Origin: Chitinophagaceae bacterium
GTDB taxonomy: Bacteria; Bacteroidota; Bacteroidia; Chitinophagales; Chitinophagaceae
DNA length: 64,000 bases
Reading direction: 5' to 3'
NCBI GenBank assembly: GCA_025934485.1
Contig: JAICXX010000003.1
Location: 1-64,000 of the forward strand
Shown here: positions 1 through 64,000 of the stretch, piece after piece
Layout of the letters: each line of letters begins with the position of its first letter
How positions within the stretch are numbered: position 1 is the first letter of the stretch
The notes under the pieces: model-generated
Told to the model about the DNA's origin: nothing
Database searches by the model: none
What the model saw: only the letters and a program-made list of their open reading frames with translations
Program-made: the position numbers and the translations under genes

Positions 1-29
1 ATCATAAGAGTTAGAATAAGCTTTCTCAT
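1..29 (-). CDS. N-terminus of a probable secreted protein, cut by the window edge
   Basis: Nine codons starting at an ATG whose complement is at 27-29 read leftward off the window as M-R-K-L-I-L-T-L-M. Two basic residues followed by a hydrophobic run are what the start of a signal peptide looks like. The DNA upstream (30-300) is non-coding, and a leftward terminator at 302-333 would isolate this gene from anything transcribed from further right. Too little is visible to name a product; the call rests on start context and the hydrophobic beginning only. Confidence 0.4.
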
Positions 30-216
30 TTTCTGTTAGATTGATAATGGTTTAAAAAGTAGATTTCAACAAAGACACAGAAAATGATTCTATCGACGCA
101 CGAAAATGCGGAAGAGTTACCCAAGCGGGAAAATAGCCGACCTAAGGGCGTTATAGCAGGACTGAAATTGCAAAGATGCTGCACAACATTGGTACGCAGC
201 CGTGCAAATTGCTTGA

Positions 217-236
217 ACCAACTTGTACCAACTTGT
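217..236. repeat. Tandem 10-bp repeat
   Basis: ACCAACTTGT occurs twice head to tail (217-226 and 227-236). It is followed by ATCAAAGCGTACC, so the stretch reads TTGTACC..TTGTATCAAAGCGTACC, faintly like the TGTATC sites at 5638 and 25345. No function is assigned. Confidence 0.6.
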
Positions 237-301
237 ATCAAAGCGTACCGACTCGTGCTCTTTTCGCCGCTCCCACCGGGCAGTGGGTATTACGGGCGAC
301 A

Positions 302-333
302 CAAAAAAAGAGCAGGTGGTAGAAACCACCTGC
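302..333 (-). terminator. Leftward intrinsic terminator
   Basis: A perfect 9-bp stem GCAGGTGGT (312-320) / ACCACCTGC (325-333) with a 4-base loop is followed, on the minus strand, by a run of seven T (complement of 303-309). No minus-strand gene is evident between it and the kinase gene at 745, so the RNA it ends is unexplained. Confidence 0.75.
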
Positions 334-744
334 GGGTCACATGAGAAAACTTCTAAGGACAACTTGTTTTAAGATCCGGGGAAGTTGCCCGTTAGACTAA
401 ATGAAATTTCCCCGGAAAAAGTTTATATGTACTGGCCCGCAAACGGGGCATTTAAATTGCTTAGTGAGTGTAGGCTTTCGGCGCTGTAAGGTACTAACAT
501 TTTGAAATTCTTACTGGGTAAACCCACCCAAGCGGGAAATTTTCGTGTCCAATGGTCCATTTGGAGGTTTAAAAGGTAAGAAGGCCCTACCGCTAAACAT
601 TTGCTCATCACTTTTGTAATTAATTAACTTTTCTATCACAGCACAAATAAATTATTTCACGTTATCGAGCTGCTACTACACCTGAGTTTTTTCCCAAACA
701 TTTAAACCTATTGTGCGCTAGGCAACCGCCTAACCTCAACTGCT

Positions 745-1779
745 ATGAACAAACAACTGGTTGTAAACGACAGGGTAGTCAAGTTAGTAGGCATCCCCGC
801 CCTCGGCCTCCTGATCCCAAACCTCACCGGTTTGATAGACAATCACCGTTATACCCTTTCCGAAGGCATAGCCTCCTATCTCTATTTCACAGTAGTCGCT
901 TTTCTGGTCTGGGAGGGCAATGTACGTCTGATGTATTATATCAGGGCCAAAACACCCCAGTCCAGCCGGGCCTTCTACCGGGTCATCATCGCCCTCTTCT
1001 TCGCCAACATCGTCTACTCCGGCATCCTCTCCGCCGGCCTTCTCCGCCTCTGGATACTCGCCTCCCATGAATTCACCCCGGACCCCGACCATCTCGTCAG
1101 CACCGTCCTGGTGATCATCATCGCCGCCTGCTTCATCACCAATATCTACGAGATCATATTCCTGAACCTGGAAAAAGCCTACAACGAATCCAGGGTCGAA
1201 CAGCTCAACGTCGCCAAAGCACAGGCCGAACTCGAAGCCCTCAAGAACCAGATCGACCCTCATTTCATTTTCAACTCGCTCAACACTCTCTCCTTCCTTA
1301 TCACCCGCGACCCCCTGAGCGCCCGGCTCTATAACGATACCCTTGCCCGGGTTTACCGCTATATCCTGTCCAACAAAGAGCGGGACCTGGTCCTCCTCCG
1401 GGAAGAGATCGAATTCATCAGCAACTATTTTTATTTGTTGAAGATCCGCTTCGCCGAAGCGATCAGCATGGTCATCGAGATCACCGATCTCTCCGCCGAG
1501 AACTTCCTGATCCCGCCGATCTCCCTGCAGGCACTGGTGGAAAATGCCATCAAACACAACGAATTCAGCGAGAAAAAACCCCTGACCATCGACGTCTCCA
1601 TCTCAGCCGACTATGTCATCGTCCGCAACGCCATGAACCGCCGTACCAACCCGCAGCCTACCTCCAAAATAGGATTGAGCAACCTCGACAACCGCTACAA
1701 GCTCCTGACCAAACGCAATATCCTGGTTGAAAATAATTTCGAATCGTTCATTGTAAAATTGCCGATTCTTAAGTTCTAG
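745..1779 (+). CDS. LytS/YehU-type sensor histidine kinase
   Basis: Membrane sensor kinase, 344 residues, that should autophosphorylate and pass phosphate to the LytTR regulator encoded next. Hydrophobic segments are visible at about 13-30, 45-62, 78-102 and 118-140, with no large extracellular domain between them. A short helix leads to the phosphoacceptor motif DPHFIFNSL (His173), and the ATP-binding N box LVENAIKHN has Asn267; this arrangement is typical of the His_kinase family that pairs with LytTR regulators. The ATG follows a short dyad TAGGC/GCCTA (718-731); no strong ribosome site is seen, as is usual in Bacteroidota. The inducing signal cannot be told from the sequence. Confidence 0.9.
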   Translation: MNKQLVVNDRVVKLVGIPALGLLIPNLTGLIDNHRYTLSEGIASYLYFTVVAFLVWEGNVRLMYYIRAKTPQSSRAFYRVIIALFFANIVYSGILSAGLLRLWILASHEFTPDPDHLVSTVLVIIIAACFITNIYEIIFLNLEKAYNESRVEQLNVAKAQAELEALKNQIDPHFIFNSLNTLSFLITRDPLSARLYNDTLARVYRYILSNKERDLVLLREEIEFISNYFYLLKIRFAEAISMVIEITDLSAENFLIPPISLQALVENAIKHNEFSEKKPLTIDVSISADYVIVRNAMNRRTNPQPTSKIGLSNLDNRYKLLTKRNILVENNFESFIVKLPILKF

Positions 1780-1816
1780 TCGATCGTCCAGATCCAAATT
1801 TTACTATAGTCCAGTT

Positions 1817-1841
1817 GCAACATTTTTCAATCATCCACGTC
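1817..1841 (+). promoter_or_regulatory. ECF-like promoter motif ahead of the LytTR regulator
   Basis: GCAACATTT at 1817 and CGTC at 1838-1841, 21 bases start to start, resemble the -35 (GCAAC) and -10 (CGTC) elements of ECF sigma factors. Near-identical pairs lie in front of the fourth (15559) and fifth (18064) permease genes. It sits 88 bp ahead of the regulator's ATG. Inferred from motif recurrence; the sigma factor is not in this window. Confidence 0.4.
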
Positions 1842-1928
1842 CTATGTTAAACGACCTCCCGGAAACTATATAAACGGTAACGTGGAAAAACAATTCATAA
1901 CTAATTTTATCCAACAAAACTTAGCCAG

Positions 1929-2696
1929 ATGAAAGTTCTAATCGTGGAAGATGAAAGGCCCGCATCAGAGAACATCGTCGAAGAACTCCAGGCGATCGAC
2001 GATAGCATAGACGTAGTGGCAGGCTGCAACAGCGTAGAAGAAACAGTCCGCTGGCTCAACAGGAACCCCCTGCCCGATCTCATCCTCATGGATATCCAGC
2101 TCTCGGATGGCCTATCATTCAACATTTTCAAGGAATGCGAGGTCACCTGTCCCGTGATCTTTACCACCGCCTACGACAAATACCTTACACAGGCCTTCGA
2201 ATACAGCAGTATCGACTACTTGCTAAAACCTATTAGTCAGGACAAGCTGAGAAACGCGATCCGCAAATACAATGCCCTTCGCAACCACTTCGTGAATAAC
2301 CACGAACAGACCAACAACCATTCCCTGCCCGATTACCTCAGCCAGGACCGCAAAAAGTCCCGCATCCTCGTCCGAAAAGGGGTTGATTTCCAGGCCGTCC
2401 GTTTGGAGGACGCCGGCTATTTCTTCACCGAACACAAGCTGATCTTTTTGGTAGATAAGGAGAACCGGAAATACATGGCCGAGAAGAACAACCTCAGCGA
2501 ACTGGAAGAAGAGCTGGATAAGAATATCTTTTATCGCGCTAACCGGAAATATATTATCAACGCTAATTATATCAAACGCTTCAAACCCCTCGAACGAAGC
2601 AAGATCAGCGTGGAACTCACCCTTCCGGTAAGCGAAGAGATCATCATCAGCCAGGAGAATTCGGCCGGCTTCAAAAAATGGATCGCGCAATCCTAA
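1929..2696 (+). CDS. LytTR-family response regulator
   Basis: DNA-binding response regulator, 255 residues. The N-terminal receiver domain has the acidic pair D8/E9 and the phosphoacceptor Asp55 in LILMD. The C-terminal 105 residues or so (about 148-252) form a LytTR DNA-binding domain, with the FYRANRKYIINANYI stretch typical of the family. It lies 149 bp after the LytS-type kinase and is almost certainly its partner. The gap carries an ECF-like promoter motif, so the regulator may also be transcribed on its own. Its targets are unknown; the neighbouring export locus is the obvious candidate (inference). It converges on the kinase gene ending at 2725, with 28 bp between stop codons. Confidence 0.92.
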   Translation: MKVLIVEDERPASENIVEELQAIDDSIDVVAGCNSVEETVRWLNRNPLPDLILMDIQLSDGLSFNIFKECEVTCPVIFTTAYDKYLTQAFEYSSIDYLLKPISQDKLRNAIRKYNALRNHFVNNHEQTNNHSLPDYLSQDRKKSRILVRKGVDFQAVRLEDAGYFFTEHKLIFLVDKENRKYMAEKNNLSELEEELDKNIFYRANRKYIINANYIKRFKPLERSKISVELTLPVSEEIIISQENSAGFKKWIAQS

Positions 2697-2724
2697 ACGG
2701 TGGCAGCCGCCCCGCGCGGCCAAC

Positions 2725-4071
2725 CTAGAATTGCAATATAAAAGAACTCCCCACCCCCTCCACGCTCTGCACCTGGATATTCCCCTTGTGGAGGAGCATG
2801 ATCTGCTTGCAAAGACTCAACCCGATCCCACTCCCCGTCTTCTTCGTACTGAAGAACGGGATAAAGATATTGTCCATTACCTCCGGCGACATGCCCATGC
2901 CATTGTCCGATACCTTGATCACAGGCCGGCCGCTCGGCGCAGTAGACGCCGATAACGTGATCAACGGCTCGGCCCGCTCCTTCACGGCGTCGATGGCATT
3001 CACCACCAGGTTGATCAGCACCTGCTCCAGCAGGTTGGTGTCGACTTCGATAGCCAGATCGGTATCGCTCAGCAGAATATCCATCTCGATATTCTTTTGC
3101 ACCAATGTCGGCTCCATCAACACATGCATGGCCTCGAAAAGATCGCGCGCATAGATCTTCTTGAGCGAAAGCGTGGTGATCTTATTGAGATTCCGGTAGG
3201 TCTCCGCAAACTTCAGCAACCCCTCGCTGCGCTTACGGATCGTGCCGATTCCCAGCTCCAGGTCCTCCAGCGCCCCCGGCTGCCCAACGAGCAGCCGCGC
3301 CGATTCCTGCAACCGGTTCAACATCGTCTCCGCCAGCGACGAAATAGGCGCCACCGAGTTCATGATCTCATGCGTCATCACACTCAGCAGTCGTTGCCAG
3401 GCCTTGGCCTCGGTCTCGTCCAACGCCTCGTTCACATCCTGGAAAGCCACCAGCTTATACACCTTGCCCTCGGTTTGGAACGCCGTGGCCGCCATCAACG
3501 CCTTGTAGACATTCTTGTCCTTGGTCAGCGAAACGATCTTGTTCTCCCCCGGCCGGATATTCAGTATTTCCTTGTATAGATTAGCATCCCGGCGCTCCAG
3601 GGAGTTGATGGTTTTCAAATAGGGCACGCCAAGCATATTCTTAAAGCTCTCGTTCATCCACCCGATCTCCCCACTCCTATGCTCATACGAAAGGATGCCC
3701 GTATTGATCAGCTCCAGGATCTTCTGCAGATACTGGAACTGCGTCTCCTTCTCCCGGCTCACCGTCTTGAACGTAGTATTGATCTCGTTGAAACCCTGCC
3801 GCAAGGACTGTAATTCCAGCGGGGCCTCCTTGACATCGAAATAACGCGAGAAATCCCGGTAATGGATCGACTCGACGAACTGCTCGACCTCCTGCTGCGC
3901 CTTGCGATGGAAATTGTAAAAATCTACCAGCAGGACGATGACCACGGGCAACATCAGCATCAACTGTGAATACCATCCCTTCACCAAAAAGAACGAAGAC
4001 ACGGACAATGCCAGGAACATGAACAAAACCCGGATCAGTATCCTCTCCTGGTAACGTTTGAATAAAGGCAT
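2725..4071 (-). CDS. Membrane sensor histidine kinase, NtrB/AtoS-like
   Basis: Kinase of 448 residues. Two membrane segments (about 12-30 and 36-52) lie close together, so sensing is probably cytoplasmic or within the membrane. A HAMP-like linker and a PAS-like region (about 110-215) precede the HisKA motif with phosphoacceptor His234 (VMTHEIMNSV). The catalytic domain shows the N box (Asn358), DNGMG at 389-393, an F box at 403-408 and GSGIGL at 413-418, so it looks complete. It starts 8 bp after the stop of the sigma-54 activator gene, so the two form one leftward operon and presumably one two-component system. Confidence 0.93.
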   Translation of the reverse strand: MPLFKRYQERILIRVLFMFLALSVSSFFLVKGWYSQLMLMLPVVIVLLVDFYNFHRKAQQEVEQFVESIHYRDFSRYFDVKEAPLELQSLRQGFNEINTTFKTVSREKETQFQYLQKILELINTGILSYEHRSGEIGWMNESFKNMLGVPYLKTINSLERRDANLYKEILNIRPGENKIVSLTKDKNVYKALMAATAFQTEGKVYKLVAFQDVNEALDETEAKAWQRLLSVMTHEIMNSVAPISSLAETMLNRLQESARLLVGQPGALEDLELGIGTIRKRSEGLLKFAETYRNLNKITTLSLKKIYARDLFEAMHVLMEPTLVQKNIEMDILLSDTDLAIEVDTNLLEQVLINLVVNAIDAVKERAEPLITLSASTAPSGRPVIKVSDNGMGMSPEVMDNIFIPFFSTKKTGSGIGLSLCKQIMLLHKGNIQVQSVEGVGSSFILQF

Positions 4072-4079
4072 GAAAATAA

Positions 4080-5444
4080 TTAAATATCGTATTTGCTCAA
4101 CCGGCGATAAAGCGCTGTCCGGGTAAGCCCGAGCTCCTTAGCAGCCTTGGAAATATTTCCGTTATGTTTTTCGATCACTTTTAAGATCGCGTTCTTCTCG
4201 ATGGTGCTCAGCTTCAGATCCATGTCCTGCGCTTCATCGTTCTTCGGCATGGCGCTCTCGATCGGCGAAAAGATCAGGTCCTTGGCCTGAAGGACGTCCC
4301 CTTCGGCCATGATCACCGCCCGCTCGATGGTATATTGCAGCTCCCGTACATTCCCGGGATAGTGATACGACTTCAGCTTCTCGATGGCCTTGCTGTCGAA
4401 ATCATGCAACGGCTTCATATACTTGTTCGTATAGATCTTGTCGAAATGCCGCGCCAGCAGCGCAATATCCTCTTCCCGCTTTCGTAGCGGCGGTACCGTG
4501 ATCTCCACCGTATTGATCCGGTAGATCAGGTCCTTTCGGAATTTCGACTCATTGGCCAGCTCCGGCATGGGGACATTGGTCGCACAGATCAATCGGATAT
4601 CGATAGGTGTGGATTGATTCGCCCCAAGGCGAGTCACCTGTCGGTTCTGAAGGACCGTCAACAATTTAGCCTGCTGATGTAACGAAATATTCCCGATCTC
4701 ATCCAGGAATAGCGTTCCGCCATTGGCCCCCTCGAACCGCCCCACCCGGTCCTCCCGGGCATCCGTAAAGGCGCCTTTCTTATGACCGAACAGCTCGCTC
4801 TCGAACAAGGTCTCCGTCAATGCGCCCACATCCACCTTGATATACGGCTTCTCCGCACGCAACGAATGCTGATGAATGGCCTTGGCAATGAGATCCTTCC
4901 CCGTCCCGTTCTCCCCCAGGATCAGGATATTCGCATCCGTGGGCGCAATCTTCTGCAGCTTGAAAAAGATATCCCGCATTACCTCGGATTCTCCCAGCAG
5001 CTCCGTGCCGATCACCGAATCGCTGGGGAAATCGGCCCCGCCGCCTTTCTTGGCATCGTTCTTTTTCAGCGCTTCCTTGATCGTGGCGATCAGCCGCTCG
5101 TTGTGCCAGGGCTTGACCACAAAATCCGCCGCCCCCTCCTTCAAACTCCGCACCGCAAGATCGATGTCCCCGTAAGCCGTGATCATGATCACCGCAGCCT
5201 GCGACCCGAACTCTTTGACCTTCCTGAGCCAAAACAACCCCTCATTCCCCGTATTGATGCTGCTGTTGAAATTCATATCGAGCAGGATCAGGTCAAAACT
5301 CCGTTTCTGCAAAATAGAGCGCATATTCTCCGGGTTCTTCTCCGTTACCACATCCGCCGCCTCAGTCTTTAATAATAAACGTACCGCCGTCAGAACATCA
5401 GGATCGTCGTCGATGGCCAAAATATTGGCGTTTTTTAAGTTCAT
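4080..5444 (-). CDS. NtrC-family sigma-54-dependent response regulator
   Basis: Activator of 454 residues with three domains: receiver (1-120, phosphoacceptor Asp56), AAA+ central domain (about 145-385) and a C-terminal Fis-type helix-turn-helix (about 415-454, ending in LTRTALYRRLSKYDI). Walker A is GENGTGKD (177-184) and Walker B is TLFLDEIG (244-251). The sigma-54 contact loop reads GAFTDA (224-229) rather than GAFTGA, a variant I believe occurs in this phylum. It is divergent from the HlyD-type adaptor gene across a 421-bp regulatory region that contains tandem TGTATC sites, which is the natural place for it to act. First gene of an operon with the kinase that follows. Confidence 0.95.
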   Translation of the reverse strand: MNLKNANILAIDDDPDVLTAVRLLLKTEAADVVTEKNPENMRSILQKRSFDLILLDMNFNSSINTGNEGLFWLRKVKEFGSQAAVIMITAYGDIDLAVRSLKEGAADFVVKPWHNERLIATIKEALKKNDAKKGGGADFPSDSVIGTELLGESEVMRDIFFKLQKIAPTDANILILGENGTGKDLIAKAIHQHSLRAEKPYIKVDVGALTETLFESELFGHKKGAFTDAREDRVGRFEGANGGTLFLDEIGNISLHQQAKLLTVLQNRQVTRLGANQSTPIDIRLICATNVPMPELANESKFRKDLIYRINTVEITVPPLRKREEDIALLARHFDKIYTNKYMKPLHDFDSKAIEKLKSYHYPGNVRELQYTIERAVIMAEGDVLQAKDLIFSPIESAMPKNDEAQDMDLKLSTIEKNAILKVIEKHNGNISKAAKELGLTRTALYRRLSKYDI

Positions 5445-5637
5445 AGATTTTTATGCTATTAGATGCAACATTCCGGACGCTGATAAGCGTCCCGGCGTTA
5501 GCCAATCATTAAATTCAAATGTTGCCGGATGCCTAAATTTTTCTTTGCAGCCGTGCAACATTTGCTTACTATAAACATACCTTAAATATAAAAGTATGGC
5601 AATTAATTTTTTATACAATCAGGGGGCAAAAGGGCAC

Positions 5638-5675
5638 TGTATCAAAAACGAACACTTTTTGTATCAAAAATGAAC
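5638..5675 (+). promoter_or_regulatory. Tandem TGTATC operator sites, copy A
   Basis: Two sites, TGTATCAAAAACGAACA at 5638 and TGTATCAAAAATGAAC at 5660, are spaced 22 bp start to start, about two helical turns. Each is an imperfect dyad of the form TGTnnC-N5-GnnACA. The same 38-bp block recurs at 25345-25382 with 32 of 38 positions identical. Paired upstream sites 50-90 bp from a promoter are what an enhancer-binding NtrC-type activator would use, and one is encoded divergently here; that link is inference. Confidence 0.6.
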
Positions 5676-5728
5676 TATAAACACCGCCGTACCGATCTAA
5701 GAAACTGTAAATCACTGGGATTATATTC

Positions 5729-5745
5729 TGGCATATGTTTGTTAG
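5729..5745 (+). promoter_or_regulatory. -24/-12-like promoter element, copy A
   Basis: TGGCATATGTTTGTTAG lies 91 bp after the start of the tandem operator and matches the element at 25435 in 14 of 17 positions. It resembles a sigma-54 promoter, but nine bases, not the canonical ten, separate GG from the -12 element, and here that element is GT, not GC. The same bases also contain TATGTTTG, a perfect match to the Bacteroidota -7 box TAnnTTTG, so a housekeeping promoter is an alternative reading. Confidence 0.45.
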
Positions 5746-5784
5746 CTTCCTGTAAAGAATTTTTAGAATTTTCTCATGTGTAGC

Positions 5785-5816
5785 CCTCCCGGTATCTTTA
5801 TACTGGGTGGTTTTTT
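5785..5816 (+). terminator. Intrinsic terminator in the adaptor leader
   Basis: An 11-position stem (5785-5795 with 5800-5810, one T-T mismatch and one G-T pair) with loop CTTT is followed by six T (5811-5816). It lies between the promoter-like element at 5729 and the adaptor ATG at 5866, so it would stop transcripts before the operon unless bypassed. Attenuation, or an independent short transcript, is possible. Confidence 0.6.
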
Positions 5817-5865
5817 AAAAAAGTTCTAAAGCCCTAAAGGCCTAACAAACAAATTTAATTTCTTT

Positions 5866-7125
5866 ATGGTAGACATTGTCAGACCCAAAAAAAAGTGGTC
5901 AACTAAACGCCTGATGACTATAGGTGGGATCGCAGCACTGGTTTTGTTGATTGCAGCTAGTTTTTATTTTACCTCCGGAAAATCCAAACTCAACGTTGAT
6001 TTAGAACGGATTACGGTTAGCGATATCATAAAAGCCCCCTTCCAGGAATCGATCCCCGAGAACGGGACCGTGATGCCCCTGACCACGATTTATCTCGTGA
6101 CCCCGGACGGCGGTCGCGTAGAACAACGCTATGTGGACGACGGCGCCATCCTCAAAAAGGGTGACCCTATCCTCAAGCTGGCGAACCCGGACGTAGAGAT
6201 CGCACTGGCCAACCAAACCACCCAGGTCTCCACGATGCTCGCAACGATGCAGTTCAGCCGCGTAAGCGCCGAGCAGAATACGGTCACCAAGCTCAACAAT
6301 ATGGCGGATGTACAAAGCCTCTTCATAGAAGCCAAACGCGTCTACGACCTGGACAACAAGCTGTATCCCGAAAAGGCAATCGGCTCCCAGGAATACCAGA
6401 CCGCAGTGAACAACTATAACTATCTTAAGGAGAAGCTCCGCCTCCAGGAAGAGATCCTCCACCAGGATACCTTATCCCGTGAAGCCCAGGAGAAACAAGA
6501 CAAGGAATCCCTGGATCGTGCCCGGCAGACGCTCCTGATCCAGCAACAAAAGGTCGACGGTCTCATCATCCGTGCCCCGGTCGACGGCCAGCTCACCGCC
6601 CTCGACGCCGAGGTCGGCCAGTCCAAAACACCCGGCTATGCGCTCGGCCAGGTGGACGTGCTCAGTGGCTTCAAGATCAGGCTCTCGGATGTGGACGACC
6701 ACTATGTCAACCGCGTCTTCACAGGCCAAAAGGGGACCTTCAGCTACAACGATACCACGTATACGCTCAAGATCTCTAAGGTGTATACGCAGATCACGAA
6801 CGGCCGGTTCATGGTCGATATGACCTTCGTCGGCAAAGAACCCGTGGGCATCCGCAAAGGCCAAACCCTCCAGATCACCCTGGCACTCAGCGATGAAACC
6901 ACCGCCATCCTCGTACCCAAAGGCGGATTCTTCCAGCAAACCGGAGGCAACTGGATCTTCAAGGTGAGCGCAGACGGCAAGACCGCCTATCGCCAGGATA
7001 TCCAGCTCGGCCGCATGAGCACGGATTACTACGAAGTCCTCTCCGGCCTCAAACCCGGCGACAAAGTGGTAACCTCGAGCTACGAGAATTATGGAAACAT
7101 GCAGGAACTTGTTCTAAAGAAATAG
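5866..7125 (+). CDS. HlyD/MacA-type periplasmic adaptor protein
   Basis: Membrane-fusion protein of 419 residues that should bridge inner-membrane permease and outer-membrane TolC. A basic N-terminus and one membrane anchor (17-36) are followed by two halves of a biotinyl-lipoyl-like domain (about 78-108 and 228-252) that flank a long alpha-helical hairpin (about 110-228), then a beta-barrel and membrane-proximal region to the end. Hydrophilic residues dominate the hairpin, as expected for a coiled coil. It is the first gene of the export locus and is divergent from the NtrC-type regulator. A hairpin GGACGCCC-TCC-GGGCGTCC (7169-7187) follows it, before the small secreted-protein gene. Confidence 0.93.
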   Translation: MVDIVRPKKKWSTKRLMTIGGIAALVLLIAASFYFTSGKSKLNVDLERITVSDIIKAPFQESIPENGTVMPLTTIYLVTPDGGRVEQRYVDDGAILKKGDPILKLANPDVEIALANQTTQVSTMLATMQFSRVSAEQNTVTKLNNMADVQSLFIEAKRVYDLDNKLYPEKAIGSQEYQTAVNNYNYLKEKLRLQEEILHQDTLSREAQEKQDKESLDRARQTLLIQQQKVDGLIIRAPVDGQLTALDAEVGQSKTPGYALGQVDVLSGFKIRLSDVDDHYVNRVFTGQKGTFSYNDTTYTLKISKVYTQITNGRFMVDMTFVGKEPVGIRKGQTLQITLALSDETTAILVPKGGFFQQTGGNWIFKVSADGKTAYRQDIQLGRMSTDYYEVLSGLKPGDKVVTSSYENYGNMQELVLKK

Positions 7126-7201
7126 TAATTTGTAACATACGACGCCCGAAACGCGTCAAAAAAAACCAGGACGCCCTCCGGGCGTCCCAAAACCGAAAAA
7201 A

Positions 7202-7393
7202 ATGCGACTCAAACTCTTCTTCACCGTCGGCTTCGTCCTCCTCCTGAGTACGTTCGCCTCCCCCAACGAATGTGCCCGTTATACGCACAAATGCGAGGCG
7301 GGAGTGAAACCAGCGGCAATGCCGGCGCCCAAGGCCGTCACAGTGGATACCGAGTCGTCTACCCTCGTTATCAACAAGCTCCTATACATTTAA
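7202..7393 (+). CDS. Small secreted protein of the export locus, unknown function
   Basis: An open frame of 63 codons between the adaptor and the first ATPase. Residues 1-20 form a clear signal peptide (MRLKL then a hydrophobic run ending STFAS). The mature part of about 40 residues has two cysteines (NECARYTHKCEAG) and a Pro/Ala/Val-rich stretch. I recognise no family. It is spaced 76 bp after the adaptor and 35 bp before the ATPase ATG at 7429, in the same direction, so it is very likely co-transcribed. It could be a cargo, a signal peptide-derived pheromone or a helper of the exporter, none of which the sequence decides. It could also be a chance frame. Confidence 0.5.
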   Translation: MRLKLFFTVGFVLLLSTFASPNECARYTHKCEAGVKPAAMPAPKAVTVDTESSTLVINKLLYI

Positions 7394-7428
7394 ACACTTT
7401 ATATACATCACTTAAACCGCTTATAATT

Positions 7429-8106
7429 ATGATCAAGATCACCGATCTCCAAAAAACCTACCGCACCGAAGAGGTCGAGACCATCGCGCTGAACAAACTC
7501 ACCTTCGAGGTGAAAGAAGGCGAGTTCGTATCGGTAATGGGTCCCTCCGGCTGTGGTAAATCCACCCTGCTCAATATCCTTGGCCTGTTGGATGATCCCG
7601 ATGGCGGTAGCTTTATCTTCAACGGCATCGAAGTCGCTCACTTTAACGAACGCAAACGCGCCGACCTCCGCAAACGCAACATCGGTTTCGTTTTCCAAAG
7701 TTTTAACCTCATCGACGAGCTCACGGTTTTCGAGAACGTGGAACTCCCCCTCATATACCTTGGCGTCAAAGGACCCGAAAGAAAACAACGCGTGGAAACC
7801 GTCCTCGACAAAATGCAGATCATGCATCGCCGCAACCACTACCCCCAGCAGCTTTCCGGTGGTCAGCAACAACGTGTAGCCGTAGCCCGCGCCGTAGTCA
7901 ATAACCCCAAGCTCATTCTGGCGGATGAACCTACAGGTAACCTCGACTCGTCTAACGGTAACGAAGTGATGACCCTGCTTACCGACCTCAACGAGCAAGG
8001 AACGACCATCATCATGGTTACCCACTCCGAACACGACTCCCGCTATAGCCATCGCATCATCCGCATGCTGGACGGTCAGGCCGTAACAGAGAACATTTTA
8101 ATATAA
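7429..8106 (+). CDS. ABC transporter ATPase 1, MacB/LolD-like
   Basis: Nucleotide-binding subunit of 225 residues for the FtsX-type permeases that follow. All motifs are intact: Walker A GPSGCGKST (38-46), Q loop Gln90, signature LSGGQQQR (142-149), Walker B LILADE (162-167), D-loop GNLDS with Asp173, and switch His199. An in-frame ATG exists at 7270, but the alignment with ATPase 2 (same motif numbering) and the overlap with the small secreted frame favour ATG 7429. It is stand-alone, unlike MacB proper, where ATPase and permease are fused. It is followed by 130 bp with a perfect hairpin, then the first of seven permeases. Confidence 0.95.
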   Translation: MIKITDLQKTYRTEEVETIALNKLTFEVKEGEFVSVMGPSGCGKSTLLNILGLLDDPDGGSFIFNGIEVAHFNERKRADLRKRNIGFVFQSFNLIDELTVFENVELPLIYLGVKGPERKQRVETVLDKMQIMHRRNHYPQQLSGGQQQRVAVARAVVNNPKLILADEPTGNLDSSNGNEVMTLLTDLNEQGTTIIMVTHSEHDSRYSHRIIRMLDGQAVTENILI

Positions 8107-8113
8107 GCCCAAA

Positions 8114-8136
8114 CCGCCGACCTTACCAGTCGGCGG
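8114..8136 (+). other. Stable hairpin between ATPase 1 and the first permease
   Basis: Perfect 8-bp stem CCGCCGAC (8114-8121) / GTCGGCGG (8129-8136) with a 7-base loop, directly after the ATPase stop. No T run follows, so it is not a standard terminator; it could protect the 3' end of a processed ATPase message or set relative expression of ATPase and permeases. Confidence 0.5.
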
Positions 8137-8236
8137 CCTCAACGAGGTTCCGCAGTCAATCCAACGATAAAAGTGAGCCGCTTCATGCGGCCCCACCCTT
8201 TCTTTAACCGGCCCGCAAGAGCCCAAAGCCATCGTC

Positions 8237-10672
8237 ATGCTCAAAAATTATCTGAAGATCGCCTTCCGGAATCTCACCAAATACAAATTCATCTCCTTCA
8301 TCAACCTCTTTGGACTTTGTGCCGGTCTTACCTGCTGCCTCCTCATCCTGACCTATATCCTCCACGAGACCAGCTACGACCGTTACAACTCCAAAGCGGA
8401 CCGCATCTGGCGCGTCACCCGGAGCTTCAACAACCCCGAAGGCGTCGTCTCCCTTCACCTCGGCGCCGTGGCTCCACCCTTTGGTCCCCTCCTCAAAAAC
8501 GATTTCCCCGACATCGAGCAGGTCACCCGCATCCTGCCCACCGGCCCAACCGCCTTCCACTATGAGGATAAGATCTTCAACGAAAAGAACGGCTACTTTG
8601 CGGAAAACAACCTCTTCAGCGTTTTCGACATCAACCTCACCGAAGGCGACCGCCATACCGCCCTCGCCGACCCCAATTCCATGATCATCACCCGTGAGCT
8701 CGCACACAAATATTTCGGCGATGCGGACCCGATCAATAAACTCGTTCAGCTCGACAACCGCATCAACTTCAGGGTCACCGGCATCTTCGAACCGCTCCCC
8801 GAGAACTCCCATTTCCACCCGGGGTATCTACTGTCCTTCAACACACTCAAGGACTCCCTTATCTACGGTGAGAACAACCTGCTGCACAACTGGGGCAATA
8901 ACGCCTTCTTCACTTATCTCCTGCTCCCGAAGGATTACCCCGCGAAATCTATCGAAACCCAGTTCCCCGCCTTCCTCGACCGGCGCATGGGCGATAATTA
9001 CGGCCCTGGCGTCAAAGCCTCGAAATTCACCAAACTCTTCCTGCAACGGCTCACCGATATCCATCTTCACTCCCATCTCGACGAAGAGCTGGAACAAAAC
9101 GGTGACATCAGCCGCGTCTACGTCTTTGGCGCCATCGCCCTCTTCATCCTGCTCATCGCCTGCATCAACTATATGAACCTCTCCACCGCCCGCTCCACCC
9201 TGCGGGCAAAGGAGATCGGTATCCGCAAGGTCTCCGGCGCCGGCCGCCCCGAGCTCATCAGCCAGTTCCTCTGTGAATCGGTCCTGATCGGCTACCTCGC
9301 CTTCATCATGGCCACCGGTCTCACCGTCCTGCTGCTGCCATCCGTCGATGACCTCACCGGCCTGCATCTCTCTGTCACCAGTCTGCTGCAACCCGCGGTG
9401 CTCATCCCCGCACTGCTGACACCAATACTCGTAGGCCTCCTCTCCGGCGCCTACCCCGCCCTCTTCCTCAGCTCCTTCCAACCCGTGAAAGTGCTCAAGG
9501 GACTGTTCAAAGCCGGCAGCAGCACCGCTTCCTTCCGCAAGGTCCTCGTAGTAGCGCAGTTCTCGATCTCCATCGTGCTCATCATCAGCACAGCCATCGT
9601 CTTCGAGCAGCTGCACTATATGCAGAACGCCTCCCTGGGCTTCAACAAAGATCATATCGTCGTCATGAGTTATAACCAGGGCCTCGGCAAAAGCTTCAAC
9701 TCGTTCCGTTCTACCTTGCTCCAAAACACCCATATCCTCGCCGCCTCCAGATCGTCCCGCATTCCCAGCGGCCGTCTCCTCGACGAGCAGGGCGCCTCAA
9801 CCGAGAGCGGCGACTCGCTCCGTCCTGTCACCGCAGATATTAAATACGTATCCGTCGATCACGACTTCTTAAAGACCTACGGCATCCCCATCGTCGCAGG
9901 CCGCGACTACAACCGCAGCTACGCCACTGATACAAATAACTTCATCCTCAACGTAGCGGCAACCAGTGTACTGGGCATGCATGATCCCAAACAACTCGTC
10001 GGCAGGAGCTTCGCCTATGGCAATACTAAAGGAAGGGTCATCGGCGTCATGGACAACTTCAATTTCGAATCCATGCACCAGAAGATCATACCCATGATCT
10101 TCACAATGCCTGCCGACTCGGTAGCCAACAACAACTTCAATAACCTATCGATAAAGCTCGCCGGCACCGACATTGCCGGCTCCCTGGCCTGGATCGAAAA
10201 GACCTGGCAGCGCTATCTCCCCGAAGTACCCTTCGAATACACCTTCCTCGACGAAAAATTCGACCAGCTCTATAGAACGGAACAACAGCAAGGCTCCCTG
10301 TTCACTATCTTCTCCGGCATCGCGATCTTCATCGCCTGTCTCGGACTGTTCGGCCTATCCGCCTTCACCATCACCCAGCGGATCAAAGAGATCGGCGTCC
10401 GCAAGGTCCTCGGAGCCAGCACCGGAAGTATCGTACAGCTGCTCTCCACCGATTTCCTGAAACTCGTAGCCATCGCCGCCTGTATCGCCTTCCCCATCGC
10501 CTGGTACGCGATGTACCACTGGCTGAGTGATTTCGCCTACCAAATCCCGATCCATTGGTATGTCTTCCTCGCCGCAGGCTTCCTCGCAGCCCTCATCGCC
10601 CTGGCGACCATAAGCTTCCAAGCGGTGCGTGCAGCCTTGTCTAACCCCGTGAAAGCATTGCGAAGTGAATAA
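8237..10672 (+). CDS. FtsX/MacB-type ABC permease 1 of 7
   Basis: Inner-membrane permease of 811 residues built from two FtsX-like halves. TM1 is at about 22-42, followed by a periplasmic MacB-type domain to about 285, three membrane segments (about 290-430), a second half with its own TM (about 435-455), periplasmic domain and three final segments (about 680-800). Each half has the cytoplasmic coupling motif: AKEIGIRKVSGA near 323 and IKEIGVRKVLGA near 714. The protein ends NPVKALRSE, a terminal signature shared by the whole array. Lacking an ATPase domain, it must use a separate one. It starts 130 bp after ATPase 1 and ends 12 bp before permease 2. Confidence 0.93.
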   Translation: MLKNYLKIAFRNLTKYKFISFINLFGLCAGLTCCLLILTYILHETSYDRYNSKADRIWRVTRSFNNPEGVVSLHLGAVAPPFGPLLKNDFPDIEQVTRILPTGPTAFHYEDKIFNEKNGYFAENNLFSVFDINLTEGDRHTALADPNSMIITRELAHKYFGDADPINKLVQLDNRINFRVTGIFEPLPENSHFHPGYLLSFNTLKDSLIYGENNLLHNWGNNAFFTYLLLPKDYPAKSIETQFPAFLDRRMGDNYGPGVKASKFTKLFLQRLTDIHLHSHLDEELEQNGDISRVYVFGAIALFILLIACINYMNLSTARSTLRAKEIGIRKVSGAGRPELISQFLCESVLIGYLAFIMATGLTVLLLPSVDDLTGLHLSVTSLLQPAVLIPALLTPILVGLLSGAYPALFLSSFQPVKVLKGLFKAGSSTASFRKVLVVAQFSISIVLIISTAIVFEQLHYMQNASLGFNKDHIVVMSYNQGLGKSFNSFRSTLLQNTHILAASRSSRIPSGRLLDEQGASTESGDSLRPVTADIKYVSVDHDFLKTYGIPIVAGRDYNRSYATDTNNFILNVAATSVLGMHDPKQLVGRSFAYGNTKGRVIGVMDNFNFESMHQKIIPMIFTMPADSVANNNFNNLSIKLAGTDIAGSLAWIEKTWQRYLPEVPFEYTFLDEKFDQLYRTEQQQGSLFTIFSGIAIFIACLGLFGLSAFTITQRIKEIGVRKVLGASTGSIVQLLSTDFLKLVAIAACIAFPIAWYAMYHWLSDFAYQIPIHWYVFLAAGFLAALIALATISFQAVRAALSNPVKALRSE

Positions 10673-10684
10673 AACACACGACAT

Positions 10685-13126
10685 ATGCTTAAGAACCATC
10701 TGCGGCTTGCCTGGCGAAACCTGAGCAAACGAAAGGGTTACTCGGCACTCAATATCCTCGGCCTCACCATCGGCATCACCTGCTTCCTGCTCATCTTCCA
10801 CTATGTGGCTTATGAACGCAGCTACGACGCCTTTCAACAGGACGCGGGCCGGATCGTCCGACTCCGCCTCGACCAATACCAGGACGGCAAACTGGCCTGG
10901 AAATCGGCGACCTCCTTCACCGCCATCGCCCCGGCCATGAAAAAGGAGTACCCCGAAGTAGCAGACTACTGCCGTCTCATCGACGCCGAAATGCTGCTCA
11001 CCAACCAGGAAAGAAATGTAAAATCGAGCGAACTCAAAGGCTATTTCGCCGATGCCTCGGTCATCCCCTTCTTCGACCTTCATTTCGTCGCGGGCAACCC
11101 CGCCACCGCCCTCGACGGGCCCTACAAAATGCTGCTGTCGGCAAGCATGGCCAAAAAATACTTTGGTAACGAACCCGCCCTGGGAAAGCGGCTCAAAGGC
11201 CTGTATAACGGGTCCACGGAAAGCTTTGAGGTCACCGGCGTATTCAAAGACTATCCCGCCAACTCCCACCTCATCCTCAACCACCTTGTCTCCTTTTCCA
11301 GCCTCACCCAGATACGCCGGGAACAGGGCGATTCCTCCAATTCGTCGAACCTCTCCTGGGGATGGTACGACTTCTATATCTACCTGCAGCTCAAACCCGG
11401 CACCAGCTACAAAGCGCTGGAAGCAAAATTACCCGCCTTCTGCGACCGTCACATGAACAACGACGATTGGCACAAAAAGAACAATGTCCGGCAAGAGCTG
11501 CATCTCATCCCCCTGAGCGACATCCATCTCTATTCCAACTACAACCAGGAAGCCGAGGTCAACGGCAACGGCAAAGCCGTGGATTTCCTCTTCCTCATCG
11601 CCTTCCTGATCATCGCCATCGCCTGGATCAACTATACAAACCTCGCCACCGCCCGTTCGCTTGAACGGGCCAAGGAGGTCGGTCTCCGAAAGGTCCTCGG
11701 CGCCATCCGCACCGACCTCGTCCTGCAATTCCTGACCGAAAGCCTCTTACTCAACACCATCGCCGCGATCCTGGCGATCAGCCTCGCCTGGATCCTCGCC
11801 CCCTCCTTCGATACCCTCATCGGAAGCGACGCGGGCAGCTTCATGTTGCCACCCGCCTACCTGCTCGGCTTCGCAGGCATCTTCTTCCTTGGCTCGTTTT
11901 TATCCGGCCTCTACCCCGCCTTCGTACTCTCCGGTTATCACCCCATCACCGTACTCAAAGGTCTCTTCAAGAACAGCGCCCGCGGCCAAATCCTCCGAAA
12001 GGTCCTCATCATCGGCCAGTTCGCCGTTTCCGTGATCCTGATCACCGGTACCATCCTCGTCTACCAGCAGGTCCAATACATGCGCCGTCAGCAGCTCGGC
12101 GTCGACATCGACCGGACCCTCATCGTCGAGGGCCCGGCCTCACCACAAGATTCTGTCTATAAAAACGTCTTCCAGCCGTTCAAGACAACGCTCCTGCAAC
12201 AACCCGGCATTCGAAGCATCACCGCATCCACCAATGTCATGGGACAGGAGATCTACTGGACAAATGGCATTCAGCCCCTCGGGAAAGATTCCCGGCCCGA
12301 GCTCACCCTCTATATACTCGGCATCGACTACGACTTTATCCCCGCCTACTCGCTCCGACTCGTCGCCGGCCGAAACTTCTCACCCCAGTTTTCCACGGAC
12401 GACAAAGGCGCGCTGATCAACGAGACCGCCGCCCGTATGATCGGCTATCCCAAACCCGCCGATGCCCTGGGTCAAAAGTTGGTACGCGGCCGCGATACGC
12501 TGCACATCGTCGGCGTCACCGCAGATTATCATCACCAGGGACTGCAAAAAGCCATCGACCCGATGCTCTTCCTGTATGGCCCGAATGTCCGCAGCTATTA
12601 TTCGATCAAATTCAACAGCGCCGACCTGCACGGGGCCATTGCGGCGATAAAACGCAGCTGGGATAGCCATTTTCCAAACGACCCGTTCAACTATTTCTTC
12701 CTCGACGAATCGTTCAACCAACAATACAAGGCCGACACCCGCTTCGGCGAAGTCTTCGGCCTCTTCGCGACCATCGCCATCCTCATCGCCTGTTTCGGCC
12801 TGCTCGGCCTCTCCGCCTACAACGTACTGCAACGGACTAAAGAGATCGGCATCCGCAAAGTCCTCGGCGCCAGCTCGCAAAGCCTCGTCGTCCTGCTTTC
12901 CCGCGACTTCGCTGCCCTCGTGCTCTTCTCTCTGGTCATCGCCGTCCCCCTGACCTGGTGGGTGATGCACAATTGGCTGCAGGACTTCGCCTATCGCATC
13001 GATATCCAATGGTGGACCTTTGCCCTCGGCGGCCTCGCGGCCCTGTTCATCGCCCTGACGACCGTAGGCATCCAGGCGGCGAAAGCGGCTATGAATAACC
13101 CCGTAAAAAGTTTGCGAAGTGAATAG
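10685..13126 (+). CDS. FtsX/MacB-type ABC permease 2 of 7
   Basis: Permease of 813 residues with the same double FtsX architecture. It begins MLKNHLRLAWRNLSKRKGYS, then TM1 (about 22-40). Coupling motifs are AKEVGLRKVLGA near 327 and TKEIGIRKVLGA near 718; the periplasmic motif AKKYFGNEPALGK is intact; the C-terminus is NPVKSLRSE. By eye its closest relative in the array is permease 4: the stretch before TM2 reads EAEVNGNGKAVDFL here and EAETNGDGKAVYFL there, followed by the nearly shared AWINYTNLATARS, which points to a duplication after which another permease lies between them. Only 12 bp separate it from permease 1. Confidence 0.93.
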   Translation: MLKNHLRLAWRNLSKRKGYSALNILGLTIGITCFLLIFHYVAYERSYDAFQQDAGRIVRLRLDQYQDGKLAWKSATSFTAIAPAMKKEYPEVADYCRLIDAEMLLTNQERNVKSSELKGYFADASVIPFFDLHFVAGNPATALDGPYKMLLSASMAKKYFGNEPALGKRLKGLYNGSTESFEVTGVFKDYPANSHLILNHLVSFSSLTQIRREQGDSSNSSNLSWGWYDFYIYLQLKPGTSYKALEAKLPAFCDRHMNNDDWHKKNNVRQELHLIPLSDIHLYSNYNQEAEVNGNGKAVDFLFLIAFLIIAIAWINYTNLATARSLERAKEVGLRKVLGAIRTDLVLQFLTESLLLNTIAAILAISLAWILAPSFDTLIGSDAGSFMLPPAYLLGFAGIFFLGSFLSGLYPAFVLSGYHPITVLKGLFKNSARGQILRKVLIIGQFAVSVILITGTILVYQQVQYMRRQQLGVDIDRTLIVEGPASPQDSVYKNVFQPFKTTLLQQPGIRSITASTNVMGQEIYWTNGIQPLGKDSRPELTLYILGIDYDFIPAYSLRLVAGRNFSPQFSTDDKGALINETAARMIGYPKPADALGQKLVRGRDTLHIVGVTADYHHQGLQKAIDPMLFLYGPNVRSYYSIKFNSADLHGAIAAIKRSWDSHFPNDPFNYFFLDESFNQQYKADTRFGEVFGLFATIAILIACFGLLGLSAYNVLQRTKEIGIRKVLGASSQSLVVLLSRDFAALVLFSLVIAVPLTWWVMHNWLQDFAYRIDIQWWTFALGGLAALFIALTTVGIQAAKAAMNNPVKSLRSE

Positions 13127-13150
13127 AATACAACCTCAGAACAGAATAAC

Positions 13151-15541
13151 ATGATAAAGAACTATTTCAAAATAGCCTGGCGCACCCTTCTCCGTTATAA
13201 AGCCTACACCGGCATCAACATCTTCGGGCTGACCCTCAGCATCACCGCGGCCATCCTCATCTTCACCCTGGTGACCTACCAGTTCAGCTTCGAAAGCTTC
13301 AACCACAACAAAGATCGCATCTACCGCATCGTCACCGACGTCAGCTCGGATGCGAACCTCGAACACCTGCCCTGCGTACCCCAGCCGCTCGGCAAGGCCT
13401 TCCGCAACGACTTCTCCTTCGCGGAACAAACGGCCCGGATCGTCTACTATCGCCGGGTGCTTCTATCCCTGCCTCAGGAAAAAGAAAGCAAGAAATTCCA
13501 GGAAGACGATGGCGTCGCGTTCGCCGAACCATCCTTCTTCCACATCTTCGATTTCCCCCTTGTCAAAGGCGACCCCAATACCGCTCTCGCTAACCCCCAT
13601 TCCGCCCTAATCACCGAATCCATCGCCAAAAAATACTTCGGCAACACCGACGCGATGGGCAAAACACTCCGCGTCAACAACGACATCGATTTCACCGTCA
13701 CCGGCATCCTCAAAGACCTGCCACCGAATACGGATCGCCGCCAGAATATCTACCTCTCCTACGACAACCTCAAAGACTGGAACCCCAGCTTCGCCAGTGA
13801 CAGCAGTTGGCCCAACCTGTACAGCGGCAGCATGTGCTTCGTGCTGTTGAACAAAGGCGTCAGCCCCGCCACCGTCGACAAAGCCTTCCCCGGCTTCGTA
13901 AACAAGTATTACAAGGGCGATGACGCAAAGGCCAATGCCTTCCGCCTCCAACCGCTGTCCGATATCCATGTCAACGCCGAATACGACGGCCGCATCGACC
14001 CCAAATACCTCTATACCCTCCTGCTTATCGGCATCTTCCTGCTCGCCACGGCCTGCATGAACTTCATCAATATGGCTACCGCCCAGGCACTCAATCGGAG
14101 TAAAGAGGTCGGCATCCGCAAAGTCCTCGGCAGCCTCCGTAACCAGCTCTTCTGGCAGTTCATTGCCGAGACCGCCATCATCACCCTAATCGCCGGCGTG
14201 ATCGCCTGGTTCGCAGCCATCCTCCTGCTTCCTCCGCTCAATACGCTCACCACCTCGCACATGACCCTCGACCTGCTGTCCACCGGCCGGACGATCGCCT
14301 TCTGCTTCATCGTGTTTCTCGTCGTCATATTCGCCGCCGGCTCGTATCCCGGCCTGATCCTCGCCCGTTTCCAACCGGTGCTCGCCCTGAAAAGCAAACT
14401 ATCCCAGGCACACATCGGCGGCTTCCCGCTCCGCCGCATCCTCGTGACCTCCCAGTTCGCCATCTCCCAGCTGCTCATCGTAGGCATGATCATCATCGCA
14501 TGGCAAATGCACTATTCGAATAGCCTGGACATGGGCTTCGACAAAGAAGCGATCGTGACGGTACCCGTTCCAACCGCGGACCCCACCCGGATGCATACGC
14601 TTCGGGACCAGCTCCGAACCATCCCGGGCGTTGAAAACCTCACCTTCTGCTACCAGCCGCCGGCTTCCCGACATAATCAAACCACCGACGTCACCTACGA
14701 CAACCGGCCCCATACCGAACGCTGGGAGATCAACGTCAAGAACGCCGACGATCACTATCTCGCCGCCTTCGGCCTGCACCTCGTCGCCGGCAGAAACCTC
14801 TACCCAAGCGATACCATTCGCGAATTCCTCGTTAACGAGACCTTCGTAAAAAAGCTCGGCCTGTCCTCTCCGCATGACGTGCTCGGTAAGCTCATCAAAG
14901 CATATGGCGTAACCGCCCCGGTGGTCGGCGTCGTCAAAGACTTTCATGAGTATTCCCTCAAAAGCGAGATCGAGCCGCTCTGCATCTGCTCGGAAACCGG
15001 GCGCTACGAAGCCTGCAGCATCAAGGTCAATCCCCATGAGCTGCATGAAACGCTCGCCCGTATTCAAAACGCCTGGAACGGGTCCTATCCCGACTATGTC
15101 TATTCCTACACCTTCCTCGACGACCGCATCGCCGAATTCTATCTCATGGATAACATCCTCCTTACCCTCGTGGAAGTCTTCGCCGGCATCGCCATCCTCA
15201 TCAGCTGTCTCGGTCTCTATGGCCTCGTCTCCTTTATGGCGCTACGCAAGACCAAAGAGGTCGGCATCCGCAAAGTCCTCGGCGCGGGCGTAGGCCAGAT
15301 CTGCTGGCTGTTCGGCAAAGAATTCTTCCGCCTGCTGCTCATAGCCTTCGTCATCGCCGCACCCGCGGCGACGATGATCACCAACTATTGGCTGCGGGAC
15401 TTCAAATATGCCATCCATCCCGGGCCGGGTCTGTTCCTCGTCGGCCTGCTTTTCAGCTGTCTCATCGCGGTCATCGCCGTCGGCTACCGCTCCCTGAAAG
15501 CTGCTATCGCAAACCCCATCAACAGCCTGAGATCGGAATAA
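13151..15541 (+). CDS. FtsX/MacB-type ABC permease 3 of 7
   Basis: Permease of 796 residues, same architecture as its neighbours: TM1 at about 21-42, a large periplasmic domain, TM2-4, a second half and TM6-8. Coupling motifs are SKEVGIRKVLGS near 316 and TKEVGIRKVLGA near 699. The C-terminus is NPINSLRSE. The second periplasmic domain is distinctive in carrying three Cys (FCYQPP, LCICSE), uncommon in this set. It starts 24 bp after permease 2; 53 bp then separate it from permease 4, and that gap holds an ECF-like promoter motif, so this may be the last gene of a first transcriptional block. Confidence 0.93.
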   Translation: MIKNYFKIAWRTLLRYKAYTGINIFGLTLSITAAILIFTLVTYQFSFESFNHNKDRIYRIVTDVSSDANLEHLPCVPQPLGKAFRNDFSFAEQTARIVYYRRVLLSLPQEKESKKFQEDDGVAFAEPSFFHIFDFPLVKGDPNTALANPHSALITESIAKKYFGNTDAMGKTLRVNNDIDFTVTGILKDLPPNTDRRQNIYLSYDNLKDWNPSFASDSSWPNLYSGSMCFVLLNKGVSPATVDKAFPGFVNKYYKGDDAKANAFRLQPLSDIHVNAEYDGRIDPKYLYTLLLIGIFLLATACMNFINMATAQALNRSKEVGIRKVLGSLRNQLFWQFIAETAIITLIAGVIAWFAAILLLPPLNTLTTSHMTLDLLSTGRTIAFCFIVFLVVIFAAGSYPGLILARFQPVLALKSKLSQAHIGGFPLRRILVTSQFAISQLLIVGMIIIAWQMHYSNSLDMGFDKEAIVTVPVPTADPTRMHTLRDQLRTIPGVENLTFCYQPPASRHNQTTDVTYDNRPHTERWEINVKNADDHYLAAFGLHLVAGRNLYPSDTIREFLVNETFVKKLGLSSPHDVLGKLIKAYGVTAPVVGVVKDFHEYSLKSEIEPLCICSETGRYEACSIKVNPHELHETLARIQNAWNGSYPDYVYSYTFLDDRIAEFYLMDNILLTLVEVFAGIAILISCLGLYGLVSFMALRKTKEVGIRKVLGAGVGQICWLFGKEFFRLLLIAFVIAAPAATMITNYWLRDFKYAIHPGPGLFLVGLLFSCLIAVIAVGYRSLKAAIANPINSLRSE

Positions 15542-15558
15542 CAACCCTCCGGCCCTAT

Positions 15559-15584
15559 GCAACATTTCGATCACCTCAAACGAC
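15559..15584 (+). promoter_or_regulatory. ECF-like promoter motif ahead of permease 4
   Basis: GCAACATTTC at 15559 and CGAC at 15581-15584, 22 bases start to start, end 10 bp before the ATG at 15595. Same motif and same spacing as at 18064 (permease 5), and a near match to 1817 (LytTR regulator). Confidence 0.45.
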
Positions 15585-15594
15585 TTTATAAATC

Positions 15595-18006
15595 ATGATT
15601 AAAAACTTCTTTCTCATCGCCTTCCGGAATATTTTCAAACACAAGGTATTTTCCTTCATCAATATCTTCGGCCTGGCCATCGGCATTGCCGCCAGCCTGC
15701 TGATCTTTCAATATGTCCGTTTCGAACTCAGCTATGATCGCTTTGAAGCCAACTCGGATCGCATCTATCGCATCCAGCTCGATCGCTACAACCAGGGCAA
15801 GCTCAGCACCCAATGGGCCGCCGGCGCCGCCGGCATCGGCCCCATCGTCAAAGACGCCTTCCCCGAAGTAGAATCGTTGGCCCGGCTACGCCCCACCAAT
15901 GGCATCGTTGCCTATAAGAACCTGGAATTCCGCGAAGAAAAGCTCTTCTTCGCCAACGACAATTTCCTGCCCATGTTCTCCTATTCCGCAATCGAAGGTT
16001 CCATCCACGGCGCCTTAGCCGACGTGAATACAGCCGTGCTCACCGCAACAGCCGCCAAAAAATATTTCGGCAACGAAAATCCCCTGGACAAGATCATTAC
16101 CGTTAACAAAGCAGCCAGTTACAAGATCACCGCCGTTGTCCCCGACCCGCCCGCGAATACCCATCTGAAATTCAGCATCCTGCTTTCCTTTGCCTCGTTC
16201 GTTGCCCAACGCGGGCCAGAAGTCAATACCACGATCAATTGGGACGGATTCTTCGCCTACATCCTCCTGCGTCCCGGTACGAATCCCAAACTTCTCGAAA
16301 AAAAGATCGCCGCCCTCGTGCAGACGAAATGGAGCGACGACATGAAGAAAAACGGGTGGAATATGGTCTACCATCTGCAAGCCCTCCCCGATATCCATCT
16401 TACCTCGCACTATATGCATGAAGCCGAAACTAACGGCGACGGCAAAGCCGTTTACTTCCTGCTGGTCATCGCCATGTTCATCATCGGCATCGCGTGGATC
16501 AACTACATCAATCTCGCCACCGCCCGGTCGATACACCGGGCAAAAGAGACCGGCATCCGCAAGACCCTCGGATCCCTCCGCTGGCAACTGATCGTTCAAT
16601 TCCTCTTCGAATCGCTCCTGATCAATACCCTCGCCGTCATCCTGGCCTTCCTGCTGATCCTCGTCTGCCTCCCCGCCTTTAACGCCGTCGCCGGCAAAAG
16701 CCTCAGCCTGGCCCTGCTCGCGACCGGCGGATTCTGGACTAACCTCGCCATCCTTTTCATCTTTGGCACTATCCTCTCCGGCTTCTACCCGGCCTTCGTA
16801 CTCTCGTCTTTCAAACCCATAAGTGTATTAAAAGGCAAACTCGCCGCCACCACGCACGGCGCCCTGCTCCGCCAGTCGCTCGTCGTCATCCAGTTCATGG
16901 CCTCCGTTCTCCTCATGGTCGGTACCTTCACCGTCTACCGGCAACTGCATTTTATGCAACACCAGGACCTCGGCGTCAAAACGGCCCAGACACTCGTCGT
17001 CAAAGGTCCGCGTGTCCTCGACTCCACCTATGACAACCAGCTCTCTAATTTCCGCACCGAGGTCTTACGCATCCCGGGCGTCAGCGAGGTCGCCGCCTCC
17101 ACGCAGGTTCCCGGCGAAAAGGTCGACTGGAATGCCGGCGGCATCCGGCTCGTGGGGGCCGACGAAACCGAGTCCCGCCAATACCGTGTCATAGGCATCG
17201 ACTACGACTTCCTCGATGCATATGGCCTTAAATTGCTCGCCGGCCGCAACTTCTCCCACGAGATGAGCACGGACACTGCCGCGGTACTTTTCAACGAAGC
17301 GGCCATAGAACAATTGGGCTATCGCACACCGCAAGAAGCCCTCGATAAACGCATCGAATTCTGGGGGAAACAATATACCATCGTCGGCGTCGTCACCAAC
17401 CATCACCAGGAATCGCTCCGCGAAGCCTACGACGCCCACATCTTCCGCCTCATCCCCGATGCCGAAGGCTACTACTCGATAAAACTATCGCGCAATAGCG
17501 ATACCTGGACCAACACCATAGCCTCGGTCAAACAGCAATACAAAGCATTCTTCCCCAATAACCCCTTCGATTATTTCTTCCTCGACGACCACATCGCCGA
17601 ACAATACAAGGCCGACCAGCAGTTTGGCCAGACCTTTAGCCTCTTCGCGGGTCTCGCCATCTTCGTCTCCTGCCTCGGGCTCCTCGGCCTGGCATCCTTC
17701 GTCACCAGCCAGCGCACCAAGGAGATCGGCATCCGCAAGGTCATGGGCGCCCCCGTCCCCAGCATCCTCGTACTGCTCACCCGGGATTTCCTTCGCCCGA
17801 TCCTGCTGGCCTTCCTCCTCGCCACCCCCATAACCTGGTACGTCCTCGGAAAATGGCTGGAAAACTACGCCTTCCGCATTCCCCTGACACCTTGGCTGTT
17901 CCTCGGGCCTATCGCGCTGATCCTCGTCGTAGCCCTGCTGACCATCACGACCCAAACCCTCGGCGCAGCCACCGCCAACCCGGTGAAAAGTCTGAGGACC
18001 GACTAG
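15595..18006 (+). CDS. FtsX/MacB-type ABC permease 4 of 7
   Basis: Permease of 803 residues, double FtsX architecture. N-terminus MIKNFFLIAFRNIFKHKVFS, TM1 at about 22-40, periplasmic motif AKKYFGNENPLDK. Coupling motifs are AKETGIRKTLGS near 315 (Thr and Ser where most copies have Val and Ala) and TKEIGIRKVMGA near 707. C-terminus NPVKSLRTD. Resembles permease 2 most closely. An ECF-like motif in the 53-bp gap before it suggests that it can be transcribed independently; with the CGAC box ending 10 bp before the ATG, such a message would be almost leaderless. Confidence 0.93.
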   Translation: MIKNFFLIAFRNIFKHKVFSFINIFGLAIGIAASLLIFQYVRFELSYDRFEANSDRIYRIQLDRYNQGKLSTQWAAGAAGIGPIVKDAFPEVESLARLRPTNGIVAYKNLEFREEKLFFANDNFLPMFSYSAIEGSIHGALADVNTAVLTATAAKKYFGNENPLDKIITVNKAASYKITAVVPDPPANTHLKFSILLSFASFVAQRGPEVNTTINWDGFFAYILLRPGTNPKLLEKKIAALVQTKWSDDMKKNGWNMVYHLQALPDIHLTSHYMHEAETNGDGKAVYFLLVIAMFIIGIAWINYINLATARSIHRAKETGIRKTLGSLRWQLIVQFLFESLLINTLAVILAFLLILVCLPAFNAVAGKSLSLALLATGGFWTNLAILFIFGTILSGFYPAFVLSSFKPISVLKGKLAATTHGALLRQSLVVIQFMASVLLMVGTFTVYRQLHFMQHQDLGVKTAQTLVVKGPRVLDSTYDNQLSNFRTEVLRIPGVSEVAASTQVPGEKVDWNAGGIRLVGADETESRQYRVIGIDYDFLDAYGLKLLAGRNFSHEMSTDTAAVLFNEAAIEQLGYRTPQEALDKRIEFWGKQYTIVGVVTNHHQESLREAYDAHIFRLIPDAEGYYSIKLSRNSDTWTNTIASVKQQYKAFFPNNPFDYFFLDDHIAEQYKADQQFGQTFSLFAGLAIFVSCLGLLGLASFVTSQRTKEIGIRKVMGAPVPSILVLLTRDFLRPILLAFLLATPITWYVLGKWLENYAFRIPLTPWLFLGPIALILVVALLTITTQTLGAATANPVKSLRTD

Positions 18007-18039
18007 GCCACCGGCCCCATCCGGCCCCCGCCCCGTCCC

Positions 18040-18053
18040 CCGGCCATGGCCGG
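18040..18053. repeat. GC-rich palindrome between permeases 4 and 5
   Basis: CCGGCCATGGCCGG, a perfect 14-bp palindrome in a C-rich stretch. A close relative, CCGGCCCATGGCCGG, occurs at 45075 and 45200, so this is one of the recurring intergenic palindromes of the window. Confidence 0.6.
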
Positions 18054-18063
18054 CCGGCCCCAT

Positions 18064-18089
18064 GCAACATTCCAGTCGACACAAGCGAC
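18064..18089 (+). promoter_or_regulatory. ECF-like promoter motif ahead of permease 5
   Basis: GCAACATTCC at 18064 and CGAC at 18086-18089, 22 bases start to start, just ahead of the ATG at 18098. Identical spacing to the copy at 15559. Confidence 0.45.
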
Positions 18090-18097
18090 GTTAAGAT

Positions 18098-20485
18098 ATG
18101 CTCAAAAACTACCTGCGCACCGCGCTGCGCCACGTCACGCGCAACGCCACCACCAGCGGCCTCAACATCCTCGGCCTCGCCGTCGGCATGACCGCCGCCA
18201 TCCTTATCTTTCTCTGGGTAGACAATGAACTCACCTACGACTCCTACCACCCCGACGCCACCCGGATCTACCGTCTTACCACACACTATACCCACGCCCA
18301 ATGGGTCTGGCCCAGCACCGCCTATCCCCTCGCCCAACACCTGCAGACCGATCTGCCTGCCGTCACCGCGGTCGCCTGCATCCAGCCCGCCTATCAAACC
18401 AATATCCATCTCGACAACGACATCATCGCAGAAAGAAAAGGCGCCTATGTCGACAATAGCTGGTTCTCGCTTTTCCACTACGATTTCGTCGCGGGTAGCC
18501 CCACCGGCTTCGGAGAAAACCGCATCATCCTCACCGAATCAAAAGCCAAAAAATATTTCGGCAATACCCATCCCATCGGGCAAACCCTCCGCATCGACTC
18601 GACGCCCTACCAGGTCACCGGCATCATCCGTGACAACCCCGCCAACTCGAGCTTCCAGTTCGATATCCTGAGGTCAGTCGATGCCTTGCTCGCCGATCCT
18701 GAAAGCCAAAAGAATGCCCTCAACTGGAACAACTATAATTTCCAGGTCTACATAAAATGTCGCTCCGCCGCTGATCCGGCCGCCATAGGTCAAACCGCCA
18801 CCTCCATCCTGCATACGAACAATCCCCCATCCCGCGAGAACACCATTAGCCTCACCCCGCTAAAGGCGATCCATTTCGAAAGCGATCTTACCTTCAGCGA
18901 CCACTTCACTCATACCAACAGCAAGACCGTATATACCTTTAGTATCCTCGGCGTCCTGCTCCTGCTCATTGCCTGCATCAACTATGTCAATCTCACCACG
19001 GCACGTGCAGGCGCCAGGGCCAAAGAGGTCGGCATCCGCAAGATCATCGGCGCCGCCAATAGCGGCCTCTTCGGCCAGTTCTTTTTCGAATCGATGGCCG
19101 TGAGCATCCTGTCACTGGCGTTGACCCTCCTCCTCCTGACCCTGGCCATGCCGCCATTCAGGACCCTGTCGGGCGCCGACATCCACAATCCGCTGGCCAA
19201 TGCCGATACCTGGAAGATCATCGCAGTCACCCTGCTCGCGGCCACCCTTCTCAACGGCGTCTACCCTGCCCTGTTATTATCCTCCTTCAAACCGCTTAAT
19301 ACCATCAAAAACGCAGTCGACATAAAATTCAAAGACATCACGCTGCGAAAGAGTCTCGTGGTCGTACAATTCACGTTCTCCGTTATTCTCATCAGTAGCA
19401 CCTTTGTCATCCGCCATCAGTTGCAATACATCCGGAAGACCAATCCCGGCTACGACCGCAGCCAGCTCTTTACCTTCCACCTGCCCTGGTCCCTGATCGC
19501 CCAAAAAACGCAGGAACAAACAAAAGCCAAGGCCGGCGCTATCAAACAACAATTGCTGACCCACCCCGCCATCACCGGCGTCAGCTTCGCCAGCGAGTCC
19601 ATCGTCAACATGAATAACTCGAACGAGGGTTCTGCTTACTGGGACGGCAAAGACCCGAACTTCGTCCCCGTCGTATTCCAGCTCTCCGCCGACGAAAGCT
19701 TCAGCACTACCGCAAAACTGGACCTCACACAGGGCCGCTGGTTCGACCCGCACCAACCCGCCGACCTCCACAACTTTGTCGTCAACGAAACCGCCATCGC
19801 CCGGTTCAATATCCGCAGACCCGTGATTGGCCAGCGCTTCTTCTTTCAGGGCGACACCGGCAGGATCATCGGCATCGTCAAAGACTTCCACTACGCAAGC
19901 ATGCACGAACAGATCAGCCCCCTCGTTATCATGAACCGACCCTCCTGGCAAAGCCTGGTCTATGTCAGGACTTCCCCCGGCAAGACCACCGAAGCCCTCG
20001 CCGCAGCCCGCGCCGTCTGGTCACAGCTCGTCCCAAATCAACCCTTCGATTATACCTTCCTCGACGAAAGCTTCGACAATCTCTATAAAACCGATACACG
20101 CACCTCCACCCTGATCCTCCTGTTCTCGGCGATCGCCGTCCTCATCTCCTGTCTGGGTCTGCTGGGTCTCGCCGCCTTCACCGCCCGGCAACGGGTAAAA
20201 GAGATCGGCATCCGCAAAGTCCTCGGCGCCACAGTAACCGACATCCTTACCCTGCTTTCCCGTGATTTCCTGAAACTCGTCCTGTTGTCGGTCCTCATCG
20301 CCACGCCCATCGCCTGGTGGGCCATGCACAGCTGGCTCGAAGACTTCGCCTATCATATTCCCCTGAGCGCATGGACCTTCGCTGCCGCGGGTCTGCTGGC
20401 CATCGGCATCGCCGTGCTGACCATCTCCTCCCAATCCCTTCGCGCCGCGCGCGCAAACCCCACGAAAAACCTACGGACGGACTAA
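18098..20485 (+). CDS. FtsX/MacB-type ABC permease 5 of 7
   Basis: Permease of 795 residues, double FtsX architecture. N-terminus MLKNYLRTALRHVTRNATTS, TM1 at about 21-40, AKKYFGNTHPIGQ in the first periplasmic domain. Coupling motifs are AKEVGIRKIIGA near 307 and VKEIGIRKVLGA near 700. The usual GRNF turn of the second periplasmic domain is GRWFDP here. C-terminus NPTKNLRTD. The 91-bp gap before it, the widest within the array, contains a GC-rich palindrome and an ECF-like promoter motif. It ends 29 bp before permease 6. Confidence 0.93.
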   Translation: MLKNYLRTALRHVTRNATTSGLNILGLAVGMTAAILIFLWVDNELTYDSYHPDATRIYRLTTHYTHAQWVWPSTAYPLAQHLQTDLPAVTAVACIQPAYQTNIHLDNDIIAERKGAYVDNSWFSLFHYDFVAGSPTGFGENRIILTESKAKKYFGNTHPIGQTLRIDSTPYQVTGIIRDNPANSSFQFDILRSVDALLADPESQKNALNWNNYNFQVYIKCRSAADPAAIGQTATSILHTNNPPSRENTISLTPLKAIHFESDLTFSDHFTHTNSKTVYTFSILGVLLLLIACINYVNLTTARAGARAKEVGIRKIIGAANSGLFGQFFFESMAVSILSLALTLLLLTLAMPPFRTLSGADIHNPLANADTWKIIAVTLLAATLLNGVYPALLLSSFKPLNTIKNAVDIKFKDITLRKSLVVVQFTFSVILISSTFVIRHQLQYIRKTNPGYDRSQLFTFHLPWSLIAQKTQEQTKAKAGAIKQQLLTHPAITGVSFASESIVNMNNSNEGSAYWDGKDPNFVPVVFQLSADESFSTTAKLDLTQGRWFDPHQPADLHNFVVNETAIARFNIRRPVIGQRFFFQGDTGRIIGIVKDFHYASMHEQISPLVIMNRPSWQSLVYVRTSPGKTTEALAAARAVWSQLVPNQPFDYTFLDESFDNLYKTDTRTSTLILLFSAIAVLISCLGLLGLAAFTARQRVKEIGIRKVLGATVTDILTLLSRDFLKLVLLSVLIATPIAWWAMHSWLEDFAYHIPLSAWTFAAAGLLAIGIAVLTISSQSLRAARANPTKNLRTD

Positions 20486-20514
20486 AAAACTTATCTTAGC
20501 TCAAAGGCCCATCC

Positions 20515-22890
20515 ATGAATATGATGTTCAAAACCCTCCTTCGTCAGCTCCGCAAATACCCGACATTCTCCCTGATCAATATCGGCGGCCTCGCCATCGG
20601 CATCGCCGCCTCCTTCGTCCTGCTGATCTATACCCAACGCGAGCTCACGGTCGACCACCAGTTCCGCGATGCGGACCGGATCGCCCGCATCTGCACCGAT
20701 TTCTACCACATGGGCCCCTTTGCCTTCAGCCAACCCATGATGCGCAACATCGTCATGGCAACTTGCAAAGACGTTGAGAACGCCACCGCCATCAACAGAA
20801 GCACCGACCTGGATGTCCGCACCAGCCTCAACGACCGCGCCTTCACCGGCAATGAATCCTATGATATCGATTCATCTTTCTTCCAGGTCTTTTCCTACGA
20901 GGCCGCCACAGGCTCCATCCCGGCACATGGCCTTGCACCCAATCAAACCATCCTCACCGCAGCCAAGGCCCGCCAGTTCTTCGGCTCGCAGAACTGCACC
21001 GGCAAAACACTCTATATCGGCAAAGAGAATACACCCTATACCGTCGTAGCCGTATTAGCCGAAACCACCGCCAAATCGCACCTCTTTCCCCAGATCTTTC
21101 TTCCCCGCAAATTCGATTCAGCCGAAAACTCCACTAACTGGGCCTCCTGTCTTTATTTTAACTATGTCAAGCTAAAACCGCAGGGCACGCTCGCCGGTCT
21201 CGAAGCCTGGCTGGCCCAGCTCCGCCGCAAGGTCATCTATCCCACCGTGGGAACCGCCCAGACCTGGGACGTATGGAACACAGCCAGCAATACCATCACC
21301 TTCCTGGTCCAGCCCCTCGAATCCATTCATTTCGACAATCGCGCGATCTTCGGCTTCACCGCCGGCGGCAACCTCACCCAGGTCCGCCTCCTCGGCTCCG
21401 TCGCCATCCTCCTGATCCTGCTGGCCATCATCAACTATATCAACCTCATCACCGCCCGGTCCTCCATCCGCGCCAAAGAGATGGGACTCAAAAAAACCTT
21501 TGGGGCACCCCGCCGCACCCTCATCGGTCAGGTCATCCGCGAATCCGTGATTTTCAGCGGTCTCGCCATGCTCCTCGCCTGCGGCCTGATCCAGGTCATT
21601 CTCTTTACTTACCAATATGTTACCGGTGCCGAGCTCACGGGGCCCATCCCCTTCCTCTCCGCCAACTACCTTTACCTGATCGCCTTTTCGCTCCTGGTAG
21701 GTATCCTGGCCGGAAGCTATCCCGCATTCTATCTCACGGGTGAGCGTAACCGCCTCACGATCCGCAGCAGCGGCACCGGCCGGGAACGCGCCGGCATCCG
21801 CAACGTACTCGTCACCCTGCAGTTCGTTATCGCCACCGGTCTCGTCTTCGTTTCCTTCATCGTCTACAGCCAGCTGCATTTCATGAAGAGCAAAGACAAA
21901 GGCTTCACCTCCCAGGGCCTCGTCATCATCAATAACACCGGGGAATTGGAAGACCACGCCGAAGCCTTCCGCCAGCTGGTCGCACAGCAGGCTGCAGTCG
22001 TCAGCACCAGCTTCTCGAACCGCGTCCCCGCCGGTAACACCGTCGCCATGGGAACCTATGAGATGCCCAAAACAAAAAAATGGCTCAGCATCCAGGAATT
22101 CGGCGCGGACGATCATTATCTCAACACCATGGGGATGCACCTGATCAGCGGCAGGAACTTCGAAAGAAGCCTGCTATCGGACACCAATTCGCTTATCCTT
22201 AACGAATCCGCCGTAGCCGCATTGGGCCTCTTCAACCCGGTGGGCACACTCATCAACGGCAGCGAACGCGTCATCGGCGTCGTCAAAGATTTCAACTACG
22301 CCTCGATGCGCGAAAAGATCGCCCCCGCCATCCTGCGCTTCAAACCCGCCGCCAACCGAACGCTCGTCATCCGCTTGCGGGGCGGCAACACCGCCGCCTT
22401 TATCGATTGGCTGCACGCCACCGGACATCGATTCATACCCGATGCCAAACTCGATATCAGCTTCCTCGACGATACCTTCGCTCATCTCGCGGACAAAGAA
22501 CGACGCCTCGGCGACGCCATCAGCTTCTTCACCATCCTGGCCATCATCCTCGCCGTACTCGGCCTCATAGGGCTAACACTTTTCACCATCGAACGCCGCA
22601 CCAGGGAGATCGGCATTCGCCGCGTCCTTGGCGCCACCGATCACAACATCCTCGCCCTCGTCTCGGGTAATTTCATCCGGCTCGGCGCCATCGCCAGCGC
22701 GATCGCCCTGCCCCTCAGCTGGTGGCTCATCGACCGCTGGCTCGACAACTATGCCTATCGGATATCTATAACCGCAGGCCCATTTCTTGAGACGTTAGCC
22801 CTGATCCTGGCGATCGCCTTGGCCGTCATCGGCATCCTCACCCTAAAAGCCATCACGGCCAACCCGGTGAAAAGTCTCAGAAGCGAATAA
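20515..22890 (+). CDS. FtsX/MacB-type ABC permease 6 of 7, most divergent copy
   Basis: Permease of 791 residues, the shortest of the array. The reading frame opens MNMMFKTLL; by comparison with the MLKN/MIKN starts of its paralogues, translation may really begin at the third or fourth codon. TM1 is at about 24-42. The coupling motifs deviate most: AKEMGLKKTFGA near 319 and TREIGIRRVLGA near 697. The conserved periplasmic YFGN is FFGS. The first half has an unusually long loop with two Trp (AQTWDVWNTAS). C-terminus NPVKSLRSE. Only 9 bp separate it from permease 7, so these two are surely co-translated. Confidence 0.92.
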   Translation: MNMMFKTLLRQLRKYPTFSLINIGGLAIGIAASFVLLIYTQRELTVDHQFRDADRIARICTDFYHMGPFAFSQPMMRNIVMATCKDVENATAINRSTDLDVRTSLNDRAFTGNESYDIDSSFFQVFSYEAATGSIPAHGLAPNQTILTAAKARQFFGSQNCTGKTLYIGKENTPYTVVAVLAETTAKSHLFPQIFLPRKFDSAENSTNWASCLYFNYVKLKPQGTLAGLEAWLAQLRRKVIYPTVGTAQTWDVWNTASNTITFLVQPLESIHFDNRAIFGFTAGGNLTQVRLLGSVAILLILLAIINYINLITARSSIRAKEMGLKKTFGAPRRTLIGQVIRESVIFSGLAMLLACGLIQVILFTYQYVTGAELTGPIPFLSANYLYLIAFSLLVGILAGSYPAFYLTGERNRLTIRSSGTGRERAGIRNVLVTLQFVIATGLVFVSFIVYSQLHFMKSKDKGFTSQGLVIINNTGELEDHAEAFRQLVAQQAAVVSTSFSNRVPAGNTVAMGTYEMPKTKKWLSIQEFGADDHYLNTMGMHLISGRNFERSLLSDTNSLILNESAVAALGLFNPVGTLINGSERVIGVVKDFNYASMREKIAPAILRFKPAANRTLVIRLRGGNTAAFIDWLHATGHRFIPDAKLDISFLDDTFAHLADKERRLGDAISFFTILAIILAVLGLIGLTLFTIERRTREIGIRRVLGATDHNILALVSGNFIRLGAIASAIALPLSWWLIDRWLDNYAYRISITAGPFLETLALILAIALAVIGILTLKAITANPVKSLRSE

Positions 22891-22899
22891 ACGTGTCTC

Positions 22900-25344
22900 A
22901 TGATAAAAAACTATTGGCGCACCGCCCTGCGCAACCTTTGGCACACAAGGACCTTTTCCATCATCAATATCTTCGGTCTCGCCATTGGACTTTGCGCCGC
23001 CCTGGTGATCTGGCTCGTCGTCCATTTCGACCTCGGCTTCGAGAACTTCCGGCCGGAGAGAGACCGTATCCACCGCATCGTCCTCGACGCCAATTTTTCG
23101 GGCGAGACCTTTCACATGGCCGGCGTTCCCTTCGCGATGCCCGCCGCCATCGCGACAGAACTCACCGGCATAAAAAATGTTACCCCCATCTATTTCACCA
23201 GCCTCGAGGTAGCGATCCCGCGCCCCGGCCAGTCCAATCCCACCGTGTTCAAAGGCCCAAACCGCACGGTCTATACCAATGCCCATTATTTTTCGCTCTT
23301 TCATTCCTATACCTGGCTTGCCGGCTCGGCCACGCCGCTCGATGCCCCCTATCACACCGTGCTTACAAAAAGCCGAGCCGCCACCTACTTCCCCGGTCTT
23401 AACCCCACCGAGATCATCGGCAAGACCATCACCTACAACGATAGCCTCAACGCCATTGTCTGCGGCATTGCCAGCGACCCACCCGCGAACACCGACCTCG
23501 ATTGGAACGAATTCGTATCCATCTCCACCCTCGCACATACGAACACCCGCTATGCCGATCCTAACGAATGGGGCAATTTCACCGACGCCTCCGAATGCTT
23601 TTTCGAGCTGGCGCCCGGCATCCAACCCGCTGCCATCGAGAGCCAGCTCATCAGGCTCTGGAAAAAACACGCCGCCGACGCCGGACCCGGCAACAGCTAT
23701 AACTGGCGTCTGCAGCCCCTCAGCGATCTCCACTTCAACCCTTTCTATACGCCCTTCTACCACCGCACCGCCCATAAACCCACACTCTATGGTTTGATGC
23801 TGGTAGCCGTCTTCCTGCTGGCCCTCGGGTGCATCAATTTTATCAACCTCACAACGGCTAACGCCTCACGCCGCGCCCGCGAGATCGGCGTCCGCAAGAC
23901 CTTTGGCAGCTCCCGCTCCCAGCTTCTCTTACAATTCCTCGGCGAGACCTTCCTGCTCACCATGCTGAGCCTCACCTTATCCCTCGCCCTCACGCCCTGG
24001 CTCCTCCGCGCATTCTCGGATTTCATCCCGCGGGATCTGCATTTCAATTTCTTCCATCAGCCCGCCCTATGGCTGTTCCTGCTGATGCTGCTCCTCGCCG
24101 TGACCCTCCTCGCGGGATTCTACCCGTCATGGATACTTGCCCGGCTCCAGCCTATCCAGGTGCTCAGAAATCAGCCGGTCGCCGGCGCAACATCCCGCCG
24201 CGCGGTACTCCGCAAGATCTTAACGGTCTTTCAGTTCACCGTCGCCCAGGCCTTTATTATCGCCACCGTCATCGTGGGACACCAACTGCACTATTCCCTC
24301 ACCGCCGACCTGGGCTTTAAAAAGGACGCCATCGTCAACCTCGAAACCCCCTATACCGCCGACGCCGCCGACAACAAACGTTTCCTCTTGCTGGACCGCA
24401 TCCGGAACCTGCCCGGAATAGAACGCGCCGGCATCGGCGGCATCGCTCCTTCCGGCGAATACCCGAACACCAGCGAATTCACCTATACAAACGGCACACA
24501 GAAACGGGACATGCAGCTCGAGCTCCGCGACGGCGACAGCAATTATATCCGCATCTATCATCTCCAGCTTCTCGCCGGCCGTAACCTGCGGCCCAGTGAC
24601 AGCAGCACCGAGTTGATCATCAACCGGTCGTTATGCACCTTTCTCGGTTTTAGAAACCCCGCCGATGCCATCGGCAAGATCCTGCTGAACGGCAGCCAGC
24701 CGGTTCCCATCGTGGGCGTCATAACGGATTTTCACCAGGCAGGCATGCATACCCTGATAAAACCGCTGGTCCTTACCTGGTCGAACAAAGACCAGTTCAC
24801 GATCCATATTGCCCTCCGGCCCCAGACACCGGATGGCGCCGGCTGGAAAACAACCATGGCGCTGGTGGAAAAAACCTATCGGGAAACTTATCCCGGCCGG
24901 AACTTCGACTTCGCCTTCCTGGACGACGTCATCGCCAAATATTATGTGGCCGAGCAACAGCTGTCCACGCTGCTCCGCTGGGCCACCGGCCTCACGATCT
25001 TCATCAGCTGCCTCGGCCTGGCCGGCCTGGTCATCTTCACGACCAACGCCCGCACCAAAGAGATAGGTATCCGAAAGGTTTTGGGAGCACCCGTCGCCAC
25101 CATTATCGCCCTGCTTTCCAAAGAATTCGTAAAATTGCTGCTCATCGCCTTCGCCATCGCCGCGCCGGCAGCCTGGTGGGCCATCCACAAATGGCTCGAA
25201 AGCTTCGCTTACCGCGCACCGGTAAGCGGGTGGACCTTCGCCCTCGCCGGCCTAACGATGATGGGCATTGCCCTGCTGACGATGAGCATCCGCACCATCC
25301 GGGCGGCCACGGCCAATCCGGTGGACGCATTACGTACAGATTAG
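22900..25344 (+). CDS. FtsX/MacB-type ABC permease 7 of 7
   Basis: Permease of 814 residues, the last of the tandem array. TM1 at about 22-42. Coupling motifs are AREIGVRKTFGS near 325 (the lysine of the usual AKE replaced by Arg) and TKEIGIRKVLGA near 718. The periplasmic YFGN motif is altered to YFPG with an insertion after it. C-terminus NPVDALRTD. The stop codon overlaps the edge of regulatory module copy B: the first TGTATC site begins at 25345, the very next base, so the array ends exactly where the second transcription unit begins. Confidence 0.93.
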   Translation: MIKNYWRTALRNLWHTRTFSIINIFGLAIGLCAALVIWLVVHFDLGFENFRPERDRIHRIVLDANFSGETFHMAGVPFAMPAAIATELTGIKNVTPIYFTSLEVAIPRPGQSNPTVFKGPNRTVYTNAHYFSLFHSYTWLAGSATPLDAPYHTVLTKSRAATYFPGLNPTEIIGKTITYNDSLNAIVCGIASDPPANTDLDWNEFVSISTLAHTNTRYADPNEWGNFTDASECFFELAPGIQPAAIESQLIRLWKKHAADAGPGNSYNWRLQPLSDLHFNPFYTPFYHRTAHKPTLYGLMLVAVFLLALGCINFINLTTANASRRAREIGVRKTFGSSRSQLLLQFLGETFLLTMLSLTLSLALTPWLLRAFSDFIPRDLHFNFFHQPALWLFLLMLLLAVTLLAGFYPSWILARLQPIQVLRNQPVAGATSRRAVLRKILTVFQFTVAQAFIIATVIVGHQLHYSLTADLGFKKDAIVNLETPYTADAADNKRFLLLDRIRNLPGIERAGIGGIAPSGEYPNTSEFTYTNGTQKRDMQLELRDGDSNYIRIYHLQLLAGRNLRPSDSSTELIINRSLCTFLGFRNPADAIGKILLNGSQPVPIVGVITDFHQAGMHTLIKPLVLTWSNKDQFTIHIALRPQTPDGAGWKTTMALVEKTYRETYPGRNFDFAFLDDVIAKYYVAEQQLSTLLRWATGLTIFISCLGLAGLVIFTTNARTKEIGIRKVLGAPVATIIALLSKEFVKLLLIAFAIAAPAAWWAIHKWLESFAYRAPVSGWTFALAGLTMMGIALLTMSIRTIRAATANPVDALRTD

Positions 25345-25382
25345 TGTATCAAAATCGTACACTTTTTGTATCGAAAGCGGAC
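25345..25382 (+). promoter_or_regulatory. Tandem TGTATC operator sites, copy B
   Basis: TGTATCAAAATCGTACA at 25345 and TGTATCGAAAGCGGAC at 25367, 22 bp apart as in copy A. The first site, with the flanking G, forms the dyad GTGTA..TACAC (25344-25362). 32 of 38 positions match copy A at 5638-5675, although the sequence between operator and promoter-like element does not. Confidence 0.6.
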
Positions 25383-25434
25383 CCAATCCTCCGGCTGATC
25401 GGCACAAAAACCTGCCTATCAACCAATTGCAAAC

Positions 25435-25451
25435 TGGCATGTGTTTGCAAG
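25435..25451 (+). promoter_or_regulatory. -24/-12-like promoter element, copy B
   Basis: TGGCATGTGTTTGCAAG, 90 bp after the start of operator copy B (91 bp in copy A). It carries GG and GC, as sigma-54 promoters do, but nine bases rather than ten separate them. A start about 12 bp downstream would give a leader of about 30 bases before ATPase 2 at 25490. No terminator lies in this leader, unlike copy A. Confidence 0.45.
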
Positions 25452-25489
25452 GAAAGGGCCCAGAGACAGTAATCTCTAATTAGTTTAAT

Positions 25490-26158
25490 ATGATCGATCT
25501 TAAGCGCATTTCAAAATGGGTAAACGTTGGCGGAAAACCCAACTTCATTCTAAAGGACGTCAACCTGGAGATCAAAGAAGGAGAATTCGTCTCTATCATG
25601 GGCCCTTCCGGCTCAGGCAAATCCAGCCTCCTGAACATCATCGGCATGCTCGACGACTCGTCCGAAGGAGAGTATTTTTTTCTCGGTCAGCCCGTCCACA
25701 GCCTTAGGGAAAAACAACGCTCCCAGCTCTACAAACAGTACATCGGATTCGTCTTTCAGGCCTACCACCTCATCGACGAGCTCACGGTATACGAGAACAT
25801 CGAAACACCCCTGATCTACCAGAACATCAAATCCTCCGAACGGCAGGCCATGGTAGCCGATATCCTGGACCGGTTCCAGATCGTCGGAAAAAAAGATCTT
25901 TTCCCGACCCAGCTATCCGGCGGTCAGCAACAGCTCGTAGGCATCGCCCGCGCCCTTATAGGTAAACCCAAACTGTTGCTCGCGGATGAACCCACCGGCA
26001 ACCTCAACTCGCGCCAGGGAGAAGAGATCATGGAATTGTTCAAACAACTCAATAGCGAAGGCGTCACCATCGTGCAGGTCACCCACTCGGAAAAAAATGC
26101 CGAATACGGTTCACGCATCATCAACCTGCTGGATGGACGTATAGATAATTTCAACTAA
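25490..26158 (+). CDS. ABC transporter ATPase 2 with altered signature and D-loop
   Basis: Nucleotide-binding subunit of 222 residues, collinear with ATPase 1 without gaps across the motifs. Walker A is GPSGSGKSS (38-46), Q loop Gln90, Walker B LLLADE (162-167), switch His199. Two positions depart from ATPase 1 and from the family: the signature is LSGGQQQL (Leu149 for Arg) and the D-loop is GNLNS (Asn173 for Asp). These sit at the dimer interface, so the protein may hydrolyse ATP poorly or work as the weaker half of a heterodimer with ATPase 1 (inference). Starts its own unit behind regulatory module B; TolC follows after 8 bp. Confidence 0.93.
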   Translation: MIDLKRISKWVNVGGKPNFILKDVNLEIKEGEFVSIMGPSGSGKSSLLNIIGMLDDSSEGEYFFLGQPVHSLREKQRSQLYKQYIGFVFQAYHLIDELTVYENIETPLIYQNIKSSERQAMVADILDRFQIVGKKDLFPTQLSGGQQQLVGIARALIGKPKLLLADEPTGNLNSRQGEEIMELFKQLNSEGVTIVQVTHSEKNAEYGSRIINLLDGRIDNFN

Positions 26159-26166
26159 TCGAAACA

Positions 26167-27666
26167 ATGCGAAACTCATCCTTTCTTCTTTTGCTTTTGT
26201 CCTTTTCCCTATCCACCGGCCTCCGCGCGCAAAACAACGCGGGCATCCTGGCCGCCCAAAACGACCGGAGCCAGCAGGATTCAATCGGTGCTATCCTTAC
26301 ATTGCCGCAAGCCGTGACAATCGCCATTAAGAATAACCTCGTGGTCGCCCAATCCGATCTCAATTCGCAAAACTATAAGATCGGTTTCGACCAGTCCTGG
26401 GAATACATGTTGCCAACCCTGAGCGCCAACGGCGGCCAGCAGATCAACTTTGGCCGTACCATCAACAGTTCCAACAACAACCAGTATGTCTCTTCCCAGT
26501 TCAGCACCGGGAACGCCGGCCTCAGTGGCGGCCTGCTCCTTTTCCACGGGCTCGAGCTGCAGAACAACTATCAGGCACAGCGTTATGCCTATAACGCCAG
26601 CAAAATGGACTTGCAACAGCAAAAGGATAATATCACATTGAGCGTTCTCCTGGCCTATCTCCAGGTGCTCAGCAGCCGCGACCAGCTGGCACTGGCCTAT
26701 GAGCAGGCCCGGACGGACAGTGTTACGCTGGACCTCACCGCTAAAAAAGGGAAGGAGGGCGCCCTCAACCCCGTTTCCAATCTCACCGACCTGCAGGGTA
26801 AATATGCCAGCGACCAGGTCAACATCGCGGGCGCCATCAACACCCTCGAATCGAACAAGGTCGCGCTGTTTGCCTTACTCAACGTACCGTATAGACGAGA
26901 TGTGGAATATCAGAACAGCATTACCGCCACCGATATCAACGATTACCAGGCCAGCTCGGACAGCATCTACCAGCACGCCCTCGGCATCCTCCCGTCGATC
27001 CGATCGTCCCAGCTCAAGGTCCAGGAATACCAACGGCTCCTCGCCTATTATCGCGGCGCCTATTACCCGACCATCTCCCTCAATGCCGGCGTAAGCACGA
27101 ACTGGACAAACGCTCCGGGCGCAACCTCCTTCGTCCAAACCGGCGCCCCCACCTACGTGCCGAACACGGATGGGTTCTATTCCGATCCCAATGGCAACAA
27201 CATCATTTACTCACAAAAGGTTCCTGGATACGACGTCTATCCCAAATTCGGCGACCAGTTCAAGAACAACCGCAGCGAATACGTCGGCCTCTCTGTCAAC
27301 ATCCCGATCCTCAACGGCTTCCAGGCCCGGAACAATGTCCGCCAGGCCAAGCTCAACCTCAAGAACTATGAGCTTCAGTATACATACAACAAAAACTATT
27401 GGCAACAGCAGGTAGAGCTGGCTTTCCAGAACATGATCGCCGCGTACAAAAGCTTGAAATTCTACCAACAGGAAGCTACTGCCTTCGAAGAATCCTTCCG
27501 CGTCACCAATATCCGTTTCAACGAAGGCGTTATCGCCTCCGATGCCTATATCGTGGCCAAGGGCAATAGCGACCAGGCCGAGGTCAACCTCGCGGCCGCG
27601 AAATACATCTATATCTTCCGCACTAAAGTGTTGGATTATTACCAGGGCAAACTTACGATCCCATAA
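26167..27666 (+). CDS. TolC-family outer membrane efflux protein
   Basis: Outer-membrane channel protein of 499 residues. A signal peptide (1-21, MRNSS then a Leu/Ser-rich core ending LRA) is followed by two OEP repeats made of long helices alternating with beta strands: LTLPQAVTIAIKNN near 44 begins the first, and the second half ends with the typical FRTKVLDYYQGKL. Gln-, Asn- and Tyr-rich strands fit a trimeric barrel and tunnel. It follows ATPase 2 by 8 bp and completes the set needed for a MacA-MacB-TolC-like exporter. No other outer-membrane channel gene is in the window. Confidence 0.93.
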   Translation: MRNSSFLLLLLSFSLSTGLRAQNNAGILAAQNDRSQQDSIGAILTLPQAVTIAIKNNLVVAQSDLNSQNYKIGFDQSWEYMLPTLSANGGQQINFGRTINSSNNNQYVSSQFSTGNAGLSGGLLLFHGLELQNNYQAQRYAYNASKMDLQQQKDNITLSVLLAYLQVLSSRDQLALAYEQARTDSVTLDLTAKKGKEGALNPVSNLTDLQGKYASDQVNIAGAINTLESNKVALFALLNVPYRRDVEYQNSITATDINDYQASSDSIYQHALGILPSIRSSQLKVQEYQRLLAYYRGAYYPTISLNAGVSTNWTNAPGATSFVQTGAPTYVPNTDGFYSDPNGNNIIYSQKVPGYDVYPKFGDQFKNNRSEYVGLSVNIPILNGFQARNNVRQAKLNLKNYELQYTYNKNYWQQQVELAFQNMIAAYKSLKFYQQEATAFEESFRVTNIRFNEGVIASDAYIVAKGNSDQAEVNLAAAKYIYIFRTKVLDYYQGKLTIP

Positions 27667-27690
27667 TCGACGCCGCCCGCCACGCAATCG

Positions 27691-28779
27691 TCAACGAACC
27701 TTCTCCATATGCAGCCAGTCACGCAAGTGGCTGGCTATTTTATTCCCCTCCACCATAAAGCCATCGTGTCCATACGCGCTGTCCATCTCCACCAGCGTGG
27801 CGTTCGGCAGGTGCTCCGCCATATGCCGCTGCTCTTCCACCGGACAGAGGATATCACTCGTAATGCCCATCACCAGCGTCCGCTGACTTATACCGCGCAG
27901 AACGGCGTCCAGATTGGCGCCCCGCCCACGCGCCAGCTGATGGCTGTCCATGGCCTTGGTCAGCAGCCAGTAACAAGCCGCGTTGAACCGGCTTACCAGC
28001 TTATCCCCCTGGTATTCGATATAGGATGAGGCCTTATAGCCATCTATCTTCTCCGTATCGGGGTCCGTTTGCTTCTGCACCATGATGCCATAGTTCCTAT
28101 AGGTCAGGATACCGATGGCCCGCGCCGCCTTGAGCCCCCGGCTTCCCGCATGCGGATCGTTATCCCGGAAACTGCTGTCCGCCTCCACCGCCAGCCGCTG
28201 CGCCGTATGCACAGCGATTCCCCAGGCACTTTCTGCCGGCGAGGTGGCAATTAAAAAAAGCTGCCCGACCACTTCCCGCTCCATGACGCTCCATTCCAAT
28301 GCCTGGTATCCCCCCATGCTTCCTCCCATCAGGAGATGTATCTTATTGATCCCCAAATGTTTTCGAAGCAAGATATGCGCATTAACCATATCCCGGATGG
28401 TGATCAGCGGGAAATCGGCATAATAGGGAGCACCTTCCCCGGGGTACCGGTACAGCGGGTCTACCAACCGCGGCGCCGCCCCCGGCAAAGCCGTCTTCGC
28501 CGGATCGACACTCAAAGGCCCCGTAGAGCCATAACAAGACCCCAGGATATTCGCACAAACGATAAAATGCTCCTCGGGATTCACCGGCGCCTTCTCCCCT
28601 ACGACGCCTGGCCACCAGTGCACCACGTCGGAATTCGCCGTCAGGGCATGACATACCCACACCACATTGCTACCATCCTCATTGAGCCGGCCATACGTAT
28701 GATAAGCCACGGTAATACCGGGAAGAGAGGCCCCGCTTTCCAGCGGGAAGGGGTGGTCATATGTAAAATACTTCATCAA
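27691..28779 (-). CDS. metX: Homoserine O-acetyltransferase
   Basis: Alpha/beta-hydrolase-fold enzyme of 362 residues that transfers an acetyl group from acetyl-CoA to homoserine, committing it to methionine. The catalytic triad is visible: nucleophile Ser154 in the elbow GGSMGGYQALEW, Asp309 in TSDILCP and His338 in YGHDGF. The N-terminal FPLESGASLPGITVAYHTYG and the NILGSCYGSTGP loop are typical of MetX. The second codon is also ATG, so the true start may be 28776. It converges on the TolC gene (24 bp between ends) and is divergent from the osmC-like/metZ pair, which uses its product. Confidence 0.95.
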   Translation of the reverse strand: MMKYFTYDHPFPLESGASLPGITVAYHTYGRLNEDGSNVVWVCHALTANSDVVHWWPGVVGEKAPVNPEEHFIVCANILGSCYGSTGPLSVDPAKTALPGAAPRLVDPLYRYPGEGAPYYADFPLITIRDMVNAHILLRKHLGINKIHLLMGGSMGGYQALEWSVMEREVVGQLFLIATSPAESAWGIAVHTAQRLAVEADSSFRDNDPHAGSRGLKAARAIGILTYRNYGIMVQKQTDPDTEKIDGYKASSYIEYQGDKLVSRFNAACYWLLTKAMDSHQLARGRGANLDAVLRGISQRTLVMGITSDILCPVEEQRHMAEHLPNATLVEMDSAYGHDGFMVEGNKIASHLRDWLHMEKVR

Positions 28780-28877
28780 GGCGATTCCAATTTCGCTGCA
28801 AAATAAGGGCGATCCGAGTTATGCGCGAAATGGCTGCGAAAAAAAATCGGCCATTTCCGCAAAAAAGGCCAATGTCT

Positions 28878-28906
28878 GCCCTTCGGGCGAACCGCCTCCG
28901 GCGGTT
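28878..28906 (+). other. Two adjacent small hairpins between metX and the osmC-like gene
   Basis: GCCC-TTC-GGGC (28878-28888), with the very stable C(TTCG)G arrangement, is followed by AACCGCC-TCC-GGCGGTT (28890-28906) and then TT. Both hairpin types recur between genes in this window. The second could act as a weak rightward terminator just ahead of the -7 box at 28913. Confidence 0.5.
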
Positions 28907-28912
28907 TTGGGT

Positions 28913-28920
28913 TATTTTTG
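28913..28920 (+). promoter_or_regulatory. -7 box of the osmC-like/metZ promoter
   Basis: TATTTTTG matches the Bacteroidota -7 consensus TAnnTTTG exactly, 15 bp ahead of the ATG at 28936. No TTTG is found at the expected -33 distance. Confidence 0.5.
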
Positions 28921-28935
28921 CAAAAAAATCGTTCG

Positions 28936-29388
28936 ATGACACGTATTCAACTAGATAGGATAAGCGGAGACTTTGGTTTCGAGGCCAAAGACCCGGGCGG
29001 CCACACCGTCCGCATGGACAGCAGCCCCGAAACGGGCGGCATCGATTTCGGCATCCGCCCCATGCAAATGCTGCTCATGGGCCTCGGCGGCTGCAGCGGC
29101 ATCGACATCGTCTCCATCCTCAACAAACAACGCCAAAAGGTCACAGGCTTCAGCATGACCATCGACGGCGAACGCGAAAAAGCCAAAGAACCCGCCCTCT
29201 GGAAAGATGTTCATATCGTCTTCGATCTCAAAGGCGAGATCGACCCGGATAAAGCCAAAAAAGCCTGCGAGCTCTCCATGGACAAATACTGCTCCGTGGC
29301 CGCAACGCTCAAGGCAGGCGGCACCTCCATCACCTGGGAGGTAAAGGTCAACGACGTTTCCTCCTATTCAACTAAACAACTATCATGA
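28936..29388 (+). CDS. OsmC-family protein
   Basis: 150 residues of OsmC/Ohr type, a fold that usually reduces organic or sulfur-containing peroxides through two cysteines. Both expected cysteine contexts are present: GLGGCSGIDIV near residue 55 and DKYCSVAATL near 118. The start is the ATG at 28936; a TTG further up at 28918 lies inside the promoter box and is rejected. The stop overlaps the ATG of metZ (ATGA), so the two are translationally coupled. That suggests a job connected with sulfide, thiol or persulfide handling during methionine synthesis (inference). Confidence 0.88.
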   Translation: MTRIQLDRISGDFGFEAKDPGGHTVRMDSSPETGGIDFGIRPMQMLLMGLGGCSGIDIVSILNKQRQKVTGFSMTIDGEREKAKEPALWKDVHIVFDLKGEIDPDKAKKACELSMDKYCSVAATLKAGGTSITWEVKVNDVSSYSTKQLS

Positions 29389-30545
29389 GTCATCGCATCA
29401 CGGAAGCCATCCGTATCCGCACGGAATCCACCGACGTCAGAGAACATTCCTCACCCGTATACTTCACCAGCAGCTTCTGTTACGACGATGCCGAACAGAT
29501 GCGGGCCATTTTTGCCGACGAGAAGGAAGGCTATATCTATAGCCGTTTCAGCAATCCCACCGTCCAGGAGTTCACGGACCGCCTCGCCGCCCTCGAAGGC
29601 GCGGAAACCGGCTTCGCCACTGCCTCCGGCATGAGCGCCATCTTCGCCTCTTTTCTGGCATTTCTAAAGAAAGGCGATCACCTGCTGGTCTGCAACGCCA
29701 TCTTCGGCAGCACCCATGGCGTCATCACGAAATTCCTGCCCAAATATGGCATAGAATTTACCTACGTCCGCACCGACGACCCCGCCTCCTGGGAAGCCGC
29801 CATCCGGCCCAATACGAAAATGTTCTTCCTGGAGACCCCCACCAACCCCGGTCTCGACATCGTCGACCTGGCAGCCGCGGGCGCGCTCTGCCGCAAACAC
29901 AATATCCTCTTCAATGTGGACAATTGCTTCGCGACTCCCATCGGTCAGACACCCATGGATTTCGGTGCGGATCTCATCGTACACTCCGCCACTAAATGGC
30001 TCGATGGCCAGGGCCGCGTCCTCGGCGGCGCCGTCCTGGGAAGAAAAGAGCTGATCCACGAGATCTATCTCTTCTGCCGCAGCACCGGTCCCTCGCTCTC
30101 CCCCTTCAATGCCTGGATCCTGAGCAGAAGCCTCGAAACCCTCGACGTCCGCATGGAACGGCATTGCAGCAATGCTCTCTTTATCGCCCAGCAGTTGGAG
30201 AAGCATCCCGCTATTTCATCGATGCGCTATCCTTTTCTGCCCAGCCACCCTCAATACGAGATCGCGAAACGTCAGATGAAGAACGGCGGCGGCATCGTCT
30301 GTTTCGAGCTCGCCGGCGGCCTCCAGGCGGGCCGTAAGTTCCTCGATGGGCTCAAAATGCTGTCGCTTACCGCCAATCTCGGCGATACCCGCAGCATCGC
30401 CTCCCACCCGGCCAGCACGACCCATGCCAAGCTCACGGAACAGGAACGCGCCGCCGTCGGCATCACACCCGGTCTCATCCGCATCTCCGTAGGCCTCGAA
30501 CACCGCGACGACATTCTGAACGACATAAAAAATGGGTTGGCTTAG
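29385..30545 (+). CDS. metZ: Homocysteine-forming sulfhydrylase, MetZ-type PLP enzyme
   Basis: PLP-dependent enzyme of the Cys/Met metabolism family, 386 residues. Lys204 in SATKWLDGQGR is the Schiff-base lysine, and Asp179 in NVDNC pairs with the PLP nitrogen. The GQGRVLGG stretch after the lysine resembles MetZ (O-succinylhomoserine sulfhydrylase) more than MetY, but the nearby metX makes O-acetylhomoserine, so the substrate here may be the acetyl ester. It should form homocysteine from the ester and sulfide. The ATG overlaps the osmC-like stop. The last codons and the stop are part of a terminator hairpin (30529-30557). Confidence 0.88.
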   Translation: MSHRITEAIRIRTESTDVREHSSPVYFTSSFCYDDAEQMRAIFADEKEGYIYSRFSNPTVQEFTDRLAALEGAETGFATASGMSAIFASFLAFLKKGDHLLVCNAIFGSTHGVITKFLPKYGIEFTYVRTDDPASWEAAIRPNTKMFFLETPTNPGLDIVDLAAAGALCRKHNILFNVDNCFATPIGQTPMDFGADLIVHSATKWLDGQGRVLGGAVLGRKELIHEIYLFCRSTGPSLSPFNAWILSRSLETLDVRMERHCSNALFIAQQLEKHPAISSMRYPFLPSHPQYEIAKRQMKNGGGIVCFELAGGLQAGRKFLDGLKMLSLTANLGDTRSIASHPASTTHAKLTEQERAAVGITPGLIRISVGLEHRDDILNDIKNGLA

Positions 30546-30557
30546 CCAACCCATTTT
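30529..30557. terminator. Bidirectional terminator overlapping the end of metZ
   Basis: Perfect 13-bp stem (30529-30541 with 30545-30557), loop TTA, with A- and T-rich ends. It serves the convergent metZ (plus) and citrate synthase (minus) genes. The metZ stop codon TAG (30543-30545) lies in the loop and the first base of the right arm, so the hairpin encodes the last five residues of MetZ. Confidence 0.85.
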
Positions 30558-30577
30558 CGTAATGCTGTTTAATCTTT

Positions 30578-31918
30578 CTAATCTCCCCAGATCTCCCCTT
30601 CCCCTTTGAGCCATTCCTTCACCAGCTCCGTGGTCACGGACTTGGGCCGCTCGAGCGGGAAACCCAGCGCACGGTCCCAGCACAAGCTGGCAAGTACGCC
30701 AAGGGCGCGGCTAACGCCAAACAATACGGTATAGAACTCATATTCCACCAACCCGTAATGGACCAGCAACGCACCACTGTGCGCGTCCACGTTGGGCCAG
30801 GGATTCTTGATCTTGCCAAGTGATTGCAGGATCGGCGGCACCGTCTCATAGATCGTCCAAACCGTCTGCACCAAAGGGTCATCGGGCAAATGCTTCTTGC
30901 CGAATTCCATCTGCGCCGTAAAGCGCGGATCGGTCTTCCGCAGGACCGCATGACCATAACCGGGTACCACCTTGCCCTCGTTCAGCGTCTTCTGTACATA
31001 GTTGGCGATCTGCTCGCCCGAAGGCCGCTCAACACCCAACTCCTGCCGCATCTCGAGGATCCACTTGATCACCTCCTGGTTGGCCAGACCGTGCAAAGGC
31101 CCCGCCAGACCATTCATGCCCGCGGCAAAGCTCAGATATGGATCGCTCAACGCCGACCCTACCAGGTGGGTAGTGTGTGCACTTACATTTCCGCCCTCAT
31201 GATCCGCATGGATCGTCATATAGAGTCGCATCAGCTCACGGAACGTCTCATCTTCATAGCCTAACATATGAGCAAAATTGCCTGCCCAATCCAGCAACCC
31301 ATCCGGATGGATATGGTCTTCGTCCTTATACTTCCGGCGATAGATATAGGCAGCAACACGGGGCAGCCGGGCGATCAGATCCATGCTGTCGTCAAAAACC
31401 GCCTCCCAATAATCCTTCTTATTCATCCCCTTGGCATACCGCTCGGCAAATTTGCTCTCGGTCTGCAGGGCCATGATGGCGACGACAAACTGGGTCATGG
31501 GGTGCGAATCCTTCGGCAATGCCTCGATCGCCGCAAAAACATGGTTCGGAACATGGCTTCTGCGCTGCCAATTCGCGGTAAGACCTTGCACATCCTCGTT
31601 AGAAGGCAATTCTCCCAGTAACATCAAATGGAACAATCCCTCCGGCAGCGGCTCCGTGCCCCGCTCACCCGACGTGAGACTAGCCTTCGGCAGCTTTTGT
31701 TGGAGGTCGGGGATTGAATAACCGCGAAACCGGATCCCTTCCTGCGCATCCAGCAACGAAGTCTCACTCACCAGCCCCGTAATCCCACGCATCCCCTGAT
31801 AGATCTGGGACAAGGTCACCTCCCCGATCTTCTTATTTCCATGCTCTTTTAATAACTCTTTTATCTCCGCGGCCACACCATCGGCCTTGATCTTAAACCT
31901 TTCTTTAGTTGTTGCCAT
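30578..31918 (-). CDS. gltA: Citrate synthase, mitochondrial-type
   Basis: Condenses acetyl-CoA and oxaloacetate in the first step of the TCA cycle; cytoplasmic. 446 residues. The sequence is of the kind found in mitochondria rather than the short hexameric bacterial kind: [11 protein letters not shown] at 60-70, [18 protein letters not shown] at 237-254, and the catalytic residues His276 ([10 protein letters not shown]), His323 ([15 protein letters not shown]) and Asp378 (NVDAHSG), which correspond to His274, His320 and Asp375 of pig heart enzyme. This type is known from Bacteroidota. A good promoter lies at 31963-31994. It ends 20 bp from the shared terminator. Confidence 0.95.
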
Positions 31919-31962
31919 AAAATCAGCGAATTTTACCGGGCAGGGCCCGTCATTTGGATCGT

Positions 31963-31994
31963 TAAAGTTACTTCACGAATTGGTGAGGAGCAAA
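31963..31994 (-). promoter_or_regulatory. Promoter of citrate synthase
   Basis: On the minus strand, TTTG (31991-31994), 20 bases, then TAACTTTA (31963-31970), seven of eight positions of TTTG-N19/20-TAnnTTTG in the -7 box. A start near 31956 would give a leader of about 38 bases. Confidence 0.55.
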
Positions 31995-32034
31995 TGATTT
32001 AGAACGAATTGTATTAAAATACAGTTAAGCGTCG

Positions 32035-33129
32035 CTATTTCGGAGTCTTCACATAAAGGATACCGGCCACCCCACTGAAAATTATGTTTGGCAGCCACGC
32101 CGCCAGCAGCGGCGGCATACTCCCTTTCGTGGAAAAAGTCACGGCAAATTTGTCCATCACCACGAAGATCGCCGCAAGGACGATGCCCACGGCCAGATGC
32201 ACCCCGCTGCCCCCCCTGATCTTCCGGGACGCGATGATCGCCCCGATAAGCGCCATGATGATAACGGAAAAAGGCGTGGCATCCCTATGGAACAATTCTA
32301 CCTTGAATGTATTGAGACCCTCCGACCCCCGCACCTCCTCCATCTTGATGAAGTGTTTCAGCTCCGGTGTGGTCAGCTTATCCTTGAGATAGTCGTCCCG
32401 TCGCAATTCCTGGGGTTGAACATTCAGGTTGATATGCATGGTATCCTTTCGGTCCAGGGTCTCCTTGATACCATTGATGTTCCGTTCGACGATACTCGTC
32501 AGCTTCCAGTCTTTCTTGACCGCATCCCACCGCACCGTCTCCGCCCGAAGATTATAAACCACCTTATTCCCCTTGAGCCGCTGTAAAAAGAAATTCGTGG
32601 CCACCTTATTGGCCGTATCGTAATATTTGAAGCCCACGAAAGTATTTGGGTCTACCCGGAGATAATAGTTGTTATTGCGGTAGGGATCGCCATTATAGGA
32701 GCTGTTGCGATCTACATACACGGTCTGAAAATCGGTCCTGATCTCGTTGGCCTTCGGCACCCAGTATTGACTCGCCAGCCAGAAGATGACCGCCAGGAAC
32801 ACCGCCCCGATCAAGTAGGGCCGCAACATCCGGTTAAAACGGACCCCGCCCGCCAGGATGGCAATGATCTCGCTCCGGCCCGCCAGCTTGCTCGTAAAAT
32901 AGATCACCGCGATAAAGACCATCAGCGGATAGATCATCGACATGATAAAGGGTATGAACCCGATATAATAGGCCGTGATCAGTTGCCTGGCAGTCAACCC
33001 GCTCCGCACAAAGTCATCCGCCTTTTCGCTCGTATCGATCACCACCGCGATCACCGTGATCACCAGCATGGTAAATACGAACGTCCCTAAAAATTTTTTC
33101 AATATGTAACGGTCGAGTAGTTTGAGCAT
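32035..33129 (-). CDS. LptF/LptG-family lipopolysaccharide export permease
   Basis: Inner-membrane permease of 364 residues (YjgP/YjgQ family) that works with LptB in extracting LPS. Membrane segments are at about 12-34, 50-72, 95-118 near the N-terminus and three at the C-terminus (about 275-360), around a periplasmic jellyroll-like domain, the standard Lpt layout. The start is taken at the ATG at 33129 (MLKLLDRYILKKFLGTF); an upstream in-frame ATG at 33165 lacks family support. A perfect -7 box is at 33188. Whether it is the F or G subunit cannot be told; a partner gene is not in the window. Confidence 0.92.
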   Translation of the reverse strand: MLKLLDRYILKKFLGTFVFTMLVITVIAVVIDTSEKADDFVRSGLTARQLITAYYIGFIPFIMSMIYPLMVFIAVIYFTSKLAGRSEIIAILAGGVRFNRMLRPYLIGAVFLAVIFWLASQYWVPKANEIRTDFQTVYVDRNSSYNGDPYRNNNYYLRVDPNTFVGFKYYDTANKVATNFFLQRLKGNKVVYNLRAETVRWDAVKKDWKLTSIVERNINGIKETLDRKDTMHINLNVQPQELRRDDYLKDKLTTPELKHFIKMEEVRGSEGLNTFKVELFHRDATPFSVIIMALIGAIIASRKIRGGSGVHLAVGIVLAAIFVVMDKFAVTFSTKGSMPPLLAAWLPNIIFSGVAGILYVKTPK

Positions 33130-33187
33130 GTTCGGTTCGCTTTTGCGCCGTTGGGCCTCCGGCACCGCCCCACCCCCTGGGCCGCCG

Positions 33188-33195
33188 CAAAAGTA
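33188..33195 (-). promoter_or_regulatory. -7 box of the Lpt permease gene
   Basis: TACTTTTG on the minus strand, an exact TAnnTTTG, about 60 bp ahead of the ATG at 33129. No TTTG at the usual -33 distance. Confidence 0.45.
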
Positions 33196-33218
33196 CTAAA
33201 AACCAAATTTCCGGCCCA

Positions 33219-33398
33219 ATGGGCCGGGAACTCAATCTGTTAATATTTATCCTCGCCGCCCTCGCCTGCTTCAGTGCAGCCGCCGATCATTATATAGGCG
33301 AGAACCCGGCACGCTCCGCCGCCGCCATGGCCAAGACCGTCCTTGCCTATAGCGCGTTCCGTAAGCTTATCTGCCGCCCATACGTCCGCAGACGCTGA
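33219..33398 (+). CDS. Possible small membrane or secreted protein, 59 residues
   Basis: An open frame of 59 codons in the gap between the Lpt permease (divergent) and tgt (convergent). It reads MGRELNLLIFILAAL and onward: one hydrophobic segment (6-22), then a short tail ending in PYVRRR with basic residues. Codon use looks like that of neighbouring genes (many codons ending in C). A dyad ATCCG/CGGAT followed by TTTT (33403-33424) could be its terminator. No family is recognised, and it may be a chance frame. Confidence 0.35.
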   Translation: MGRELNLLIFILAALACFSAAADHYIGENPARSAAAMAKTVLAYSAFRKLICRPYVRRR

Positions 33399-33422
33399 GC
33401 CGCATCCGCATCCGCGCGGATT

Positions 33423-34562
33423 TTACAGTCTTGTCTTCAGCAATTCTACCTGCTCATTCTTCCAGGGGAGAAAATCGCCTTGGAGGATATGCCTCCTCGC
33501 CTCCCGGACCAGGTGAAGATAAAACGCCAGATTATGGACACTGGCAATGTTCAAAGCAAGGATCTCCTTGGCTTTTACGAGATGACGCAAATACGCCTTG
33601 GAATAAAAATGACTGACCTCACAGTCGATGCCGTCATCGATGGGTGAATAGTCGAACTCCCATTTCTTGTTGTCGATATTGATCACCCCCTTCGAGGTAA
33701 AGAGCATGGCATTCCGGCCATTTCGCGTAGGCATCACGCAGTCGAACAGGTCGATCCCGAGGGCGATGCACTCCAGGATATTCCAGGGCGTGCCCACCCC
33801 CATGAGATAGCGCGGCCGGTCCGCCGGCAGGATCTCGCAACAAGCGCCGCAGATCTCGTACATCTCCTGCTCCGGTTCACCTACGCTGAGACCGCCGATG
33901 GCATTCCCCACGGCCCCCTTCGAAGCGATGTACTCACAGCTCCGCTTACGCAGGTCGGCAAAAACGCTACCCTGTACGATAGGGAACAGGTTCTGCGTAT
34001 AACCATATTTGTCGGGTGTCGAATGGAAGTGGGTCCAGCAACGGTCGAGCCACCGGTGCGTCAGCTCCATCGACCGTTCGGCATAGCCGCGCTCACTCGG
34101 GTACGGCGGACATTCGTCAAAGGCCATAATGATATCGCCGCCTATTGCGCGCTGGATATCCATCACCTTCTCCGGTGTAAAGAGGTGCTTCGATCCGTCG
34201 ATATGCGACTGGAAAACGACGCCCTCCTCCTTTATTTTTCGGGTACCCGATAGCGAAAAGACCTGGTATCCGCCGCTATCGGTGAGTATCGGCCGGTTCC
34301 AGCCGTTGAACCGGTGCAGCCCGCCGGCCTTCTCGAGCACCTCGAGCCCGGGACGCAAGTAGAGATGATACGTATTGCCCAAAATGATCTCCGCCTTGAC
34401 ATCCTGTACAAGCTGCTGCTGGGTGACCGCCTTGACACTCCCCACGGTGCCCACGGGCATGAATATCGGTGTCTCGATGACCCCATGATCCGTGACGATC
34501 CTGCCCACCCGGGCGGCCGTTGGCCCATCCCGTCCCTCCAACTGAAACTGTAATGCTGCCAT
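33423..34562 (-). CDS. tgt: Queuine/preQ1 tRNA-ribosyltransferase
   Basis: Exchanges guanine 34 of GUN-anticodon tRNAs for the queuosine precursor. 379 residues from the ATG at 34562 (MAALQFQLEG); a longer frame to 34613 is rejected. The barrel motifs are present: Asp95 in LTDSGGYQVF, GGLSVGE near 223 and the nucleophile Asp274 in LFDCVMPTRNGRN. The zinc site is odd: where TGT enzymes have CxCxxC and a later His, this one has I312, C314 and S317 (GIDCEVSHFYSKAYL) with His343 kept, so two of three zinc cysteines are missing. I think related Bacteroidota enzymes show this too, but cannot check. Confidence 0.95.
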   Translation of the reverse strand: MAALQFQLEGRDGPTAARVGRIVTDHGVIETPIFMPVGTVGSVKAVTQQQLVQDVKAEIILGNTYHLYLRPGLEVLEKAGGLHRFNGWNRPILTDSGGYQVFSLSGTRKIKEEGVVFQSHIDGSKHLFTPEKVMDIQRAIGGDIIMAFDECPPYPSERGYAERSMELTHRWLDRCWTHFHSTPDKYGYTQNLFPIVQGSVFADLRKRSCEYIASKGAVGNAIGGLSVGEPEQEMYEICGACCEILPADRPRYLMGVGTPWNILECIALGIDLFDCVMPTRNGRNAMLFTSKGVINIDNKKWEFDYSPIDDGIDCEVSHFYSKAYLRHLVKAKEILALNIASVHNLAFYLHLVREARRHILQGDFLPWKNEQVELLKTRL

Positions 34563-34578
34563 ATTCTGCGCTAATATC

Positions 34579-34603
34579 AAAAAAAAACGGCCTCCGGCCG
34601 TTT
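34579..34603 (-). terminator. T-tailed hairpin in the tgt leader
   Basis: AAACGGCC-TCC-GGCCGTTT (34585-34603) is followed on the minus strand by six more T (34579-34584). It lies only 16 bp upstream of the tgt ATG on the tgt sense strand, so it is either a leader attenuator or the end of a leftward transcript from the glycosyltransferase side; no leftward gene is seen there. Confidence 0.55.
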
Positions 34604-34668
34604 CACTCCGCAATTTACGAGAATCCCCTTACCCGCCTATCTTTTCCTGCCACATTTCGGAAAATACG

Positions 34669-34676
34669 TACTTTCG
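34669..34676 (+). promoter_or_regulatory. -7 box of the glycosyltransferase gene
   Basis: TACTTTCG, seven of eight in TAnnTTTG, 14 bp ahead of the ATG at 34691. The same TAnnTTCG variant occurs at 58913 and, leftward, at 46981. Confidence 0.4.
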
Positions 34677-34690
34677 CAAGGAATTCACTT

Positions 34691-35821
34691 ATGACAAAAT
34701 TGTTTTGGAGTTTCCCCTGGCTCGAACTGTTTTTTATTGTTTTTTGTCTGATCACCCTGGTACAATTGTTCTACTATGGGTGGTTTTTCAGAAGGCTGGC
34801 ATTTTACTCGCCCCCTGCTAAAGATAGCTCCCAGCAACATCCCGTAAGCGTCATCATCTGCGCCCGCGACGAAGCCGCCCGCCTCGTGACCCATCTCCCC
34901 GGAGCCCTCGTTCAGCGCTACCCCAGCACCCACGAAGTGATCGTCGTCAACCACAACAGCCAGGACGACACCCGCTTTTTACTCGACGAATTCAAAAAGA
35001 CCTTCAAAGGTCTTCATATCGTCAACCTGGAACACGACGCCATCGGTATTCCCGGCAAGAAATATCCGCTGAGCATGGGTATCAAAGAAGCGTTGTATGA
35101 GATCGTTTTGCTCACGGACGCCGACTGTGTTCCGGCGACAGAATTCTGGATCCAAAAGATGCAGGACGCCTACCACCCCGGCGTCGATGTCGTGCTGGGC
35201 TATAGTCCCTACAGAAAAGATGCCGGGATGCTCAACAAGGTCATCCGTTTCGACACCTTCCATACGGCCCTCCAATATTTTTCGTTTGCCCTGGCCGGTG
35301 TCCCCTATATGGGTGTGGGCCGGAACCTTTCGTATAAACGGGAGATCTTCTTCCGCAACAAAGGCTTCTCGGCGCTTAATCACGTCACCGGCGGCGACGA
35401 CGATCTGTTCATCAACAAGGTAGCCACGAAGACAAACACGGCGATCGTCATCGATCCCGACACCTATACCCTCTCCGAAGCTAAAAAGACCTTTGGTGAA
35501 TGGTTCAGGCAGAAATCAAGACATTACACGACGGCCAAATATTACAAACCCCTGCATAAACTCTTGCTGGGAGGTTATTCGGCGAGTCTTTTCCTGTTCT
35601 ACCCCTTACTGTTCGCCAGTCTGTTCTTTAGCTGGAAATTTGCCCTGGCGATCTTCGCGGCCCGTTTCCTGTTCCAGGCCTTTATCTTCAACCGCTCCAT
35701 GCGCGCACTGGGCGAAGAAGACCTCTTCCCCCTATGGTGGCTGCTGGACATCTGGATGTTCTTTTACTATCTCATCTTTGCTTCTACGTTATGGAAAAAG
35801 CCCCGGAAGGATTGGAAGTGA
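34691..35821 (+). CDS. Membrane-bound family 2 glycosyltransferase
   Basis: 376 residues. A membrane anchor (about 10-31) is followed by a GT-A catalytic domain: VSVIICARDEAARL at 52-65, the metal-binding TDAD at 142-145, GGDDDLFINK near 235 supplying the catalytic acid region, and QKSRHYTT in the place of the QxxRW motif. Two to three further membrane segments (about 300-370) follow. It should transfer a sugar from a nucleotide donor at the inner face of the membrane; acceptor unknown. The start is ATG 34691, behind a -7 box. The last 31 bases overlap the start of rsmG in another frame. Confidence 0.9.
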   Translation: MTKLFWSFPWLELFFIVFCLITLVQLFYYGWFFRRLAFYSPPAKDSSQQHPVSVIICARDEAARLVTHLPGALVQRYPSTHEVIVVNHNSQDDTRFLLDEFKKTFKGLHIVNLEHDAIGIPGKKYPLSMGIKEALYEIVLLTDADCVPATEFWIQKMQDAYHPGVDVVLGYSPYRKDAGMLNKVIRFDTFHTALQYFSFALAGVPYMGVGRNLSYKREIFFRNKGFSALNHVTGGDDDLFINKVATKTNTAIVIDPDTYTLSEAKKTFGEWFRQKSRHYTTAKYYKPLHKLLLGGYSASLFLFYPLLFASLFFSWKFALAIFAARFLFQAFIFNRSMRALGEEDLFPLWWLLDIWMFFYYLIFASTLWKKPRKDWK

Positions 35822-36435
35822 TCCAGCGTTTCTTCGCGGATTTCACGCCCCGCCAGCTCGATCAGCTCGCGGCACTAAACGGCTTATACCACGAATGGAA
35901 CGGAAAGATCAATGTCATATCCCGAAAGGACACGGGTAGCCTCTATGAAAAACATGTCCTGCATTCCCTGGCGATCGCCGCGGCGTTTACCCTCAACCCG
36001 GGCATGGACGTGATCGATATCGGCACCGGCGGCGGCTTCCCGGGCATCCCCCTGGCCATTTTCTTCCCCGACACCCGCTTCCATCTCGTCGACAGCATCG
36101 GCAAAAAGCTCAAAGTCGTAGACGCCATCAAAGAAGCCATCGGCCTCACCAATATCTCGACACGCCACATCCGCGCCGAAGAGATCAAAGACCGGAAATT
36201 CGACCTCGCTGTCTCTCGCGCCGTTGCCCCACTAAAAGATCTCTGGGCCTGGTCCCGCCCCCTCCTCAAAAAGCCGACCCCCAATGCTCCATCTGGCCTC
36301 ATCTGCCTCAAAGGAGGCGACCTCGCCGCGGAGATCTCCGCCAGCGGCACCCGTCCCCGCATCATGGAAGTCTATGAACTCTTCCCCCTCGAAGAATTCC
36401 GCGAAAAATACCTCCTGCAAGTGCAGTACCAGTGA
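35791..36435 (+). CDS. rsmG: 16S rRNA (guanine-N7) methyltransferase G
   Basis: Methylates N7 of G527 in 16S rRNA. 214 residues from the ATG at 35791, which lies inside the 3' end of the glycosyltransferase gene (31-bp overlap, different frame), so the two are one operon. The SAM-binding glycine motif DIGTGGGFPG is at 76-85, preceded by the conserved NVISRKD near 41 and HVLHSL near 55; AVSRAVAPL near 150 is also typical of the family. Length is normal. Confidence 0.95.
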   Translation: MEKAPEGLEVIQRFFADFTPRQLDQLAALNGLYHEWNGKINVISRKDTGSLYEKHVLHSLAIAAAFTLNPGMDVIDIGTGGGFPGIPLAIFFPDTRFHLVDSIGKKLKVVDAIKEAIGLTNISTRHIRAEEIKDRKFDLAVSRAVAPLKDLWAWSRPLLKKPTPNAPSGLICLKGGDLAAEISASGTRPRIMEVYELFPLEEFREKYLLQVQYQ

Positions 36436-36498
36436 TGACGCCCCGGAGGGCAACCGAGCCTCGGCGAAGGTCTGGCCGAAGGCCCGACATTAGATTAT

Positions 36499-36543
36499 TA
36501 CCACATCGTGGTATTGTTTAATTCCCGGATCGGCGCACCTTTG
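36499..36543 (+). promoter_or_regulatory. Palindromic operator and -7 box of the NarL-type regulator
   Basis: TACCAC-ATC-GTGGTA (36499-36513), then 22 bases, then CACCTTTG (36536-36543; seven of eight in TAnnTTTG). The palindrome centre lies about 40 bp ahead of the expected start, the position of a class II activator site. The same arrangement recurs at 37256-37301. The -7 box ends only 4 bp before the ATG, so the message would be leaderless or nearly so. Confidence 0.55.
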
Positions 36544-36547
36544 CAAT

Positions 36548-37204
36548 ATGAATATATCTGTTTGCATTGTAGATGACAACAAAGACATCCGCTCTGCCCT
36601 CGAACAGATCATCCTGATGGCTGAAGGCTATACCTTGGCCGGGTCCTTTGCTGATGCCGAAGAAGCCCAGCAGAAGATACCTGCCGCGAAACCCAACGTT
36701 GTCCTCATGGACATCAACCTCGGAGATGGAGAGAGTGGCATTGATTGCGTGCGGGCACTAAAACCGCAATACCCGGAGATCCTGTTTATGATGTGTACCA
36801 TCTATGAAGAAGATGAAAAGATCTTCGAAGCCCTCAAAGCCGGCGCCAACGGCTATATCCTAAAGAAAACGGCGCCTGGTAAACTGCTCGACGCGCTCCG
36901 CGAACTCCACGAAGGTGGCGCCCCGATGAGCAGCCAGATCGCGCGCAAAGTCGTCAACGCCTTCCAGTCCAGGACGACACCAGAAACCGCCGGACCCAAT
37001 CCCCTCACCAAAGCGATCATCAGCATCCTGTCTAACCGCGAGAATGAGATCCTGGAACTATTGGCCCAGGGCATGCTCTATAAAGAGATCGCCGGCCGAT
37101 TGTTCATTAGCCAGGAAACAGTTCGCAAACACGTGTATCATATTTACGAAAAACTACATGTGAACAACCGCGTAGAAGCGATCAACAAATTCTACGGAAG
37201 ATAA
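36548..37204 (+). CDS. NarL/FixJ-type response regulator
   Basis: 218 residues: receiver domain (1-120) with D9/D10 and phosphoacceptor Asp55 (VVLMDINLGDGESG), and a C-terminal LuxR-type helix-turn-helix (about 155-215; LSNRENEILELLAQGMLYKEIA begins it, ISQETVRKHVYHIYEKL is the recognition part). It is an orphan: no kinase gene is adjacent. The ATG follows a -7 box by only 4 bp. The palindrome TACCACnnnGTGGTA upstream and again downstream (37256) makes autoregulation and control of the downstream unit plausible (inference). A hairpin AACCGCC-CTTA-GGCGGTT (37212-37229) follows the stop. Confidence 0.93.
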   Translation: MNISVCIVDDNKDIRSALEQIILMAEGYTLAGSFADAEEAQQKIPAAKPNVVLMDINLGDGESGIDCVRALKPQYPEILFMMCTIYEEDEKIFEALKAGANGYILKKTAPGKLLDALRELHEGGAPMSSQIARKVVNAFQSRTTPETAGPNPLTKAIISILSNRENEILELLAQGMLYKEIAGRLFISQETVRKHVYHIYEKLHVNNRVEAINKFYGR

Positions 37205-37251
37205 CGCCCCTAACCGCCCTTAGGCGGTTGGCCGAAGGCAAATCATTAGCG

Positions 37252-37301
37252 AAAATACCACTAAGTGGTATTTTTTCGCCTCTTCAAGCCCTCTACCTTT
37301 G
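37252..37301 (+). promoter_or_regulatory. Second palindrome and -7 box, ahead of a candidate small RNA
   Basis: AAAATACCAC-TAA-GTGGTATTTT (37252-37274), core TACCACTAAGTGGTA at 37256-37270, then 23 bases, then TACCTTTG (37294-37301), a perfect TAnnTTTG. Geometry equals that of 36499-36543 within one base. The palindrome followed by TT could instead be the terminator of the regulator gene, or do both jobs. Confidence 0.5.
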
Positions 37302-37305
37302 TGCC

Positions 37306-37420
37306 CGGGCAGTGCTTCAAATCCATTAGTCATTTCACCTTATCTATGAACCTGTAAAGAATTTGAAGAATGAATTTGCTAAACTAAAGGCCCGGTCGAA
37401 CGACCGGGCCTTGGTTTTTT
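37306..37420 (+). ncRNA. Candidate small RNA, about 115 nt
   Basis: Bounded by a perfect -7 box (37294-37301) and a strong terminator (37389-37420), with no gene between. It contains no open frame longer than a few codons (ATG-AAC-CTG-TAA at 37348). The bases CCTGTAAAGAATTT (37351-37364) recur at 5750-5763, also about 35 bp ahead of a terminator with a TGGTTTTTT tail. No RNA family recognised; the case rests on promoter, terminator and palindrome geometry. Confidence 0.4.
37389..37420 (+). terminator. Strong intrinsic terminator
   Basis: Perfect 10-bp stem GGCCCGGTCG (37389-37398) / CGACCGGGCC (37401-37410), loop AA, then TTGG and six T (37415-37420). Confidence 0.85.
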
Positions 37421-37425
37421 GAACG

Positions 37426-37445
37426 AAAACGCCTCCGGCGTTTTT
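37426..37445. terminator. Bidirectional terminator after the M1 peptidase gene
   Basis: AAAACGCC-TCC-GGCGTTTT (37426-37444) with A and T tails on either side. It is placed to end the leftward peptidase transcript (stop at 37474) and any rightward read-through. Confidence 0.7.
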
Positions 37446-37473
37446 AAGTTGGAACATCCACCTTCTGGTGGAT

Positions 37474-39405
37474 CTACCAATTCAACTCCAGCTTATTATT
37501 CCTTCGATCTACATCCGCCATCCGCTGCGAAGGATCGATCTCTACAACCTTGATATCGGTGAGCCGGTGGTTTAGCTCGAATGTATAGGTCGGTGACGTC
37601 CATTTCCACGGCTCGAAGGTGGTGCGCGGAATACTAGGGTCCTCCACCGGCTTGCTGCCAAACATGATATACTGCGGGATATACGCCATCTCCTTGGTTC
37701 CATCCCTGTACGTCATCACGACATCCAGCGGCATCGGCATATAACCCACCATCTTCAACCGGATCTTCGCCTTCCCGCCTTCTTCCCAAAGACTGTCGAT
37801 ACCATAATCGATGGTTTTGGTGGTGCTGATCCAGTATTCTTTATACCAGTCCAGCTTAACGCCGCTAACCTTCTCGGCTACCCGCACGAAATCGCTGGCA
37901 TTGGGATGCTTGAACCGCCACTGCCGGTAGTACTCGTGAAGGATGCGGTCCCGGACCGAGTCACTGACGATATACCCTAGCTGCTCGAGGAACATCTCGC
38001 CTTTGAAATAGCTGCCGATGCTATAAGCAAGATTGGTATTGAAGTGATCGGCATGCGTGGTCAGCGGCTCCTCGAGGTGCATGCTCACCAGCGCAAAATA
38101 CTGGCTGTAGGCTACACCATGATCCACGGGCTCCTGGGCTTCATCTTCGGCCACCAGGTCCTTCCAATGCTGCTCGTCCGGATGCAGCCGTGACATCTCG
38201 CGATGATAATAAGCGGTTACCCGGTGTTCCGCATAGCTGGTGAAACCTTCGTCCATCCAGGCATACATCGACTCGTTGGTGCCCAGCATGCCCTGGTACC
38301 AACTGTGCATCCATTCATGAAAGGCTCCGCCCAGGCTCGGCCCCGCCAGCAACGTGGCCATCGGATATTCCATCCCGCCATCACCCCCATGCACAAAAGA
38401 ATATTGTTTCCACGGATATTTACCAAAGGTCTTTTCAATATACGGGAGCACGATCACCGCGGCATCGGCCAGCGTGTTCCAGGCCGCGTCTTGTTGCGGG
38501 TCGTGGTCCTTGTTCTTGTAGACCACGTTGATCGTCGGGCCACCCGGGATCCGCCGCACCAGGTGATGGTATTCCGGATCGGCCGCCCACATGAAGTCAT
38601 GGACATTGGGCGCCACGAGATGCCATACCAGTTTCTCGCCCGCCGGACGGACGACCCTTGTCCCGGGCTCCTCGTAACCATAACCTACCTGCGCAGCATT
38701 CTCCAGATAACCGGTACCTGCTACCAGGTATTTCTTGTCGATGGAGATCGTCACATCATAATCCCCCCAGACGCCATAGAACTCGCGGGCTACATAAGGC
38801 GTCGGATGCCATCCTTCATAATCGTATTCGCACATTTTCGGATACCACTGGCTCATGGAATAGCGAACCCCTGTGTTGGGGTTGTCGCGTCCACTGCGCC
38901 GGATCTGCAACGGCACCTGCGCCTCGAACTTCATGGCGAAGGTCACGGAGCTGTGTGGCAGGATCGGCCGGGTAAGCTCGACCTCCATGATCGTCTCTTC
39001 GATCCTGAACGGCTGGGCAACACCGTTCATCGTCAGCGAAAGCACAGTATCATAGCCGATCTCATCCGGTTTAAGGTTAAGTATGCGGTCCTTGACCCTT
39101 GGATCCCAGTCCTGCACTTCGTTCCCATGCCGTCCATAGGTGATCTTACCCAGCTCCCGGCTGCGGTTATCCATCATGCTGCCCGGCTGAAAGGCATTCC
39201 AGTACAGATGATAAAAGACCTTGAAGAGCGTGTCGGGGCTATTGTTGGTATAGACCAGGGTCTGACTTCCCGTGAACCGATTGGTATTTACATCCATGTT
39301 GACGTCCATGGTATACTTCACCCGTTGCTGCCAACGGTCGGGTTGAGCCGATACCGCTACAGAGCAGCAGATGATCACCCCGAGGAGAATGCTTCTCTTT
39401 GTCAT
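37474..39405 (-). CDS. M1-family metallopeptidase, secreted
   Basis: Zinc aminopeptidase-like protein of 643 residues. A signal peptide (1-20, ending VSA) is followed by the N-terminal beta domain and the thermolysin-like catalytic domain. The zinc motif HEWMH is at 363-367 and the third ligand Glu386 in WMDEGFTSYAEH has the correct spacing (HExxH-x18-E). The exopeptidase motif GxMEN is changed to GGMEY (343-347), so N-terminal recognition may differ. The start codon overlaps the stop of the PepSY-like gene (TAATG), so they are translationally coupled. Peptides in the periplasm or outside are the likely substrates. Confidence 0.93.
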   Translation of the reverse strand: MTKRSILLGVIICCSVAVSAQPDRWQQRVKYTMDVNMDVNTNRFTGSQTLVYTNNSPDTLFKVFYHLYWNAFQPGSMMDNRSRELGKITYGRHGNEVQDWDPRVKDRILNLKPDEIGYDTVLSLTMNGVAQPFRIEETIMEVELTRPILPHSSVTFAMKFEAQVPLQIRRSGRDNPNTGVRYSMSQWYPKMCEYDYEGWHPTPYVAREFYGVWGDYDVTISIDKKYLVAGTGYLENAAQVGYGYEEPGTRVVRPAGEKLVWHLVAPNVHDFMWAADPEYHHLVRRIPGGPTINVVYKNKDHDPQQDAAWNTLADAAVIVLPYIEKTFGKYPWKQYSFVHGGDGGMEYPMATLLAGPSLGGAFHEWMHSWYQGMLGTNESMYAWMDEGFTSYAEHRVTAYYHREMSRLHPDEQHWKDLVAEDEAQEPVDHGVAYSQYFALVSMHLEEPLTTHADHFNTNLAYSIGSYFKGEMFLEQLGYIVSDSVRDRILHEYYRQWRFKHPNASDFVRVAEKVSGVKLDWYKEYWISTTKTIDYGIDSLWEEGGKAKIRLKMVGYMPMPLDVVMTYRDGTKEMAYIPQYIMFGSKPVEDPSIPRTTFEPWKWTSPTYTFELNHRLTDIKVVEIDPSQRMADVDRRNNKLELNW

Positions 39406-39860
39406 TATAGAGTATTACTGTCTTTAAGCAGTCGCCCGTCGCTGTTGAACGTCAGATTCTTTTTCTGAATATCGCTTTTCTGCACCAGCAGGATGTATTG
39501 CGTGGCTTCTCCCGGCAGATATTTTACCGTAACGGTCTTGAGCTCCCATTCGGCCCCGGCGTACTTGCTCTTGGAAAGACCGTCCTTGACCGCGGCCGGG
39601 ATCTGGTCTTTGAAGATACTTGTGGTGGTGCCTTGCCACTGTCCATCCTTGCTGAACAAAGCTACCATCCGGTTTTTATCCAGCATAAAGGTCGCCCGGA
39701 AAGCAGACACCTTATCCGCCCAGGACACATCTTTTGCCGCCGGATATCTCACTTTAAAGGAATCGGTGACTGCACCGGGTAAAGAACGGAACTGCGCATG
39801 AGCACTGGTAGTTGCGAGCAGGGCTACAAAGCTAAGTAGCACGAAAAAGACCTTCTTCAT
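39405..39860 (-). CDS. PepSY-like periplasmic protein
   Basis: 151 residues from the ATG at 39860: signal peptide (1-22, MKKVFFVLL to AHA), then two repeats of the small alpha/beta unit seen in BLIP-like/PepSY-like proteins of Bacteroidota (VTDSFKVRYPAAKDVSW and VKDGLSKSKYAGAEW mark the helices). Such proteins are thought to bind or inhibit proteases or to assist maturation; function is unproven. The 1-bp overlap with the M1 peptidase gene suggests that the two act together. It starts 28 bp after rsmI. Confidence 0.8.
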   Translation of the reverse strand: MKKVFFVLLSFVALLATTSAHAQFRSLPGAVTDSFKVRYPAAKDVSWADKVSAFRATFMLDKNRMVALFSKDGQWQGTTTSIFKDQIPAAVKDGLSKSKYAGAEWELKTVTVKYLPGEATQYILLVQKSDIQKKNLTFNSDGRLLKDSNTL

Positions 39861-39888
39861 AAAAGATATATTTAAGTTATCGTTCACA

Positions 39889-40590
39889 TTATTCGTCTTC
39901 GTCCTCCAATTCACGCCTCCGTCCCTCGCTCCGCCCTTCCACCACGATCACGATCTCTCCCTTGACACCCTTCTCCCGGAAATACACGCAGACCTCATCC
40001 AGCGTACCCCGCTGGTTCTCCTCGAACATCTTCGTCAATTCCCTGCTCACCGAGCACCGCCTGTCCCTGCCAAAATACTCGCCCATCTCGTCCAGCGTCT
40101 TCACCAACCGCATCGGCGATTCATAAAAGACCAGCGTCCGGGTCTCCAGGGCCAGCTGCTTCAACAAGGTCTGCCGCCCTTTTTTCAAAGGTAAAAACCC
40201 TTCAAAAGCAAAACGGTTCATTGGCAGCCCACTATTTACAAGCGCCGGTACAAAAGCCGTGGCCCCCGGCAGACATTCCACTACAACCCCGGCTTTAATG
40301 CATTCGCGCACGAGCAGGAACGCCGGGTCCGAAACACCAGGTGTGCCGGCATCCGTCAACAAAGCCATCTTCTTGCCCTGTAAAAGCTGATCGACCAAAT
40401 GATGCAGGACCCTATGCTCATTATGTTGATGATACGGCGAAAGGGGCTTGATGATCTGGTAATGATTCAACAGCCGGGACGAGTTACGCGTATCCTCGGC
40501 CAGGATCACATCGACCTGCTTCAACACTTCCAGCGCCCTGAGCGTAATGTCCTGCAAATTACCGATGGGAGAAGGAACAAGATAAAGCAA
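39889..40590 (-). CDS. rsmI: 16S rRNA (cytidine-2'-O) methyltransferase I
   Basis: Tetrapyrrole-methylase-fold enzyme of 233 residues that 2'-O-methylates C1402 of 16S rRNA. Family motifs: MLYLVPSPIGNLQDIT at the start, AEDTRNSSRLL near 31, TDAGTPGVSDP near 79-89 (SAM loop), LPGATAFVPALVNSG near 107 and FYESPMRL near 155. The acidic C-terminus ELEDEDE is a lineage feature. It starts 10 bp after the purS stop, so it is transcribed with it. Confidence 0.94.
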   Translation of the reverse strand: MLYLVPSPIGNLQDITLRALEVLKQVDVILAEDTRNSSRLLNHYQIIKPLSPYHQHNEHRVLHHLVDQLLQGKKMALLTDAGTPGVSDPAFLLVRECIKAGVVVECLPGATAFVPALVNSGLPMNRFAFEGFLPLKKGRQTLLKQLALETRTLVFYESPMRLVKTLDEMGEYFGRDRRCSVSRELTKMFEENQRGTLDEVCVYFREKGVKGEIVIVVEGRSEGRRRELEDEDE

Positions 40591-40600
40591 CGAAAAAAAT

Positions 40601-40846
40601 TTAGTTGATAGTAGTCTCGAAGTATTCCATCACGGGATTGGCCAAAAGCTTGCGGCTGGCCTCCTCTGCGATCTTCCGGGCTTCGTCGGCGGAAGCCGCC
40701 TCGATCTGCAACGAGATACTCTTTCCGATCCGTACATCGCTTACACTCCGGATACCGAGATTTTGCAGGCCGCCCATCACCGCTTTTCCCTGCGGATCCA
40801 GTAACTCTTTCAACGGCATAACTTTAACCTGAACAGAAAAGGTCAT
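40601..40846 (-). CDS. purS: FGAM synthase subunit PurS
   Basis: 81 residues from the ATG at 40846 (MTFSVQVKVMPLKELLDPQG). PurS bridges PurL and PurQ in the step that converts FGAR to FGAM in purine synthesis. The pattern DPQGKAVMGGLQNLGIRSVSDVRIGK is diagnostic of the family (quoted here only as positions 17-42 with the GKA and DVRIGK anchors). A longer upstream frame exists but runs through a hairpin-rich gap and is rejected. purL and purQ are not adjacent. Confidence 0.9.
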   Translation of the reverse strand: MTFSVQVKVMPLKELLDPQGKAVMGGLQNLGIRSVSDVRIGKSISLQIEAASADEARKIAEEASRKLLANPVMEYFETTIN

Positions 40847-40932
40847 GTTGTTCTCTTTTTGATTTGAGCCCTCGGGCTCGTTCTGAAAAATATCCCTCGG
40901 GCTCAGGATCTTATCACTGGCCTTCGGCTCGG

Positions 40933-41715
40933 TTATGGCCGGCGGGCGTGTCGCCCGTCTTGGGCCACCAAAGATACGATAATATAAAAAATGAACACAG
41001 CCGGTACCGCGAGCCATCTCAAAAATACTGCCGACACCACCGCCAGCGCCACCAGGATCAGCTTGGGCCAGTTGCCGCGGATGCTATAATTGGTAAACTT
41101 CAGCGCCATCAGCGGGAGATTGCTCGTCATCAACCACGCCACCAGCACGATGAGCACATACAATACCCATTTGTTGGTGATAGCAGCGACAACCATAGGA
41201 TTCGTCGTATACCACGAGATCAGCGGAAGCGAAGCGATCAGCAAACCCGCCGCCGGCGTAGGCACGCCCTTGAAACCATAGGTTTGCGAATCGTCGATAT
41301 TGAAACGGGCCAGCCGGTAGGCGGCAGCGCACGGAAACACCAACGCAGGCAACAACCAACCCACGGATATATCCAACCCATTCTCCTGCCCCGCAAAGCT
41401 CAGCCGCAAAAGCTGGTACAGGATCATACCCGGAGCTACCCCAAAACTAACCACATCGGCCAGCGAATCCAATTGCTTGCCCATCGGAGAAGTCGCCTTG
41501 AACAGCCGGGCCACCAACCCATCCAGGAAATCCACCAGCGCGGCCAACCCGATAAAGAGCGAGGCCAGCCAGATCTTTTCCGGCGTCCCCACATACTGCG
41601 TCCCATCGGGGTTGTTGACGACCACCAGGCCATTCTGCAAGATCAGGATCACCGCGATACAGCCGAAGAATAAATTCAATAGTGTGAATAGGTTAGGTAT
41701 CCATTGCTTATTCAT
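40933..41715 (-). CDS. pssA: CDP-diacylglycerol-serine O-phosphatidyltransferase
   Basis: Integral-membrane enzyme of 260 residues that makes phosphatidylserine, the precursor of phosphatidylethanolamine. The CDP-alcohol phosphotransferase motif is complete: Asp62, Asp65-Gly66, Ala69-Arg70, Gly79, Asp83 and Asp87 (DFLDGLVAR then QLDSLAD). About eight hydrophobic segments run through the protein, with the motif between TM2 and TM3. Lies upstream of purS and rsmI in the same direction, 86 bp from purS. Confidence 0.93.
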   Translation of the reverse strand: MNKQWIPNLFTLLNLFFGCIAVILILQNGLVVVNNPDGTQYVGTPEKIWLASLFIGLAALVDFLDGLVARLFKATSPMGKQLDSLADVVSFGVAPGMILYQLLRLSFAGQENGLDISVGWLLPALVFPCAAAYRLARFNIDDSQTYGFKGVPTPAAGLLIASLPLISWYTTNPMVVAAITNKWVLYVLIVLVAWLMTSNLPLMALKFTNYSIRGNWPKLILVALAVVSAVFLRWLAVPAVFIFYIIVSLVAQDGRHARRP

Positions 41716-41799
41716 AGCGGGAAATTATGCATTTATTTTGGATCGGGCCTCCGGTTCAAAGAAATGACCTTCGCTACGCTCGGTTGCGATAGCCTTCGG

Positions 41800-43122
41800 C
41801 TAGCGGGCCCGTGGCCCGCTTTGCATCACCGCTTCTATCTCTTCAATGGTAATCGGAACCCGCGCCATCAGATCGACATTCCCATCCGCCGTGAGCCAAA
41901 CATCATTCTCGATCCGGATACCCAGCCGCTCCTCCTCGATATAGATGCCGGGTTCGATCGTCAGCACCATCCCCTCGCGATAAGGCTCGTTCGCCGGCCC
42001 TACATCGTGCACGTCAATGCCCAGATGATGCGAGACCCCATGATACATATACTTCGTATAAGCCGGGTTCTCCGGCGTCTGATTCCTGAGATCGGCTTCC
42101 GTCAACAACCCGATCTTTAAAAACGTTTTACCGGCCTCTTCCCCTACCTGCCGTTTATAATCCGCCGGCAATAATCCCGGTCTTAACAATTGCTTTGCAA
42201 AACGGTGCAGATGTAAGCAGGCATTGTAGACTTCCGCCTGCCGCGCCGTGAACTTCCCGTTCACCGGTACCGTACGCGTGAGATCGGCGTTATACCCACC
42301 GTACGATGCACCAAAGTCCATGAGAACTAGCTCCCCGCCCCGGCATTCCTGGTTGTTGGTGATATAGTGCAGCGTCCTCGCCCTGTCCCCGCTGGCAACA
42401 ATGCTCTCATAGGCAGGTCCGTTGCTCCGCCGGCTCAGAAAACCCCGGTAGATCTCCGCCTCGATCTCGTATTCCATCACCCCCGGCTTGATGAACTGCA
42501 ACACCGAATGGAACGTCTCCCCTGTGATGTCCACCGCTTTCTGCATGAGCTCGATCTCGGCGGGAGTTTTGATCGCCCGCAGTTCGCGCAGGATCTTCGC
42601 GCTGCGGCGATAAGTATGTAAAGGATAGTTGGCCTGTACCTCGGCAATATACCGGTGCTCCCGTGAGAGCAGAGGTCCCGTCCGGCGATCATGTTCGTTG
42701 GAGTTGAGATAGATGCTATCGGCCATATGTATCCATTGCTGCAATTGGCTGCCGATGGTGTCCAGCCAAAGGATCGTCTGGATGCCCGAGATCTTCCGGG
42801 CCTCCTCCGCCCGCAAACGCCTGCCATCCCATTTCTCCTTGAGTTCGTTGGGCCGCGTCAGCACCAGCACCTCACGGTACCGCGCATCGGGATGCCCCGG
42901 GAACAACACCAGCATCGTATCCTCCTGCCAGATGCCCGAAAGCCAGAACAGATCGCTGTTTTGCCTGAAAGGGTAATGCGCGTCGGCATTGCTGCCCACC
43001 TCGTCGTTGCTCACGAAGATGGCGATCGCCCTGGGCCCGCGTCCGGCTTCCCCTTCCATCGCTTCGATGAACCGCCGCCGGTTCTCCGTAAATAATTCCG
43101 GTCTTTCTGGAAAATACCTCAT
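41800..43122 (-). CDS. pepP: Xaa-Pro aminopeptidase (M24B)
   Basis: Removes N-terminal residues ahead of proline. 440 residues in two domains: an N-terminal creatinase-like domain (1-170) and a pita-bread catalytic domain. The dinuclear metal site is intact: Asp269 (MDFGASYGGYNADLTR), Asp280, His365 (HGVSHHLGIDVHD), Glu390 (TIEPGIY) and Glu405 (IRIENDV). The last codons form a palindrome GCGGGCC-CGT-GGCCCGC (41803-41819) that reaches to the stop codon and may help end the message. Divergent from pckA, 223 bp apart. Confidence 0.93.
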   Translation of the reverse strand: MRYFPERPELFTENRRRFIEAMEGEAGRGPRAIAIFVSNDEVGSNADAHYPFRQNSDLFWLSGIWQEDTMLVLFPGHPDARYREVLVLTRPNELKEKWDGRRLRAEEARKISGIQTILWLDTIGSQLQQWIHMADSIYLNSNEHDRRTGPLLSREHRYIAEVQANYPLHTYRRSAKILRELRAIKTPAEIELMQKAVDITGETFHSVLQFIKPGVMEYEIEAEIYRGFLSRRSNGPAYESIVASGDRARTLHYITNNQECRGGELVLMDFGASYGGYNADLTRTVPVNGKFTARQAEVYNACLHLHRFAKQLLRPGLLPADYKRQVGEEAGKTFLKIGLLTEADLRNQTPENPAYTKYMYHGVSHHLGIDVHDVGPANEPYREGMVLTIEPGIYIEEERLGIRIENDVWLTADGNVDLMARVPITIEEIEAVMQSGPRAR

Positions 43123-43314
43123 TCGCTAAAGATTTTAGGCCGGCGGTCCGGCCGGCCAGCAAATTTATGGATTGATCATTAAATGCCTGGTTTCTGCCAA
43201 AACCCCACAAACTAACACCCGTTAGTTTAGCAATATCTTAACCAACCCCGGCAGCATTTTGATAATTTCTAATTTAACCCCTTTTTTAGACCATGCTATA
43301 GAAAATTTTTCTTT

Positions 43315-43322
43315 TAGCTTTG
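43315..43322 (+). promoter_or_regulatory. -7 box of pckA
   Basis: TAGCTTTG, an exact TAnnTTTG, 23 bp ahead of the ATG at 43346. The region before it is very AT-rich; no clear TTTG at -33. Confidence 0.5.
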
Positions 43323-43345
43323 CCCTAAACAAACGATCGCGTCAT

Positions 43346-44959
43346 ATGTCAGTGCCAGTCTTCACTACGCCGGCCCGCCAGCTGGTCCGGTTTGGTTTAC
43401 ACCTTGCCGATAAACTACACTACCAACTGTCTCCCCGGGAGCTCGAACAAGATTGCCTTCGCCGTAAGGAAGCAGTCCTCAACGATACCGGGGCCCTGGT
43501 CATCAACACCGGCACCTTCACGGGCCGTAGTCCCAAAGACCGCTTCATCGTCCGCGATGATAAATCTGCCTCCACAGTGCACTGGAACGACTTCAACCAG
43601 CCCATCGACGAGGCCAGCTTCAACCGCATCTTCTCCTGCGTGACAGCCTGGCTCAACCGCCTCCCCGAGGTCTACGTACGTGATAGCTACGTCTGCGCCG
43701 ACCCACGCTTCCGCCTCAACATCCGTGTCACCACCGAGACGGCCAGCGCCAACCTCTTTGCCTATAACATGTTCCTCCGGCCCACGGAAGAAGAGCTGGA
43801 GAACTTCCGGCCAGACTGGCATATTTTCTTCGCCCCAGGCCTCCAGCTCGATGCCGCCCAGTGCAGCACCCGCAGCGGCAATGCCGTCGTGATCTCGTTC
43901 CGCCACCGCCTCATCGTACTCACCGGCACCGGCTATACCGGCGAAATAAAAAAATCCGTTTTCACCATCCTCAATTTCCTGCTTCCCCGCGAAGAAAATG
44001 TGCTGAGCATGCACTGCGCCGCAAACAAAGGCCCCGCAGGCGATACGGCCTTGTTCTTCGGGCTCAGCGGTACGGGTAAGACTACACTGAGCGCAGACCC
44101 TTCCCGCAGTCTCATCGGCGATGACGAACACGGCTGGGGCGCCGACAATGTCTTCAATTTCGAAGGCGGCTGCTATGCGAAATGCATCAACCTTAAAGCA
44201 GAGAAGGAACCCCAGATCTTCCGGGCCATCCGCCCCGGCGCTCTCGTCGAGAACGTCCGGTTCCATCCGGGGACAGGAACAAACCGCATCAATTTCGACG
44301 ATGGTTCCATCACGGAAAACACCCGCGTCTCCTATCCCCTGGATTATATTGCCAACGCGATCGAACCTTCCATTGGCGCAATTCCCGGTAATATCTTCTT
44401 CCTCACCTGCGATGCCTATGGAATATTGCCACCCATCTCCCGGCTGACACCGGCACAGGCCATGTACCAGTTCATATCCGGCTACACAGCAAAGGTCGCC
44501 GGAACCGAAACGGGTATCACGGAACCCAAACCCACCTTCAGCGCCTGTTTCGGCGCACCGTTCCTCCCGTTGCACCCCGGCCGGTATGCAGAGCTGCTGG
44601 GCGACAAGATCCGGCGGCATGGCGTCAAAGTCTGGATGGTCAACACCGGCTGGTCCGGCGGCGCCTTCGGCAAGGGCCAGCGCATGCCCCTCGCCTACAC
44701 CCGCGCTATGATCGCCGCCGCCGTGAACGGACAGCTCGACAACGTCCCTTATACCCCCCATCCGGTTTTTGGCATGGCCATGGCGACATCTTGCCCGGGC
44801 GTCCCGCAACACCTGCTCGACCCGCGCAACACCTGGGAAGACCCCAGCGCATACGACGAAATGGCCGGTAACCTCGCCGATTGGTTCAATAAAAATTTCG
44901 AAAAGTATGCCTCCGGCGTCACCGAAGACGTCCTGCAGGCGGCCCCGCAACGCGGGTAA
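43346..44959 (+). CDS. pckA: Phosphoenolpyruvate carboxykinase (ATP)
   Basis: Interconverts oxaloacetate + ATP and PEP + CO2 + ADP, the entry to gluconeogenesis. 537 residues from the ATG at 43346 (MSVPVFTTPARQ); an upstream in-frame ATG at 43259 lies before the promoter box. The nucleotide loop GLSGTGKTT is at 239-247, followed by the metal-binding LIGDDEHGWG and FEGGCYAK. The substrate-binding GRSPKDRFIV is near 61. Length is typical of the ATP-dependent class. Ends with a terminator at 45043-45070. Confidence 0.96.
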   Translation: MSVPVFTTPARQLVRFGLHLADKLHYQLSPRELEQDCLRRKEAVLNDTGALVINTGTFTGRSPKDRFIVRDDKSASTVHWNDFNQPIDEASFNRIFSCVTAWLNRLPEVYVRDSYVCADPRFRLNIRVTTETASANLFAYNMFLRPTEEELENFRPDWHIFFAPGLQLDAAQCSTRSGNAVVISFRHRLIVLTGTGYTGEIKKSVFTILNFLLPREENVLSMHCAANKGPAGDTALFFGLSGTGKTTLSADPSRSLIGDDEHGWGADNVFNFEGGCYAKCINLKAEKEPQIFRAIRPGALVENVRFHPGTGTNRINFDDGSITENTRVSYPLDYIANAIEPSIGAIPGNIFFLTCDAYGILPPISRLTPAQAMYQFISGYTAKVAGTETGITEPKPTFSACFGAPFLPLHPGRYAELLGDKIRRHGVKVWMVNTGWSGGAFGKGQRMPLAYTRAMIAAAVNGQLDNVPYTPHPVFGMAMATSCPGVPQHLLDPRNTWEDPSAYDEMAGNLADWFNKNFEKYASGVTEDVLQAAPQRG

Positions 44960-45219
44960 CCAAAAAAAAATATTAAGTTTTCTTTAAAAATTAAAGGAAA
45001 TTACTAACTTGGCCGTCGTCTTCGATTGTTTGCCAAAACTAACTCCATCATTTACCTGGTGGGGTTTTTTATTGCCGGCCCATGGCCGGCTCCGGCCTTC
45101 GGCCATTGCCAATGCGGCCGCCGGTGCAGCACAAAATACCTCCGGCCGCAAAACATCTAATGATTGCCCTTCGGGCAGGCGACCCTTGGTCGCCTCCGAC
45201 CGGCCCATGGCCGGCTCCC
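44960..45219. other. Gap after pckA: terminator and a cluster of GC-rich palindromes
   Basis: No gene. After the pckA terminator (45043-45070) come five palindromes: CCGGCCCATGGCCGG (45075-45089), GGCC-TTC-GGCC (45094-45104), GCCC-TTC-GGGC (about 45166-45176), GGCGACC-CTT-GGTCGCC (45178-45194) and a second CCGGCCCATGGCCGG (45200-45214). The first and last share a 19-base block. They look like a small cassette of extragenic palindromes. Confidence 0.55.
45043..45070 (+). terminator. pckA terminator
   Basis: Stem CTCCATCA (45043-45050) / TGGTGGGG (45057-45064) with two G-T pairs, loop TTTACC, then six T (45065-45070). Confidence 0.75.
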
Positions 45220-45855
45220 CTAGAACAACCCATACAATTGCGAATCGATCCTTGTAATGATCTCCCCCAGATGCTCCTCGTTCTCCGGAAACTTATTCTT
45301 GTCGATATCCACGATCAGGAGCGGCCCCTCTTTGTACCCTTCGATCCACTTCGTATAGAAATCGTTCAACCGTTTTAGATAGTCGAGCCGGATATTCTCC
45401 TCATATTCCCGGCCCCGCTTCTGGATCTGCGCCACCAGCGTCGGCACCGAAGCCTGAAGATAGATCAGCAGGTCAGGCGGCTGCACCATCCGCTTCAAGG
45501 TCTGAAAGAATTGAAAATAGTTGTTGTAATCCCTTTTACTCATTAACCCCATCTCATGAAGGTTCGGTGCGAAGATGTGCGCATCTTCATAGATCGTCCT
45601 GTCCTGGATCACCGTCTCCGTCCCACTATGGATCTCCAGTAGCTGATTCAGCCGGTTATTGAGAAAGAAGATCTGCAGGTTGAAGCTCCAACGCGGCATA
45701 TCCTCATAAAAATCGTTGAGATAAGGATTGTGATCCACGTCTTCGAATTGAGGTATCCAGCGATAGTGTTTGCTCAGCATTTCAGTTAGGGTCGTCTTAC
45801 CAGCGCCGATATTACCGGCTACGGCGATATGTTTTGGCTTTTTATTTTTAGTCAT
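45220..45855 (-). CDS. Deoxynucleoside kinase
   Basis: P-loop kinase of 211 residues in the dCK/dGK/TK2 family, phosphorylating deoxynucleosides for salvage. Walker A is GNIGAGKTT (14-22). The ERS-type motif appears as IQDRTIYEDAHIF near 84, and the lid region RGREYEENIRL near 149. Substrate preference cannot be read from the sequence. The ATG is at 45855, with trpS ending 39 bp upstream; probably co-transcribed with trpS. Confidence 0.9.
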   Translation of the reverse strand: MTKNKKPKHIAVAGNIGAGKTTLTEMLSKHYRWIPQFEDVDHNPYLNDFYEDMPRWSFNLQIFFLNNRLNQLLEIHSGTETVIQDRTIYEDAHIFAPNLHEMGLMSKRDYNNYFQFFQTLKRMVQPPDLLIYLQASVPTLVAQIQKRGREYEENIRLDYLKRLNDFYTKWIEGYKEGPLLIVDIDKNKFPENEEHLGEIITRIDSQLYGLF

Positions 45856-45876
45856 AAATTAGATTCGTTTTCGAAC

Positions 45877-45895
45877 GAGCCGCCCGCGACGGCTC
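45877..45895 (-). other. Hairpin containing the trpS stop codon
   Basis: GAGCCG (45877-45882) / CGGCTC (45890-45895); two bases of the trpS TGA lie in the stem. The NIF3-like gene ends in the same way at 55342-55360, with the same TATTGAGCCG junction. Confidence 0.5.
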
Positions 45896-46931
45896 AATAG
45901 TATTTCAACCCCATGGCTTCCTGCGCCAGTTTAATCGTCGCCTGTGCACTCACCCGGGCCTTCGCCGCACCCTGCTCCATCACACGCCGAAGATAGGGTA
46001 TGTCGTTCTGGATCGCTTCCGCTTTTTCCCGGATCGGCCGGATAAAATTTACCATCCCCTCGGCCAACGTTTTCTTCATATCGCCATACCGGATCGTCCC
46101 CGCCGCATAATCGGTCTCGAAAGCCGTAACCGTCTCCGCCGGAGCCACCAGCCGCAACAACTGAAAGAGATTCGCCACAGCATCGGGCATTTTCTCCTGG
46201 ACAAGCACGGCGCCCTCAGCCGTCCGGGAAGCCGGCCCGCTGCCGCTGTCCGTCTTGGCCTTCATGATCTTCTTCCGGATCGTCTCATCGCCATCACTCA
46301 GGTACAACGTCGCCATCTGGTTCTCGCTCTTGCTCATCTTTCCCGCCCCATCGAGACTCGGCACCCGCGCCAGCGACTCCCCGAAGTTGAATGCATAAGG
46401 CTCGGGAAATAGTTCTCCACCATAACGCGTGTTAAACCGGTGTGCATAATCGCGCGCGATCTCCAGGTGCTGTTCCTGGTCCTTTCCCACGGGCACCAGG
46501 GTCGCCCGGTGCAGCAGGATATCCGCAGCCTGCAACACAGGATAGGTCAGCAATCCGGCATTGACATTCTCCGGCTGCAACCGAACCTTATCTTTGAAGG
46601 TCGGCGTCTTCTGCAACTCACCCACATAAGCCAGCATATTAAGGAACAGGTACAGCTCCGCCGTTTCGGGCACATGGCTTTGACAAAAAAAGGCCACTTT
46701 ATCCGGGTCGAGCCCACAGGCAATGTTCTCGGCCATCACCCGGCGCACCTGCGTCGCCAGTTCCTTCGTATCCGTCATGGTAGTCAATGCATGCCAGTCG
46801 GCAACCATGAAATAACACGTATACTGATCCTGCATCCTGACATAGTTGCGCACCGCCCCAAAATAATTCCCCAGGTGGAGGAATCCCGTAGGCCGGATGC
46901 CACTCATAACGATCTCGTTCTTTTTTTCCAT
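45894..46931 (-). CDS. trpS: Tryptophanyl-tRNA synthetase
   Basis: Class I aminoacyl-tRNA synthetase of 345 residues that charges tRNA-Trp. The HIGH motif is HLGN (19-22) and the KMSKS motif is exact at 198-202. The start is the ATG at 46931 (MEKKNEIVMSGIRPTG); the frame stays open to 47210 but that extension covers gatC and the promoters. Divergent from gatC across an 82-bp region with overlapping -7 boxes. The leader contains a tandem repeat at 46945-46966. Confidence 0.96.
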   Translation of the reverse strand: MEKKNEIVMSGIRPTGFLHLGNYFGAVRNYVRMQDQYTCYFMVADWHALTTMTDTKELATQVRRVMAENIACGLDPDKVAFFCQSHVPETAELYLFLNMLAYVGELQKTPTFKDKVRLQPENVNAGLLTYPVLQAADILLHRATLVPVGKDQEQHLEIARDYAHRFNTRYGGELFPEPYAFNFGESLARVPSLDGAGKMSKSENQMATLYLSDGDETIRKKIMKAKTDSGSGPASRTAEGAVLVQEKMPDAVANLFQLLRLVAPAETVTAFETDYAAGTIRYGDMKKTLAEGMVNFIRPIREKAEAIQNDIPYLRRVMEQGAAKARVSAQATIKLAQEAMGLKYY

Positions 46932-46944
46932 ACTAGTGGTGCCC

Positions 46945-46966
46945 GTCGAACCTGAGTCGAACCTGA
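46945..46966. repeat. Tandem 11-bp repeat in the trpS leader
   Basis: GTCGAACCTGA occurs twice head to tail (46945-46955 and 46956-46966), between the trpS start and the gatC -33 box (46968). It could be a regulator site or a slippage product. Confidence 0.6.
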
Positions 46967-46967
46967 C

Positions 46968-46998
46968 TTTGACGGAAGCGCGAAGATAGCTATTTTTG
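46968..46998 (+). promoter_or_regulatory. gatC promoter, overlapping the divergent trpS -7 box
   Basis: TTTG (46968-46971), 19 bases, TATTTTTG (46991-46998): a full match to the Bacteroidota promoter TTTG-N19-TAnnTTTG, 15 bp ahead of the gatC ATG. On the minus strand TATCTTCG (46981-46988) would be the trpS -7 box and lies inside the gatC spacer, so the two promoters should compete. Confidence 0.7.
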
Positions 46999-47013
46999 TC
47001 CCAAAGCACCCGC

Positions 47014-47304
47014 ATGGAAGTCAATGACGCACTGATCGATAATCTTTCCAACCTGGCTCGCCTGGAATTCAACACCGTTGAAAAGGAAGCGATTAAGCAC
47101 GATCTGCAACGCATGATCCAGTTCGTCGAAAAACTGGGCGAACTCGATACTACCGGCGTCGCCCCCCTGCTGCACATGAGCCCCGAGACCAATGTGCTCC
47201 GGGACGACACACCCGCCGGCTCCGTCAGCCGCGAAGAAGCCCTGGCCGGCGCACCCGCTACCGACGGCAGGTATTTTGAAGTCCCGAAAGTTATCAGAAA
47301 ATAA
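47014..47304 (+). CDS. gatC: Asp/Glu-tRNA amidotransferase subunit C
   Basis: Small stabilising subunit (96 residues) of GatCAB, which converts Glu-tRNA-Gln and Asp-tRNA-Asn to the amide forms. Typical features: helical N-terminus [13 protein letters not shown], a region with [14 protein letters not shown] near 46, and the C-terminal [10 protein letters not shown] that wraps GatA. gatA and gatB are not adjacent. The ATG at 47014 follows a full promoter. Its stop overlaps the ATG of the next ATPase gene (TAATG). Confidence 0.93.
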
Positions 47305-48014
47305 TGCTAACCCATCCGATTATCCACCTCCAGGACATCCGTAAAAGCTATCTTATGGGGAAACAGGCACTGCCCGTCCTCAAAGGAGTCTCGCTGGATA
47401 TTTTTAAAAACGAATACGTGGCGCTCATGGGCCCTTCGGGTTCGGGGAAAAGTACGCTGATGAATATCCTGGGCTGTCTCGACACACCCACCGCCGGGCT
47501 TTATGTCCTCAACTCGCAGGATGTTAGCCGGATGACCGATGACGCACTTGCCGATGTCCGTAATATCGAGATCGGTTTCGTCTTTCAGCAGTTCAACCTG
47601 CTGCCCCGGCTCACCGCCGTGGAGAACGTCGCCCTGCCCCTGGTCTATGCCGGAGTACCCCGAAAGGAACGGTTGGAACGTGCTATGGCCGTGCTGGAAA
47701 AAGTCTCCCTCGCCGACCGCAGCCACCACCGGCCCAACGAACTCTCGGGCGGCCAGTCTCAGCGCGTAGCGATCGCCCGGGCCCTGATCAATAATCCCTC
47801 CCTCATCCTGGCCGACGAGCCTACCGGCAACCTCGACACCAAGACCTCCAGCGAGATCATGGATATCTTCACCGCCATCCAGGCCGCCGGCAACACCGTC
47901 GTCCTCGTGACCCACGAAGAAGACATCGCCAACTACGCCCATCGCGTCGTGCGGCTACGCGACGGGGTCATAGAAAGCGACCGGCAGCGAGCGGCCGCCG
48001 CCGTTACCTCATAA
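47304..48014 (+). CDS. Orphan ABC transporter ATPase, LolD/MacB-like
   Basis: 236 residues with intact Walker [10 protein letters not shown] (about 43-51), signature LSGGQSQR, Walker B LILADEP, D-loop GNLD and the switch His in VTHEED. It is of the MacB/LolD/FtsE group that serves FtsX-type permeases, but no permease gene is next to it. Translationally coupled to gatC by the TAATG overlap. It could in principle energise permeases encoded elsewhere, including the seven-permease array, but nothing in the sequence shows this. Gln in LSGGQSQR and the downstream Arg are normal, unlike ATPase 2 at 25490. Confidence 0.92.
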
Positions 48015-48056
48015 TCCGATCCGCGCATCCCGCGTCTCGGGCAAAACCATCTTTCC

Positions 48057-48716
48057 ATGGCTACAAAGATCTATACCAAAACGGGCGACAAGGGCAGCAC
48101 CTCTCTCATCGGCGGCACCAAAGTCCCCAAAAGCCATCTCCGCATCGAATCCTACGGGACCATCGACGAACTCAACTCGTTCATCGGCCTTCTCCGCGAC
48201 CAGCTCGCACTGGCGGAAACAGTCATTCCGGAAGACGACAGCCCGGCCAGTTCAGTCGAGCCGCAAACCACGCCGGCCACCCAAGATGGCGATCCCTCCC
48301 TCGGCTCCATCCGCCACTACCTCCTCGAGATCCAGGACCGCCTCTTCACCATCGGCTCCTCCCTGGCCTGCGACCCGGATAAAGAACCAAAGCTGAAGAT
48401 CCCCGACCTCACCGAACAAGACATTTCCACCCTGGAGAAGTCCATCGATCAAATGGACAACGTCCTCCCACCCCTAAAGTCCTTTGTCCTGCCGGGCGGG
48501 CACGTGGCCGTGTCGACCACCCACATCACCCGCTGCGTGTGCCGCCGCGCCGAACGCTGCTGCGTCCGCATGCAGGAAGAAGGGCTCTCCGTAGAGCCAC
48601 AGATCATCCGCTACCTAAATCGTTTAAGTGATTATTTCTTCGAGCTGGCCCGCTACACCGCTCACGTGCTGCAGGCGCCGGAGCTCCCCTGGAAACCCAG
48701 GATATTACCTGGATAA
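48057..48716 (+). CDS. Cob(I)alamin adenosyltransferase, PduO-type
   Basis: Makes adenosylcobalamin from cob(I)alamin and ATP. 219 residues; the N-terminal ATP-binding TKTGDKGSTSLIGG is diagnostic, followed by SYGTIDELNSFIG. Between helix 1 and helix 2 (about 58-80) sits a Pro/Asp/Ser-rich insert (IPEDDSPASSVEPQ and on) that most family members lack. The active-site helix reads RCVCRRAERCCVRM, unusually rich in Cys. The last 12 bp overlap the end of the convergent lipoprotein gene. No cobalamin riboswitch was seen upstream. Confidence 0.92.
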   Translation: MATKIYTKTGDKGSTSLIGGTKVPKSHLRIESYGTIDELNSFIGLLRDQLALAETVIPEDDSPASSVEPQTTPATQDGDPSLGSIRHYLLEIQDRLFTIGSSLACDPDKEPKLKIPDLTEQDISTLEKSIDQMDNVLPPLKSFVLPGGHVAVSTTHITRCVCRRAERCCVRMQEEGLSVEPQIIRYLNRLSDYFFELARYTAHVLQAPELPWKPRILPG

Positions 48717-49199
48717 CCGCACAAGAGCCGAACGCCGGTCCGCCGGAACGTCCCGGATATCGATGATCTTGAGTTCCTGGACCGAAGACGTGGCATCCGA
48801 CAACAGCAAAGCGTCTATCATAGCTTGCGTGTTGCTGAATTTGTACATCGCCCCCGTCGCTGGATCGATGATCAGCATCCCGAGCGCGCCGCCTATCACG
48901 ACGTTAGCGAAATACCAGCCGTTGATATGGGCCTGTACCGGGAATATCTGCGTTTTATAGCCATCCATCGTCACTTTGATCGAATAGGATGCCGGCGTAA
49001 AAAATCCGGCCCCGGTCCTGAGCCGTGTCGTCACCGGAGTCTGACCGCTAAAAACAACAACGCCTTTACGATTGGTGATCTCCACATGGGCGCTCTGCGG
49101 ATTGGAGTCGACACCGAACATTTTTGAGGAACCGGAAATAATAGTAGCACAGGAAGAAAACAGCATCGCTGCTGCGATGAGGCAGGCAAAGATTCGCAT
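48705..49199 (-). CDS. Lipoprotein of unknown function with a PEGA-like domain
   Basis: 164 residues. The N-terminus MRIFACLIAAAMLFSSCATI has a lipobox with Cys17, so it should be lipidated and membrane-anchored facing the periplasm. The middle part (about 35-85: AHVEITNRKGVVVFSGQTP, then SIKVTMDGYKTQ) resembles a PEGA or carboxypeptidase-regulatory beta fold; a hydrophobic glycine-rich segment (NVVIGGALGMLIIDPATGAMYK) follows. Related proteins are annotated only as hypothetical. It ends within the convergent adenosyltransferase gene. Confidence 0.75.
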   Translation of the reverse strand: MRIFACLIAAAMLFSSCATIISGSSKMFGVDSNPQSAHVEITNRKGVVVFSGQTPVTTRLRTGAGFFTPASYSIKVTMDGYKTQIFPVQAHINGWYFANVVIGGALGMLIIDPATGAMYKFSNTQAMIDALLLSDATSSVQELKIIDIRDVPADRRSALVRLSR

Positions 49200-49262
49200 G
49201 GTGTAAGGGTTAATGTTTAATTATCAATGGGTTAATTCAAAACCCAAGCCCGAGGCCGGATT

Positions 49263-49931
49263 TTAATTCCCTAAGATAATCTGCCCATCTTTCATATGCA
49301 ATACCCTGTCACTCATGCGCGCAAGTTCCTCGTTATGCGTAACGATCAAAAAGGTCTGCTGGAACCGGTCGCGCAGATCGAAGAACAACCGGTGCAACTC
49401 TTTTGCATTGGCCGTATCCAGGTTCCCCGTGGGCTCATCGGCAAATACGATGTCCGGATGATTGATCAATGCCCGGGCTACGGCTACACGCTGCGCCTCG
49501 CCGCCGGACAAGGCACCGGGTTTGTTGTCGACGCGATGCCCTACCCCCAGCACCTTCAACAGGTCGAGCGCTTCCTCTTCCACCTCCCGTTTACGCCGCC
49601 CCGCGATCCAGCCGGGAATACACACATTCTCCAGGGCGCTGAATTCCGGCAGCAAATGATGGAATTGGAAGACGAATCCGATATGCCGGTTACGAAAAGC
49701 CGCCAACGGCCGGCCGCGCAGCTCGTGCATCTTTTTATTTTGAAGAAAGATCTCCCCCTTGGCTGGTTCATCCAGCGTGCCAAGGATATGCAGTAGGGTG
49801 CTCTTGCCCGAACCCGAGGGTCCTACAATGCTGACGATCTCCCCTTTCGCGATGCCCACATCCACCCCCTTCAGCACCCATAAGTCTCCGTAATATTTTT
49901 CTATTCCCTTGGCTGTTAACATACTATTCAA
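49263..49931 (-). CDS. lolD: Lipoprotein-releasing ABC ATPase LolD
   Basis: 222 residues. Energises LolCE extraction of lipoproteins from the inner membrane. Walker [10 protein letters not shown], signature LSGGEAQR, Walker B IVFADEP, D-loop GNLD, and the LolD-typical FQFHHLLPEFSALENV. The frame starts MNSMLTAKG; the second ATG (49922) is also possible. The permease genes are elsewhere. Divergent from the small acidic protein at 50005. Confidence 0.92.
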   Translation of the reverse strand: MNSMLTAKGIEKYYGDLWVLKGVDVGIAKGEIVSIVGPSGSGKSTLLHILGTLDEPAKGEIFLQNKKMHELRGRPLAAFRNRHIGFVFQFHHLLPEFSALENVCIPGWIAGRRKREVEEEALDLLKVLGVGHRVDNKPGALSGGEAQRVAVARALINHPDIVFADEPTGNLDTANAKELHRLFFDLRDRFQQTFLIVTHNEELARMSDRVLHMKDGQIILGN

Positions 49932-49957
49932 AATAACGCTACAATCTAAAGGATAAA

Positions 49958-49988
49958 TTTGGAAAAATCATTTTAAAAATTACTTTTG
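49958..49988 (+). promoter_or_regulatory. Full promoter of the small acidic protein
   Basis: TTTG (49958-49961), 19 bases, TACTTTTG (49981-49988): exact TTTG-N19-TAnnTTTG, 16 bp ahead of the ATG at 50005. Confidence 0.7.
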
Positions 49989-50004
49989 CGGAAAATTAAG
50001 AACG

Positions 50005-50226
50005 ATGTTTTGGACACTTGAATTAGCCAGCTACCTGGAAGATGCGCCCTGGCCGGCTACAAAGGATGAACTGATCGATTACGCTATTCGTTCCGGTGCT
50101 CCCATCGAAGTTGTAGAGAACCTGCAGGAACTGGAAGACGAAGGGGAAATTTACGAGGGCATTGACGACATCTGGCCGGATTACCCAAGTCAAGAAGATT
50201 TCTTTTTTAATGAAGACGAATATTAA
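50005..50226 (+). CDS. Small acidic DUF2795-type protein
   Basis: 73 residues, strongly acidic (the last 30 residues carry about 13 Asp/Glu). The pattern MFWTLELASYLEDAPWPATKDELIDYAIRSG resembles the short DUF2795 domain (helix, PAT-K-ELI/DYA, helix) found across Bacteroidota; I give its anchors only. Function unknown. It has its own complete promoter and its own terminator (50229-50251), so it is a monocistronic, probably well-expressed gene. Confidence 0.85.
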   Translation: MFWTLELASYLEDAPWPATKDELIDYAIRSGAPIEVVENLQELEDEGEIYEGIDDIWPDYPSQEDFFFNEDEY

Positions 50227-50228
50227 AT

Positions 50229-50251
50229 AAAGCGCCCGCAGGGCGCTTTTT
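50229..50251. terminator. Bidirectional terminator
   Basis: AAAGCGCCC (50229-50237) / GGGCGCTTT (50241-50249), loop GCA, then TT. It lies between the convergent DUF2795-type gene and fabI. Confidence 0.85.
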
Positions 50252-50262
50252 GTTTAGATAAG

Positions 50263-51075
50263 TTATTTCTCCATCTGGTTGATCACCGCTTCTGTCACCC
50301 CGGTATACGAGAACCCACCATCGTGAAACAGGTTCTGCATCGTCACCATCTTCGTCAGATCGCTGAACAACGTCGCCAGATAACCCGCACACTCATCTGC
50401 CGAAGCATTCCCCAAAGGACTCATCTTCTCCGCATAGGAGATGAACCCATCGAATCCCTTCACACCGCTACCCGCCGTCGTCCGCGTGGGACTCTGGCTC
50501 ACGGTGTTGACCCGCACCTTTTTCTTCACCCCATAATAATAGCCGAAACTTCTCGTCACACCTTCCAGCAACGCCTTCGCATCCGCCATCTCGTTATAAT
50601 CGGGGAATACACGCTGTGCCGCGATATACGTCAGGGCAACCACACTGGCGCCCTCGTTGAGCGCGTCCAGGTCCCAGGCCGTCCTGAGCACCCTGTGCAG
50701 CGACATCGCCGAGATATCCAGCGTCTTCTTATTCCATTCATAATCGATCTCCGTATAGCTCTTGCCTTTCCGCATGTTCAAGCTCATACCGATGCTATGC
50801 AGGATAAAATCGATGCCGCCGCCGAAGTGCTTCATCGATTCTTCGAATAACTTCTTCAGATCATCCATATTCGTCACGTCGGCCCCGATCACCGGCGCCT
50901 TTACCGCCTCCGCCAACTTATTGATTTCCCCCATCCGCAATGCCACCGGCGCGTTGGTCAGCACCAGCTGAGCTCCTTCTTCATGACACTTTAAAGCCGT
51001 TCTCCAGGCGATGGAGTTCTCATCCAATGCGCCGAATATAATTCCTTTTTTCCCTTTAAGCAGGTTGTATGACAT
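50263..51075 (-). CDS. fabI: Enoyl-[acyl-carrier-protein] reductase (NADH)
   Basis: Last step of the fatty-acid elongation cycle. 270 residues from the ATG at 51075 (MSYNLLKGKKGIIFG); an upstream in-frame extension to 51330 covers the neighbouring gene and is rejected. The short-chain-dehydrogenase fold has the FabI-type catalytic set Tyr150, Tyr160 and Lys167 (TYIAAQRVFPDYNEMADAK) and the nucleotide motif GALDENSIAW near 15-24. A -7 box TATATTTG on the minus strand (51092-51099) precedes it by about 16 bp. Confidence 0.95.
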   Translation of the reverse strand: MSYNLLKGKKGIIFGALDENSIAWRTALKCHEEGAQLVLTNAPVALRMGEINKLAEAVKAPVIGADVTNMDDLKKLFEESMKHFGGGIDFILHSIGMSLNMRKGKSYTEIDYEWNKKTLDISAMSLHRVLRTAWDLDALNEGASVVALTYIAAQRVFPDYNEMADAKALLEGVTRSFGYYYGVKKKVRVNTVSQSPTRTTAGSGVKGFDGFISYAEKMSPLGNASADECAGYLATLFSDLTKMVTMQNLFHDGGFSYTGVTEAVINQMEK

Positions 51076-51091
51076 AGATTGAATTTTCCGC

Positions 51092-51099
51092 CAAATATA
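51092..51099 (-). promoter_or_regulatory. -7 box of fabI
   Basis: TATATTTG on the minus strand, an exact TAnnTTTG, in the 29-bp gap between the small membrane protein gene and fabI. No TTTG at the usual -33 spacing. Confidence 0.5.
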
Positions 51100-51104
51100 G
51101 TTAT

Positions 51105-51308
51105 TTATCGCCCAAACAATCGCACCGTCACGCCCACCACCAGTACCGTGTATACAATGATCAGCACAAAATTGGCAAAGAGGAAAAGAAAGAACCGCCC
51201 TGCATTTTCCCTGGGCCGCATGACCCGCTGCAACCACCTGTTGAGATAGTACACCGGAACCATCGACAGGATCAGCACCAGCAGGATCAACAGAGAACGT
51301 AGTTTCAT
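51105..51308 (-). CDS. Small two-segment membrane protein
   Basis: 67 residues with two hydrophobic segments (about 4-22 and 39-63) joined by a basic loop (NRWLQRVMRPRENAGRF), which predicts a cytoplasmic loop and both termini outside, or the reverse. No family recognised. Its ATG overlaps the recN stop (ATGA), so it is translationally coupled to recN and would be made whenever recN is. Confidence 0.7.
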   Translation of the reverse strand: MKLRSLLILLVLILSMVPVYYLNRWLQRVMRPRENAGRFFLFLFANFVLIIVYTVLVVGVTVRLFGR

Positions 51309-52963
51309 GATAACACCATCTCCCGCGCATTCTCCAACGCCGCCGCCGTAGGTTTTTCCCCGCTCAACATCTGGGCGATAGCCGTTATGCGTTCATCCTG
51401 GCTGAGAACACGTATATTGGTTTGAATGGATTCGCCTTTGACGGCCTTGTATACAAAATAATGAGCGTCGGCCTTCCCCGCGATTTGTGGTTGATGGGTG
51501 ATACAGATCACCTGACGCCGTCTCGCCAGATCCTTCAGGATGATACCTACCTGTTTCGCCGCCTCACCCGAAATGCCGGTGTCGATCTCATCGAATATCA
51601 ACGTCGCCAGATCCACGGACTCCGCTACCAGCGACTTGATACACAACATCAGCCGGCTGAGCTCACCGCCCGACGCCACCTTCCGGATCGGCTCAAAACG
51701 ATTGCTCTTATTGGCGTCGAACAGGAATTCGATGGTGTCGGCGCCAAAAAGCCCGATCTCGGCAGACACCACCTGCACCTTCAATCGCGCATTGGGCATA
51801 CCCACCTGTTTGAGTAATTTATTGACCCGCGCCTGCAGCGGTTCCGCTTGCGCCTGCCGCCCCTGTGATAGGACGGCCGCTTTCTTCCTGGCATCCTGCA
51901 AAAGCCGTTGCACTTCCTTTTCGCCGGCAGCGATACCCGCATCGACCTGCAGCGAGTCCTGCAATTTATGCTCGAGCTGCCGCCAGATCTCCAGCAGCCC
52001 CGCCGTCGTCTGCACCCCATGCTTCTTCATCAGCTTGTATCCCGCCGACAACCGCCCATTGATCTCTTCGATCCGCTGCGGATCATGGTTCACCTCTTCG
52101 TTGATCCGCTCGACCTCGCCGGCAATATCCTGCAATTCTATTTGAGCCGATTGCAAACGCGCAGACAACCCGGATAGCTCAGGATGAAAGCTTCCATAAT
52201 GCTGCATCGTATGAGCAAGCGACCGTAACTGCTGCACCAGCGGTTGTTCCCCTTCCTGCAGCTCATAATTGATCTTTGATAAAGCCGTTTTGATGCCTTC
52301 GGCATTATTCAGCAGCTTCAGCTCCTGGTCCAGCTCCTCCAGCTCATTCTCCCGAAAGGCCATCTCGTTGAGCTCGTCGAACAGGAATTTATTGTAATCG
52401 AATGCCGCAGTCAGCTGCGCCTGCTGCTCTTTCAACGTGGCCAACTCCCTCGAAGCGGCCTGCCAGTCCCGGTAGACACGCTGATACGTATCCAGCGCCA
52501 CACCCTGACCGCTAAGCGCATCCAACACCTCCCGCTGGAAATCGGATTCACCCAATTCCAGCATATCGAATTGCCGGTGCAGATCCACCAGCAAGGAACT
52601 CAATTTCCGCAATTGCTCCAGATTCACGGGGGTGTCGTTGACAAAAGCCCGCGTCTTGCCGCTCGGTGCGATCTCCCGCCGTATAACAACCTCGCCATCC
52701 GCAGAATCCAGATCATTCCCCACAAAAAAATCCAACACCGGCTTCCGGCCCGCCACCGCAAACACGCCTTCCACCACACATTTCCGGTCCCGCTGGAGCA
52801 GCACCGCCGTATCGGCACGATCCCCGAGGATCAGCGATAAAGCGCCCATGAGAATGGATTTCCCCGCTCCCGTTTCGCCCGTGATGACATTCAACCGCCC
52901 CGAAAAATCGATGTTCAGGTCGTCGATGATCGCATAGTTCTGTATGTGTATGTTTTTTAACAT
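51305..52963 (-). CDS. recN: DNA repair protein RecN
   Basis: SMC-like ATPase of double-strand-break repair, 552 residues. Walker A GETGAGKS is at 29-36 near the N-terminus, a long coiled-coil arm fills about 150-350, and the C-terminal head has the signature ASGGELSRLML and Walker B LIFDEIDTGISG. Length is normal. It is the first gene of a pair with the small membrane protein. No SOS-type operator was looked for with any known consensus of the phylum. Confidence 0.95.
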   Translation of the reverse strand: MLKNIHIQNYAIIDDLNIDFSGRLNVITGETGAGKSILMGALSLILGDRADTAVLLQRDRKCVVEGVFAVAGRKPVLDFFVGNDLDSADGEVVIRREIAPSGKTRAFVNDTPVNLEQLRKLSSLLVDLHRQFDMLELGESDFQREVLDALSGQGVALDTYQRVYRDWQAASRELATLKEQQAQLTAAFDYNKFLFDELNEMAFRENELEELDQELKLLNNAEGIKTALSKINYELQEGEQPLVQQLRSLAHTMQHYGSFHPELSGLSARLQSAQIELQDIAGEVERINEEVNHDPQRIEEINGRLSAGYKLMKKHGVQTTAGLLEIWRQLEHKLQDSLQVDAGIAAGEKEVQRLLQDARKKAAVLSQGRQAQAEPLQARVNKLLKQVGMPNARLKVQVVSAEIGLFGADTIEFLFDANKSNRFEPIRKVASGGELSRLMLCIKSLVAESVDLATLIFDEIDTGISGEAAKQVGIILKDLARRRQVICITHQPQIAGKADAHYFVYKAVKGESIQTNIRVLSQDERITAIAQMLSGEKPTAAALENAREMVLS

Positions 52964-53020
52964 CCGCCCGGCAATTTAGGGATTTCACCCCATCCGTCGC
53001 CCACAAAATTCCCACATAGC

Positions 53021-54505
53021 TCATTCCCCTTTGCACCGCGCGATCCCCGCCTTGGCCCGCTGGTCCAGCGAGTTCTTATAATCGTGATCCTTCATATCGA
53101 GACAGCGCTGATAATAAGTGCTGGCCCTGGCCTTGTCCCCGCGCCGCTCATAGATATACCCCACCTGCAAAGCGGCCCGTGCGGCATAATATTCCCGCAA
53201 ACCGGCGCCCATCCGTATCGTGTTCTCATATTCCAGGATCGCTTCATCGTCCTTTCCCAATCCGTCATAGAGCCGACCCAGCCGGTAAGTATATTCACAT
53301 TTCTCCACAGGGTCGGAAAAATCGGCCGGCCCGTACGCCCGCAGCCCTTGCAACGCCTCGGCAAAATAGCCGCCATCGTCCAGCAGCCGCGCCTTCAGCA
53401 ACACCTTGTTCGGCCATCGCCCGCTACGCGCTTCCTTCAACGCCTGCCGGTCGGCATCCGCTTCGCCCGACCCCTTCTGCATGACCAGTCGCCGGCAGCT
53501 GTCCGCCCGGGTCATCTCCCCATTGAGATAATAACACCAGCTGAGCTTCTGCAAGACATCCTTGACATAGAACCGCCCCTTGAACCGCTGCAGGAACCGA
53601 CTCAGATAAAAAGCGGCATCGGGCTCGAGATGGTTCAAACAGGCATAGCCCAGCTCCATATCCCACACCGGCATATCCATATAACCCGGCGCCCCGTTCA
53701 TCCCCCGGATGATCTGCTGTGCCAGCGCACTCTTTTGATCGTTGATACACAGGTTCGCATACAGATAGGTAAAAAGATGGTTGTCCTTCACATCCAGCCG
53801 GTGCTGCCGGATAAAATCGAAGACCTCGGCCCGTTTGTTCCCGATATAGAATTGCAGATAGAGATAGTAAAAGATCGCTTCATCGCGAAACAACAATGCA
53901 TCAGCATCCCCCGCATCCAAAAAATGCTCCAACTGCCGCATGCCGCCCGACACCGTACCCTTGATCCCAAGCAGACTGCTCAGCCATTTATAGCCATCGG
54001 GAATGGTGCCCGCAACGACCTCCATAGCCCCACTGACCATCCCCGCGGGAGAAAACCCGGGGGACTGCTCCGCACAATCCTTGCTTTGGATAAAACTCCG
54101 GCGGAAATCCCAGGCAGCATCCCAGTTGTCGCCGAATTTTATCTGGATCGCCGCCCACTGAAAATGGATCACGCTCCGGGTAAACAAATTATAGGGTGAT
54201 GACTCGGGCCCCTCGCTCATCCATTGGAGCCGCTGGTCGCGCCGCCCCTTCCAGGCGGCATATTGCGACGCATCCTCATTAAAGAAGAGTTGAAAAAAAT
54301 CGATATAGTTATCAAGAAAAAAAGGGATCAGATTATTCGGATCCCTTTTCTTCTCTGCCTCCAGTATCCGGCTCCCTTCGTCCAATCGCAATTCGATAAT
54401 GGACTGGTAAGCCGAACGGCAGTTGTTATTAAAGTCAAAATGTTTTTGCCCGATGCACAGCACAGGGAGGAACACTACGCATAGCTGGATGACCCGGATC
54501 GACAC
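53021..54505 (-). CDS. Tetratricopeptide-repeat protein, secreted
   Basis: 494 residues with a GTG start at 54505 that overlaps the stop of the zinc-ribbon gene (TAGTG). Signal peptide 1-20 (to CIGQ). The body is alpha-helical; helix pairs with TPR spacing are clear near the C-terminus (EYTYRLGRLYDGLGKDDEA, then ALQVGYIYERRGDKARA). A glycine-rich predicted hydrophobic helix lies near 155-185. Function unknown; such proteins often scaffold envelope assemblies. Confidence 0.8.
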   Translation of the reverse strand: MSIRVIQLCVVFLPVLCIGQKHFDFNNNCRSAYQSIIELRLDEGSRILEAEKKRDPNNLIPFFLDNYIDFFQLFFNEDASQYAAWKGRRDQRLQWMSEGPESSPYNLFTRSVIHFQWAAIQIKFGDNWDAAWDFRRSFIQSKDCAEQSPGFSPAGMVSGAMEVVAGTIPDGYKWLSSLLGIKGTVSGGMRQLEHFLDAGDADALLFRDEAIFYYLYLQFYIGNKRAEVFDFIRQHRLDVKDNHLFTYLYANLCINDQKSALAQQIIRGMNGAPGYMDMPVWDMELGYACLNHLEPDAAFYLSRFLQRFKGRFYVKDVLQKLSWCYYLNGEMTRADSCRRLVMQKGSGEADADRQALKEARSGRWPNKVLLKARLLDDGGYFAEALQGLRAYGPADFSDPVEKCEYTYRLGRLYDGLGKDDEAILEYENTIRMGAGLREYYAARAALQVGYIYERRGDKARASTYYQRCLDMKDHDYKNSLDQRAKAGIARCKGE

Positions 54506-55260
54506 TATTTAACTTCGATAGCATCGTTCAGCTCGTTGTCCACCAGGATCCGTCCGCAGTTCTCGCAAACGATGATCTTTTTGCGCTGACGGATCTCGCT
54601 CTGACGCTGAGGGGGGATGGCATTGAAACAGCCGCCACAGGCATCCCGCAACACCGGCACTACGGCCAGACCATTGCGATAGTTACCGCGGATCCGATCA
54701 TAAGAATGCAGCAGCCGGGGCTCAACCTTCTCGCGCGCTTCCTGCGACAGCTTGGTGAAATGCTTTTCTTCTTTTTCCGTGGTAGCGATGATCTTGTCGA
54801 GCTCATCCTTTTTGTTCTTCAGCACCGCTTCCTTGGTGGCGATATTCTTCTTGGCCTTTTCGAGCAGCTGCACCTTCTCGGCGATCTCCTCGCCCGCATC
54901 CTTGATGTGCTTTTCGGCGAGCTTGACTTCCAGTTGCTGCATCTCGATCTCCTTGTTGATCGCTTCGAACTCCCGGCTGTTCTTTACATTCTGGCTCTGC
55001 TTGTCATATTTCTTTATCAGCGTGTCGGCTTCTTTGATCGCCTCTTTCTTTTGATTGATGAATTCCTGAATGCCATTGATCTCTTCCTCGACACGCGTTT
55101 GACGGGCATGCAATCCCGTGATCTCATCTTCCAGATCACTTACTTCCATCGGCAGTTCGCCTTTGAGGATCTTGTACTCGTCCAACTTCGATTCGACTTT
55201 TTGGAGTGTCACCAGAGAAGTGAGCTTTTCCTCCACAGAGAATTCTTTTACGCTTGACAT
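54505..55260 (-). CDS. Coiled-coil protein with C4 zinc ribbon
   Basis: 251 residues. A long charged coiled coil (about 15-175) ends in a C4-type zinc ribbon: CGGC near 209-212 and CENC near 232-235. This matches the zf-RING_7 / CT398-type family, conserved through Bacteroidota and Chlamydiae; the family has been linked to sigma-54 and flagellar or secretion partners in Chlamydia, but its role here is unknown. Followed with a 1-bp overlap by the TPR gene and preceded by the NIF3-like gene in the same direction, 98 bp apart. Confidence 0.88.
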   Translation of the reverse strand: MSSVKEFSVEEKLTSLVTLQKVESKLDEYKILKGELPMEVSDLEDEITGLHARQTRVEEEINGIQEFINQKKEAIKEADTLIKKYDKQSQNVKNSREFEAINKEIEMQQLEVKLAEKHIKDAGEEIAEKVQLLEKAKKNIATKEAVLKNKKDELDKIIATTEKEEKHFTKLSQEAREKVEPRLLHSYDRIRGNYRNGLAVVPVLRDACGGCFNAIPPQRQSEIRQRKKIIVCENCGRILVDNELNDAIEVK

Positions 55261-55330
55261 AGTATTAATTGTTTAGTCGGCCCGGGCTCCCCACCAAATT
55301 TAGCCCGGCCCGCCTTAACGGCTAATGTCG

Positions 55331-55360
55331 GGCCTTCGGCCGAGCCGCCCCGGGCGGCTC
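55331..55360 (-). other. Paired hairpins at the end of the NIF3-like gene
   Basis: GGCC-TTC-GGCC (55331-55341) and GAGCCGCC-CCG-GGCGGCTC (55342-55360). Two bases of the TGA stop of the NIF3-like gene (55359-55361) lie in the second stem. Same type of stop-codon hairpin as at trpS (45877). Confidence 0.5.
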
Positions 55361-56456
55361 AATAATAGTTTACCGGATTTGTTTTTACATCCGATTTGAG
55401 GATCGCAAAATTACGAAATTTTTCCCGCAATACGTCAAAAAGCAGGTCAACAGTGAATTGCTCGCTTTCAAAATGACCGATATCGGCGATAACCAGCTGG
55501 TCGTCTGCGTCGAAAAATTCATGATATTTAACATCCGAGGTGATGTAAAAGTTGGCTCCTGCCGATAAAGCCTTGGAAATCAAAAAACTGCCAGCCCCGC
55601 CGCACACCGCCACCCGCTCCACGGGCCGCCCCGTCAACCGGGTATGTCGCACCACCGGCACCATGAATGCCTGACGCACAAGCTCTAAAAAATCCTGTTC
55701 TGCCATCGCCCGGGGCAATTCCCCGATAAGCCCGGACCCCACATCCGGATGCGTGTTGGCCAGGGATACCAGATCATAGGCCACCTCCTCATAAGGATGT
55801 GCCGCTATCATCGCCTTAACCACCTGCCGGCTGACATGCGCCGGCAAAACGACCTCCAGCCGGGCTTCCTTTTCCGTATGACGGCTCCCGGGCTGTCCCA
55901 CAAAGGGCTGGGTGCCCTCGCCACCCAAAAAGGTTCCTACCCCCTCCACGGCATAGCTGCATTCGCTATAACCGCCGATCTGACCCGCCCCCGCAGCAAA
56001 AACAGCCGCCCGCACCGCTTCCAGATGATCCACCGGCACAAAACAATAGAGCTTTTGCAAGACACCTTCCCGCGGCAGCAAGGGCCTGCCATGCAAGATC
56101 CCCAATTTCGAGGCGATCCGGCCATTGACCCCGGCGGCAACCACATTGTCCAGATTGGTATGGATAGCATAGATGGCAATATCCTGCTTGACGGCAGCGA
56201 TCACCGTCCGCTCGATATAATTCCGGCCCGTGAGGCCTTTGAGTCCTTTAAAGATGATGGGATGATGGACGATGATGAGATTGCAGTTCCTCCCAACGGC
56301 CTCCCTGACGACCTCCTCGGTGGCATCCAGCGTCACCAGTATGCCCGTGCATTCCCACGATCCGCTCCCCGTGAGCAGTCCCGCATTATCATACGACTCC
56401 TGGTACGATGGCGGCGCCAGCGATTCGAGTACACGGAGGATGGAAGAGATTTGCAT
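55359..56456 (-). CDS. NIF3-like dinuclear metal-centre protein
   Basis: 365 residues of the NIF3/DUF34 family, ring-shaped hexamers with a two-metal site. Metal ligands are visible as HHPIIFKG (about 64-71) and the C-terminal H-x-x-x-E in IADIGHFESEQF. An inserted PII-like domain (about 130-230, ending AHPYEEVAYD) is present, as in the longer bacterial members. It is sometimes annotated as GTP cyclohydrolase I type 2, without good proof. The ATG is 3 bp from the stop of the MG2/plug gene (56460). Confidence 0.9.
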   Translation of the reverse strand: MQISSILRVLESLAPPSYQESYDNAGLLTGSGSWECTGILVTLDATEEVVREAVGRNCNLIIVHHPIIFKGLKGLTGRNYIERTVIAAVKQDIAIYAIHTNLDNVVAAGVNGRIASKLGILHGRPLLPREGVLQKLYCFVPVDHLEAVRAAVFAAGAGQIGGYSECSYAVEGVGTFLGGEGTQPFVGQPGSRHTEKEARLEVVLPAHVSRQVVKAMIAAHPYEEVAYDLVSLANTHPDVGSGLIGELPRAMAEQDFLELVRQAFMVPVVRHTRLTGRPVERVAVCGGAGSFLISKALSAGANFYITSDVKYHEFFDADDQLVIADIGHFESEQFTVDLLFDVLREKFRNFAILKSDVKTNPVNYY

Positions 56457-56459
56457 AAG

Positions 56460-58895
56460 CTATTGCACGATCTGTTCGATATGCGTCAGTTTTCCTTCTT
56501 CATTGAAACCTTCCAGCACTACCCGGAACTTCTTGGTGATATCGTTATTGAAGAAATCGATCAATACCCGGCCGTTGTCCTTGTCGGTCAGCACATAGGG
56601 TTTCCAGTAAAGCGTCTTCCGGAGGTCCGCGGCTTCGTTAAGTGGTGAATTCTCGAGGTAGTTCGGGCTATAGAATTGCTTGGGCATCGCATAACCAATC
56701 AGCAGAGCCCTGTCGAGTCCCTTGAAACTGGGATCATTCCCACGTTTTTCGTCACCGCCCTTCTTGGTATAGACGGCGATCACTCCACCGGAACCGCCTC
56801 CAAAGCCTACGCCCGAACCGGGACGAAAGACCTTTAAATAGGCGATATCCGTTACAGGCGTACTCTGCAGTTGCTGGGCATCCGTTTGCATTTCGTTGAG
56901 ATAGAGCGATGGCTTACCGCCCCGCCAGGAGAGCGAAGGCGCCCCGCCGGGGCCGTTACCCGGAGTGATCTGCAACCCCGCAACCTTGCCCTGCAACCAG
57001 GTGAAGATATCCGGCATAGCAGACGCTAGCGGGTCGTCGGCGAGATCGTATTCGTAGGCGTCCCCTCCGGCAAACATCCCCGAAGCATAACGGTCATCCA
57101 TCTTCTCCGCATCCGTTTTTACATGGCCATGCACGGTCACCGATTCCAAAGTCTTGACCTTCGCATCTTCTATAGGCTTGGCCCGCGCCGTTTCGATCGC
57201 GATGTATTTATTACGGTGCAGATAGGCCGAATCCTCCGCCGTCCAGCCATCGAAAGGGGTGGTCAACGGCCGTGCATAACGCGGACCCTTGACCAGGCCT
57301 GTGTTGAAGGTGACCGCCGCCTCGCCCGAAAGCGCACGGTTGACATTGAATTGATAAAAAGCCTTTGCCGTGTCATAGAAAATCAGCCCTGTGACGCCGA
57401 ACTTCGTCCCCGAGATATGCGGGACCTGCAACATCTGCGTACTCGAATCACGTTTGCTCAGGATGACATTCAGCGATTCATCCTTGGCGATCTTGTAAGG
57501 ATCGACACCCAGGACTTCAACCAGAACCGATAGATAATCCGATTCCCGGTTTTTTATCTTCGGCACCTGTCCCTGCGCCAACGCTTCCCACTTGAACCGG
57601 CGCCAGCCATGCGTCATCATCACCAGATCCAGCTGGTTGGCCAGACTATCGGCCGTATGCGCAAAATAATAATAAGGATCGTGCACATACCCGCGGATAT
57701 CGCCGGTAAGCAACATATGCGAGATGATATTGTCCGCATCGGGAAACTCGCCGTCTGCGGTAGCATCCGTGATCGCAACGGAACAATTGGCTTTTAAAGT
57801 GTCCGGCACATCGATCTCCAGGGTGTTCTTACCTCTCCTCACCAGGCTCTTGGCCGGCATCGCCACCTCGGGATGGAACAGGAAATCGTGGTTGTTCACG
57901 AAGACCACCCGCTCCGCCATGGGTAGCAGATCCGCGTTGAAAACGGTGAGCTCCAATACGCCGCTGGGCAGCTGTCCCGTGGGAATAGTTCCCCCGCTCA
58001 TAAAATTATCCTCGAGGTTGATCTTGGCTTTATATACCAAATGCTGATGCATATGCGCGATAATCACCAGATGTTTGAGCTCCGGACCGCCTTCGGAGCT
58101 GCGCGCAACCGAGAACAAAACTTTCTGATTACCCGGCAATGCCCTGATCACCACCCCCGTGCTCATCACATGCGGCAACCCGGTTCGATGTTCGATGCCA
58201 TGCGCATCCAGCCACACCGCCCTGAGCGAATCGCCCGCATCAGGGGTCAGCAGGAATTTGCCCATCCCATCGTGTTCGGAGCTGAAGGTCAAAATCTCCT
58301 TTCCACTCTTGTCCTGCACCGAACCTTTGACATTTATCGGAAAGCCAAACTGGTCTTCGGCCTTAAAAGCCACCATGCTCTCGACACCGCCTACCAGGTC
58401 TCCCCCCTCGGGAAAGAACGATAATTTGGTCTGCCGCGGGATCAACGTCACCGTCCCGGAAGAATCCAGCTTGTTATCGTAGATCTTGATATCCTTTTCA
58501 AAATAAAAGGCAGTATCGAAATTCGTCATCCAGGTCGTATAGGCCCGGAAATGCAGATGCCGGGCCGTGAGCTTCGCCGGAAGATCGAAATTACCCGCGA
58601 CGCTCGACTCGCTAATGGGATATACCTTCCGCTGGATGATGGCGCCCGAAGGGTCGCTCAGCTCCGCATAGAAATTCTTGCTCAATAAAGAAGGATCGGC
58701 TCCCGTAAAAAGATACCCCTTGAACCAAATGGTCTCACCCGCACTATACAGCTGTTTATCGAACTGCACATAGATCTTTTCCTGGGGATAATTGTTGGCA
58801 TAAACATTCATCATGGAATCCAGCACCTGCGCCTTCACCAGCGCAGGAAAGAGCAGGGTGGCAAGAACGGCGAGAAAGCAACGAATCTTCTTCAT
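56460..58895 (-). CDS. MG2- and plug-domain surface protein
   Basis: 811 residues from the ATG at 58895 (MKKIRCFLAV, signal peptide to about 22); a start 12 codons further up is rejected. The N-terminal part resembles the MG2 domain of alpha-2-macroglobulins (EKIYVQFDKQLYSAGETIWFKG, given here as anchors YVQFDK and ETIWFKGYL). The C-terminal part (about 625-740) resembles the plug domain of TonB-dependent receptors (IFTWLQGKVAGLQI, then a conserved LKVFRPG, GGVIAVYTKKG). No barrel follows. Proteins of this build are widespread in Bacteroidota; role unknown, perhaps surface binding or a SusC-like partner. Confidence 0.82.
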   Translation of the reverse strand: MKKIRCFLAVLATLLFPALVKAQVLDSMMNVYANNYPQEKIYVQFDKQLYSAGETIWFKGYLFTGADPSLLSKNFYAELSDPSGAIIQRKVYPISESSVAGNFDLPAKLTARHLHFRAYTTWMTNFDTAFYFEKDIKIYDNKLDSSGTVTLIPRQTKLSFFPEGGDLVGGVESMVAFKAEDQFGFPINVKGSVQDKSGKEILTFSSEHDGMGKFLLTPDAGDSLRAVWLDAHGIEHRTGLPHVMSTGVVIRALPGNQKVLFSVARSSEGGPELKHLVIIAHMHQHLVYKAKINLEDNFMSGGTIPTGQLPSGVLELTVFNADLLPMAERVVFVNNHDFLFHPEVAMPAKSLVRRGKNTLEIDVPDTLKANCSVAITDATADGEFPDADNIISHMLLTGDIRGYVHDPYYYFAHTADSLANQLDLVMMTHGWRRFKWEALAQGQVPKIKNRESDYLSVLVEVLGVDPYKIAKDESLNVILSKRDSSTQMLQVPHISGTKFGVTGLIFYDTAKAFYQFNVNRALSGEAAVTFNTGLVKGPRYARPLTTPFDGWTAEDSAYLHRNKYIAIETARAKPIEDAKVKTLESVTVHGHVKTDAEKMDDRYASGMFAGGDAYEYDLADDPLASAMPDIFTWLQGKVAGLQITPGNGPGGAPSLSWRGGKPSLYLNEMQTDAQQLQSTPVTDIAYLKVFRPGSGVGFGGGSGGVIAVYTKKGGDEKRGNDPSFKGLDRALLIGYAMPKQFYSPNYLENSPLNEAADLRKTLYWKPYVLTDKDNGRVLIDFFNNDITKKFRVVLEGFNEEGKLTHIEQIVQ

Positions 58896-58912
58896 ACTGT
58901 AAAAAAACCACT

Positions 58913-58920
58913 TAATTTCG
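58913..58920 (+). promoter_or_regulatory. -7-like box of the M32 carboxypeptidase gene
   Basis: TAATTTCG, seven of eight in TAnnTTTG, 27 bp ahead of the ATG at 58948 in a 52-bp divergent gap. Confidence 0.35.
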
Positions 58921-58947
58921 AATTCCCGCAAAGAAAAAAATGTTAAA

Positions 58948-60459
58948 ATGATATTAACAAAGTCTTCAAAAGAGCTCTACACCGAATACACCCACCGCAT
59001 GCAAAAAATTGCCGATATCAAATACTCGGCCGCCGTTTTGCAGTGGGACCAGGAAACCTATCTACCCGCCAAAGGCGCGGATTTCCGTGGCCGGCAGCTC
59101 GCCACGCTTTCCGAGATCGGCCACGAATGGTTCGTCGACCCCACCCTGGGCCTGCTTTTGCAGACACTCGACGAACGCGCCGACCTGCAGGAAGACGAGA
59201 AACGCAATATCACCCTCAGCCTCGAAGACTACGAAAAACAAAAGAAATTCAGCCCGGCCTTCGTCCGCCTCCTTAGCGAAGCCAGCTCCCGCTGTTTCCA
59301 TGCATGGCTCCAGGCCCGCGCCGCCAATTCCTTTGCGCTTTATAAAGACGAGCTGCAAAAGCTGGTAGATTTAAAAAAACAAGAAGCAGAGCTCGCCGGC
59401 TACGAAAAACATCCCTACAACGCCCTGCTGGACCAATACGAAAAGGGCGCTACGGTGGGCCTGCTTGACCAGGTATTCAACGAGGTCCGCGTCCCGCTCA
59501 AAGAGATCCTCGATCGCATTGCCGGCCGCCCGCAGGTAGACGACGCCTTCCTGCGGGGCGATTATCCCAAACAAACACAATGGGATTTCGGTATGGACCT
59601 GATCCGCCGGATGGGCTTCGACTTCGAGGCCGGGCGCCAGGACCTCTCCGAACACCCTTTTACCACCAGCTTCAACCCCCACGACGTCCGCATCACTACC
59701 CGGATCGACGCACATGATTTCAGCCATATGACCTGGAGCTGTATCCATGAAACCGGCCATGCCCTCTATGAACAAGGCCTGCCACCGCATTACTACGGCC
59801 TCCCCCTCGGTGAGTTCGCATCCCTTAGCATCCATGAGTCGCAATCCCGCCTCTGGGAAAACAATATCGGCAGAAGCGAGCGTTGGTGGAAAACGATCTA
59901 TCCCCGCCTCCAGACCCTATTCCCCGGGCAACTCGGCTCCGCCTCCCTGGAGCAGTTCTACAAGGGTATCAACAAGGTCCACCCATCCCTTATTCGCACT
60001 GAAGCCGATGAGGTCTCATACCATTTTCACGTAATGATTCGTTATGAGCTGGAAAAACAGTTGATCCAGGGTACCCTTTCCGTTGACAGCATCCCCGCGT
60101 GGTGGAATGAGAACTATAAGACCTGGCTGGGAGTCACTGTACCGGACGATAAACGGGGGTGTCTTCAGGACGTTCACTGGAGCCACGGCAGCTTTGGCTA
60201 CTTCCCGACCTATAGTCTGGGTAGTTTTTATGCCGCGCAGTTCTTTGCCACCGCCGAAAAACAGGTGCCTGGCCTGGATGAAGCCATCGGTCAGGGACAA
60301 ACGGCACCGCTTTTGCACTGGCTAAGGGAAAGCATCCACCGCCATGGCCGCCGGTATACCAGCGAGGAATTGTGTCAGCAAGCGACCGGAAAACCATTGG
60401 ATATCAACTATTTTCTCGACTATTTGCTTGATAAATACGGAAATATTTACAATTTTTGA
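58948..60459 (+). CDS. M32-family metallocarboxypeptidase
   Basis: 503 residues, Taq carboxypeptidase family, cytoplasmic; releases C-terminal residues broadly. The zinc site is HETGH (267-271) with the third ligand Glu297 in SIHESQSRLWEN. Other family anchors are the DPHDVRIT-like NPHDVRITTR near 249 and the C-terminal GSFGYFPTYSLGSF. All-helical, no signal peptide, length typical. Divergent from the MG2/plug gene. A short lipoprotein gene follows 18 bp after the stop. Confidence 0.94.
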   Translation: MILTKSSKELYTEYTHRMQKIADIKYSAAVLQWDQETYLPAKGADFRGRQLATLSEIGHEWFVDPTLGLLLQTLDERADLQEDEKRNITLSLEDYEKQKKFSPAFVRLLSEASSRCFHAWLQARAANSFALYKDELQKLVDLKKQEAELAGYEKHPYNALLDQYEKGATVGLLDQVFNEVRVPLKEILDRIAGRPQVDDAFLRGDYPKQTQWDFGMDLIRRMGFDFEAGRQDLSEHPFTTSFNPHDVRITTRIDAHDFSHMTWSCIHETGHALYEQGLPPHYYGLPLGEFASLSIHESQSRLWENNIGRSERWWKTIYPRLQTLFPGQLGSASLEQFYKGINKVHPSLIRTEADEVSYHFHVMIRYELEKQLIQGTLSVDSIPAWWNENYKTWLGVTVPDDKRGCLQDVHWSHGSFGYFPTYSLGSFYAAQFFATAEKQVPGLDEAIGQGQTAPLLHWLRESIHRHGRRYTSEELCQQATGKPLDINYFLDYLLDKYGNIYNF

Positions 60460-60477
60460 ATATAAAATCGTTGACCT

Positions 60478-60888
60478 ATGAACCGCTTGTTGATCGCCGG
60501 CCTGATACTTCTCTTGTGCTCGTGCAAAAAATACATCCAGAAACAGGAACAGAACGCCCTCGAAGCAGTGGTGACAAATGGATTATGGTATGTCGCTGGT
60601 TATGAACAAAATGATAGTGATATTACTTCATCTTTTTCAGGTTATCTGTTTAAATTTGACGCGAATAACACCGTGACGGCTACAGGTGGCAACACGACGG
60701 TTACAGGGCAGTGGTCGGACAATATCAATGCCCGCACCGTTACCGCGGATTTTGCCGGCGCCGCCGCGCCGCTCGTTTATTTGAACGAGACCTGGACCAT
60801 CACGGACAGTTATACGGATAGCGTATCCGCCAAATGTGTAGATACCGTCAACCATACAACCAATTTCCTGCAACTGAAAAAACATTAA
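60478..60888 (+). CDS. Small lipoprotein of unknown function
   Basis: 136 residues. The N-terminus MNRLLIAGLILLLCSCKK is a lipoprotein signal with the modified Cys probably at position 16. The rest (about 40-130) reads as beta strands: GLWYVAGYEQ, YLFKFDANNTVTATG, then TWTITD, the pattern of lipocalin-like or DUF5004-type lipoproteins of this phylum (tentative). A small gene with no clear partner; starts 18 bp after the carboxypeptidase. Confidence 0.75.
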   Translation: MNRLLIAGLILLLCSCKKYIQKQEQNALEAVVTNGLWYVAGYEQNDSDITSSFSGYLFKFDANNTVTATGGNTTVTGQWSDNINARTVTADFAGAAAPLVYLNETWTITDSYTDSVSAKCVDTVNHTTNFLQLKKH

Positions 60889-60950
60889 CCCTTCCGTACC
60901 CCGCGAAAACAAGCTCTGTGCTATTTCCATCTACCTAAACGATCCTTTGG

Positions 60951-63900
60951 TTGATACGAAGACTATTTATGATCTCCGGCCTCGTGTTTGGGCTCCTTTA
61001 CGCCAAGGCCCAGGCCCCGGTCGCCAACTTTTCCGCTACCCCGACCACAGGTTGTAGCCCCCTGGCCGTCCATTTCACCGACCAATCGACCAACAAACCC
61101 CTTTTCTGGACCTGGGACTTCGGCAACGGCCTGACCTCCACCTCTCAAAATCCTACCGTGGTCTACCGTACGCCTGGAACCTATACGGTAAAGCTCATTG
61201 TTCGTAATACCACCGGGACCGATGTAGCAGAAAAAAACGGCTACATTACTGTCTATGCGGGCCCGACTCCCCAATTTACCTCCAACCTCACGCTAGCCTG
61301 CGCACCGGCACAAGTGCAGTTACTCGACCAGTCAAATCCTGGCCAGGGTTCCATCACTTCGTGGGCCTGGAACCTAGGTGATGGCTCCGCCTCGAATCAG
61401 GAAAACCCTTTACATTCCTATACGCAACCGGGATACTATAATGTATCGCTCACCGTCACCAATTCCGGCGGATGTTCCAACTCGATAACCCAAAATCGTT
61501 ATATCCGGGTAGTGAACGGCATCCAGCCGAATTTTACCTTCAATCAGCAATCGACCTCGTGTAGCGCTCCTTTTACAGGCCAATTGCTGAACCAAAGCGC
61601 AGGTCCAGGCAACCTCACTTTCAACTGGGCGGTAAGTAACGGCGCGACACCCGCCAACTCCACAGATACCAGCCCCATAGTAACTTTCCCCACCAGCGGA
61701 CAATACAATGTAAACCTCCAGGTCACCAGTAGCCTTGGCTGCGTAGCTTCGCTTCAACAGACATTGCCCTTCACCAATAATTCGGTCGTATTAAACGGTC
61801 CTACATCCGTTTGCGTGAATACACCCGTGATCTATTCCGAAGGTTCCAGCCCCATACCGCCTTCGATCAGCTGGGTGTTCAGCGACGGATCTTCCTTCAA
61901 TACACCCAGCGTATCAAAAACTTTTCCTGCTTCCGGTCCTATTACGGTAAAACTCATAAACAAGTACGCCAAGTGCGTCGATTCCATCAGTGAAAATATC
62001 AATGTGGTGGACGTGCTCGCGGCCAAATTTACTACCGGGCAAGGTGCAGCTTGTAAACCGCCGCTAACCGTACAGTTCACTGATCAAACTACACCCGCCG
62101 CCACGTCCTGGTTATGGGATTTTGGCGATGGTTACACCTCTTCCCAGCAAAATCCCTCCCACACCTACAACAGCTACGGGCAGTTTAACGTAACACTCAC
62201 TGCCACCGGCCCGGGCAATTGTCCGAGCACGCTCACCAAGAAAGGAGCCGTGTTCATCAAAACGCCCACCGCCAGCATTGGCGGAATCCTCACCGCATGC
62301 GTGGCCTCCACAGCGTCCTTCAATACGATAAGACCTGTCCCACATAACGGCTCGGTGGATGGTATCGCCTCCTACAGCTGGAACGCGCCAGGCTCTAACG
62401 AAGGGAGCTCCACAGCCGCCCTCCCTACATTCACTTATCCTAATGCGGGCAACTATACCCTGTCCGTCATCCTGACCACCAATGGCGGCTGTACAGCATC
62501 GGCGAGCGCCGGCGTCCAGATCGGCACCCCGCTGCTTCCCACCTTTACGATAAGCCCGGGCGCCACCGTCTGCAACGCTACACCGCTTACCTTTACCTCG
62601 ACCACGACGCCTACCCCCCAAAACTGGATCTGGACCTTCGGCGACCACACCGGCAACCAGGTAACCGGAAGTCCCACAGCCACCTATTCCTATGCCTTTT
62701 TCGGCCCCCATGAGGTTACCCTTACGGTATCCAACAACGGCTGCCCGCAGGCGGATTCCCAATTGGTCAACATCAATCCCCCTTTCGCCCATTTCAAAGA
62801 TACGCTCGCGGCCGCCGGCTGCGCTAACCGGTCGCTTATCCAATTCAACGACTCCTCCTATGAGGGTGATATTGCGATTTACGGCCCTATCAGTTGGACC
62901 TGGGATTTCGGTGACGGTTCACCGCTTACGGCAGCAAATTCCCAGAAAAACCCGCAGCATCAATATCCTGCTCCTACTGCCACACCGGCAACTTATTCCG
63001 TGACGCTCACGGTAACCCAGGGCACCGGCGCAAATGCCTGCACGAGCACGATCAAGCAGCAGGTCACCATCGGAGCCATCACTGCCTCCTTCACCCCCCC
63101 TCCGCCTGCCTCCGCCTGCCGCAATCAACAGGTGACCTTTACCTCGACCAGCACCCCCTTATCGCTGATCGGCACCTATGTCTGGCAGGTAGACGCTCTC
63201 CCGACAGACCCCCCAACCACCAGTTCCACCTTCGACACGAGCTTCGCGACGAACGGCGTTCATTCGGTCACCCTCACTGTCTATGATCTGAACAAGTGCC
63301 CATCTGTCCCGGTGACCAATTACATCACTATCGACGGTCCTACCGCGAAATTCACCGTCCCTGCTACCGGCGGCGGTTGCGAAAAACTGCCAGCTGCGTT
63401 TACCGACCAATCCACCACCGATCCCACTACCGCGACAATTCTCAGCTGGTCCTGGAACTTCGGCGACGGCGGGGTAGCCAGCGGCGCCCAAAACCCGACC
63501 CATGCCTACGCCGACACCGGCTATTATCAGCCGCTTCTTACCGTCACCGACAATGCCGGCTGCATCGATACTGCTTCGCGCCCCATACAGATCACCAACC
63601 CCATCGCCAACTTCGGCGGTATAGATAGCTTTTACTGCCCTGGCGTGCCCCTGAACTTTACCGACTCGTCACAAGGATATAACCTAAGCTATCTCTGGAC
63701 ATTCGGTGACCCTGCCAGCGGCGCCAGCAACAGTTCGACGCTGCCTGCACCTGCCCACACCTTCGGTAGCAGCGGCCAAACCTATACCGTGGCCGAGCAG
63801 GTCACCGACAAGAACAATTGTTTCAATACAAAGACCAGGACCATATTCATCCAGTCCCCGACCGCTGCTTTCAATATCTACGATACCACAGGCATCTGTA

Positions 63901-64000
63901 CCCCGCTCCAAACCATTTTCGCCGCCCATGGCCAATACTATGACTCCCTTTACTGGGATTTCGGCGACACCACCAGCTCCACGCTGGACAGCACGTCCCA
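60951..64000 (+). CDS. Large secreted PKD-repeat protein, truncated by the window edge
   Basis: The frame stays open from 60951 to the end of the window, over 1,000 residues. The TTG at 60951 gives a good signal peptide (M-I-R-R-L-F then a hydrophobic run to YAKAQA); the ATG at 60969 is the alternative but lacks the basic residues. About twelve tandem PKD-like Ig domains of roughly 80-95 residues follow. Their central strand motif is seen as FWTWDFGNG (61104), SWAWNLGDG (61359), SWLWDFGDG (62106), NWIWTFGDH (62622), SWTWDFGDG (62892), SWSWNFGDG (63444), SYLWTFGDP (63693) and LYWDFGDTT (63951), with degenerate copies between. Such proteins usually end in a type IX secretion signal; that end is outside. 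Confidence 0.9.
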   Translation, partial: MIRRLFMISGLVFGLLYAKAQAPVANFSATPTTGCSPLAVHFTDQSTNKPLFWTWDFGNGLTSTSQNPTVVYRTPGTYTVKLIVRNTTGTDVAEKNGYITVYAGPTPQFTSNLTLACAPAQVQLLDQSNPGQGSITSWAWNLGDGSASNQENPLHSYTQPGYYNVSLTVTNSGGCSNSITQNRYIRVVNGIQPNFTFNQQSTSCSAPFTGQLLNQSAGPGNLTFNWAVSNGATPANSTDTSPIVTFPTSGQYNVNLQVTSSLGCVASLQQTLPFTNNSVVLNGPTSVCVNTPVIYSEGSSPIPPSISWVFSDGSSFNTPSVSKTFPASGPITVKLINKYAKCVDSISENINVVDVLAAKFTTGQGAACKPPLTVQFTDQTTPAATSWLWDFGDGYTSSQQNPSHTYNSYGQFNVTLTATGPGNCPSTLTKKGAVFIKTPTASIGGILTACVASTASFNTIRPVPHNGSVDGIASYSWNAPGSNEGSSTAALPTFTYPNAGNYTLSVILTTNGGCTASASAGVQIGTPLLPTFTISPGATVCNATPLTFTSTTTPTPQNWIWTFGDHTGNQVTGSPTATYSYAFFGPHEVTLTVSNNGCPQADSQLVNINPPFAHFKDTLAAAGCANRSLIQFNDSSYEGDIAIYGPISWTWDFGDGSPLTAANSQKNPQHQYPAPTATPATYSVTLTVTQGTGANACTSTIKQQVTIGAITASFTPPPPASACRNQQVTFTSTSTPLSLIGTYVWQVDALPTDPPTTSSTFDTSFATNGVHSVTLTVYDLNKCPSVPVTNYITIDGPTAKFTVPATGGGCEKLPAAFTDQSTTDPTTATILSWSWNFGDGGVASGAQNPTHAYADTGYYQPLLTVTDNAGCIDTASRPIQITNPIANFGGIDSFYCPGVPLNFTDSSQGYNLSYLWTFGDPASGASNSSTLPAPAHTFGSSGQTYTVAEQVTDKNNCFNTKTRTIFIQSPTAAFNIYDTTGICTPLQTIFAAHGQYYDSLYWDFGDTTSSTLDSTS

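Follow-up and report, generated by a model that had tools for sequence, protein, structure and literature searches.

The cluster described here raises the question of what seven consecutive permease genes do with one adaptor, two stand-alone ATPases and one TolC-type channel. It lies in a window of 64,000 nucleotides (the whole stretch analysed) from a Chitinophagaceae bacterium, a soil organism related to Puia. A preliminary description had proposed interchangeable permeases working on a shared ATPase and adaptor. We found that interchangeability fits the evidence, but that the set is the 85 or so permeases of the genome and not the seven of the cluster; the description had also overlooked a regulator with its probable binding sites, as well as the promoters. 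From sequence, we judge it probable that one MacAB-TolC-like hub, under two-component control, powers a large collection of interchangeable orphan permeases.

Organisation of the hub

Open reading frames and family matches agree with the layout first described, with the adaptor and one ATPase to the left of the permeases and the second ATPase and TolC to their right (Table 1).

Table 1. Features of the hub locus, in window coordinates.
Feature	Position	Strand	Basis or remark
Histidine kinase, partner of the regulator	2725..4071	-	Pfam HATPase_c; adjoins hub in relatives
Sigma-54-dependent response regulator (receiver, Sigma54_activat, Fis-type HTH)	4080..5444	-	Pfam; divergent to hub
Hub promoter 1, tandem upstream activating dyads (predicted), 22 bp apart	5638..5677	+	
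Hub promoter 1, sigma-54-like -24/-12 box TGGCATATGTTTGTTA	5729..5744	+	70 bp from second dyad
Periplasmic adaptor, MacA/HlyD type, 419 aa	5866..7125	+	NCBIfam RND_mfp; Pfam HlyD_3
Small signal-peptide-like protein, 63 aa, hydrophobic C-terminus	7202..7393	+	Conserved
Hub ATPase 1 (LSGGQQQR, GNLD), 225 aa	7429..8106	+	Family matches; ORF open from 7270
Permease p1, 811 aa, double FtsX	8237..10672	+	ORF, Pfam, tree
Permease p2, 813 aa	10685..13126	+	ORF, Pfam, tree
Permease p3, 796 aa	13151..15541	+	ORF, Pfam, tree
ECF-type-promoter-like element (TGCAACATT ...) 5' of p4	15558..15592	+	
Permease p4, 803 aa	15595..18006	+	ORF, Pfam, tree
ECF-type-promoter-like element 5' of p5	18063..18097	+	
Permease p5, 795 aa	18098..20485	+	ORF, Pfam, tree
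Permease p6, 791 aa	20515..22890	+	ORF, Pfam, tree
Permease p7, 814 aa	22900..25344	+	ORF, Pfam, tree
Hub promoter 2, tandem upstream activating dyads (predicted)	25345..25384	+	
Hub promoter 2, sigma-54-like box TGGCATGTGTTTGCAA	25435..25450	+	69 bp from second dyad
Hub ATPase 2 (LSGGQQQL, GNLN), 222 aa	25490..26158	+	51% identical to ATPase 1
TolC-type outer-membrane channel, 499 aa	26167..27666	+	Pfam OEP, 143.2 bits

The seven double-FtsX permeases follow one another from 8237 to 25344 with the lengths already reported. The gaps between them are 9-91 bp; hence, there is room for no other gene. Each exceeds the Pfam cut-offs for MacB_PCD and for FtsX, in two stretches apiece, and all seven keep both coupling motifs and the C-terminal NPxxxLR(S/T)(E/D) signature. 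Since these motifs are intact and internal stops are absent from every reading frame, pseudogenes were ruled out, as the description had held.

Phylogeny, which had been suggested as a check, showed that positional orthology holds: each of p1 to p7 has its closest kin among the hub permeases of related genomes, not among its neighbours. Hence, the array is old and has gained and lost members, and recent tandem duplication was ruled out by this kinship together with the low identity of p2-p7 to p1 (32-38%).

The predicted structure of p1 (single chain, mean pLDDT 82.4) has two halves that superpose on MacB. Judged by this model, each hub permease chain is a two-half pseudo-dimer, as in the single-chain permease of Escherichia coli YbbAP; hence, the hetero-oligomers once envisaged for the array are not needed.

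The adaptor scores 119.1 bits against NCBIfam RND_mfp (cut-off 94.9) and is also above the cut-off of Pfam HlyD_3. Between it and ATPase 1 sits the conserved small gene, which the description lacked. ATPase 1 probably starts at the ATG at 7429 rather than at 7270, since family matches begin only at residue 54 of the longer frame.

The divergent regulator and the histidine kinase belong to the hub system. The regulator matches Sigma54_activat (PF00158) with 218.1 bits; its matches to NCBIfam AtoC, ZraR and NtrC are all under the cut-offs, and the kinase gene is 8 bp away. Within the genus, 19 of 20 hub loci have the regulator at 70-92% identity (the exception is cut by a contig end). Of 80 named hub loci, 75 have it, and two of the remaining five are cut by contig ends.

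Dispersed permeases and a common promoter signature

We recovered 85 full-length double-FtsX permeases from the genome, seven at the hub and 78 dispersed. The census kept frames of at least 730 aa out of 100 permease-like pieces and covered 80 of 81 planned stretches; permeases on contig ends can escape, so 85 is a minimum. Array and dispersed permeases intermingle in the tree, and their most variable parts are the periplasmic stretches. The coupling motif is kept in 79 of 85 N-terminal and 73 of 85 C-terminal halves (both halves in 68).

With window proteins as BLASTP queries (E 1e-5) against flanks of up to about 2.5 kb, we found a LolD/MacB-type ATPase directly beside one of the 78 dispersed permeases (L141) and none beside the other 77. 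An ATPase-like gene (32%) lies about 0.9 kb upstream of the permease at L116, and a 607-residue ABC protein is near that at L092. Against the 85 permeases, the genome holds ATPase 2 and five more ATPase genes at least 39% identical to ATPase 1.

Both hub promoters carry the tandem dyad TGTATCRAAANNGNACAC. Allowing one mismatch, the genome has 26 such sites (3 at the hub, 18 before dispersed permeases and 5 elsewhere) versus 0 for the reversed pattern; genes for TMEM260-like, DUF2807 and DUF4440 proteins are among the non-permease targets. We then scored upstream regions with a dyad matrix built from 69 hub promoters of other genomes, some of the same genus; it drew on neither the genome itself nor the eight loci closest to the window (L196-L203). 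Out of 88 permease frames with a readable N-terminus, seven window copies and five others were dropped, which left 76 dispersed permeases with a usable start and upstream DNA. The matrix matched 32 of these 76 upstream regions, 1 of 76 on the reverse strand and about 0 in shuffles; matches in the fetched dispersed loci came to 36 altogether. Hence, a chance promoter motif was ruled out by the reversed-pattern control and the shuffles.

The promoter geometry recurs as well. A -24-like box lies 68-72 bp from the dyad in 29 of the 32 dyad-bearing dispersed promoters; in the 20 hub loci of the genus, 25 of 26 promoters have it 69-71 bp from the second dyad. Two of the three dispersed promoters outside 68-72 bp have a second dyad-like copy that would restore the spacing; they were left uncounted. 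A GG-N10-[GC] box is present in 26 of the 32 (2.7 in shuffles). In the window, both hub boxes have GG-N9-G, which is one base less than the canonical sigma-54 spacing, and those of the relatives inspected read likewise. Among named hub loci with readable upstream DNA, 77 of 79 have the site 5' of the adaptor gene. Three named hub loci (L257, L266 and L270) keep the dyad with no regulator found adjoining; hence, another activator may bind the dyad.

No clear dyad precedes 44 of the 76 dispersed permeases. Twelve of these have a sigma-54-like box (3.4 in shuffles) and 11 an ECF-like element, a motif that is enriched 5' of dispersed permeases without a dyad. As a general hub promoter the ECF-like element was rejected, since it lies near the dyads in just 6 of 20 genus hubs. 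Taken as predictions from promoter sequence, these patterns give good support to co-regulation of the hub and dispersed permeases.

Hubs and permeases in other genomes

Loci of this kind had been thought to occur in Chitinophagaceae; we found hubs there and also in genera of Sphingobacteriaceae such as Mucilaginibacter. How many double-FtsX permeases a hub contains varies from locus to locus. In Puia dinghuensis, 17 of 23 non-hub dyad sites stand 96-136 bp before a permease, and the pattern recurs on a smaller scale in Mucilaginibacter, Ginsengibacter and Segetibacter. Seven genomes of other genera have 29 dyad sites, and the 25 examined comprise 10 hub promoters, 12 sites before permeases and 3 elsewhere. 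Half of the 12 permease sites are on a contig other than that of the hub or more than 80 kb away; the other six, no more than about 50 kb from a hub gene, may be part of hub arrays.

Across 119 genomes of the order, compared by the best E-value per genome, the ADOP model (TIGR03434) was matched at E < 1e-60 in 15 of 15 genomes with the adaptor versus 3 of 104 without it; this co-occurrence is partly shared ancestry. The dyad is present in 11 of 11 genomes with a close adaptor versus 18 of 108 others, an association that is partly circular because three of the 11 (G091, G137 and G140) have the site only at the hub promoter. We did not find an adaptor ortholog in two genomes of the genus that are 78-80% complete (G003 and G022), where permeases and dyads are present.

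A proposed shared hub and the alternatives

The same control switch at the hub and at lone permeases suggests one common engine for swappable pumps. The response regulator would bind the dyads and turn on hub and permeases jointly, perhaps when the envelope is under stress. A single permease has both halves of a MacB-like transmembrane unit and a periplasmic head of its own; it would dock on the common ATPases via its conserved coupling helices and engage the common adaptor and TolC. We infer this physical sharing. Each permease would use mechanotransmission to drive out a single class of substrate, periplasmic or embedded in the membrane, with specificity from the head, and energy and duct from the hub. 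As a weak further step, the two ATPases may heterodimerise to match unlike permease halves.

The strongest alternative, which we regard as unlikely, is a shared regulon of separate machines, in which the regulator turns on hub and dispersed permeases together as an envelope response, but the dispersed ones work with other ATPases or with none and make no contact with the hub adaptor or TolC. In its favour, sharing is demonstrated for promoters alone, the genome has a few further LolD/MacB-type ATPases, and the dyad also precedes certain genes other than permeases. However, nearly every dispersed permease is without a LolD/MacB-type ATPase directly beside it in the flanks examined, and most retain their coupling motifs; strong double-permease matches are also nearly absent where the adaptor is absent. 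Further, the identity of ATPase 1 among genus hubs is 88-97%, and in all 12 genomes compared it exceeds that of a neighbouring MacB/LolD-type ATPase (79-91%).

Less probable still is that the permeases are sensors or mechanotransmission devices like FtsEX or BceAB and not exporters, with adaptor and TolC serving one or few of them. FtsX and BceAB folds match p1 too in structure comparison, and the hub includes two-component genes. This reading is opposed by the MacB-type periplasmic domains in both permease halves, by the linkage of adaptor, ATPases and TolC in the genus hubs whose sequence extends far enough, and by the best NCBIfam matches of the adaptor and both ATPases, which are all to 'Dar' export proteins. 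A local multi-permease MacAB-TolC operon, whose hub serves the seven array permeases while the dispersed ones are unrelated duplicates, would suit an old array with hub orthologs and its own adaptor, ATPases and TolC, but it is very improbable given the same dyads and promoter geometry at dispersed genes, the mixed tree, and a genus genome (G006, L185) with just a fragment of the array and yet at least 19 ADOP matches.

The hub for which we argue, one engine for many permeases, resembles MacAB-TolC (MacB family, type VII ABC exporters) in its adaptor, TolC, MacB_PCD and FtsX domains and LolD/MacB-type ATPase; both a MacA/HlyD-type adaptor and a TolC-type channel lie within it. It differs in its separate genes for two unlike ATPases, its many permeases, each a single chain with two FtsX halves, and its predicted sigma-54 two-component control. 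MacB joins its ATPase and a single FtsX half in one chain that acts as a homodimer, an arrangement that the hub does not have, and the MacB equivalog scored far under its cut-off.

Darobactin exporter DarBCD likewise combines permease, stand-alone ATPase and adaptor. It has one permease and the hub many, and DarBCD equivalog scores are all under the cut-offs: the adaptor reaches 145.8 bits against 450, the two ATPases 297.5 and 243.8 against 375, and the permeases 56.5-155.1 against 700. YbbAP shares the single-chain pseudo-dimeric permease fold, at just 13% identity; its YbbP family (NF041854) gave 19 bits against 999, for p7 only, and we know of no adaptor or TolC partner for YbbAP.

Group II ECF importers have two unlike ATPases, a T component and dispersed S components, and to our knowledge the shared-engine transport design is known for importers only. 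Like these and like Mce1/Mce4, which have the MceG ATPase in common according to one report (PMC9947336), the hub would be one energising module for several transport subunits encoded elsewhere. ATPase sharing is shown or argued for the importers and inferred for the hub, whose common module, unlike theirs, includes an export duct of adaptor and TolC. It is possible, though we hold this tentatively, that the hub is a group II ECF design in reverse, with an ATPase heterodimer, adaptor, TolC and perhaps the small peptide, exported, shared in turn by some 85 competing permeases, most of them encoded far off, with hub and many permeases set by one sigma-54 two-component system, and that this is the function of the ADOP-like orphans of Bacteroidota.

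If true, the proposal brings a shared-engine design to export across two membranes and changes how transporter numbers from such genomes are read. High-copy duplicated FtsX permeases, annotated as orphans of unknown function, gain a likely engine, duct and control circuit, and the promoter signature is simple enough for predicting members of the system. No account of a common hub, operator or regulon for such permeases emerged from the largely open-access literature searched. According to a survey of sigma-54 regulons, FtsX-like permeases of COG0577 in Bacteroidia show an enrichment of sigma-54 promoters in front of them; its relevant passages name no hub, operator, regulator or relation of orphans to ATPases (PMC12316311).

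Likeness to ADOP lies in length (about 800), high copy number and orphan habit, the last true of 77 of the 78 dispersed permeases in the flanks examined and untrue of the seven hub copies. In contrast to ADOP, we identify here a hub that includes ATPases, adaptor and TolC, and promoters link it to the orphans. The hub permeases score 258.6-333.3 bits against TIGR03434, all seven under the cut-off of 622.3, which was reached in none of the 119 genomes of the order. They do align with the full length of the model in two halves; the best-aligned stretch covers the whole protein in five of the seven, while in p1 and p3 it starts at residue 293 or 241 and continues to the C-terminus. Two Dyadobacter genomes are reported to have 28 and 33 ADOP copies (PMC11573002).

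The hub locus and its genes

Seven intact, consecutive double-FtsX permeases had been proposed in the preliminary description, and reading of the open reading frames and sequence confirmed that all seven are real, intact and at the positions given there. Pfam found two MacB_PCD/FtsX halves in each, every copy carries both coupling motifs and the C-terminal signature, and profile matches bore out the framing of the array by an adaptor, two ATPases and a TolC. We call this locus, with permeases p1-p7, the hub.

Features of the hub and its surroundings in the window
Feature	Position	Place or remark	Basis
Histidine kinase	2725-4071	upstream of hub, divergent	profile match
Response regulator, sigma-54-type	4080-5444	upstream of hub, divergent	profile match
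Adaptor	5866-7125	hub	profile match
Small signal-peptide-like protein, 63 aa	7202-7393	between adaptor and ATPase 1	
ATPase 1	start most likely 7429	hub	profile match
Permeases p1-p7	8237-25344	hub	ORFs, sequence, Pfam
ATPase 2	25490-26158	hub	profile match
TolC	26167-27666	hub	profile match
Alpha/beta-hydrolase-fold gene and Cys/Met PLP-enzyme gene	27691-30545	after hub	
TGCAACATT element	1816, 5464, 5554, 15558, 18063	also at dispersed permease loci L068, L077, L081, L087, L089 and others	

We compared 20 fetched hub loci of the window's genus, to which Puia dinghuensis belongs, counting each gene where the stretch reaches it. Identity was 88-97% for ATPase 1, 78-96% for ATPase 2, 70-92% for the regulator and 62-78% for the adaptor; TolC, at 34-57% among the hubs reached, lies far below the adaptor and ATPases. 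For a MacB/LolD-type ATPase encoded nearby, identity within the genus is 79-91% and falls below that of ATPase 1 in all 12 genomes compared (one with a partial ATPase 1). Between the two ATPases, these hubs hold from 0 (loci L185 and L189) to 8 (genome G002) intact permeases, and an array in genome G015 has at least 11 up to the end of its fetched sequence. A tree of 162 permeases places every one of p1-p7 in a cluster with hub permeases from related genomes, with support of 0.947-1.0 in the seven clades noted; permeases encoded outside the hub intermingle with those of hubs.

The 63-aa protein varies in its middle part and has a C-terminus that is hydrophobic (ending KLLYI in the window, FLYI or FFIKI elsewhere). 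Of the 19 genus hubs examined, 12 have it, with a gap of about 260 bp or more, and the seven with a gap of 31-78 bp lack it; it also occurs in named loci. It is possibly a signal, a substrate or an accessory. The hydrolase-fold and PLP-enzyme genes also follow many genus hubs among those whose sequence extends so far.

Dispersed permeases and a shared operator

Orphan permeases have been counted before, 28 and 33 in two Dyadobacter genomes, in the accessible part of a species description (PMC11573002). In the genome containing the window (6.75 Mb, 381 contigs), a MacB_PCD search listed 150 domain matches, and from 80 of 81 selected stretches plus the window we recovered 85 full-length permeases, seven in the window and 78 dispersed. 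By BLASTP with the window proteins, a LolD/MacB-like ATPase directly adjoins one of these 78 (L141); in addition, an ATPase-like gene (32% identical) lies about 0.9 kb upstream of the permease at L116, and a 607-residue ABC protein is encoded near that at L092. ATPase 2 is the one match to ATPase 1 above 50% identity in this genome; five further genes match at 39-47%, two of which (window 47304 and 49266) fit MacB and LolD models best.

Both hub promoters carry a tandem dyad, TGTATCRAAANNGNACAC, whose copies are spaced by 22 bp, and a -24/-12-like box comes after it. We found 26 such dyads in this genome at no more than one mismatch, and none with the reversed pattern: three at the hub, 18 ahead of dispersed permeases and five elsewhere (one within a coding frame, one at a short permease-like fragment, and one each at a DUF2807, a TMEM260-like and a DUF4440 gene). 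A matrix built on 69 hub-promoter sites from other genomes matched 32 of 76 dispersed permease upstreams on the right strand, 1 of 76 on the wrong strand and about none in shuffles; over all fetched dispersed loci and both strands, there were 36 matches.

The spacing to the promoter is also shared. The dyad lies 68-72 bp from the -24-like GG in 29 of the 32 dispersed promoters. Across the 20 genus hub loci, 25 of 26 promoters have the second dyad 69-71 bp from this GG; for the two promoters of the window, the distances are 70 and 69 bp. A GG-N10-[GC] box occurs within the last 80 nt in 26 of the 32, vs 2.7 in shuffles; the hub boxes read GG-N9-G, one base short of canonical sigma-54 spacing.

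Among the 44 dispersed permeases with no clear dyad, 12 have a sigma-54-like box (3.4 in shuffles) and 11 have a TGYAACMWT element (about 0.1 expected). This TGCAACATT element, which in many cases precedes CGTCCTA-like bases, resembles an ECF sigma promoter and points to a second control class within the same permease family.

Hubs and dyads in other genomes

The nearest named relatives of the adaptor include P. dinghuensis and Flavitalea sp., with further hubs in Mucilaginibacter, Parafilimonas, Filimonas, Sediminibacterium, Ginsengibacter, Terrimonas, Segetibacter, Arcticibacter and Pedobacter. Among the best 80 of at least 564 loci, the dyad precedes the adaptor gene in 77 of the 79 with readable upstream DNA, and 2 of 400 shuffled control windows had one. 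All 23 same-genus genomes carry at least two dyads (control 0-2), and 15 genomes of other families carry 0-2 each in the same search (control 0-4). P. dinghuensis has 23 dyads outside the hub, of which 17 sit 96-136 bp ahead of a permease. Examination of 25 of 29 sites in seven genomes of other genera gave 10 hub promoters, 12 sites ahead of permeases (six on a different contig from the hub or more than 80 kb off, six no further than about 50 kb from a hub gene) and three elsewhere. The hubs at L257, L266 and L270 keep the tandem dyad but lack a response regulator next to the adaptor gene.

Across 119 genomes of the order, each at least 90% complete, we found the adaptor (E <= 1e-60) in 15 and a match to the model of high-copy orphan double permeases (ADOP, TIGR03434; E < 1e-60) in 18, scored on at most seven candidates per genome, so that weaker double permeases may occur elsewhere. 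All 15 adaptor genomes are among these 18 (Fisher 2e-16, a value that overstates independence because the genomes are related); G095, G096 and G134 have the match and no adaptor at that threshold. The dyad occurs in 11 of 11 order genomes with a close adaptor vs 18 of 108 others (at most two sites each), and within the family in 10 of 10 vs 1 of 9, an association that is partly circular because the sole dyad of G091, G137 and G140 is the hub promoter.

A proposed shared export system

There is strong sequence evidence that the regulator, through predicted binding sites at the dyads, would switch on the hub and permeases jointly. The permeases would then dock the hub ATPases through conserved coupling helices and pass substrates on to the adaptor and TolC that they share, by the mechanotransmission described for the MacB family in the available text of a review (PMC8277102). 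A connection between sigma-54 and COG0577 permeases of Bacteroidia has already been made in a 2025 survey, in the part accessible (PMC12316311); for these permeases, our literature search turned up no account of a hub, an operator or a link between hub and orphans.

All 77 unique relatives of ATPase 1 keep LSGGQQQR, and 76 of them keep GNLD (the remaining one is unreadable); for ATPase 2, LSGGQQQL and GNLN are kept in 13 of 13. Since these motifs are kept, since the coupling helices of the permease N and C halves differ consistently, and since MacB coupling helices touch just their own protomer's ATPase (PMC8277102, same portion), an ATPase 1-ATPase 2 heterodimer is possible. The inducing signal might, as a guess, be envelope stress, because of sigma-54 use in Flavobacterium psychrophilum as presented in the accessible part of one study (PMC9723704).

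Besides the permeases, the dyad stands at a TMEM260-like protein O-mannosyl-transferase gene at both L023 (the window's genome) and L318 (P. dinghuensis). This non-permease target in two species hints that surface glycosylation may belong to the same response. As for the ATPases, YbbAP has a similar chain and one kind of ATPase, which suggests that a heterodimer would not be required.
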